Below are positions 1 to 29,125 of a DNA stretch of 29,125 bases, one piece after another. Under the pieces are notes generated by a model. That model was not told where the DNA came from. It worked only from the letters and a program-made list of their open reading frames with translations, and did no database searches. A program made the translations under genes and the position numbers. The DNA comes from a virus. The DNA lies in the IMG/VR virus record IMGVR_UViG_3300025769_000596, positions 1 to 29,125 of that record, one strand, 5' to 3'. Within the stretch, counting starts at the first letter, position 1. Every line of letters starts with the position of its first letter.

Positions 1-98
1 CTTTCTTGGCAACTTACCCAATCAGAAAATTGCTCTTCATTTTCAAAGAAAACTTTTTGGTCGTAGTCTTCAACAGGTCTGTGTATTAGTTTTTTCAT
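1..98 (-). CDS. hypothetical protein, 5' part only
   Basis: The first 32 codons of a leftward gene, cut by the window edge. It starts MKKLIHRPVEDYD and continues with an acidic stretch. It lies 12 bases after the stop of the next upstream gene and is the last visible member of the leftward small-gene operon. No family is recognised. The start is the only ATG available after the preceding stop. Confidence 0.6.
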   Translation of the reverse strand, partial: MKKLIHRPVEDYDQKVFFENEEQFSDWVSCQE

Positions 99-110
99 AT
101 TAATGTTTTT

Positions 111-284
111 TTACCAACCATTGTCTTGTATATCATCTATCATGTTAAGCAATCCATCCAAACTTGCAATCCAAGTTTCCGTATGTGACTCAGGATGGTC
201 CTTCAAAGATATCTCAAGGAATCCAACAATATCAATTAAATCATTTTTCTGCTGAGACAATAATTCTGTATCAATATTTTTCAT
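111..284 (-). CDS. small phage protein, paralogue of the next gene
   Basis: A 57-aa protein starting MKNIDTELLSQQK. It aligns along its length with the gene at 286-459: both carry ID-x3-LLSQQK-x-DL-x-DI near the N-terminus and SLDGLL-x-MID-x-IQD near the C-terminus, with a short hydrophilic insert between. The pair is evidently a tandem duplication. The start is one base after the stop of the upstream paralogue, so translation is probably coupled. The sequence looks like a helical hairpin (leucine/isoleucine heptads around a charged linker). Function is unknown. Confidence 0.7.
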   Translation of the reverse strand: MKNIDTELLSQQKNDLIDIVGFLEISLKDHPESHTETWIASLDGLLNMIDDIQDNGW

Positions 285-285
285 A

Positions 286-459
286 TTACCCTTTTTCTAT
301 CTTATCTTGTATATAGTCTATCATGTGAAGTAACCCATCTAGGCTTTTAATTTTTGGGGAGTTTTCCTTGTGGTCCGCAATAATATCTAATAGGTCACGT
401 TTTTGTTGAGAAAGTAATGCCATGTCAATATTTTCTAAAACAACTGTTTTTCTGCTCAT
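286..459 (-). CDS. small phage protein, paralogue of the previous gene
   Basis: A 57-aa protein starting MSRKTVVLENIDMALLSQQK and ending in a basic tail. It shares the LLSQQK-x-DL-x-DI and SLDGLL-x-MID motifs with the gene at 111-284. Its ATG overlaps the TGA of the upstream 77-aa gene (ATGA), which supports both the start choice and translational coupling. No known domain is recognised. Confidence 0.7.
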   Translation of the reverse strand: MSRKTVVLENIDMALLSQQKRDLLDIIADHKENSPKIKSLDGLLHMIDYIQDKIEKG

Positions 460-689
460 AACTTTTTAGGGATAACAATAATGTTTATTTTGTCTTTAGC
501 GATTAAAAGCAATATTTTCTCATTAACTTCACTGTCTGTCAATCCTGTTTTTTTAAGCATGACTGTCATTTTGTGATGGTCATAATAAACTTGACCATTA
601 AAGTCATAACCAATCAATGCTTTATCAAACATCTTATCGGCAAACTTTGTATTTTTATCTGCCATATAGGTTTCAATATACTTTCTCAT
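456..689 (-). CDS. hypothetical protein (77 aa)
   Basis: The 77-aa product begins MRKYIETYMADKNTKFADK. A longer version could start 15 bases earlier (MGGRN...). However, the codons of that extension form a strong Shine-Dalgarno sequence (GGGAGGAAG) five to seven bases before the internal ATG, and that ATG overlaps the TGA of the upstream gene, so I use the internal start. The C-terminal half (KILLLIAKDKINIIVIPKK) is predicted beta-strand. Function is unknown. It sits mid-operon with four-base overlaps on both sides. Confidence 0.7.
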   Translation of the reverse strand: MRKYIETYMADKNTKFADKMFDKALIGYDFNGQVYYDHHKMTVMLKKTGLTDSEVNEKILLLIAKDKINIIVIPKKL

Positions 690-847
690 ATTTCTTCCTC
701 CCATACTTGATGTTCAATAATTTCTGAATCAATGATTTTAGGATGTTTAATATTATAATCTAAATCTTCGACCACTTCTAGACAATCGGCAGTGTCTTCA
801 ACTTGCACTGCTATCGTAAGGTAAATAGTTTTAAAGTTTCTAGTCAT
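686..847 (-). CDS. hypothetical acidic protein (53 aa)
   Basis: A 53-aa protein starting MTRNFKTIYLTIAVQVEDTAD. The pattern of an alternating hydrophobic strand followed by an acidic segment is seen in many small phage proteins, but no family is recognised. The start overlaps the end of the upstream 62-aa gene by eight bases and the stop overlaps the next start (ATGA). That packing is the main evidence that it is translated. Confidence 0.6.
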   Translation of the reverse strand: MTRNFKTIYLTIAVQVEDTADCLEVVEDLDYNIKHPKIIDSEIIEHQVWEEEI

Positions 848-1028
848 TTGAAAAATATCCTTTATAACCCTGTCTAATAAGTTCTACTTTAAATCTCGCA
901 AAAGAATCTTGAAGTTGATAAAAACTTCTATTAAGATTTTCATCTTTACTTTTTCTAATTTGAGTCTCCCATTCCGCTAAAATAGAATCAATTGTGGATT
1001 CTCCATCTTTAAAATAAACTTCTTTCAT
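840..1028 (-). CDS. hypothetical protein (62 aa)
   Basis: The 62-aa product starts MKEVYFKDGESTIDSILAEWE. It is mostly amphipathic helix with many charged residues, ending in an aromatic tail (GYKGYFSND). The ATG overlaps the TGA of the upstream gene with no Shine-Dalgarno of its own, so it probably depends on coupled translation. Function is unknown. Confidence 0.65.
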   Translation of the reverse strand: MKEVYFKDGESTIDSILAEWETQIRKSKDENLNRSFYQLQDSFARFKVELIRQGYKGYFSND

Positions 1029-1288
1029 AATAATTTTTCTATTTTAAGTTTTTCCATGAAATCTTCCCTATACATGTCTGCCATATCTCTACTAGTGCTG
1101 CGATTCAATTTATCATTTAAGTAATCAAACAAAGCAATTAACTCTTCGACATTGCAAACTTCACCATCTAACCATTCCATGTAAACATCTTTTGGTTGAA
1201 CCATTAATGCTCGCCACGCAATTTCATCAACCAAATCTTGTTTACTTAAATCAGCGTATGTAAAAGTTGTGATTTTTTCTTCTTTCAT
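1025..1288 (-). CDS. hypothetical protein (87 aa)
   Basis: The 87-aa product starts MKEEKITTFTYADLSKQDLVDEI. An upstream in-frame ATG would add 15 residues, but that stretch overlaps the upstream gene and contains the likely ribosome site (GGTGG, about seven bases before the chosen ATG). The protein is acidic and helical with several tryptophans in WRALMVQPKDVYMEWLDGE. No domain is recognised. It overlaps the next gene by four bases. Confidence 0.65.
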   Translation of the reverse strand: MKEEKITTFTYADLSKQDLVDEIAWRALMVQPKDVYMEWLDGEVCNVEELIALFDYLNDKLNRSTSRDMADMYREDFMEKLKIEKLL

Positions 1289-1292
1289 ATTA

Positions 1293-1688
1293 TTACCACC
1301 AATTAGAATAAAACACATCAAAACCATCTTCAATGATTTTCTTAGCTTTTTTAATAAACTCTAAATCACATTCCTTTTGACTTTCTATTTCCGAAGGCCA
1401 ATCGCTATATGATATTTCGCCCATAAAAACCAAACCTTCAAGTTCGTCCAAATCCTCTAGATTTAATTTCATCCAACAGCAATTGAACATGCCATCGTTA
1501 CCCTTTCCCCCCTTCTTCCAATACAGGTCTGTCATCCAATCATCTAGCTCATAATGTTTGCGCCAAGTACTAATCTCTTCAAAACCACTATCAGGGTTTT
1601 CATCAAGACCATTTGTTTTTTTATTATATGGAACTTCTTCATTGATAATTCCACGTTTTATCCTGTATGCCATTTGATCTAATCCCAT
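1293..1688 (-). CDS. conserved phage protein, MGLD...WRKH family
   Basis: A 131-aa protein. It has the hallmarks of a family I know from many phages: an N-terminal MGLD-x-x-AYRI, a central WRKH-x-L-x-x-WM-x-x-LY, then FNCCWMKL-x-LEDLDELE, and a C-terminal VFYSNWW. The function of this family is not established. The start is well supported by AGGAGA five bases upstream. It is the longest gene of the leftward small-gene operon and lies 17 bases after its upstream neighbour. The family match is from memory; the motifs themselves are visible. Confidence 0.8.
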   Translation of the reverse strand: MGLDQMAYRIKRGIINEEVPYNKKTNGLDENPDSGFEEISTWRKHYELDDWMTDLYWKKGGKGNDGMFNCCWMKLNLEDLDELEGLVFMGEISYSDWPSEIESQKECDLEFIKKAKKIIEDGFDVFYSNWW

Positions 1689-1705
1689 ATCAGTCTCCTA
1701 TTTGT

Positions 1706-2008
1706 TTATGAATAATATCTTCCTAATACAACTTGAGCAGTATCTTCACAATACTTAATTAATATTCCAGAAAAGAATGTTTCTGATAAATACCCATGCC
1801 AACCCTTGAAAGAGGAATTATCTTCTACTCTCATAAAATCAGCAAGAGAATAAACATAATTTTTATATTTAATAAAAGTGTCTCCCTCCTGCTCTGCTCG
1901 TTGCCGATCTTTTTCATCGTAACAAGTGTCTTCCCAATCTTTCTCTGAGAGTTCATAAGGATACAATAAATCCCTTGGAACATTATTAGTAATAATTTCT
2001 AAATTCAT
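1706..2008 (-). CDS. conserved phage hypothetical protein (100 aa)
   Basis: A 100-aa protein with VPRDLLYPYELSEKDWED at the N-terminus, then a DTFIKYKNYVYSLADFMRV segment and FKGWHGYLSETFFSGILIKY, ending VVLGRYYS. The order of a polypeptide-like strand, YSLADFMRV and a GW-x-GY-x-S-x-x-FFSG-x-L motif recalls a small conserved family in large phages with no assigned function (recall, not a search). The ATG overlaps the TGA of the upstream gene. Confidence 0.7.
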   Translation of the reverse strand: MNLEIITNNVPRDLLYPYELSEKDWEDTCYDEKDRQRAEQEGDTFIKYKNYVYSLADFMRVEDNSSFKGWHGYLSETFFSGILIKYCEDTAQVVLGRYYS

Positions 2009-2226
2009 TCTGAATCCTTTAAGTCAACATACTGTTCAACACATTCGCCATCTTTGTATGAGCTTATTTCAATGTATTTGTCTGCCACTCTTGCCATTCT
2101 TAGCAATTCGTTTTTGGCGTTTTCAATTGATTTAAAAGGTGCGTCAGGGTTTCTAATGATATCTATCATTACTGGTGCGAGCGATTCCCATGTTGGAGTG
2201 ATGTCTATTGTCTTGGGTTTTTTCAT
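2005..2226 (-). CDS. hypothetical protein, first gene of the leftward operon
   Basis: The product is 73 aa if started at the ATG at 2226 (MKKPKTIDITPTWESLAPV). A GTG six codons upstream would give 79 aa. I prefer the ATG because a plausible promoter (TTTACA, 18 bases, TAAATT) ends seven bases before it, matching the start-codon-at-+1 pattern seen across the window. The protein is helical in the middle (NAKNELLRMARVADKYIEI) with an acidic end. Function is unknown. It heads a run of ten leftward genes. Confidence 0.65.
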   Translation of the reverse strand: MKKPKTIDITPTWESLAPVMIDIIRNPDAPFKSIENAKNELLRMARVADKYIEISSYKDGECVEQYVDLKDSE

Positions 2227-2233
2227 ATCCAAC

Positions 2234-2263
2234 AATTTAATCACATATTTAATAACCTGTAAA
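2234..2263 (-). promoter_or_regulatory. candidate promoter of the ten-gene leftward operon
   Basis: On the minus strand, TTTACA at 2258-2263 and TAAATT at 2234-2239 are separated by 18 bases. The ATG of the first gene begins seven bases after the -10 box. The boxes are moderate matches and the AT-rich surroundings raise the chance of a false match. Confidence 0.4.
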
Positions 2264-2285
2264 GCCTAATATTTAATAAATAATC

Positions 2286-2425
2286 AATGTTAAACAATAA
2301 ATACGTAAATAATAAATAACTAATGTCAACCCTTAAATACGCAAATAATGAATGTTAAACCCCAAATACATAAATAACAAATAATATATAATGTAAATTA
2401 TATTTAATTATATCTAATTATATAG
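2286..2425 (+). repeat. AT-rich iteron-like direct repeats
   Basis: A gene-free stretch with about three and a half imperfect copies of a unit beginning AATGTTAA and containing AAATACGTAAATAA. Unit starts are at 2286, 2322, 2351 and 2390, giving spacings of 36, 29 and 39. An almost pure A/T run follows, just before a GC-rich palindromic element. Direct repeats beside a DNA-unwinding-type AT run resemble a replication origin or a regulator binding array. Nothing shows which. Confidence 0.5.
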
Positions 2426-2436
2426 TTTGTGGCTCT

Positions 2437-2543
2437 AAGTCGTTGATTATTAAGGACTTACGGCTGCGCCCGGGGGCGCTTTGCGCAAGTCGTTGCTATG
2501 CAACAACTTGGGGGTGTTAGCTAAAGCAGATGACGTGCCAACC
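2437..2543 (+). repeat. GC-palindrome element, copy A
   Basis: First of three related intergenic elements. In order it has a hairpin with arms AAGTC and GACTT, the 31-bp core at 2458-2488 (TTACG...CGCAA around a C/G palindrome), a second hairpin AAGTCGTTGC/GCAACAACTT, and a conserved tail ending in GTGCCAACC at 2535-2543. It shares nearly all of this with copy B at 3963-4070, except that the core is in the opposite orientation. It lies downstream of the leftward gene at 2592-2723. Between them, at about 2552-2580, is a degenerate version of the terminator hairpin seen at 5317. Confidence 0.8.
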
Positions 2544-2591
2544 TAAGCTTAAAAAAAGAGAGGTCCGAAGCGCCCTCCTTGTCAAGGTTTT

Positions 2592-2723
2592 TTACGACTC
2601 TTCTGTGCTGGCGTGGGTTGAATCTACCCATTCCTGATATTCAGAATGGTTAAAATCTGCGGGGTAGAGTTCCTCGCATGTTGGCTCGTAGTTGTGGAGT
2701 TCGTCGTTCATCATGTTTTCCAT
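2592..2723 (-). CDS. small acidic protein (43 aa)
   Basis: A 43-aa protein starting MENMMNDELHNYEPTCEELY and ending in an acidic, serine-rich tail. The promoter in front of it (TTGCAA, 16 bases, TATATT, six bases, ATG) and its first codons resemble those of the gene at 6684-6890 (MENEMTN...), so the two are probably related cassettes. The strongly acidic small product is typical of phage early proteins, but no function can be assigned. Confidence 0.65.
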   Translation of the reverse strand: MENMMNDELHNYEPTCEELYPADFNHSEYQEWVDSTHASTEES

Positions 2724-2729
2724 AGTTAA

Positions 2730-2757
2730 AATATAGTCTATTCTTAGGTTATTGCAA
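2730..2757 (-). promoter_or_regulatory. sigma70-type promoter with ATG at +1
   Basis: Minus strand TTGCAA (2752-2757), 16-base spacer, TATATT (2730-2735), then exactly six bases to the ATG at 2723. The flank CTTTTTCTTGCA is shared with the promoter at 6897-6925. Confidence 0.65.
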
Positions 2758-2790
2758 GAAAAAGTTTTAATTATTAATTATATAATTAAA

Positions 2791-2865
2791 TGGTAGGCTG
2801 GGTGAGACTCGAACTCACAACCAACGGCTTAAAAGGCCGCTGCTCTACCATTGAGCTACCAGCCC
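2791..2865 (-). tRNA. tRNA-Lys(UUU)
   Basis: Read on the minus strand this is a complete 75-nt cloverleaf. The acceptor stem pairs GGGCTGG with CCAGCCT (first pair G-U). The D arm is GCTC/GAGC. The anticodon arm is GCGGC, loop CTTTTAA, GCCGT, giving anticodon TTT. The T arm is GTGAG TTCGAGT CTCAC, with discriminator A and an encoded CCA end. No intron is visible. It stands alone between small leftward genes and ends eight bases upstream of an AT run. Confidence 0.95.
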
Positions 2866-2873
2866 AAAAGGGG

Positions 2874-3071
2874 TTAGTCAACCCGTTGGATTTTACCAAT
2901 GATCCCACCCTTAGCAAAGGAACGGATCCCATATTGCTGGTGCTCTCCGCTATATTTGTAGGCAGTGAAGTAATGAGATTTGTCAACGATGGGAGCAGAG
3001 GTCACATAAGTATTGACGGTTCCATCTTGACGCTTGTAAACGAACGTGTATTTTTCAGTTGGGAATTGCAT
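2874..3071 (-). CDS. small protein, paralogue of the gene at 4110-4340
   Basis: A 65-aa protein starting MQFPTEKYTFVYKRQDG. It aligns with the gene at 4110-4340: both have a KYTFVY/KFTFIY strand, DTYVTSAPI or NTYVTSAPI, then HYFTAYKY or HHFIAYKY, then G-x-RSF or G-x-RRF. The reading frame extends 29 codons further upstream, but that part runs into the next gene and has no counterpart in the paralogue, so the start at 3071 is better. The beta-strand pattern suggests a compact fold resembling a protein-interaction domain. Function is unknown. Confidence 0.75.
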   Translation of the reverse strand: MQFPTEKYTFVYKRQDGTVNTYVTSAPIVDKSHYFTAYKYSGEHQQYGIRSFAKGGIIGKIQRVD

Positions 3072-3096
3072 AGTATTTTTCGCTTTCTGTTTATTA

Positions 3097-3330
3097 TTAT
3101 TTATTGAGGTTAATGTAACTGGTTTTTTTATTGTAAAGGAAATTGCGAACCTCTTCAAGTGATTTGCTCATCTTATCTATTCGTTCAACGTAGAATTCAT
3201 TACCATTTGAAGGGTAATTATTTAGACCATCGGCAAGGGATTCTAGTCTACCACTTAGTGCAGCGAGATAGCCAGTAATGGCAAAAGATTCTAGTTCTTT
3301 GGAGTGGAAGTTTTCAACGTCTTTGTTCAT
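3097..3330 (-). CDS. hypothetical helical protein (77 aa)
   Basis: A 77-aa protein starting MNKDVENFHSKELESFAITGY, with long amphipathic helices (LAALSGRLESLADGL and RIDKMSKSLEEVRNFLY), possibly a coiled-coil hairpin. It is the first gene after a near-perfect sigma70 promoter, and its ATG coincides with the predicted transcription start. The gene at 2874-3071 lies 25 bases downstream and is probably co-transcribed. No family is recognised. Confidence 0.75.
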   Translation of the reverse strand: MNKDVENFHSKELESFAITGYLAALSGRLESLADGLNNYPSNGNEFYVERIDKMSKSLEEVRNFLYNKKTSYINLNK

Positions 3331-3336
3331 ACAAGT

Positions 3337-3365
3337 AATTTAGTTTATTTTTTATTGTTTGTCAA
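3337..3365 (-). promoter_or_regulatory. strong sigma70-type promoter with ATG at +1
   Basis: Minus strand TTGACA at 3360-3365 (full consensus), 17-base spacer, TAAATT at 3337-3342, then six bases to the ATG at 3330. The spacing places the first transcribed base at the A of the start codon. Confidence 0.75.
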
Positions 3366-3419
3366 GCTCAGAGTGATTATTTTTCTATTTGATTAAGAAA
3401 AACGGTGGTCATTTTTCCT

Positions 3420-3464
3420 TCATCGGGACCATTCAGGATTTAATATCATATTGTTATTTTTCAT
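3420..3464 (-). pseudogene. remnant 14-codon reading frame behind a hairpin promoter
   Basis: An ATG with exact 6-base spacing from the extended -10 of hairpin copy 1 opens a frame of only 14 codons (MKNNNMILNPEWSR, then TGA). Its first codons match the start of the 47-aa gene at 4426-4569 (MNNNNMTIK...), also at the DNA level over about 19 bases. I read it as the decayed or recombined stump of such a cassette. A genuine micropeptide cannot be excluded. Confidence 0.45.
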
Positions 3465-3470
3465 ACTTCA

Positions 3471-3509
3471 ACTGTAGCATATGGGGTAGGACATTTACGG
3501 TCCAACCCC
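3471..3509 (-). promoter_or_regulatory. hairpin/extended -10 element, copy 1
   Basis: On the + strand GGGGTAGGAC (3483-3492), a 7-base loop ATTTACG, then GTCCAACCCC (3500-3509). On the minus strand this is followed directly by TGC-TACAGT (extended -10, 3471-3479), then six bases to an ATG. It has no good -35 box. It drives only the remnant at 3420-3464. Confidence 0.7.
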
Positions 3510-3534
3510 AAAGAAACTTGAAAAAAGATTTTTA

Positions 3535-3562
3535 TTGCTTTGTTCTATTGTTATTGTATTAT
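3535..3562 (+). promoter_or_regulatory. sigma70-type promoter with ATG at +1
   Basis: Plus strand TTGCTT (3535-3540), 16-base spacer, TATTAT (3557-3562), then exactly six bases to the ATG at 3569. It repeats, on the other strand, the spacing of the leftward genes. Confidence 0.55.
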
Positions 3563-3568
3563 TTTGGA

Positions 3569-3946
3569 ATGGCAACTTTTTGGGACATCGATATCAAAGT
3601 TAAAGTTTACTTCAATCTGCATCGCAAGCTGTTTTCTGTAGTTAATATAAAGACAGGAAAAGTTATAGATTATTCTTACGGCTTGTCATTGAATGATCCT
3701 GAATTCAGGGTTCAGCAAGGAGGCAGAAGAAGAGTTCTGCGCGAGCAAACAAAAAATGTTCATGCCTTTGTGGTTGGCAATCTGGATCTTTGCTATCCTG
3801 TGCCCAGCGAAGCTATAGAAACAACATATGATCCTTATAAATATAATTCCTTTGTATTAAAGTATAATAAAAAACCTATTACAAAAGCTTATAAAACTTT
3901 TCTAAAAGTAAAAGATAATAAAGCCCAAATTTATACTTTACTATAA
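3569..3946 (+). CDS. conserved phage protein, LHRKLFSV...KNVHAFV family
   Basis: A 125-aa protein, the only rightward gene inside the leftward small-gene block. The frame is open 60 codons further upstream, but that stretch lies over a promoter-hairpin repeat and has no ribosome site. The ATG at 3569 follows a -10 box by six bases. The middle has the signature of a widespread phage family of unknown function as I recall it: VYFNLHRKLFSV, a GKVI-x-Y segment, then R-RVLREQTKNVHAFVVG. After that comes an extra 45-residue lysine- and tyrosine-rich tail. It is followed by repeat copy B and a bidirectional terminator. Confidence 0.75.
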   Translation: MATFWDIDIKVKVYFNLHRKLFSVVNIKTGKVIDYSYGLSLNDPEFRVQQGGRRRVLREQTKNVHAFVVGNLDLCYPVPSEAIETTYDPYKYNSFVLKYNKKPITKAYKTFLKVKDNKAQIYTLL

Positions 3947-3962
3947 TTATATAATTCATAAA

Positions 3963-4070
3963 CCGTTGATCATCAAAGACTTACGCAAAGCGCCCCCGGG
4001 GGCAGACGTAAGTCGTTGCTATGCAACAACTTAGGGGTGTTAGCTAGAGCAGCTGCCGTGCCAACCTAAG
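3963..4070 (+). repeat. GC-palindrome element, copy B (core inverted)
   Basis: It has the same order of parts as copy A: a TTGA-tca-TCAA hairpin, a 31-bp core at 3981-4011, the hairpin GTTGC/GCAAC, then the tail GGGGTGTTAGCTAGAGCAG and GTGCCAACC at 4058-4066. The core here reads TTACGCAAAGCG...CAGACGTAA, the exact reverse complement of the core of copy C at 5239-5269, while both flanks keep the orientation of copy A. Confidence 0.85.
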
Positions 4071-4074
4071 CGTG

Positions 4075-4102
4075 AAAAAAGCTCCCTTTTGGGAGCTTTT
4101 TT
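4075..4102. terminator. bidirectional rho-independent terminator
   Basis: AAAAAA, GCTCCC, TTTT loop, GGGAGC, TTTTTT: a perfect six-base stem with A and T runs on both sides. It works for the rightward gene ending at 3946 and for the leftward gene ending at 4110. Confidence 0.9.
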
Positions 4103-4109
4103 CTTGACA

Positions 4110-4340
4110 TTACCAGCGCGGGATTGGGATATTTTCTCCAGTGTTATTGCAATGAATATGGGAGAGCAGATTCACCTTGTTGAATCTGCGAGTGCCAGAC
4201 ACTTGCCCTTCCTGCTTATACTTATAAGCAATGAAGTGATGACGGTGATTTTCAATCGGTGCGGAAGTGACATAGGTGTCAACGTTCCCATTTTCAGATT
4301 GATAGATGAAGGTGAATTTTTGGTTTTCGATTTTATTCAT
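4110..4340 (-). CDS. small protein, paralogue of the gene at 2874-3071
   Basis: A 76-aa protein starting MNKIENQKFTFIYQSENG. It shares DTYVTSAPI, HFIAYKYK and G-x-RRF with the 65-aa protein at 2874-3071 and has a longer histidine- and asparagine-containing tail. The promoter is hairpin copy 2, but the -10 box is 29 bases upstream of the ATG, giving a leader of about 23 nt. It is thus the exception to the leaderless pattern of its neighbours. It ends just before the bidirectional terminator. Function is unknown. Confidence 0.75.
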   Translation of the reverse strand: MNKIENQKFTFIYQSENGNVDTYVTSAPIENHRHHFIAYKYKQEGQVSGTRRFNKVNLLSHIHCNNTGENIPIPRW

Positions 4341-4369
4341 AATATATTTCTAGTGTTGTTGTTGGTATT

Positions 4370-4408
4370 ATTGTATCAGGTGGGGTAGGACATTTGCCGT
4401 CCCACCCC
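4370..4408 (-). promoter_or_regulatory. hairpin/extended -10 element, copy 2
   Basis: Arms GGGGTAGGAC (4382-4391) and GTCCCACCCC (4399-4408) around ATTTGCC. On the minus strand TGA-TACAAT (4370-4378) follows. Compared with copies 1, 4 and 5 the loop differs and the unpaired A on the 3' arm is C. Confidence 0.7.
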
Positions 4409-4425
4409 TAAAAAAAGTGCATTAA

Positions 4426-4569
4426 TTATTCGCATTCGTGGCACATGAACCCATCGATATTGGTCCATTCGTCGGCCTCATCGCGGGTGATTTGCGAGTT
4501 TTCGCCACAGCCGCAGCAGCAAACTGAAAGGGTGTCGTCATTTTTTATTGTCATATTGTTATTGTTCAT
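4426..4569 (-). CDS. mini zinc-ribbon protein (47 aa)
   Basis: A 47-aa protein starting MNNNNMTIKNDDTLSVCCCG and ending FMCHECE. Two Cys-x2-Cys knuckles (C18/C21 and C43/C46), 21 residues apart, give a zinc-ribbon layout that nearly fills the protein. Such mini zinc proteins are often phage or host regulators, but no target can be named. The ATG is six bases after the extended -10 of hairpin copy 3, so the transcript is probably leaderless. It is too short for many gene finders. Confidence 0.75.
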   Translation of the reverse strand: MNNNNMTIKNDDTLSVCCCGCGENSQITRDEADEWTNIDGFMCHECE

Positions 4570-4575
4570 GATATT

Positions 4576-4614
4576 ATCTTAGCATATGGGGTAGGACATT
4601 TGTCGTCCCACCCC
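4576..4614 (-). promoter_or_regulatory. hairpin/extended -10 element, copy 3
   Basis: Arms GGGGTAGGAC (4588-4597) and GTCCCACCCC (4605-4614), loop ATTTGTC. On the minus strand TGC-TAAGAT (4576-4584), then six bases to the ATG at 4569. Confidence 0.7.
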
Positions 4615-4636
4615 TAAAAAAGTGTAATTATTTTTA

Positions 4637-4852
4637 TTATATGTTATCAATAGATGCGTTAAGGAAAACCGAGGAATTATTCTCCAGTGTTTGTATTATA
4701 TGATCTTGTTCTGAGATCTTTTCTTTTAAGTAATCTTTTCTTTCGTTTGAAAGAGCTTTCTTTTGCTCGTCCTCAAGCAGACGCTTGTGACTTGAGGCTG
4801 AAGTGATGATGCCGTAGTAAAGGGACATATTGAAGTCTTTCGTTGTTTTCAT
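4637..4852 (-). CDS. hypothetical helical protein (71 aa)
   Basis: A 71-aa protein starting MKTTKDFNMSLYYGIITSASS. The middle is a long charged helix (HKRLLEDEQKKALSNERKDYLKEK) with a heptad-like leucine pattern, probably a short coiled coil. It is driven by hairpin copy 4, which has a perfect extended -10 (TGCTATAAT) exactly six bases before the ATG. No family is recognised. Confidence 0.75.
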   Translation of the reverse strand: MKTTKDFNMSLYYGIITSASSHKRLLEDEQKKALSNERKDYLKEKISEQDHIIQTLENNSSVFLNASIDNI

Positions 4853-4858
4853 GGTTCA

Positions 4859-4897
4859 ATTATAGCATAAAGGGTAGGACATTTATGGTCCAACCCC
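4859..4897 (-). promoter_or_regulatory. hairpin/extended -10 element, copy 4 (consensus -10)
   Basis: Arms AGGGTAGGAC (4871-4880) and GTCCAACCCC (4888-4897), loop ATTTATG. On the minus strand TGC-TATAAT (4859-4867), then six bases to the ATG at 4852. It is the best -10 match of the five copies. Confidence 0.8.
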
Positions 4898-4910
4898 TAA
4901 AAAAGTGTGA

Positions 4911-5111
4911 TTATTTTTTGCTCTTCCAAACCAAAGACAGGACGCCTGTCTTTTGATTTTTCAGATACACATTTGATTTTTTGGATTCGGCAAAGTCAAT
5001 AGCAGCACAGAGGCCACCTGTCTCACGGTCAATCGGAAACTCGACCTGCTCGCACAGGCAGAATGCGCTGCCGAAGTTGACGGGGACCATGTAAACCTTT
5101 TGATTTTTCAT
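4911..5111 (-). CDS. hypothetical protein (66 aa)
   Basis: A 66-aa protein starting MKNQKVYMVPVNFGSAFCLC. The frame extends ten codons upstream over the promoter element, so I start at 5111, six bases after TGCTATGAT. It contains three cysteines (FCLCEQ and GGLCAA), a CAAIDFAESKK helix and a C-terminal beta stretch. No function is recognised. It is the first cassette of the hairpin-promoter series. Confidence 0.7.
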   Translation of the reverse strand: MKNQKVYMVPVNFGSAFCLCEQVEFPIDRETGGLCAAIDFAESKKSNVYLKNQKTGVLSLVWKSKK

Positions 5112-5117
5112 AAGATT

Positions 5118-5156
5118 ATCATAGCACAAAGGGTAGGACATTTACGGTCCAACCCC
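5118..5156 (-). promoter_or_regulatory. hairpin/extended -10 element, copy 5
   Basis: Arms AGGGTAGGAC (5130-5139) and GTCCAACCCC (5147-5156), loop ATTTACG. On the minus strand TGC-TATGAT (5118-5126), six bases to the ATG at 5111. The GGAC/GTCC dyad is centred near -32. Confidence 0.75.
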
Positions 5157-5181
5157 TAAAAAAGTGAAACTTTTTTTGAGG

Positions 5182-5269
5182 GTAAGGTTGGCACGTTTCT
5201 TGTATCGTATCTTTTGTAAGTCGTTGATTATCAAGGACTTACGTCTGCCCCCGGGGGCGCTTTGCGTAA
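5182..5269 (+). repeat. GC-palindrome element, copy C (rearranged)
   Basis: It has the hairpin AAGTC-g-TTGA-tta-TCAA-g-GACTT and then the 31-bp core at 5239-5269 in the orientation of copy A. The GCAAC hairpin and tail found in copies A and B are missing on the right. Instead GGTTGGCAC (5186-5194), the inverted form of the GTGCCAACC tail motif, stands on the left. The element fills the gene-free gap between the 66-aa gene and the lysin terminator. Confidence 0.75.
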
Positions 5270-5316
5270 GTCGTTCATACAGAGGGGCTTACAGAATATA
5301 ATTTATATTATATAAT

Positions 5317-5345
5317 AAAAAAAGAGAGGGAGCCGAAGCTCCCTC
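5317..5345 (-). terminator. rho-independent terminator with UUCG loop
   Basis: On the minus strand GAGGGAGC, TTCG, GCTCCCTC, then seven T. A perfect eight-base stem with the very stable UUCG tetraloop sits about 60 bases after the lysin stop. Copy A is followed by a mutated version of the same sequence. Confidence 0.92.
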
Positions 5346-5404
5346 CTTGTACTCATGACATAACCAAACATACAACAATAAACCAAGTTAGGGGAGAAAG
5401 TCAA

Positions 5405-5845
5405 CTATAATTTATAAAAAATGTGGCGTCCGATCTTGGCGACAGGCTTTTGACCTTTTGCCCAATAAGGTTTCTTTTTCATCCATGTTGCGTGATAGTG
5501 GTTGCTGTAACCAACCAAAGCACGATTCATTGAGCTAACATTCTTCGCAAAGTATATTGCCATCTTTGCCTGTGGTAAGTCAAGCAAGTATTCAAGATCC
5601 TTTAAACTCTTGCCATTCCAGCATGAAAACTGCCATTTGGCTAAACAGACTTGTTTTGCTGTTTGTTTTCTTTCGATTGCTCGTTGTTGAATAACGGCAC
5701 AAACCGCGCCCATTCCATTGTTACCCTCTCCTCTTGCTTCTGCAAGTAGCGTGATTGCCACAATTTTTTGTTCATTTGTAATTGATGAAGCCAGTGCCGA
5801 GATTGATTGGGATAGAATAAGGACATAAAGTAATATTGCTTTCAT
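5405..5845 (-). CDS. secreted SleB-type cell wall hydrolase (probable endolysin)
   Basis: A 146-aa protein. Residues 1-20 are a Sec-type signal peptide or signal-anchor (MKAILLYVLILSQSISALAS). The rest fits the SleB/CwlJ Hydrolase_2 family: LLAEARGEG at 33-41 with the conserved glutamate E36, GMGAVCAVIQQRA, an FSCWNGK loop, and the C-terminal YSNHYHA then PYWA and K-IGRHIFYKL. Family members cut peptidoglycan glycan strands. With export by the host Sec system it could act as a signal-arrest type lysin. Three cysteines (C50, C67, C75) could form disulfides in the periplasm. It has its own TTGACA promoter with the ATG at +1 and a strong terminator, so it is a single-gene unit. No holin is evident nearby. 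Confidence 0.88.
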   Translation of the reverse strand: MKAILLYVLILSQSISALASSITNEQKIVAITLLAEARGEGNNGMGAVCAVIQQRAIERKQTAKQVCLAKWQFSCWNGKSLKDLEYLLDLPQAKMAIYFAKNVSSMNRALVGYSNHYHATWMKKKPYWAKGQKPVAKIGRHIFYKL

Positions 5846-5851
5846 ACGTAT

Positions 5852-5879
5852 AAGATAACAGATTAAAGGTTATTGTCAA
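5852..5879 (-). promoter_or_regulatory. lysin promoter with ATG at +1
   Basis: Minus strand TTGACA (5874-5879, full consensus), 16 bases, TATCTT (5852-5857), six bases to the ATG at 5845. The -35 box ends one base before the stop codon of the upstream gene. Confidence 0.7.
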
Positions 5880-5880
5880 A

Positions 5881-6171
5881 TTATATTTCTCGCATTGCTG
5901 TCGCATATATCGGATCTCCGACATGGCGAACTCCCATAACTTCCCACGGTGCAACATCAGTTGAGATATCGTCCTCAAAACAATAGTAATCATGATGACG
6001 ATTTTTCCAATCATACATATAGATGTATGTTTTGCCGTTCCATGTGGAAGGGACTTCATCGCCATCACAGGCGACACAATAAGCTGCATGTTTATATGCC
6101 GCTGAAAAGGTTTTGCCGTTTGGCATAGTGTAAGTGACCATGCCTGTTTTAGTATCCTTGTTAACTTTCAT
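5881..6171 (-). CDS. hypothetical protein (96 aa)
   Basis: A 96-aa protein starting MKVNKDTKTGMVTYTMPNGK. It is rich in tyrosine and histidine (NRHHDYYCFEDD) with an AAYCVACDGDE segment that holds two of its three cysteines, so metal binding is possible but not shown. The beta-rich N-terminal third looks like a small barrel. The promoter is a TTGC-type box with six-base spacing to the ATG. No family is recognised. Confidence 0.7.
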   Translation of the reverse strand: MKVNKDTKTGMVTYTMPNGKTFSAAYKHAAYCVACDGDEVPSTWNGKTYIYMYDWKNRHHDYYCFEDDISTDVAPWEVMGVRHVGDPIYATAMREI

Positions 6172-6177
6172 GATATA

Positions 6178-6205
6178 AATTTAACAGTTTTTCAGGATAT
6201 TGCAA
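6178..6205 (-). promoter_or_regulatory. TTGC-type promoter with ATG at +1
   Basis: Minus strand TTGCAA (6200-6205), 16-base spacer TATCCTGAAAAACTGT, TAAATT (6178-6183), six bases to the ATG at 6171. The spacer is identical to that of the promoter at 6627-6654. Confidence 0.65.
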
Positions 6206-6224
6206 GGAAAAAGAATGCTTCATC

Positions 6225-6449
6225 TTAGGTTTGTCGCCGAGCGATGCGCTCGTTTTCTTCGCTCGCGTAGACCATATATGCTTCTTCCCGGATAGGGGTT
6301 CGGTGGCCTTCGACCTTTGGTGCCTCTGTGTGGAGCACAGTCGTCAGATAATCCCAACCAGCGTGGAATCCAGCTTCAAATGCATCTTTCTTGATCTGGT
6401 CAAGCGTGGCTCTTAACTTACTAGGCTCATCTTCTTTCATATCTCTCAT
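6225..6449 (-). CDS. hypothetical charged protein (74 aa)
   Basis: A 74-aa protein starting MRDMKEDEPSKLRATLDQIKK. An alternative start is the ATG three codons later. It is mostly helix with a GFHAGWDYL segment resembling the amphipathic pieces of other small phage proteins, and it ends in a run of charged residues. The predicted transcription start lies about five bases before the first ATG, so the leader is almost absent. Function is unknown. Confidence 0.7.
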   Translation of the reverse strand: MRDMKEDEPSKLRATLDQIKKDAFEAGFHAGWDYLTTVLHTEAPKVEGHRTPIREEAYMVYASEENERIARRQT

Positions 6450-6460
6450 GTCTTGTTAAT

Positions 6461-6488
6461 ATTATGTCAGTTTTAAAGATTAACGCAA
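6461..6488 (-). promoter_or_regulatory. TTGC-type promoter
   Basis: Minus strand TTGCGT (6483-6488), 16 bases, CATAAT (6461-6466). It shares CTCTTTTTCCTTGC with the promoter at 6178. The ATG is 11 bases downstream, not six. The -35 box overlaps the stop region of the upstream gene. Confidence 0.5.
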
Positions 6489-6620
6489 GGAAAAAGAGTG
6501 GTTATTTTTTCCCAGCTCCCAAGATCTCAATCCGTCCAAGTGTTTGCGTGAGGCCTTGTCTCTTGCTAATTTTTTGGCTGCGGTTCGTGCTAGGAATTGT
6601 TTGAATTCTTTATCTTTCAT
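6480..6620 (-). CDS. small basic protein (46 aa)
   Basis: A 46-aa protein starting MKDKEFKQFLARTAAKKLAR, strongly basic and probably helical, ending NNHSFSLR. The last codons run into the promoter of the downstream gene. The promoter places its ATG exactly six bases after the -10. A short basic peptide could bind nucleic acid, but no motif proves this. It is easily missed because of its size. Confidence 0.6.
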   Translation of the reverse strand: MKDKEFKQFLARTAAKKLARDKASRKHLDGLRSWELGKNNHSFSLR

Positions 6621-6626
6621 GCTTAT

Positions 6627-6654
6627 AGTATGACAGTTTTTCAGGATAATACAA
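6627..6654 (-). promoter_or_regulatory. TTGT-type promoter with ATG at +1
   Basis: Minus strand TTGTAT (6649-6654), the spacer TATCCTGAAAAACTGT also found at 6178-6205, CATACT (6627-6632), six bases to the ATG at 6620. Confidence 0.6.
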
Positions 6655-6683
6655 GCGTTTTTTTAAAAAAAGTATCATTATTT

Positions 6684-6890
6684 TTATTTGGTTTCAATGT
6701 TCATGTCCCAAACTCTGACAGTATCCTTGAGAAAGTCAAGGAACTTTTCCTCTCCGAAGTGGCTTCTCATTTCGTCTACGATATTGAAGTCTCCTTTCAT
6801 CATGGGGATCAAGTTCATCTCTTCCATTTGAAACATGATATTGTCAATCTGTCCTGTGTGTCCTAAGGTGTTTGTCATTTCGTTTTCCAT
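6684..6890 (-). CDS. small acidic protein (68 aa)
   Basis: A 68-aa protein starting MENEMTNTLGHTGQIDNIMFQ. It is methionine-rich and acidic (IMFQMEEMNLIPMMKGD), ending in a helical FGEEKFLDFLKDTVRVWDM. Its promoter and first codons resemble those of the 43-aa gene at 2592-2723. It is the first leftward gene after the divergent control region. No domain is recognised. Confidence 0.75.
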   Translation of the reverse strand: MENEMTNTLGHTGQIDNIMFQMEEMNLIPMMKGDFNIVDEMRSHFGEEKFLDFLKDTVRVWDMNIETK

Positions 6891-6896
6891 GGTTAT

Positions 6897-6925
6897 AATG
6901 TAGCTTAATTTTTATTTGTATGCAA
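6897..6925 (-). promoter_or_regulatory. TTGC-type promoter with ATG at +1
   Basis: Minus strand TTGCAT (6920-6925), 17 bases, TACATT (6897-6902), six bases to the ATG at 6890. It is preceded by CTTTTTC as in the related promoters. Confidence 0.65.
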
Positions 6926-7223
6926 GAAAAAGTTTCAATTACTTTTACACATGTGGACCCCCTCCCCCCCTCATTATCTGTGCCAACCCCTACCCTTTTT
7001 TTAAAATAATTTTGTTATTGACATTTCTATATACGGTGGGGGGACACTTTCTTCAATATGTAATTCATTTTCAGACAAACTAAACCCAGCCAATAAAAAA
7101 TAAAACCCATACCCCTCCCCCTATTTAATAAAAATCAATAAACATTAACAAAAATCAATATAAATAAAAAACAAAAAAAAATAAGCCAGCCTCCTGAAAT
7201 AGGTGAAATCAGATAAATATTAT
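6926..7223. other. gene-free divergent control region
   Basis: About 300 bases between divergent promoters with no credible gene. It holds two polypyrimidine/polypurine tracts (CCCCCTCCCCCCC near 6959-6971 and GGTGGGGGG near 7035-7043), a fourth GTGCCAACC motif at 6980-6988, and an A-rich stretch with AAAAATCAATA twice, 20 bases apart (7130-7140 and 7150-7160). An origin or a transcription switch region are both possible. Nothing decides. Confidence 0.45.
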
Positions 7224-7252
7224 TTGACAGCCGCCCACCTATTCATTATTAT
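7224..7252 (+). promoter_or_regulatory. strong promoter of the rightward glycan operon
   Basis: Plus strand TTGACA (7224-7229, full consensus), 17-base spacer, TATTAT (7247-7252), seven bases to the ATG at 7260. It probably drives 7260-13207, since those genes overlap or are close together. Confidence 0.75.
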
Positions 7253-7259
7253 ATACAGT

Positions 7260-7574
7260 ATGGATTATTTAATGGTATACCTAGATGAAAGCCGGGAAAA
7301 ACGGGCTGCGATTCCTGACGATGAAGGGGTGTACTATGATTCGGTTGATTTTGATGAGTACACCGAAGATATGTCTGCAGCGGAAGTGGTGGTATTAGAA
7401 TCTGAGGATTTTTATAAGAAAGTCAGAGACCCTGATGCAGATGGTAAATTTTTCTCATGTAAGTTTGCTGGTAGGTATGTGTCTAATATGAAAGTGTGCG
7501 ATAGTATTGAAGCTTTAGGATTTACTACTTTCTTTACTACTGTTATTAATGAACATATAAAACAAGAAGAATGA
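7260..7574 (+). CDS. hypothetical acidic protein, first gene of the glycan operon
   Basis: A 104-aa protein starting MDYLMVYLDESREKRAAIPDD. The frame is open 19 codons further upstream, but that would place the start before the promoter. The ATG at 7260 sits seven bases after the -10. It is very acidic (DSVDFDEYTEDMSAAE) with a hydrophobic core near VVVLESEDFYKKV. Its stop overlaps the start of the glycosyltransferase gene (ATGA), so the two are translationally coupled. No family is recognised. Confidence 0.75.
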   Translation: MDYLMVYLDESREKRAAIPDDEGVYYDSVDFDEYTEDMSAAEVVVLESEDFYKKVRDPDADGKFFSCKFAGRYVSNMKVCDSIEALGFTTFFTTVINEHIKQEE

Positions 7575-8605
7575 AGATAGGAGTATTATTTTCTGCATAT
7601 AATTGTGCTGCTCACATAGATAAGGTTTTTGAGCCTTGGTTAGAGTTAAAAGATAAGTTGGGGTTAATCTTAGCCGCAACAAACGGCAGATATAGTCTTT
7701 CACCGGAAGATAAAAACGATGCTAAAGGTTCTCATTCGCTTTTAAAGTTAATAGGTAAAGAATTAGATTTTCTTTTACATTCATCAGGCACTGGAGAATT
7801 ATGGACCGAAGAACAAGGTAGAAATTACATGCTGAATTTCGCATTAGACCGAAATGTGGATTTGATATGGGTTGTAGACGCTGATGAATGCTATACAAAA
7901 GAACAAATTTTAAAAATTATTGACTTTATTAATGAAAATGAACATTTTGACATCTATGATATTCAATTTAAGAATTATGTTTTTAAATACCCTTACTGGC
8001 AAGATGGTTTTAGTAAATCTGTTGCGTTTTGGGTTGATAGGCATGAAGGTGTTAAAGACTTTTATTTTGATTGTTATGTTAGATACAAAAATGGACTAAC
8101 TACTGATAATAATATAAATAAAATTATAATCCCTAAAAATACAGCTTTTGTAGACCATTATTCTTGGCTGGAGACTGATCCACGGACTTCAGATAAAATT
8201 ATTAACCAAAATAGAAAATATAATGGACCAGAGGGTTGTAGGTGTATTTTCAAATATAATTCAGAAAATAAATTAATTTTTAATAAAGATTTTTATGATA
8301 GCAGGAGTTTGCCTATGCCTGTTGTTCATAAAACTAATAAAGAAAATGATTTTATTTTTGATATCATATATAAAAGAGATGAGCACTGTTTTTATGTGGT
8401 TAATACTAAAACAAATGATAATTTTGATTTTAATATTTATGACGACAAAGGGGAATTATTATTTACGACAAATTTAACAATTACTCCAGATGTTGATTTT
8501 TTTATCAAATCGCAAAAACCTGTTGCTGATGAGATATTTTATAGAGTCGTGTCAAAGAAAAATCAAGAGATTATTTTTGATAAAGAATTTTATTTAAATT
8601 TTTAA
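7571..8605 (+). CDS. GT2-like glycosyltransferase with C-terminal beta domain
   Basis: A 344-aa protein. The first 230 residues look like a GT-A fold: the N-terminal strand KIGVLFSAYNCAAHI, an E-x-GRNYMLNFAL segment and a metal-binding DXD (IWVVDADE, D103/D105), typical of inverting family 2 enzymes that use nucleotide sugars. Residues of about 255-344 form a separate beta-rich region (FDIIYKRDEHCFYVVNTK...) resembling the strand-rich segment ahead of the last module of the next protein. The ATG overlaps the upstream stop. It probably starts a glycan pathway completed by the following genes. The acceptor is unknown. Confidence 0.75.
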   Translation: MKIGVLFSAYNCAAHIDKVFEPWLELKDKLGLILAATNGRYSLSPEDKNDAKGSHSLLKLIGKELDFLLHSSGTGELWTEEQGRNYMLNFALDRNVDLIWVVDADECYTKEQILKIIDFINENEHFDIYDIQFKNYVFKYPYWQDGFSKSVAFWVDRHEGVKDFYFDCYVRYKNGLTTDNNINKIIIPKNTAFVDHYSWLETDPRTSDKIINQNRKYNGPEGCRCIFKYNSENKLIFNKDFYDSRSLPMPVVHKTNKENDFIFDIIYKRDEHCFYVVNTKTNDNFDFNIYDDKGELLFTTNLTITPDVDFFIKSQKPVADEIFYRVVSKKNQEIIFDKEFYLNF

Positions 8606-8630
8606 GCTATGGCATTAGTAAGATCAGTTT

Positions 8631-11600
8631 ATGAACTATTTTGTTACTCATTGTGATAAAGACTTTTTAAAACATGCTGAAAGGCTTTTTGAAAGCTTAA
8701 AATTATTTTCAGATTATAAGATTATATTTTATACTATTGATTTTGATTACAAAAATAAATTTGACAATGTAATACCGCAAAGATTAAACTCAGATAATTT
8801 TACTTCCGCTTTATATAAAAAAAGTTCTAGCTTTGTTGATAAAGCTTTTTTTGTTTTTTTGAAGCCTATAATTGTTCTAGAAGTTTTAAAGGATTTTAGA
8901 AATGAAAATCGTTTTTGTTACATAGATGCTGATTGTATAGCGAGACATGACTGTGATTTAATTTTTGGTAAATTTGAAAATATAAGCTATTATCCGTTGT
9001 TGAATTTAGGTTGTCAAGAATTCATGTTACATAGTGGGAGAGGTAATCCGTTCACCACTAATGGAGTAGATTTATCTTTATGTTTGGAAGCGCCTTTATT
9101 GAATGAGCTTGGTTTAGACGTAAATATTCGTACTGCTAGTTATTTACAAACAGGAGTTTTTATTTTTGATGAAAAATGCTCTCATTTTTTAGAAGAGTGG
9201 AAAAAATTATGTTATTCGGATTTAATTTTAGAAAACTGGCAATATTTAACCCCTTTTCATGAAGAAACTGTAATTAATTGTTTATTATGGAAAATAAAAA
9301 ATGTTCAGAGCTTAGATAGAGTTTTAATAAACATACCAGAAGAAATAGGTGATGTTGATTTAATGTTGAAAAAATTAGACAATCCTAAAGACTCTTTGGA
9401 AAGGATTACTTCTTTTTGTACTATACCATCAAAAGGTTCTATGAAAAATTTACATTTTTTTCATGGGAAATGCAGTGATTCTGTTTATAATAAAATAAAA
9501 GAAAATATGAAACAGTTTTATCTTTTGATTCATTCTTCCTCTTTAGGTGATACATTAGCTGCAACGCCTACGTTAAGAAAACTAAGTTTTGTTTACGAGA
9601 GTAAAATTAATGTAGTTACTCATGTTCCAGAATTATTTAAAAACAATCCGTATGTTAACAAAACATTTTCTTTTGATGATTTAAGGACATTGAATTTAAG
9701 AAAGAGTGCTAAAGAAGTGTTTGAAACTTTTGTTGATATAGGCGGTAAAAACAAGAGAGGTATAGAAAAAAAACATAGCACAATTGATATAAGACAGTTT
9801 CACGCTTTAGATTTAGGTTTTTGTTTAAGTGAATCGGAAATGGAATATGATTTTATTCCTGAAGAGAGTGAGGCCATAGATGATCTTCCCGAAGATTATA
9901 TAGCTTTACATGTGGGATCGACTTGGCCTTCTAGAACTTACGAAAAAAAGAATTGGGAAGAATTAACTAAAACATTAACATCTAAAAATATACCTGTAGT
10001 TTTAGTTGGAAAAAACAGTCATGAAAGAGGTTTTTTTGAAATAGATAAAAAAACAATTGACATAAATGTTAATTTAGGTATTGATTTAACAAATAAATTA
10101 ACACTGTCTCAATGTTGGAATGTTATAAATAAAGCGAAGGCATTTGTCACAATGGATTCGGGTTTACTCCATTTAGCAGGAACAACAGATACAAATATTA
10201 TTCAATTAGGATCTTCCATAAACAATAAGTTAAGAGCTCCATTTAGAAAAAATTCTCAATCATATAAGTATGATTATATTTCAGGTTCCTGTGAAGCTTT
10301 CTGCGCTTCTGATATTAAACATGGAATTAAAGAGTGGGGAACAATCCAAGGAGTGCCGCCGCTTATAAATTGTTTAGAAGACAGGAGTTCTTTCGATTGT
10401 CATCCTCCAGTTGAAAATGTTGTAGATTGTATAGAAAAAATTATTACACCCTCAAAAAGTAAAAAGATTTTGTTTTTGGCTCCACATCTTTCTACTGGTG
10501 GTTCACCCGCATACCTTCTTTGGTTAATAAATAAAAGAAAGTCGCAAGGCTATGATGTTAAAGTTGTTGAATACTGTTATTATGGAGATTATGTTGTTCA
10601 CAGAAATTGTATAATTGATTTAGTTGGTGAGCAAAACTTTTTATCTTTTGGTAATCTAAGGCAAAGCGATGAACAATATGATGAAAAATCGCAAAAGCTT
10701 ATTGACTTTATAAAAGATTATAATCCTGATGAAATACATTTAAACGAGCTAGCTGAAATATTCAGTTTAAAAAAACTGACTGACGACATAAAAAACTTTC
10801 TATATGATGAAAACAGAAGTTTTAAAATCTTAGAAACCTGTCACACTTCTGAGTTCGACTTTAACGACAAAAAATTAATCCCCGATGCGTTTCATTTTTG
10901 TTCATCTTTTCATAAAAACTTATGTAATTTAAATGTGTCGTCTAAATTAGTTGACATGAAAGTAGAAAAGAAAGTTAAACCAGACAGAACCTCTAGCTTG
11001 ATTAAATTAGGTCTGAATCCCAATTATTATCATGTTTTAAATGTAGCTCTTTTTCATAGCAATAAAAATCAAAAATTTTTATATGAGCTAGCCAGTCAAT
11101 TAAAAAACCAAGACGTTCAATTTCATTTTATTGGTAACACATGTTTTTATAATGACTGTGGATTAACGGAAGAAATGAAAGCTCTTCCTAATTGTGTGGT
11201 TCATGATGAAAGAGATAATGTAGGGGATTATATGGCAGCAATGGATCTTTTTGTTTTACCGTCCCATAAAGAGCTCAATCCCATATCAATTAAAGAAGCT
11301 TTATCATGGAACATGCCTTGTTTTATCTCAGATATAGAGACTTTAAGAAGTGAATACAAAAACGAAGAATTAATTAATTTTATAAATGGTGATAATTTAA
11401 AGAGCTATATTTTAGATAACATGGATAAAGCCCATAATGTCCAAATCAAAACTTTTGCTTTGCCTGATAAAAACATTTTCAATGCAACTTTTAACCCTAA
11501 GCCAAAAATAGAGATAAGTGGCAGCGACCAGTTTGATTACGAAGTTTCTTTTGTAAAAGAAAAAGATAATTTTATAGTTTATCGAACTACTATAAATAAT

Positions 11601-12575
11601 GGTATGTGGGCAGGTTGTGATGAAATCAACGAGCGAGTTAAAATAATTGTAAAAAATTTATCAACTAAAGTCAAACATGAATTTTATAATACTGTTGAAA
11701 ATGACATTTTACCTTCGCCGGAGAATACTGTAGACATAGTAAATGAATCAGGAAGTTTAGGGGATTGTATAGCTTGGGTACCTATGGTTCAGAGATACGC
11801 TGAACTTAATAAAACTAAAGTTAATTTTTACAGTCCTCATAAGCAAATTTTCAATAAAGATAAGTACGATTTAATAAACTTTTTCGATTACAATCAGAAA
11901 CCTGAATCTAAAGATTCTATTATAGAATTACATTATGACATACCAACTTCACATAACAACTCTTTGCAAGAAGTTGCATGTAAAATTTTAGATATCCCTT
12001 ATGAGGAAGAAAAAACTGTTTTAATAGAAAAGAGCCGACCTTCGTCTTTTTCTAAAAAATATGTCTGCATAGCTACTCAATCCACAGCTCAAGCTAAGTA
12101 TTGGAATAATAAAAACGGTTGGAAAAAAGTTGTAAATTATTTAAAGTTTTTGGGTTATGACGTTGTTTGTATAGATAAACATAAAACTTTTGGAATAAAG
12201 GGTAATCAAAACACAATACCAAGTGATTGTATAGATAAAACTGGAGACATAAGTTTACAAGACAGAATCGACGATTTATACAATTGTGAATTTTTTATTG
12301 GTTTAGGTTCGGGTCTATCTTGGTTGGCTTGGGCTTGCCAAAAACCAGTGGTGATGATATCGGGATTCTCTAAGCCTTATGCTGAGTTTACTAGCCCTTA
12401 CAGAGTTATAAATGAAAAAGTTTGTAACGGATGCTGGAATAATGATTCTTTTCAGTTTGAGCCCTCGAATTGGCTTTGGTGTCCCGAAAACAAAAATTTT
12501 GAGTGTACAAAGGAAATATCTTTTGAAATGGTAAAAAATAAAATTAATTTATTAAGAAAAGAAAATAATTTATGA
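8631..12575 (+). CDS. giant four-module glycosyltransferase with TibC/Aah-like O-heptosyltransferase C-terminus
   Basis: A 1314-aa protein. Module 1 (1-290) is a GT-A fold with DXD (CYIDADC, D99/D101) and a late HFFHGK, as in GT8-like enzymes. Module 2 (295-605) is GT9/heptosyltransferase-like: SSLGDTLAATPTLRKL, ALHVGSTWPSRTYEKKNW, FVTMDSGLLHLAG. Module 3 (610-930) is GT4-like: APHLSTGGSPAYL, FHSNKNQ, and FVLPSHKELNPISIKEAL with the E-x7-E pair. Module 4 (950-1314) follows the autotransporter O-heptosyltransferase family (TibC, Aah) from its strand-loop-strand start through SGSLGDCIAWVP, CIATQSTAQAKYWNN, FIGLGSGLSWLAWA and the cysteine set C1265, C1268, C1284, C1292 that binds iron in TibC. 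Four catalytic modules in one chain suggest stepwise building of one glycan. A TAAGAT box lies six bases before the ATG, so an internal promoter is possible. Confidence 0.85.
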   Translation: MNYFVTHCDKDFLKHAERLFESLKLFSDYKIIFYTIDFDYKNKFDNVIPQRLNSDNFTSALYKKSSSFVDKAFFVFLKPIIVLEVLKDFRNENRFCYIDADCIARHDCDLIFGKFENISYYPLLNLGCQEFMLHSGRGNPFTTNGVDLSLCLEAPLLNELGLDVNIRTASYLQTGVFIFDEKCSHFLEEWKKLCYSDLILENWQYLTPFHEETVINCLLWKIKNVQSLDRVLINIPEEIGDVDLMLKKLDNPKDSLERITSFCTIPSKGSMKNLHFFHGKCSDSVYNKIKENMKQFYLLIHSSSLGDTLAATPTLRKLSFVYESKINVVTHVPELFKNNPYVNKTFSFDDLRTLNLRKSAKEVFETFVDIGGKNKRGIEKKHSTIDIRQFHALDLGFCLSESEMEYDFIPEESEAIDDLPEDYIALHVGSTWPSRTYEKKNWEELTKTLTSKNIPVVLVGKNSHERGFFEIDKKTIDINVNLGIDLTNKLTLSQCWNVINKAKAFVTMDSGLLHLAGTTDTNIIQLGSSINNKLRAPFRKNSQSYKYDYISGSCEAFCASDIKHGIKEWGTIQGVPPLINCLEDRSSFDCHPPVENVVDCIEKIITPSKSKKILFLAPHLSTGGSPAYLLWLINKRKSQGYDVKVVEYCYYGDYVVHRNCIIDLVGEQNFLSFGNLRQSDEQYDEKSQKLIDFIKDYNPDEIHLNELAEIFSLKKLTDDIKNFLYDENRSFKILETCHTSEFDFNDKKLIPDAFHFCSSFHKNLCNLNVSSKLVDMKVEKKVKPDRTSSLIKLGLNPNYYHVLNVALFHSNKNQKFLYELASQLKNQDVQFHFIGNTCFYNDCGLTEEMKALPNCVVHDERDNVGDYMAAMDLFVLPSHKELNPISIKEALSWNMPCFISDIETLRSEYKNEELINFINGDNLKSYILDNMDKAHNVQIKTFALPDKNIFNATFNPKPKIEISGSDQFDYEVSFVKEKDNFIVYRTTINNGMWAGCDEINERVKIIVKNLSTKVKHEFYNTVENDILPSPENTVDIVNESGSLGDCIAWVPMVQRYAELNKTKVNFYSPHKQIFNKDKYDLINFFDYNQKPESKDSIIELHYDIPTSHNNSLQEVACKILDIPYEEEKTVLIEKSRPSSFSKKYVCIATQSTAQAKYWNNKNGWKKVVNYLKFLGYDVVCIDKHKTFGIKGNQNTIPSDCIDKTGDISLQDRIDDLYNCEFFIGLGSGLSWLAWACQKPVVMISGFSKPYAEFTSPYRVINEKVCNGCWNNDSFQFEPSNWLWCPENKNFECTKEISFEMVKNKINLLRKENNL

Positions 12576-13207
12576 AAAATATTCACGCTTCTACATATAA
12601 AGAAATATTTGAACATAATCAATATCAAAAATTTATTGACGTTAATGACGGAGACTTTGTTCTGGATCTGGGGTGCTCTCAGGGTCCATTTTATTTTAAG
12701 AATTATGATAAAGATATTGTTTATGTTGGGTTGGATGCTAGCGTAAATTGTATAAATGATTTTTATGATAATTTAGAAGACAAAAGACAGCCCCTTATTA
12801 TAAACGCTTTTATTAGTGAAAGCTTACAAGTCCAAGATTTTAATTGGTCTTTTTATGATGAGGATCAAAAACAAAAGGTGAGTTCTATAACATTTCCTTC
12901 TTTGTTGGAATTTCTAAATAGAAAAATTGATTTTTTAAAATTTGATATAGAAAGTTACGAGAAAACATTTTTAGTAACTCATTATGACTTATTTAAGAAA
13001 AATGTAAAAAAATTTGCTGGTGAAATTCATTTTGCTGGCAACGATTATTTCCCAAGAAGTGAAGTTTACGAAATGATGGATAAATTAAAAAATGATTCTT
13101 CAGTTGATTTTAGACTTTACTCAACTGATGGTTATGACATTTCTGAATATTATTGGGGTAACAAAGATTATTATACTGAAATAATTATAAATGGAGTTGT
13201 TGTGTGA
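12572..13207 (+). CDS. FkbM-family SAM-dependent methyltransferase
   Basis: A 211-aa protein. It has the SAM-binding motif VLDLGCSQGPF at 30-40, an acidic strand-end YVGLDAS at 51-57, and the FkbM hallmark FLKFDIESYEK at 121-131 followed by FAGEIH. FkbM enzymes usually O-methylate sugars or small hydroxyl groups, which suits a glycan cap in this operon. The ATG overlaps the end of the giant glycosyltransferase (ATGA). The last 23 bases overlap the convergent gene at 13185-14243. Confidence 0.85.
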   Translation: MKNIHASTYKEIFEHNQYQKFIDVNDGDFVLDLGCSQGPFYFKNYDKDIVYVGLDASVNCINDFYDNLEDKRQPLIINAFISESLQVQDFNWSFYDEDQKQKVSSITFPSLLEFLNRKIDFLKFDIESYEKTFLVTHYDLFKKNVKKFAGEIHFAGNDYFPRSEVYEMMDKLKNDSSVDFRLYSTDGYDISEYYWGNKDYYTEIIINGVVV

Positions 13208-14243
13208 TTTGACTAAATATCATCTCATAATGATTGCATTGTATCTCTATGGTAAAATTATGGGTCGCATTTTTTAGACAATTTTCAGGCTCAATTTCTT
13301 TAAACCCTTTTCTTATCGCGAAATTAAATTGTTGATATGTCGAGCATCTAAATCCAGTATAACTCTGCTTAACTGTTTCAGTAAACCCTCCAAAATCTGT
13401 CGTTATAGTTGGTGTGCCTGAAAATTGAGCTTCTATCACTGTCCAGTTGCATGGTTCGACAAAAAAACTTGGAGCTAATAAAAATTTGGCGTCAGACAAT
13501 AGTTTTTTTCTTTCTTCTGGTTCTACAAAACCAAGCATCTTGCAATATTTTGTATCTTTAAGTTTTAGTGTGTTTGGTCCCGCAAAATATATTTCTTGAC
13601 CAGCTGCGTTGCACATATCATATGCAGCTTGAGCTCCTTTCTCGTCTGTGATTCTACCTAGAAAAAGAGCTGCATTAGATTTCTGTTTTTTAAATAAAAA
13701 ATCTTCTTTTTTGAAGCCGGGATAAACTACAAATTCTTTATTGAAATGCACATTTGTTTTTGACGCTCCATGGAGTTTGTGCATTTGTGAATAAGTTTCA
13801 AACATTTTAATTTCAGCAAACATTGAATCATATCCGATGCTGGGTTCCACAATTATTGCTTTGTTTTTAAAATTTTTGACGCAGGGTTCATGCGCAAACC
13901 CAAACCAGCATAATATAAATTCATTTGGAGATTTTATTTTATTATTTAATTCTTTAATGCAATTTTCATTAAAAATTTTTACAGCTTCGGTGTGAACGCT
14001 TTGATTAAAGCCCTCTGTTTTCCAAATATTTAAATCTTGATAACTTTTTTTTAAAATTTCATTGTTTGTTACGGTTATGTGCTCTGTGCATGTGACTTCA
14101 GAATCTTCATGCCCATAATGATATACTGTATGGCCACGTTTGGTCATTTCTTCACAAAATTTATAGACTTTTTGAGTAAAAGCGCACAAGGACACTTCTT
14201 TTTTAGTGGGGGTATAAGGGACACTTAAACAGTGGAAAATCAT
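13185..14243 (-). CDS. GT4-family glycosyltransferase
   Basis: A 352-aa protein of GT-B fold. The C-terminal donor-binding half is clear: FLGRITDEKGAQAA at 194-207, IYFAGPN, a LGFVEPEERKKLLSDAKFLLAPS segment, then EPCNWTVIEAQFSGTPTITTD with the E-x7-E pair at 263-271 and GGFTETV. The N-terminal acceptor half is divergent. It stands opposite to the other glycan genes, converging with the methyltransferase and diverging from the phoH-like gene with only 28 bases between the two starts. It may glycosylate DNA, a virion protein or host surface sugar; the sequence does not say which. Confidence 0.85.
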   Translation of the reverse strand: MIFHCLSVPYTPTKKEVSLCAFTQKVYKFCEEMTKRGHTVYHYGHEDSEVTCTEHITVTNNEILKKSYQDLNIWKTEGFNQSVHTEAVKIFNENCIKELNNKIKSPNEFILCWFGFAHEPCVKNFKNKAIIVEPSIGYDSMFAEIKMFETYSQMHKLHGASKTNVHFNKEFVVYPGFKKEDFLFKKQKSNAALFLGRITDEKGAQAAYDMCNAAGQEIYFAGPNTLKLKDTKYCKMLGFVEPEERKKLLSDAKFLLAPSFFVEPCNWTVIEAQFSGTPTITTDFGGFTETVKQSYTGFRCSTYQQFNFAIRKGFKEIEPENCLKNATHNFTIEIQCNHYEMIFSQITQQLHL

Positions 14244-14271
14244 ACATATATAGTGTAATATATTTTACTAT
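14244..14271. promoter_or_regulatory. compact divergent promoter region
   Basis: Only 28 bases separate the starts of the leftward GT4 gene and the rightward phoH-like gene. Both -10 boxes must lie in the shared AT-rich sequence. TATATT at 14259-14264 ends seven bases before the phoH ATG. AGTGTAA, also seen before 20628, 22697 and 26668, is present at 14252-14258. Confidence 0.4.
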
Positions 14272-15003
14272 ATGTCAACAAAAAAACGTAGGCAACCAAA
14301 AGGGACAATAAAAGAAGTTTTAGACGACAATGTATTCAGACAAGTTAAACTGAAAATCAACAAATTTGATTTAACAGAAAAACAAAAAAGTTTAGTGGAG
14401 TTAGCTTTCCGGCATGATACGAAAATAATCTTTATTAATGGGGTAGCAGGTTCATCAAAAACGTTTTTATCAGTTTATTGCGCATTACATTTACTAAATT
14501 CAAATCCAAAATATGAAATAAAATATATCAGAACAATAGCAGAAGCGGGAGAAAGAGGTCTAGGCTCTTTACCCGGAACTGTGGATGAAAAATTTAATCC
14601 ATTCATGATGCCGTTGTACGATAAGTTAGACGAATTACTTCCAGTTACCCAATCTAAATATTTAGAAGATCAAGGATATATAGAGGCGTTCCCTGTAAAC
14701 TTCCTAAGAGGCGCTACATGGAACGATAAGGTAATCATAGCAGACGAGGCTCAAAACTACTCCACAAAGGAGCTTGTGACACTTCTAACACGTATAGGAG
14801 AGGGAACCAAGATGTTTATTTGTGGTGATTCAATGCAGTCAGACATTGGCATGAAATCTGGATTCACTAAAATATACGATTTATTTAAAAGCGAAGAAAG
14901 TGAAAGTAAAGGTATTCACTGTTTTGAATTTGATGAAAAAGATATTGTTAGAAGCGAAATATTAAAATATATAGTTAACGTATTTAAGAAATTAGATAAA
15001 TGA
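14272..15003 (+). CDS. phoH: PhoH-like ATPase
   Basis: A 243-aa protein. Walker A is GVAGSSKT at 57-64, Walker B IIADE at 155-159 followed by AQN, and the PhoH-type ICGDSMQSD at 183-191. RTIAEAGERGLGSLPGTVDEK and the FLRGATWNDKVIIADEAQN order are characteristic of PhoH. The N-terminus is short and basic. PhoH proteins are common in aquatic phages; the role is unsettled, with RNA helicase-like or phosphate-stress functions discussed. It begins the rightward block of replication/transcription/packaging genes. Confidence 0.92.
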   Translation: MSTKKRRQPKGTIKEVLDDNVFRQVKLKINKFDLTEKQKSLVELAFRHDTKIIFINGVAGSSKTFLSVYCALHLLNSNPKYEIKYIRTIAEAGERGLGSLPGTVDEKFNPFMMPLYDKLDELLPVTQSKYLEDQGYIEAFPVNFLRGATWNDKVIIADEAQNYSTKELVTLLTRIGEGTKMFICGDSMQSDIGMKSGFTKIYDLFKSEESESKGIHCFEFDEKDIVRSEILKYIVNVFKKLDK

Positions 15004-15014
15004 ATTAAATCACA

Positions 15015-15020
15015 TATAAT
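15015..15020 (+). promoter_or_regulatory. TATAATATA-type promoter with ATG at +1
   Basis: TATAAT at 15015-15020 within TATAATATA, exactly six bases before the ATG at 15027. No good -35 box is visible. The same core occurs before 20628 and 26235. Confidence 0.6.
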
Positions 15021-15026
15021 ATATCA

Positions 15027-15389
15027 ATGAGTATTATTTATTGTTCTCAATGCGGAGCTAAAAGCAGCGCAGGTTCTAAATTTTGTTCTTCGTGTGGTAA
15101 CGCTTTATCCAGTTTTGCTCCACAAAAAAAAGTGATTCAAGAGGTAAATCCACAAATAGAATTAGAAGATAGTTCTTTCAGGAGGCCTTCTAGATTAGCA
15201 TATGAAATACAAGATGGAGGTAATAATAAATTTAGCGCAAAAGAACTTTTTAATGCATCTCCTGTAGGTAATTCTGATAGGTTAGATAGACCTGTAGATC
15301 AGGTTCAAGATTTAACTCGCGAAGAATATTTAGCTCAATCATTAAAAGAATGTGCTCCTAGGGTAATAAAAGATATAGATGAAAGTTAA
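15027..15389 (+). CDS. zinc-ribbon protein upstream of the sigma factor
   Basis: A 120-aa protein. An N-terminal zinc ribbon occupies residues 1-28 (C6-x2-C9 and C20-x2-C23, YCSQCGAKSS...KFCSSCGNAL). The rest is low-complexity, acidic and probably disordered until a helical end (REEYLAQSLKECAP). The gene overlaps the sigma factor gene by 11 bases. A small zinc-ribbon partner translated together with a phage sigma factor could be a transcription co-activator, by analogy with T4 gp33 acting with gp55, but there is no sequence evidence for that role. Confidence 0.8.
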   Translation: MSIIYCSQCGAKSSAGSKFCSSCGNALSSFAPQKKVIQEVNPQIELEDSSFRRPSRLAYEIQDGGNNKFSAKELFNASPVGNSDRLDRPVDQVQDLTREEYLAQSLKECAPRVIKDIDES

Positions 15390-16092
15390 AAAGAAAAATT
15401 TTGAAGAAATGTATGAAAAAATTGATGAAGTAATAAAAAAAAGAAGATCTAAATGGAGGCTTAGAGCGATAACTTGGTTTGATTTTGAAGATATTGAACA
15501 GGTAATAAAACTACACATCTATAAAAAATGGCATCTTTGGGATCAGTCTAGGCCTATAGAACCTTGGGTTAACAGGATAGCTACAAATCAGATAAGAAAT
15601 ATTATACGTAATAATTATACTTCTTTCGCTAAACCTTGTTTATCATGTCCATTTAATACTAGTAAAGGTATTGAAATAGTTTATGAAAACTCATGCGGTT
15701 TTACACCAAGCAAAACTCAATGTAATGAATGCCCTTTATATGCTAAATGGGAAAAATTAAAAAAACCAGCATATGATATAAAGATGACTGTTAGTTTAGA
15801 GAATCATCAGAATTATTATATGAGCTTTGAGGGATCTAGTATTCAGGATTACGCTTCTGCTGAGCAAAAATTGCATTCGTTAATGAAAAGGGCTTTAACT
15901 AACAAACAGTTCTTTATATATAAAATGTTTTTTATTGATAATTTAAATGATGAAGATGTCGCTAAAATATTAAAGTTTAAAACAAATGAGAGTGGAAGAA
16001 AAGCTGGATATAAACAAATAAAAAATTTAAAAAAAATGCTTTATGAAAAAGCAAAAACCATAATAAAGGAAAACGATTTGTTTTCATCATGA
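15379..16092 (+). CDS. phage RNA polymerase sigma factor with cysteine-rich insert
   Basis: A 237-aa protein. Residues 20-80 fit sigma70-family region 2: DFEDIEQVIKLHIYKKWHLWDQSRPIEPWVNRIATNQIRNIIRNN, with the core-binding and -10-recognition helices. Then comes an insert with five cysteines (C87, C90, C106, C115, C118; CLSC...CGFT...CNEC), probably a zinc site. Residues 172-228 (TNKQFFIYKMFFIDNLNDEDVAKIL...) look like region 4 HTH. It would redirect host polymerase to phage promoters, in the manner of T4 gp55. It sits directly ahead of the packaging and capsid genes, which fits control of late genes. The start overlaps the zinc ribbon gene. Confidence 0.8.
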   Translation: MKVKKKNFEEMYEKIDEVIKKRRSKWRLRAITWFDFEDIEQVIKLHIYKKWHLWDQSRPIEPWVNRIATNQIRNIIRNNYTSFAKPCLSCPFNTSKGIEIVYENSCGFTPSKTQCNECPLYAKWEKLKKPAYDIKMTVSLENHQNYYMSFEGSSIQDYASAEQKLHSLMKRALTNKQFFIYKMFFIDNLNDEDVAKILKFKTNESGRKAGYKQIKNLKKMLYEKAKTIIKENDLFSS

Positions 16093-16093
16093 C

Positions 16094-17164
16094 ATGTTAA
16101 GTGAAAAAGACAAAATTTTTATCAATAAAAAAATTGAAGAAGGTTTGAATGACTATGTGGTCATAGCTAACCTTTTGCACAATAAAGAAAATCTAACTGG
16201 TAGATCAAAAGAATCTAGGTTTGTCAGGGATTATCTCGTAGAAGTAGGGCTTATAAAAAAGAAAAAGAAAGCTAGATTTTCTCATGTCAAAGAAATTTTA
16301 ACTGAAGCTCAATCTGAATTTATAGATCAGAATGTTGAATCGGGTATGAGTCCCAAACAGATAACTGAATTAATTTTTAATCAAAAGTTTCAAGGCGTTG
16401 AGAATTTAAATATTCATGTTACTGCTGAATACAGAGCGGTACATAAATACATAAAAGAAAAATACCCTCAATTTTTAGTTGAGTCAGAATCGGGAGTTAA
16501 TCAAAAATATTCTGTGCCCCGATCTTTAAAAACCGTTTTAAATAAAGTAAATAAATGGTGTGGGCAGAACCTGAACGAAGAAAAACTTTCATTGCAGCAT
16601 AGAAAATTTTTAGAAAAATTATTAGTTTATTTAGCAAGCCCACGCTTTGTTGGAAACTATGATTCATACGGAAGCTCTAGTGATAAGGATCTTTTTGAGG
16701 CGGAATTCGTTCGGTCTATTTGGGATAAGCCGGATCTGACGATAGATGAAATAAACTTATATATAAATGTTTGCATGGATTATATTAATTTGAGACAAAT
16801 TGATATAAAGAAAAATAAAGTTAATGAAATGTTTAATGAAACTCAAGAGCAAAATGATTTAACGATTCGTCTCACAGAAATTTTAAAAACTATAAGTGAG
16901 GAGTATAACCAATGCGCTAAGCGCATTGATCAGAGCATTCAAAAATTAAATGGCGAAAGAGCTAAAAGAATCGACAAGCATCATCAGAAGAATGCTTCTA
17001 TTTTGAATCTAGTTGAACTTTTTCAAGACGAAAAAGAAAGGCAAATGATGATTCAAATAGCTGATTTACAGAAACAAGCTATTCAGGAGGAAGCTGATAA
17101 ATTTGAATCTATGTCTTCTTGGAAAGCTAGGATTTTAGGTGTGTCCAAAGAAGATGCTATATGA
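16094..17164 (+). CDS. double-HTH protein, candidate small terminase subunit
   Basis: A 356-aa protein, family not recognised. Two similar N-terminal units (about 2-52 and 88-140) each start LSEKDKIFINKKIEEG or LTEAQSEFIDQNVESG and end in a helix with VRDYLVEVG or VHKYIKEKY. They look like duplicated helix-turn-helix DNA-binding domains. A central domain (150-260) is followed by a long coiled coil (260-340: NETQEQNDLTIRL... to EEADKFESM). DNA-binding head, oligomerising coiled coil and position two genes before the large terminase make a small terminase subunit plausible. It is one base from the sigma gene and overlaps the nuclease gene (ATGA). Confidence 0.6.
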   Translation: MLSEKDKIFINKKIEEGLNDYVVIANLLHNKENLTGRSKESRFVRDYLVEVGLIKKKKKARFSHVKEILTEAQSEFIDQNVESGMSPKQITELIFNQKFQGVENLNIHVTAEYRAVHKYIKEKYPQFLVESESGVNQKYSVPRSLKTVLNKVNKWCGQNLNEEKLSLQHRKFLEKLLVYLASPRFVGNYDSYGSSSDKDLFEAEFVRSIWDKPDLTIDEINLYINVCMDYINLRQIDIKKNKVNEMFNETQEQNDLTIRLTEILKTISEEYNQCAKRIDQSIQKLNGERAKRIDKHHQKNASILNLVELFQDEKERQMMIQIADLQKQAIQEEADKFESMSSWKARILGVSKEDAI

Positions 17165-18081
17165 ATCAGTGTCAAATATGTAATCAAGAATTTGAATCTG
17201 ATAAATCGTTTCATGCTCATTTAAAAAAACATGGCCTTTATCAGGCCGAATATTATTGCAGGTATTATCCAAGGTATTCACTGCATTATAAAAAACAAAT
17301 TCCGTTTACAAATAAAAAAGATTATTTTGAAAGAGAGTTTATTGACTTAAATGAATTTCTTATATGGGAAAAAAATGCTGCCTCGGTTTTAGTGAAAACA
17401 AAATGTTTGGAGCTGTTATCGAAAAGAATTGAAGATAAAAAATATGAATACGCCCCGTTTCATAATGAATTAAAAACTTTAGGTTTGCCTCCAGTTAATA
17501 TTTTTAAAAAACATTTTAAATCTTACAGTAAAGCTTGTAAAGAGATAAATGAAGAGCCTCTTTTTAACAGGCCCATGCCATTTGATTTTTATGACAAAGA
17601 AATTCCAGAGTTTGAAATCTTAATTGACACAAGAGAACAGGATCCATTACCTTTTAAAAAAACTAAAAAAGAAAAGTTATATATTGGGGACTATATAAAC
17701 AATGATGGCGACTATACTTATACTTACATTGATAGAAAAAGTGAAACAGATTTTTTAGGGACTTTAGCTTCTGGTGTTTCGCGTTTTGAGAGAGAAATTG
17801 AGAAAGCTGTTCAATTAAATAGTTATTTGTTTGTGGTTATAGAAACTACTATTGATAAAATAAAATCTAATCACAAGAAATTTAGAAGAAAGACAAGTTT
17901 AGAATATGTATTTCATAATATGAGGTGCTTAAGTCATAAGTACCCAAGAAACGTTCAATTTATTTTTACTGGAAACAGAGAAAAATCTTTAGACATTATA
18001 CCGAGACTTCTTTATTTGGGGGATCGGTTGTGGAGTGTCGATATTCAATATTATTTAGATCATGAGTTGGGAGACAGGTAA
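17161..18081 (+). CDS. C2H2 zinc finger-ERCC4 nuclease
   Basis: A 306-aa protein. Residues 4-24 are a C2H2 finger (CQIC...FHAHLKKH). After a helical linker, residues 152-300 form an ERCC4/XPF-type nuclease: ILIDTREQDPLPF at 153-165, GDY at 176-178, the catalytic-type IDRKSETD at 190-197 (in place of the usual ERKxxxD), and SRFEREIEKA at 207-216. Enzymes of this fold cut branched or junction DNA. Here, immediately upstream of and overlapping the terminase gene by 20 bases, it could resolve replication intermediates before packaging. The acidic-to-acidic change (D for E) should keep metal binding. Confidence 0.87.
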   Translation: MNQCQICNQEFESDKSFHAHLKKHGLYQAEYYCRYYPRYSLHYKKQIPFTNKKDYFEREFIDLNEFLIWEKNAASVLVKTKCLELLSKRIEDKKYEYAPFHNELKTLGLPPVNIFKKHFKSYSKACKEINEEPLFNRPMPFDFYDKEIPEFEILIDTREQDPLPFKKTKKEKLYIGDYINNDGDYTYTYIDRKSETDFLGTLASGVSRFEREIEKAVQLNSYLFVVIETTIDKIKSNHKKFRRKTSLEYVFHNMRCLSHKYPRNVQFIFTGNREKSLDIIPRLLYLGDRLWSVDIQYYLDHELGDR

Positions 18082-19924
18082 TCAAATACCAAGAAAAAAA
18101 GAATTCATTAGCAATGAAGATCTTTTAAAAAAGAAGGGCTTCTTAGAAGAGAGAGAAGCTAAACTTTTATTTTATGAATTTTTAAGAAATAACACAACTT
18201 TTGCTACAGATTTAATCACTGGTGTTCAATTATTCCCATTTCAACATATGGCCATTAAAAGCATGTTGGAAAGTGATTATTTTTTAGGAGTATGGTCTCG
18301 CGGTATGAGTAAAAGTTATACAACTGGAATTTATGCCGTTTTAGACGCCATTTTAAATCAAGGGGTTGAAACAGGTATTCTTTCCAGATCTTTCCGGCAA
18401 TCTAAAATGATTTTTAAAAAAATCGAAGATATCGCCGCAAAGCCAGAAGCTTATTTACTAAAGCAATGTATTACTCACGTTTCAAAAAGTAATGATGAGT
18501 GGGTAATGGAAATAGGCAAAAGCCGTATTCGGGCGCTACCCTTGGGTGATGGTGAAAAACTGCGAGGCTTCCGTTTTCATCGCATTATTATCGACGAGTT
18601 CCTGTTGATGCCTGAACGCATTTATAATGAAGTTATAGTGCCATTTTTGTCCGTTGTGCAGAACCCTACACAAAGAGAAGAGCTGTATCAAGCGGAGAAT
18701 AATTTAATTAAGCAGGGCAAAATGGAAGAAAAAGATAGACATCAATGGCCGAATAACAAACTGATAGCTCTTTCATCTGCTTCTTTTAAATTTGAATATT
18801 TATATAAGTTATATGAACAATATGAAAATTTAATTTCTAATCCAAGAAATAAGGAAAGAACTCGTCGATGTGTAATGCAGTTTAGTTATGATTGTGCGCC
18901 TGTGCAGTTGTATGATCAAAATCTAATTAATCAAGCGAAAGCTACTATGAGTGAATCTCAATTTATGAGAGAGTTTGGTGCTCAATTCACTGATGATAGT
19001 TCTGGGTATTTTAAAATATCTAAAATGGCATTATGTACCGTTCCTGATGGAGAGTCACCTTCTGTTGAGGTGGTTGGTAAAGCAGAAGCCGAATATATTG
19101 TAGCAGTTGACCCTTCGTGGTCAGAAACAGAATCTTCAGATGATTTCGCAATACAAGTTTTAAAGCTGAATAGAGAAAAACAAATAAGCACATTAGTTCA
19201 TTCATACGCTTTATCGGGTAGTTCATTAAGGGATCATATTAAATATTTCTTATATATTTTAAAGAACTTTAATATTGTAGCTGTTTGCATGGATTATAAT
19301 GGCGGAGTGCAGTTTATGAATTCTTGTAATGAAAGTGAATTGTTTAAAAGCGAAGGAATTGACTTGAAACAAATAACCACAGAATTTGAAAAACCAGAAG
19401 ATTATCCTCAAAATTTACTTTCTGCAAAAAATGAATATAATAAATCTAATTATAAATATGTTTTTTTAAGAAAACCTACATCGAGTTGGATCAGAACCGC
19501 TAATGAATTGCTGCAAGCAAATTTCGATCATAGAAGAATATTTTTTGGAAGTAGAGCTATAGATCAAAATTTTAGAACTCAATCTAAAAAGAAAATAGGC
19601 ATATTAAATATGAAGTTTTCTAATATGGCGGATTCTGACAAACAAAACGAAGAAGCTAAAATGATTGATTTTGTGGAGCATTTAACAGATATGATACTTT
19701 TGACCAAGACTGAGTGCGCATTAATACAAATAACTACAACAGCCCAAGGTACACAAAGTTTTGATTTACCTCCCAATTTAAAAAGAAAGACTGGGCCGGA
19801 TAAACCAAGAAAAGATAGCTATTCCGCTTTAATACTTTCAAATTGGATGGCAAGAGTTTATTATGATATGCAGTCGTTTAAAAAAGAAGAGCTAGATTCT
19901 TCTTTTACGCCTTTTATTTTATGA
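18062..19924 (+). CDS. terL: terminase large subunit
   Basis: A 620-aa protein. The ATPase domain has a deviant Walker A WSRGMSKSYT at 78-87, Walker B RIIIDEF at 174-180 and the coupling motif ALSSAS at 236-241. The RNase H-like nuclease domain starts at YIVAVDPSWSETESSDDFA (acidic D350 and D360/D361), continues with VAVCMDYNGG and ends with a DFVEHLTDMILL helix. The size and order match T4 gp17-like large terminases, which cut and pump DNA into the prohead. The gene overlaps the nuclease by 20 bases and the next gene by four, so they form one operon. Confidence 0.95.
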   Translation: MSWETGNQIPRKKEFISNEDLLKKKGFLEEREAKLLFYEFLRNNTTFATDLITGVQLFPFQHMAIKSMLESDYFLGVWSRGMSKSYTTGIYAVLDAILNQGVETGILSRSFRQSKMIFKKIEDIAAKPEAYLLKQCITHVSKSNDEWVMEIGKSRIRALPLGDGEKLRGFRFHRIIIDEFLLMPERIYNEVIVPFLSVVQNPTQREELYQAENNLIKQGKMEEKDRHQWPNNKLIALSSASFKFEYLYKLYEQYENLISNPRNKERTRRCVMQFSYDCAPVQLYDQNLINQAKATMSESQFMREFGAQFTDDSSGYFKISKMALCTVPDGESPSVEVVGKAEAEYIVAVDPSWSETESSDDFAIQVLKLNREKQISTLVHSYALSGSSLRDHIKYFLYILKNFNIVAVCMDYNGGVQFMNSCNESELFKSEGIDLKQITTEFEKPEDYPQNLLSAKNEYNKSNYKYVFLRKPTSSWIRTANELLQANFDHRRIFFGSRAIDQNFRTQSKKKIGILNMKFSNMADSDKQNEEAKMIDFVEHLTDMILLTKTECALIQITTTAQGTQSFDLPPNLKRKTGPDKPRKDSYSALILSNWMARVYYDMQSFKKEELDSSFTPFIL

Positions 19925-20571
19925 GTAAGATTATAGAAGAAATAGAAAATTGTTCTTTTACTGAATCAAGAAAGCAATTCCTTTATAAATGTTTTCAGTA
20001 TTTTGAGTCTTTAAATAGGCCGATTAACATTTTGGAAACGGGAACGCAGTTTTCTGGAAAAATAGGTTTCACTAATGTTTTTGCTAAGTTTATTAAAAAT
20101 TATTTTGGAGGCACATTAACTACAATAGATAATGATTACGGTCATATAAAATTATCTAAAAAATACAATAAAGAATATTTAGATGTAATAGATCATGTTT
20201 GTGCTGATAGTGTTAAGAGTATTTCAGGAATGCCTGATTCTTTTATCAATTCTATAGATTTGTTTTTTTTAGATTCTTATGAGTTAGACCTGCATAATCC
20301 AAAACCATCTTCCTCTCATCACTTGAGTGAATTAATTTCTTTTTTTTATAGGGTCAATAATAACTCCTTTATAGCTATAGACGATAATTATATGCCGAAT
20401 ACATGGGTGGAATTATTTTTTCCTGATGGTAGAAAAGAGATTTTTCAGACAAACGATAAAACAGTAGGCAAAGGTATGGATTGTCATGACTTTTTAATAG
20501 AAAAAAGTTGGACTAGGCATGATGATATAGTTTTTACTGGAAATAATAATGTATTTCTATATTCTTTTTAA
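19921..20571 (+). CDS. class I SAM methyltransferase-fold protein between terminase and portal
   Basis: A 216-aa protein. It has a Rossmann-type start NILETGTQFSGKIGFT at 36-51, an acidic strand end TLTTIDNDYG at 86-95, SIDLFFLDSYELDLHNP and FIAIDDNYMPN, the layout of the Methyltransf_24/cephalosporin hydroxylase-like group that acts on sugars or small molecules. It is unrelated to packaging by sequence and looks like an inserted accessory gene, although its ATG overlaps the terminase stop (ATGA). It may belong with the glycan genes at 7571-14243. Activity and substrate are unknown. Confidence 0.7.
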   Translation: MSKIIEEIENCSFTESRKQFLYKCFQYFESLNRPINILETGTQFSGKIGFTNVFAKFIKNYFGGTLTTIDNDYGHIKLSKKYNKEYLDVIDHVCADSVKSISGMPDSFINSIDLFFLDSYELDLHNPKPSSSHHLSELISFFYRVNNNSFIAIDDNYMPNTWVELFFPDGRKEIFQTNDKTVGKGMDCHDFLIEKSWTRHDDIVFTGNNNVFLYSF

Positions 20572-20594
20572 AAAAGAAAAGTTTAAAAGTCACT

Positions 20595-20621
20595 TTGAAA
20601 GTTGCTTAGTGTAACTATAAT
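20595..20621 (+). promoter_or_regulatory. TATAATATA-type promoter with ATG at +1
   Basis: TATAAT at 20616-20621 within TATAATATA, six bases before the portal ATG at 20628. A TTGAAA at 20595-20600 gives a short 15-base spacer. AGTGTAA immediately precedes the -10 region. Confidence 0.65.
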
Positions 20622-20627
20622 ATAGAC

Positions 20628-22682
20628 ATGCCTAGAAAATATACAAAAAAATCAAATTATTGGGATAAATTTTCATCTGGTAATGAAAGTGACAATACTT
20701 CTTTAGAAAGTCTAGTCCAAAAAAACCCTTCTGAGCCTCAATTGTTAGGCGATCCTTTTTATAGCTTTGACAGCAAAGCTAATTATTCTAGAAATGGAGG
20801 AGAATCTTCGACTTCAACAAGAAGAAACAGGATATCTACTCAGCCTAAATTTAATAAATACGCTAATATTAGAGAAGGTTTGTTGCCATTTGAGTCGTCA
20901 ATTAATGGTTACAACGTAAGGGATGCTATTGAATTATGTCAAAAAGCATATGCTAATGTTGCTATATTTAGAAATGCTGTAGACATTATGTCTGAATTTT
21001 CTAATGCCGAAATAAACTTAGAGGGCGGCAGCGCAAAAGCTAGAGACTTTTTCAGCAAGTGGATGAGGTATATAAAAATTTGGAAAGTAAAAGATCAATA
21101 CTTCAGGGAATATTATCGTAGCGGAAATATCTTTTTTTATAAATTAAATGCTAAATTTTCGTTAGATGATTTTCAATCTATCTTAAAATCTTATGCTAAT
21201 GCTGATGATCTATCTTACGATAACGTTGAAAAGATTTATAATTACCCTACTTCTTACAATGTCAAAAACTCTATTCCTGTACAGTATACCCTCTTAAATC
21301 CATTTTTTCTTGTGGCAAATAGATCTACATCTTGGAAACAGGTTGTATATGAAAAGGTTCTTTCTGAGTATGAATTAGAAAGATTACAGAATCCAAAAAA
21401 TGAACAGGATAAAATAATTTTTGAAAGTTTAGATGCAGAGTCTAGAGATAAAATTAAAAACGGTCAATGGTCTGTAGATGGTTTAAAAATACAATTAAAT
21501 CCTACTGATGTTATTTATTCTTTTTATAAGAAACAAGATTATGAGCCATTTGCTGTGCCGTTTGGCTTTGCCGTTTTGGATGATATTAACTTTAAGTTAG
21601 AAATGAAAAAGATAGATCAAGCGATCTGTCGTACAATTGAAAATGTTATTCTTTTAATCACTTTAGGTAATACCCCTGATAAAGGTGGCATTAATCATAA
21701 AAATATTTCCGCAATGCAATCTCTATTGAGTAATCAATCTGTTGGTCGCGTCCTTGTTGCGGATTACACAACAAAAGCTGATTTTATCATTCCTGATATG
21801 AATAAAGTATTGGGGTATGAGAAATATAAAATTGTTAACGAAGATATTAAAGAAGGTCTACAGAATATTTTAATTGGTTCTGAGAAGTTTGCAAATACAA
21901 CAGTTAAAGCTCAGGTATTTTTTGAGAGATTGCGAGAGGCTAGAAATGCTTTCTTAAATGATTTCTTGCAACCAGAAATGGAATTGATATTTAAAAACTT
22001 AGGCTTTAAAGGTAAATGTCCTCTAGCTAAGTTTGAAGAAGTGTCTATTAAAGATGAAACGCAATTTAATAGAGTTGTAACCAGAATGATGGAATTAGGC
22101 ATCTTGCCCCCTGAAGAAGGTATTAGAGTTATCGAAACTGGTATTTATCCTTCTGGAGAAGAGCTCGCTGCTGCTCAAGAAAAATTTGTTGAGCAAAGAA
22201 AGAAAGGATTCTATAATCCTATTATAGGAGGCGTCCCTTCTATAGCCCCTCCAATGGGGAGTGATGTTGAGGAAGTTCCCGAAGAAAAAAGCTCTGAAAA
22301 AGTACCTCCAGTAAAAAATAAAGTGCCAAATGAAAGAGGTCGTCCAGTTGGGGCAATTAAAGCTGATGTTTATTCAAGAGAAGCTATTGCGGAAGTTTTT
22401 GATTTAACTAAAGGATTGTATTCTGATGTCCAGACTTTATTGAAACAAAAATATAATAAAAAACGCTTAACAAAAGATCAAAAGAAGTTAGCTGAAAATG
22501 TTAGTGAAGCTATTATTATAGGTTCAGAAAGTACTAACTGGAAAGATGCAGCTGAAACGGTTTTAAAAGATCCGTCTACTTTAGATAAGTTGGGCGTGAT
22601 GAAAGCTGTGCAAGATCTGGCTGCACAGCACGATTTAAATACCTATGCAGCCGCTTTATTATATCACAGTAATAAAAAATAA
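20628..22682 (+). CDS. portal protein
   Basis: A 684-aa protein. The N-terminal 75 residues are polar and disordered. Then comes the portal-like core: AIELCQKAYANVAIFRNAVDIMSEF, the wing strand QYFREYYRSGNIFFYKL, NPTDVIYSFYKKQDYEPFAVPFGFAVLDDI, the long stem helix region FKLEMKKIDQAICRTIENV, and ANTTVKAQVFFERLREARNAFLNDFLQPEM near 405-440. The C-terminal 120 residues are charged and helical. Position after the terminase, size and these segments identify the dodecameric DNA gate of the capsid. No single-motif proof exists, so confidence is below that of the terminase. Its transcript may be leaderless. Confidence 0.85.
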   Translation: MPRKYTKKSNYWDKFSSGNESDNTSLESLVQKNPSEPQLLGDPFYSFDSKANYSRNGGESSTSTRRNRISTQPKFNKYANIREGLLPFESSINGYNVRDAIELCQKAYANVAIFRNAVDIMSEFSNAEINLEGGSAKARDFFSKWMRYIKIWKVKDQYFREYYRSGNIFFYKLNAKFSLDDFQSILKSYANADDLSYDNVEKIYNYPTSYNVKNSIPVQYTLLNPFFLVANRSTSWKQVVYEKVLSEYELERLQNPKNEQDKIIFESLDAESRDKIKNGQWSVDGLKIQLNPTDVIYSFYKKQDYEPFAVPFGFAVLDDINFKLEMKKIDQAICRTIENVILLITLGNTPDKGGINHKNISAMQSLLSNQSVGRVLVADYTTKADFIIPDMNKVLGYEKYKIVNEDIKEGLQNILIGSEKFANTTVKAQVFFERLREARNAFLNDFLQPEMELIFKNLGFKGKCPLAKFEEVSIKDETQFNRVVTRMMELGILPPEEGIRVIETGIYPSGEELAAAQEKFVEQRKKGFYNPIIGGVPSIAPPMGSDVEEVPEEKSSEKVPPVKNKVPNERGRPVGAIKADVYSREAIAEVFDLTKGLYSDVQTLLKQKYNKKRLTKDQKKLAENVSEAIIIGSESTNWKDAAETVLKDPSTLDKLGVMKAVQDLAAQHDLNTYAAALLYHSNKK

Positions 22683-22696
22683 GTGTAACAATTACT

Positions 22697-24286
22697 ATGT
22701 ATAAGTACAAGACGCGGTTCAATAATGTTGTGACTGCTTCAATAAATTTTGATAATAATTTATTGTTGTCGCAAGCATCATTAGAGCCTATCAAGGGGTT
22801 AATTCCTAAATCTGTTAACTTAGAAAAAAATGTAGATTTAATTGGCGCTGCTTTTAACGGAGCAGTAGTCAATGCATTTAATAAAAACGGAGATGGAATT
22901 GATACTGATACCGCTATTGAATTTAAAAATTATTTTACGCATAAACCTACTAATATAGAACATAAAAAACAAAAAGTAGTAGGTCATATTGTTAATTCCG
23001 CTTTTTCTTCTTTCGGAGAAAATAAGATTTTAACAGACGAAGATGTCAAGGGGTCGTTAGATCCTTTTAATATCGCTTTAGCTGCCGTTGTTTACAAAAC
23101 TGTAGATAAAGATTTTGCTGAAGCACTTTTAGAATCTAATAATCCTGATTCAAACTTATATCAAAAAATAAGCGCAAGCTGGGAGATAGGATTTAATAAT
23201 TATAATATCGCCTTGGGTAGCGATAAGCTTCATGAGGCTGAGATTATTACTAAAGAAGAGCAAATAAATGAATTTAAAAAGTACTTACGAGGTTTTGACG
23301 GAACTGGATTTACAGATGATGGGATTCCAGTTTATCGTCTCGTAACTGGACGAATTTATCCGTTGGGCATCGGTTTCACGACCAATCCTGCGGCAAATGT
23401 AAATGGTGTAATTATTGATGATGCAGCTCAAGACACAATGGATAAAAACAAAGCGAATGATAAAGACGGTGAATTTAATACACCTGAAGTATTAAAAATT
23501 CGTGAAAATTTTTCACAAAAAGAAAAAAAGCCTGTAAATACAACCAAAACTAATATTATGGATCTAGAACAGATATTATCAGATTTAAAGACCGTCCTTG
23601 CTGAAAAGCAGACGAAAGAATCATTCAGTGAAGAGGCAGTTGCTAGCATCTCTGCAAAAATCGCTGAAAGCATTAAAGAAAAGAGTGAAGAAATTCAGTC
23701 TCAAATTCTTTCAGCTGAAGAAGCTAAAGCGACAGCAGTTGCCGAAGCTGAAGAGTTGAAAAAAAGCTTAGCTGAAAACGATGAAAAGTTAGATAGCGCT
23801 TTTTCTAAAATTAACGAGTTAGAATCTATTCTTTCTGCACAGGCTGCTCAGGAATTATTTAGTTCCAGAATGAGTACCCTTGATACAGAATATGATTTTG
23901 ACGACGCTGACCGTAAGTTGTTAGCTGAAGAATTAAACACTTTAGATAGCTCAGAAGAAGCTTTTGCTTCTTATCAAGAAAAGCTAACTGTGATTTATCG
24001 TCACAAGAGTAAAGCTTTTAAAGATGAGCAAGAAAAGATTTTCCAAGAAAGATTAGAAGCTGAATTAGCTAAGCGTATTCAGAAGACTGAAGAAATTGAA
24101 GTCGTAGAAGCAACTGCAGAAAAAACTGAAACTCCTGAAGTCGAAGTTGAAACTGCATTAGCAAACGCTCAAACTGAAGAAGCTTCTTTACCTGCTCAGA
24201 ACATTGAGCCTACTGAAGAGAAGGTTTCTTGGAAAGATAAATTAAGTAAGGCTTTTTCAAAAGAAAATATAACAATTAATTTTTAA
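22697..24286 (+). CDS. prohead protease fused to scaffold
   Basis: A 529-aa protein. Residues 45-180 are a prohead serine protease: LIGAAFNGAVVNAFNKNGDG, NIEHKKQKVVGHIV with candidate catalytic H89, and YQKISASWEIGF with candidate serine S159 or S161. From about 285 it becomes an acidic, alanine- and glutamate-rich coiled coil (MDLEQILSDLKTVLAEK... EEAKATAVAEAEELKKSL), typical of a scaffold. An in-frame ATG at 23558 (codon 288) stands exactly at this boundary and could give a separate scaffold, as lambda C/Nu3 does. There is no good ribosome site there. It lies 14 bases after the portal stop, with AGTGTAA in the gap. Confidence 0.85.
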   Translation: MYKYKTRFNNVVTASINFDNNLLLSQASLEPIKGLIPKSVNLEKNVDLIGAAFNGAVVNAFNKNGDGIDTDTAIEFKNYFTHKPTNIEHKKQKVVGHIVNSAFSSFGENKILTDEDVKGSLDPFNIALAAVVYKTVDKDFAEALLESNNPDSNLYQKISASWEIGFNNYNIALGSDKLHEAEIITKEEQINEFKKYLRGFDGTGFTDDGIPVYRLVTGRIYPLGIGFTTNPAANVNGVIIDDAAQDTMDKNKANDKDGEFNTPEVLKIRENFSQKEKKPVNTTKTNIMDLEQILSDLKTVLAEKQTKESFSEEAVASISAKIAESIKEKSEEIQSQILSAEEAKATAVAEAEELKKSLAENDEKLDSAFSKINELESILSAQAAQELFSSRMSTLDTEYDFDDADRKLLAEELNTLDSSEEAFASYQEKLTVIYRHKSKAFKDEQEKIFQERLEAELAKRIQKTEEIEVVEATAEKTETPEVEVETALANAQTEEASLPAQNIEPTEEKVSWKDKLSKAFSKENITINF

Positions 24287-24291
24287 AGGTT

Positions 24292-24960
24292 ATGGCACTA
24301 AGATTATTACCATTCAGACAATATAGCGAACAAGATGTAATCAACTTGTTTGCCAGCAACACTGCTGATACCAGTCCATCTACAAATGGAGCGGGTTCCG
24401 CAGGTGTGTTCGTTAAGGTATCAGCTGGTAATTTGGATTCCGATCCAATTACTTATGCTACAAACGGATATTTAGGTAAAACTGATTATCCTTTTGTTGG
24501 CGCAGCACAATACCCAGAAGTTCCTCTTAAATTTACAACGGCTACTGCAGGAGAACCTGTCCTCGGTATTACGTTAAATCAGACTCTTCAACAAGATGAG
24601 AATGGAGAGAAACTTCTATATAATCCTGTTAAAGCTGCAGAGTTACAAGCGGTTTTAAGTGGTCAGGCTTCTCCTGTTGCCACAAGAGGTATGTTTACAT
24701 TAACCGATGATGCAGTTGATTGGGCTGACAGTAGCATGACTCCCAATTCGCATCTTGTTGTTTCAAGCAACGCTGGCAAAGTAAGTGGTTTATTAGCTAG
24801 TAATGCTGGTCCGTTCACTGGTGATTATACAATCGTCGGTAGAATTTTAGGTACTGGACAACGTGTTTCCTCTAACGGTCAAAGCGATCAGTTCGCTGGA
24901 ACTACTACTGGTAAATACGCTTTGGTTCAAATTGATTGTGTTAACCCAACCTCCTTGTAA
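24292..24960 (+). CDS. probable capsid decoration/head protein
   Basis: A 222-aa protein starting MALRLLPFRQYSEQDVINLFA. It is beta-rich and glycine/threonine/serine-rich, with few charges and no cysteine except near the end (IDCVNP). The position between scaffold and major capsid protein, and the FRQYSEQDVINLFA start, suit a head decoration or stabilisation protein of phages with this gene order. The sequence alone does not prove it. It has an AAAGG ribosome site five bases before the ATG and follows the scaffold by five bases. Confidence 0.65.
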   Translation: MALRLLPFRQYSEQDVINLFASNTADTSPSTNGAGSAGVFVKVSAGNLDSDPITYATNGYLGKTDYPFVGAAQYPEVPLKFTTATAGEPVLGITLNQTLQQDENGEKLLYNPVKAAELQAVLSGQASPVATRGMFTLTDDAVDWADSSMTPNSHLVVSSNAGKVSGLLASNAGPFTGDYTIVGRILGTGQRVSSNGQSDQFAGTTTGKYALVQIDCVNPTSL

Positions 24961-24986
24961 TTAGAAAGGCTTTATTAATATATAAT

Positions 24987-26147
24987 ATGAAAATAGTTTT
25001 AAAGAGAACAGACGAACAGGTTGAGCTAATTAAAGCTTTAGCATCCAAGAATCGTGAGGTAGCCTATGACGCTCAAGTAGCTTTGGCTGAATTCATTGGT
25101 CCGGTCTTAGCTGAAGTCATTAACAACGCTCCAACCGTTTCTAACTTATTCACAAGTTTACAATTCAACGCTGAAGACAACCCTTCAATTCCTCTTGATT
25201 TATACTATGATATTTTCGATGAAGATTATATCAAAGTTTATAGTCAATCCGTTGCAGGAGGTCTTCCTCAAAATATCGTTCAGCCAACAGCTTCTGAGCT
25301 CAAAATCGCAACTTATCGTTTAGATAGCGCTGTTGCTTTTGACAAGAAGTATGCCGCTAAGAGTCGCCTTGATGTCGTTAGCAAATCTTTCACTCGCGTA
25401 GCTCAAGAAGTTATGTTGAAGCAAGAAAGAACATCTGCTAATCTTCTTATGACTGCATTAGCAACGGCTTCTACGGGTAACAGCGCTACAGCAACAGATA
25501 ACTTGCATGTTTTCCGTTCTGCTGCTGCTAACCGTTTCGTTCTTGACGATTTAAATAAAATGTTCACCAAGATTAAGAGAATTAACTCTTCATTCGTTGG
25601 GGGAACTCCTTCTGGAGCTCGTAGAGGTTTAACAGATCTCATTGTTTCTCCTGAAATTGTCGAGCAAATTCGTGGAATGGCTTATAATCCTATTTCAACA
25701 AAAGGGCCTAATTTGACAGCTGCTCCTGCAGCCGGTGATGACTCAATCACAGCTCCAGAGGCAATTCGTCAGGAATTATTTAATTCTGGAGGTTTACCTG
25801 AGTTTTATGGTGTTTCTATTATGGAAATATTGGAATTAGGTGATGGCAAGAAATTCAACACTATCTTCTCTTCTGTCGGTGGTGCTGCTACAACCTATGC
25901 TGCTCATACAGTAGCTGGTGGTGGAACCACTTTTGCTCAAGCAAGTGAACAGGTTGTTGTCGGTCTTGACAGATCTCGCGATTCTCTTATTCGTGCGGTA
26001 GCAGTTGATTCTGACACAGGTTCTGAATTCAACTTACAGGCTGACGATCAATATACCATTCGCCAAGGTAAAATTGGTTACTTTGGAGCTCTCGAAGAGG
26101 GACGTATGGTTCTTGATACTCGCGCTCTCATTGGTCTTATCGTTTAA
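24987..26147 (+). CDS. major capsid protein (HK97-like fold)
   Basis: A 386-aa protein. The N-terminal helix (KRTDEQVELIKALASKNREVAYDAQVALAEFIGPVLAEVI) is followed by the usual segments: an extended-loop region SIPLDLYYDIFDEDYIKVYSQ, the spine helix SRLDVVSKSFTRVAQEVMLKQERTSANLLMTAL, the P-domain DLIVSPEIVEQIRGMAYNP, and an A-domain end DQYTIRQGKIGYFGALEEGRMVLDTRALIGLIV. Order, length and the position after the protease/scaffold and before a strong terminator identify the main shell protein. Codons appear more GC-rich than in neighbouring genes, as expected for high expression. An AT-rich TATTAATATATAAT box abuts its ATG. Confidence 0.92.
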   Translation: MKIVLKRTDEQVELIKALASKNREVAYDAQVALAEFIGPVLAEVINNAPTVSNLFTSLQFNAEDNPSIPLDLYYDIFDEDYIKVYSQSVAGGLPQNIVQPTASELKIATYRLDSAVAFDKKYAAKSRLDVVSKSFTRVAQEVMLKQERTSANLLMTALATASTGNSATATDNLHVFRSAAANRFVLDDLNKMFTKIKRINSSFVGGTPSGARRGLTDLIVSPEIVEQIRGMAYNPISTKGPNLTAAPAAGDDSITAPEAIRQELFNSGGLPEFYGVSIMEILELGDGKKFNTIFSSVGGAATTYAAHTVAGGGTTFAQASEQVVVGLDRSRDSLIRAVAVDSDTGSEFNLQADDQYTIRQGKIGYFGALEEGRMVLDTRALIGLIV

Positions 26148-26168
26148 TATCAATCAGATCCACTACAT

Positions 26169-26200
26169 GGGTGCTGCCTGAAAGGGCAGCACCCTTTTTT
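26169..26200 (+). terminator. strong rho-independent terminator after the capsid gene
   Basis: GGGTGCTGCC, loop TGAAAG, GGCAGCACCC, then six T: a perfect ten-base GC-rich stem 21 bases after the capsid stop. It separates capsid expression from the following genes. Confidence 0.95.
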
Positions 26201-26222
26201 ATTGAATTTTCAATTTTAACTT

Positions 26223-26228
26223 TATAAT
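26223..26228 (+). promoter_or_regulatory. TATAATATA-type promoter with ATG at +1
   Basis: TATAAT at 26223-26228 within TATAATATA, exactly six bases before the ATG at 26235. It re-initiates transcription after the capsid terminator. Confidence 0.6.
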
Positions 26229-26234
26229 ATATAT

Positions 26235-26627
26235 ATGGCTAAAAAAATTACTAAGTCCAAGAAGAAGTCTGAATTAGACGATTTAAATTTTGCTGACGGC
26301 AAAGTTCATGAAGATCCTGATATAGCTAGAGTAAGAGAGTTGGAGGTGTGTTTAGGAATAGAAAAGTCAAACCCTTTCGGCACGTCAAATTTACAAATTT
26401 TCAAAGAAAAATTAAGTGAGATGACGTTAATTGACATGCAGCATATGTGCGAAAAAATTGGCATTTTTGCTAGCGGTTCGAGAATGGATATTAAAAGTAA
26501 ATTATTAAGAGAATTTAAATCTACTCATAAACCTACAATAGCTATGTCAGTTGAGAACCCAGCTTTAAAGTTGGATCCTAATGACCCTGAGCATCAAAAA
26601 GTCATAAAAATATTAGGAGAAATTTAG
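26235..26627 (+). CDS. SAP-like domain protein
   Basis: A 130-aa protein. A lysine-rich start (MAKKITKSKKKSE) is followed by a helical stretch and, at 60-95, a segment matching the SAP pattern (LSEMTLIDMQHMCEKIGIFASGSRMDIKSKLLREF): helix, GI-x-x-SGSR turn, second helix. SAP folds usually bind DNA. In this position between capsid and fibre genes it might be a head completion or connector protein that contacts DNA. It is a single gene with its own promoter. The function is inferred only. Confidence 0.65.
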   Translation: MAKKITKSKKKSELDDLNFADGKVHEDPDIARVRELEVCLGIEKSNPFGTSNLQIFKEKLSEMTLIDMQHMCEKIGIFASGSRMDIKSKLLREFKSTHKPTIAMSVENPALKLDPNDPEHQKVIKILGEI

Positions 26628-26667
26628 TTATTCTTCTTTTTTTATTGTATTAAGTGTAAAGTAGAAT

Positions 26668-26997
26668 GTGGCAACACAACTTACTATAATTCGAGGAGAT
26701 ACACTTGGTACCCAAACAATTAATTTAACATCTGCTACAGATGATTTTACAGCTTTGACCTGTACTGGTCAAATCAGAAGTCATCCTGATGGCAGCTTGA
26801 TTTATCAATTTATCCCTACCGTAACTTCAGCGGGAGATTTAAGTGCGTCTGTATTTTTTGATATACCTGCTAGCAATACGAAGGCTTTTCCTCCTATAAA
26901 TTTATATGGAGATATTCATTTTTTTGCTCCCGGTATAAAAGATGTAACTCTTTTCGAATTTAGACTAAATGTTTTACCTGATGTAACACACTTATAA
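26668..26997 (+). CDS. beta-structured protein, resembling baseplate/fibre N-terminal domains
   Basis: A 109-aa protein with GTG as the likely start (VATQLTIIRGDTLGTQTINL); no in-frame ATG is nearby. The pattern IRGDTL-x-x-QTINL, then LTCTGQIRSHPDGSLIYQF, ending FEFRLNVLPDV, recalls the RGDT-type domain found at the N-termini of phage upper-baseplate and fibre proteins. It lies five bases before the collagen-like fibre gene, so it may be a fibre attachment protein. The AAGTGTAA motif is 13 bases upstream. Confidence 0.6.
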   Translation: MATQLTIIRGDTLGTQTINLTSATDDFTALTCTGQIRSHPDGSLIYQFIPTVTSAGDLSASVFFDIPASNTKAFPPINLYGDIHFFAPGIKDVTLFEFRLNVLPDVTHL

Positions 26998-27001
26998 TGA
27001 T

Positions 27002-29125
27002 ATGGGAGAAATTGATGTAAATGTATCGTCAAGTAGTAATCAAATCGATGTTAATTTAACACCGAGATCTACTGTTACTACTTCTTCGGTAGAGAAGGGT
27101 CCTGCCGGTAGCTCTGGGACTAGTGGCTCTTCTGGTACATCTGGAACAAGTGGAACTGCAGGAACAAGTGGATCGTCTGGGACTAGTGGCAGCTCAGGAA
27201 CTAATGGTTCATCAGGAACTAATGGTTCATCAGGAACTGATGGTTCATCAGGCGCATCTGGAACGTCTGGAACAAGTGGATCATCTGGAACTAGTGGTAG
27301 TTCTGGAATTACTGGATCATCTGGGACTAGTGGCAGCTCTGGAACTAATGGTTCATCAGGAACTGATGGTTCATCAGGAACTGATGGTTCATCAGGAACT
27401 TCAGGTTCTTCAGGCACATCTGGAACATCTGGAACAAGTGGATCATCTGGAACTAGTGGTAGTTCTGGAAGTAGCGGTTCATCTGGTTCGTCTGGTTCGA
27501 GTGGAACTGCAGGAACAAGTGGATCATCTGGTTCGAGTGGAACCTCAGGAACTAGTGGTAGTTCTGGAAGTAGCGGTTCATCTGGATCAAGTGGTTCATC
27601 AGGTCAAACTGGTAATTTTGGCGGCGCTTCTTTTAAGTATAATTTTTTAACAACGATAACTGACACAGATCCGGGTAGCGGTAATTTTCTATTTAATTCT
27701 GTTGCTCAAAATTCATCTACTAGAATTAATATTGATGATGTAGACTTAAATGGAACAGATATTCAAGAATATATTCGCACTATAGATGATTCTACATCTG
27801 CAATTAAAGGTCATGTAAAAGTAAGTAAACTATACGACGCTTCTACTTTTATAATGTTTGCAATTACAACTGCTATTTCTGAAAACGCTGGTTATTTTAG
27901 ATTTACAGTTTCTCCTATCGATAGTTCAGAAACTAATCCTTTTTCAAACGGAGATGATTGCGTATTAACGTTTGCCCGTACAGGTGACAAAGGTGATCCG
28001 GGTACTAGTGGAACTAGTGGTTCTTCTGGGTCAAGTGGTTCGTCTGGTTCAAGTGGTTCGTCTGGTTCAAGTGGAACCGCAGGAACTAGTGGTAGTTCTG
28101 GAAGTAGCGGTTCATCTGGTTCGTCTGGTTCGAGTGGAACTGCAGGAACAAGTGGATCATCTGGAACTAGTGGTAGTTCTGGAAGTAGCGGTTCGTCTGG
28201 TTCGAGTGGAACTGCAGGAACGAATGGGTCATCTGGAACTAGTGGTAGTTCTGGAAGTAGCGGTTCATCTGGTTCGTCTGGTTCGAGTGGAACCGCAGGA
28301 ACAAGTGGGTCATCTGGGAGTAGCGGTTCATCTGGTTCATCTGGTTCATCTGGTTCGTCTGGTTCGTCTGGTTCGAGTGGAACTGCAGGAACAAGTGGGT
28401 CATCTGGGAGTAGCGGTTCATCTGGTTCATCTGGTTCATCTGGTTCATCTGGTTCGTCTGGTTCGAGTGGAACCGCAGGAACTAGTGGTAGTTCTGGAAG
28501 TAGCGGTTCATCTGGTTCGTCTGGTTCGAGTGGAACCGCAGGAACTAGTGGTAGTTCTGGAAGTAGCGGTTCATCTGGTTCGTCTGGTCAAGATGGTAAT
28601 TTTGGTGGTGCTGCTTTTAAATATAATTTTGATAGCACAACAACAGATTCAGACCCGGGTTCTGGCAACTTTAGGTTAAATTCAGGAACCCAAACATCTG
28701 CCGATAGAATTTTTATTGATGATGAAGATCTAGACGGTACAGATATTCAAGATTATCTTAGGGTTATTGACGATTCTAGTTCAACTATTAAAGGTCACGT
28801 AAAAATTACAAAGTTGCATGATAGTTCTAAGTTCATTTTATATCAAATAAGTGGAGCTAATTCTGAACCAACAGGTTACTTCAAGATAGACGTAGATTCT
28901 ATTTCTTTTTCTGCATCGAGTCCGTTTTCAAACGGAGATGATTGCGTATTAACGTTTGCCCGTACAGGTGACAAAGGTGATCCGGGCACCAGTGGAACTA
29001 GTGGTTCTTCTGGGTCAAGTGGTTCGTCTGGTTCGAGTGGAACCGCAGGAACTAGTGGTAGTTCTGGAAGTAGCGGTTCATCTGGTTCATCTGGTTCGTC
29101 TGGTTCATCTGGTTCGTCTGGTTCG
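27002..29125 (+). CDS. giant collagen-like Gly-Ser-Ser repeat fibre, 5' part
   Basis: An open frame from ATG at 27002 to the window end (708 codons, no stop). After a 32-residue head (MGEIDVNVSSSSNQIDVNL...) come Gly-x-y repeats of the type GSSGTSGTSG (codons 33-203), a 124-residue globular module (NFGGASFKYNF... FARTG), a second repeat run of 204 codons starting GDKGDPG, a second copy of the globular module (NFGGAAFKYNF...), and a third repeat run. Unlike animal collagen the triplets hold Ser, Thr, Ala, Asn and Asp and almost no proline. Such proteins form trimeric phage fibres. Serine and threonine at x and y are possible glycosylation sites. Long antisense frames over this region are artefacts of the repeats. 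Confidence 0.85.
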   Translation, partial: MGEIDVNVSSSSNQIDVNLTPRSTVTTSSVEKGPAGSSGTSGSSGTSGTSGTAGTSGSSGTSGSSGTNGSSGTNGSSGTDGSSGASGTSGTSGSSGTSGSSGITGSSGTSGSSGTNGSSGTDGSSGTDGSSGTSGSSGTSGTSGTSGSSGTSGSSGSSGSSGSSGSSGTAGTSGSSGSSGTSGTSGSSGSSGSSGSSGSSGQTGNFGGASFKYNFLTTITDTDPGSGNFLFNSVAQNSSTRINIDDVDLNGTDIQEYIRTIDDSTSAIKGHVKVSKLYDASTFIMFAITTAISENAGYFRFTVSPIDSSETNPFSNGDDCVLTFARTGDKGDPGTSGTSGSSGSSGSSGSSGSSGSSGTAGTSGSSGSSGSSGSSGSSGTAGTSGSSGTSGSSGSSGSSGSSGTAGTNGSSGTSGSSGSSGSSGSSGSSGTAGTSGSSGSSGSSGSSGSSGSSGSSGSSGTAGTSGSSGSSGSSGSSGSSGSSGSSGSSGTAGTSGSSGSSGSSGSSGSSGTAGTSGSSGSSGSSGSSGQDGNFGGAAFKYNFDSTTTDSDPGSGNFRLNSGTQTSADRIFIDDEDLDGTDIQDYLRVIDDSSSTIKGHVKITKLHDSSKFILYQISGANSEPTGYFKIDVDSISFSASSPFSNGDDCVLTFARTGDKGDPGTSGTSGSSGSSGSSGSSGTAGTSGSSGSSGSSGSSGSSGSSGSSGS
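27611..29125 (+). repeat. 984-bp tandem module in the fibre gene
   Basis: The globular module starts at 27611 and again at 28595, a period of 984 bases (328 codons). The DNA of the module ends (27941 onward and 28925 onward) is nearly identical for more than 100 bases, with only scattered silent changes, whereas the module interiors have diverged. Between them GGTTCATCTGGTTCGTCT-type minisatellite units repeat many times. Confidence 0.85.

Follow-up and report, generated by a model that had tools for sequence, protein, structure and literature searches.

Leaderless phage mRNAs are known for single genes, such as cI and cro of PY54, where RACE demonstrated them (PMC4488713), and on a genome scale for the Thermus phage phiYS40, whose middle and late mRNAs are mostly leaderless and which reportedly causes IF2 to increase and IF3 to decrease in infected cells (PMC3594737); as a translation strategy this is known so far from few phages only. 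Bacterial genomes contain a recognised class of leaderless genes, the TA-led ones, in which TANNNT lies about 12 bp upstream of the start (PMC3160421), and a leaderless -10 motif has been described for Deinococcus-Thermus (PMC12340547). For E. coli there is a reported precedent of leaderless translation that withstands kasugamycin (PMC5230787). Bacillus phage AR9 has leaders of 26-491 nt (PMC5312081).

The closest precedent for the virus family studied here is phiYS40, likewise a phage that would express many genes from leaderless mRNAs; there, however, these are middle and late genes in a Thermus host rich in leaderless genes, whereas here the promoters are host-type and early-looking, in an unrelated low-GC family known from sequence alone. 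In the TA-led genes the geometry is identical, with the T that opens TANNNT lying 12 bases ahead of the start, but they are genes of bacteria, and in Deinococcus the motif has no companion element; most promoters here also possess a -35 box, or else a dyad with an extended -10, and in sister clades the predicted leader has a fixed length of 3 nt. Similar, too, are lambda cI and PY54 cI and cro, where a strong sigma70 promoter yields an mRNA that opens with AUG, yet in those temperate phages one or two regulatory genes are concerned and here a whole array of small genes. AR9, similar in being a large phage with promoter classes, shows the opposite arrangement of long leaders.

The window, by which we mean the whole stretch of DNA analysed, is the complete IMG/VR contig (29,125 bp, 34% GC). 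It encodes PhoH, a zinc-ribbon protein, a sigma-70 region 2-like protein, an ERCC4-type nuclease and a terminase; the gene at 20628 is the probable portal gene, on a weak tblastn match to the portal of Bacillus phage Slash, and the protein at 24987 is highly conserved, which together with its position, instead of a family match, is why we treat it as the major capsid protein. In the phage collection there was no near DNA match to the window and no match to this capsid, and the terminase had distant matches only. IMG/VR held more than 160 relatives, among them two large ones, G001 (127,708 bp, capsid 97% identical) and G002 (114,009 bp, capsid 83% identical). A capsid profile also hit five MAG contigs from unrelated groups, which are most simply mis-binned virus contigs, so that we claim no host. 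An Rfam search of the window returned tRNA only, and a tRNA-Lys (TTT) lies at 2791-2865 (minus strand) within the early-gene array. A G+C-rich, hairpin-rich element occurs three times, once inverted (2436-2494, 3959-4017 and 5217-5275), accompanied at 2484-2558 and 4007-4081 by a 75-nt repeat, and long collagen-like repeats of GTSGSSG type in the tail region (27100-29125, plus strand) run off the contig end.

The original prediction listed fourteen starts, on both strands, at which exactly six bases separate a -10 hexamer from the ATG. All ten minus-strand and all four plus-strand sites are present, with two corrections of detail: the hexamer at 6620 is CATACT, not TANNNT, and 3464 opens a mere 14-codon remnant. 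A further start, 7260, does lie at seven bases, with a perfect TTGACA, while the TAAGAT box reported before 8631 is not retained in relatives. The sites in and next to the minus-strand array are these (numbers within a motif are spacer lengths in bases):

2723..2757, minus strand: promoter and start of a 43-aa gene, TTGCAA-16-TATATT-6-ATG
3330..3365, minus strand: promoter and start of a 77-aa gene, TTGACA-17-TAAATT-6-ATG; the G001 and G002 orthologs (48% identity) have the same spacing
3464..3503, minus strand: 14-codon remnant, dyad GGAC-N7-GTCC at 3489-3503, TACAGT-6-ATG; a copy of the 4569/4852/5111 promoter
4340..4375, minus strand: exception, lacks a -10 at six; an extended -10, TGATACAAT, would give a leader of about 20 nt
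4569..4608, minus strand: gene for a 47-aa Cys-rich protein, dyad at 4594-4608, TAAGAT-6-ATG; L181 ortholog at six
4852..4891, minus strand: gene with dyad at 4877-4891 and extended -10, TGCTATAAT-6-ATG; L181 and L182 orthologs have other promoters, also at six
5111..5150, minus strand: gene with dyad at 5136-5150, TATGAT-6-ATG; six retained in L181 and G001
5845..5879, minus strand: cell-wall hydrolase gene (PF07486), TTGACA-16-TATCTT-6-ATG; six retained in L181, G001 and G002, not L182
6171..6205, minus strand: 96-aa gene, TTGCAA-16-TAAATT-6-ATG; L181 and L202 orthologs at six
6449..6490, minus strand: exception, with a -10-like CATAAT 11 nt before the ATG that would leave a leader of about 5 nt, and no Shine-Dalgarno (SD) sequence
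6620..6654, minus strand: gene with TTGTAT-16-CATACT-6-ATG; L202 and L183 orthologs at six
6890..6925, minus strand: gene with TTGCAT-17-TACATT-6-ATG
3557..3571, plus strand: L5 gp82-like gene (3569), TATTAT-6-ATG; no ortholog among the loci compared
7224..7262, plus strand: 7260 gene, TTGACA-17-TATTAT-7-ATG; offset 7 in G001 and G002 too

A scan with the 77-aa protein (3097-3330) gave no confirmed relative, although tblastn within the loci compared did find relatives. The dyad GGAC-N7-GTCC, with flanking GGGG/CCCC, stands directly upstream of the extended -10 at 3464, 4569, 4852 and 5111, and the same dyad is present in L165 (G001), L172 (G002) and L260 (G027). It looks like the operator of a promoter group; we rejected an intrinsic terminator, as a T-run follows on neither strand.

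To avoid the selection made in the original prediction, we counted all 11 genes of the array (2592-6890), including 4340 and 6449, which it had omitted. With offset defined as the number of bases between the -10 hexamer and the ATG, at offset 6 the hexamer TANNNT begins 12 bases upstream of the ATG. TANNNT stood at this offset at 8 of the 11 starts, whereas in 5000 dinucleotide shuffles the maximum at any offset was 5 and none reached 8; for these small minus-strand genes, then, the claim that the spacing exceeds chance holds. All 11 starts match TATAAT in at least four of six positions at offset 6, and all 11 have a pyrimidine directly before the ATG, with a purine at the presumptive +1. For sigma70 promoters in general, Y(-1)A(+1) is the preferred initiator context, which these starts would have were the A to be +1, though the start-site preference of the host polymerase may differ.

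The -10-to-ATG distance was also compared with shuffled sequence across relatives, as had been proposed, and a peak at six was found both in two-box promoters (good -35 and -10) and in homologous arrays. These two sets were used because the AT-rich background blurs a scan of all ORF starts, which, with no -35 required, gave only a broad TATAAT-like excess at 0-9 nt. Two-box promoters at offset 6 numbered 20, against 0.8 in shuffled sequence, in the window and G001-G004, and 27 after dereplication over 225 loci (2.9 Mb). Homologous minus-strand arrays had offset 6 in 7 of 22 genes (G001) and 7 of 19 (G002), with at most three genes at every other offset within 30 nt. A pyrimidine occupied -1 in 25 of 34 dereplicated offset-6 promoters across the family. 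Few two-box promoters lay nearer than six, as expected if the polymerase imposes a lower limit. The peak was absent from the control phages T4, MaeS, Slash, P-SSM2, K and SPO1.

The explanation that we favour, and think quite probable, is that the array genes and their relatives are leaderless by way of host sigma70-type promoters, with a 3-nt leader in distant clades and a looser arrangement in late genes. The small, individually promoted array genes would be read by the host sigma70-type RNA polymerase; with a discriminator of exactly six bases, transcription would begin at the A of the ATG, and ribosomes would load and start on the 5'-terminal AUG without an SD sequence. Distant family members would use four extra promoter bases to produce a stereotyped three-base leader, and structural genes would use extended -10 or GTGTAA promoters, with transcription starting near the ATG at a variable distance. 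The sequences themselves show the spacing, how it is conserved, the preference at the initiator and the missing SD; the +1 position, the use of host polymerase, the timing and the mode of translation are what we infer here, and the leaderless design of many early-type genes is a strong prediction, albeit a sequence-only one. It is not uniform even in the array, as 6449 has a predicted short leader and 4340 an ordinary one. The leaderless interpretation thus stands for the sigma70-type first genes, on the sharp peak at six, the Y(-1)A(+1) context, the scarcity of shorter distances and the relatives; it falls short where it was extended genome-wide, to several promoter classes and to a ribosome change.

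In a set of sister clades (G004, G019-G023, G025 and G029, capsids 43-69% identical) the promoters read TTGACw-N16/17-TATACT-N7-GTT-ATGAGAGA, with the ATG at offset 10. This offset was found in 45 of 128 dereplicated TTGAC promoters, and among 63 dereplicated offset-10 cases positions 8-10 were G, T and T in 52-55. The natural +1 would be the G of GTT, giving a 3-nt leader, predicted as 5'-GUU-AUG-AGAGA. A second promoter set reads AGTGAGTGAGAGAAA, in which a GTG may be the start codon. The GTT|ATGAGAGA and AGTGAGTGAGAGAAA 5' ends are stereotyped at dozens of promoters (L177 and L184-L192; contigs G004 and G019-G029), and the first codons that follow are conserved over otherwise unrelated genes. 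On the capsid tree, spacing 10 occurs in G020-G023, G025, G019 and G004 and spacing 6 in the window contig (G000), G001 and G002; G004 and G019 carry both, and some joins of this tree rest on long branches. From this spread, leader length would vary within the family and be fixed within a promoter type. We tentatively put forward, as a possibility short of even, that promoter and start codon are fused into one element whose leader has a strict, clade-specific length, of 0 nt for the window clade and, for the distant clades, of 3 nt (GUU) followed by AUG-AGA-GA, conserved over dozens of unrelated genes. Were this so, the 5' end would carry a signal of its own, for loading ribosomes or stabilising the mRNA, and evolution would have switched between initiation without a leader and initiation with one of 3 nt.

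The late-type (structural) genes behave differently from the array, and the relevant sites are these:

14253..14258, plus strand: GTGTAA box of PhoH, 13 nt before the start
15015..15029, plus strand: zinc-ribbon gene (15027), TATAAT-6-ATG; orthologs often have an extended box (TGATATAAT), at 4-8 nt from the ATG
15379..16092, plus strand: sigma-70 region 2-like protein, candidate reader of GTGTAA promoters
20609..20630, plus strand: probable portal gene (20628), GTGTAA box and TATAAT-6-ATG; GTGTAA retained, distance varies
22683..22688, plus strand: GTGTAA box of the 22697 gene, 8 nt before the start
26223..26237, plus strand: 26235 gene, TATAAT-6-ATG; many orthologs have GTGTAAT-N7-ATG instead
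26654..26659, plus strand: GTGTAA box of the 26668 gene, 8 nt before a GTG start

In the window, 15027, 20628 and 26235 each have TATAAT six bases before the ATG, but we rejected them as members of the fixed-six class because their spacing drifts among relatives: from 4 to 8 nt at 15027, with a GTGTAA box at variable distance at the portal gene and 26235. A fixed six over several promoter classes is thus not supported. The GTGTAA box is common to the portal, 22697, 26235, 26668 and PhoH genes, and stood 7-14 nt before the ATG in 27 of 32 listed cases in G001 and G002; it recurs at this distance upstream of many late-type genes (window late genes; L161-L173). It is a candidate phage-specific promoter, which the sigma-like protein may recognise. 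The late-type genes should have short leaders, though not of exactly zero length, their boxes lying near the ATG at variable distance.

Variable distances are what one would expect if the polymerase started over a few positions and produced very short leaders, mostly of 0-5 nt, with the A of the ATG only the commonest outcome. Two-box promoters that trail off over offsets 7-11, the sister clades at offset 10 and the late-type boxes all fit this reading, but the peak of the window clade at exactly six, with a pyrimidine at -1, favours a single +1 on the A, and we regard very short leaders as rather unlikely for these genes.

A second alternative, which we judge improbable, is that one ancestral six-base promoter was copied often together with its gene, the spacing having no functional meaning. 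The upstream regions of 3464, 4569, 4852 and 5111 are indeed copies (73-84% identical), and direct repeats D1, D2 and D6 cover these promoters, so that the independent cases are fewer than fourteen; the remaining array promoters, however, are mostly 22-60% identical to one another. Spacing is also retained across large divergence, being six in relatives for 5111, 5845, 6171, 6620 and 3330 at protein identities down to 48% (3330 and 5111). The 4852 gene has three different promoters in three contigs, each at six, with protein similarity from codon 1; orthologs that keep six bases below unrelated upstream DNA argue against simple copying.

Leaderless starts under host-type promoters bring us to the ribosome. 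None of the 55 starts with TANNNT at six had an SD core (GGAG, GAGG or AGGA). The contrasting statement that internal operon genes carry SD sequences is true of 689, 1288 and 1688, but operon-internal starts overall had them at 7.5-12%, near the background of 5.5-9%; the family as a whole appears SD-poor, and the absence is therefore not specific to offset-6 starts. Operons also limit the reach of the finding: 106 of the 169 called G001 genes lie in operons with gaps below 50 nt, so that genome-wide leaderlessness is not supported. The original prediction further suggested a possible change of host ribosomes during infection. For an action of the phage on ribosomes or initiation factors that would favour leaderless messages, phiYS40, with its reported rise in IF2 and fall in IF3, is a precedent (PMC3594737). 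We found no gene for S21, an S1-domain protein or IF3 (IF3_C) in 19 related records, possibly fragments, with search controls that worked, leaving a ribosome change unsupported. The leaderless set sits on promoters that look suited to unmodified host polymerase, and with SD sequences uncommon throughout no switch is needed, making such an alteration improbable. Highly improbable, finally, are mis-called starts, with translation from a downstream SD-bearing codon on a leadered message: several genes do have in-frame ATGs in their first 11 codons, but nearly all such candidates lack an SD sequence, ortholog similarity begins at codon 1, and the signal-peptide-like N-terminus of the 5845 hydrolase needs this ATG.

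Host-type phage promoters locked at six bases from the start codon, in an uncultivated family, appear to be new, as does the predicted locked 3-nt leader of related clades with its conserved first codons; we found no description of either in the open-access literature searched. If the favoured explanation is true, host-type promoters supply a widespread family (more than 160 related contigs) with messages that have little or no leader. Leaders of 0 and 3 nt on related promoters would then offer a natural comparison for ribosome loading on 5'-terminal start codons, and the rule would aid gene calling in phages whose real starts have no Shine-Dalgarno sequence.
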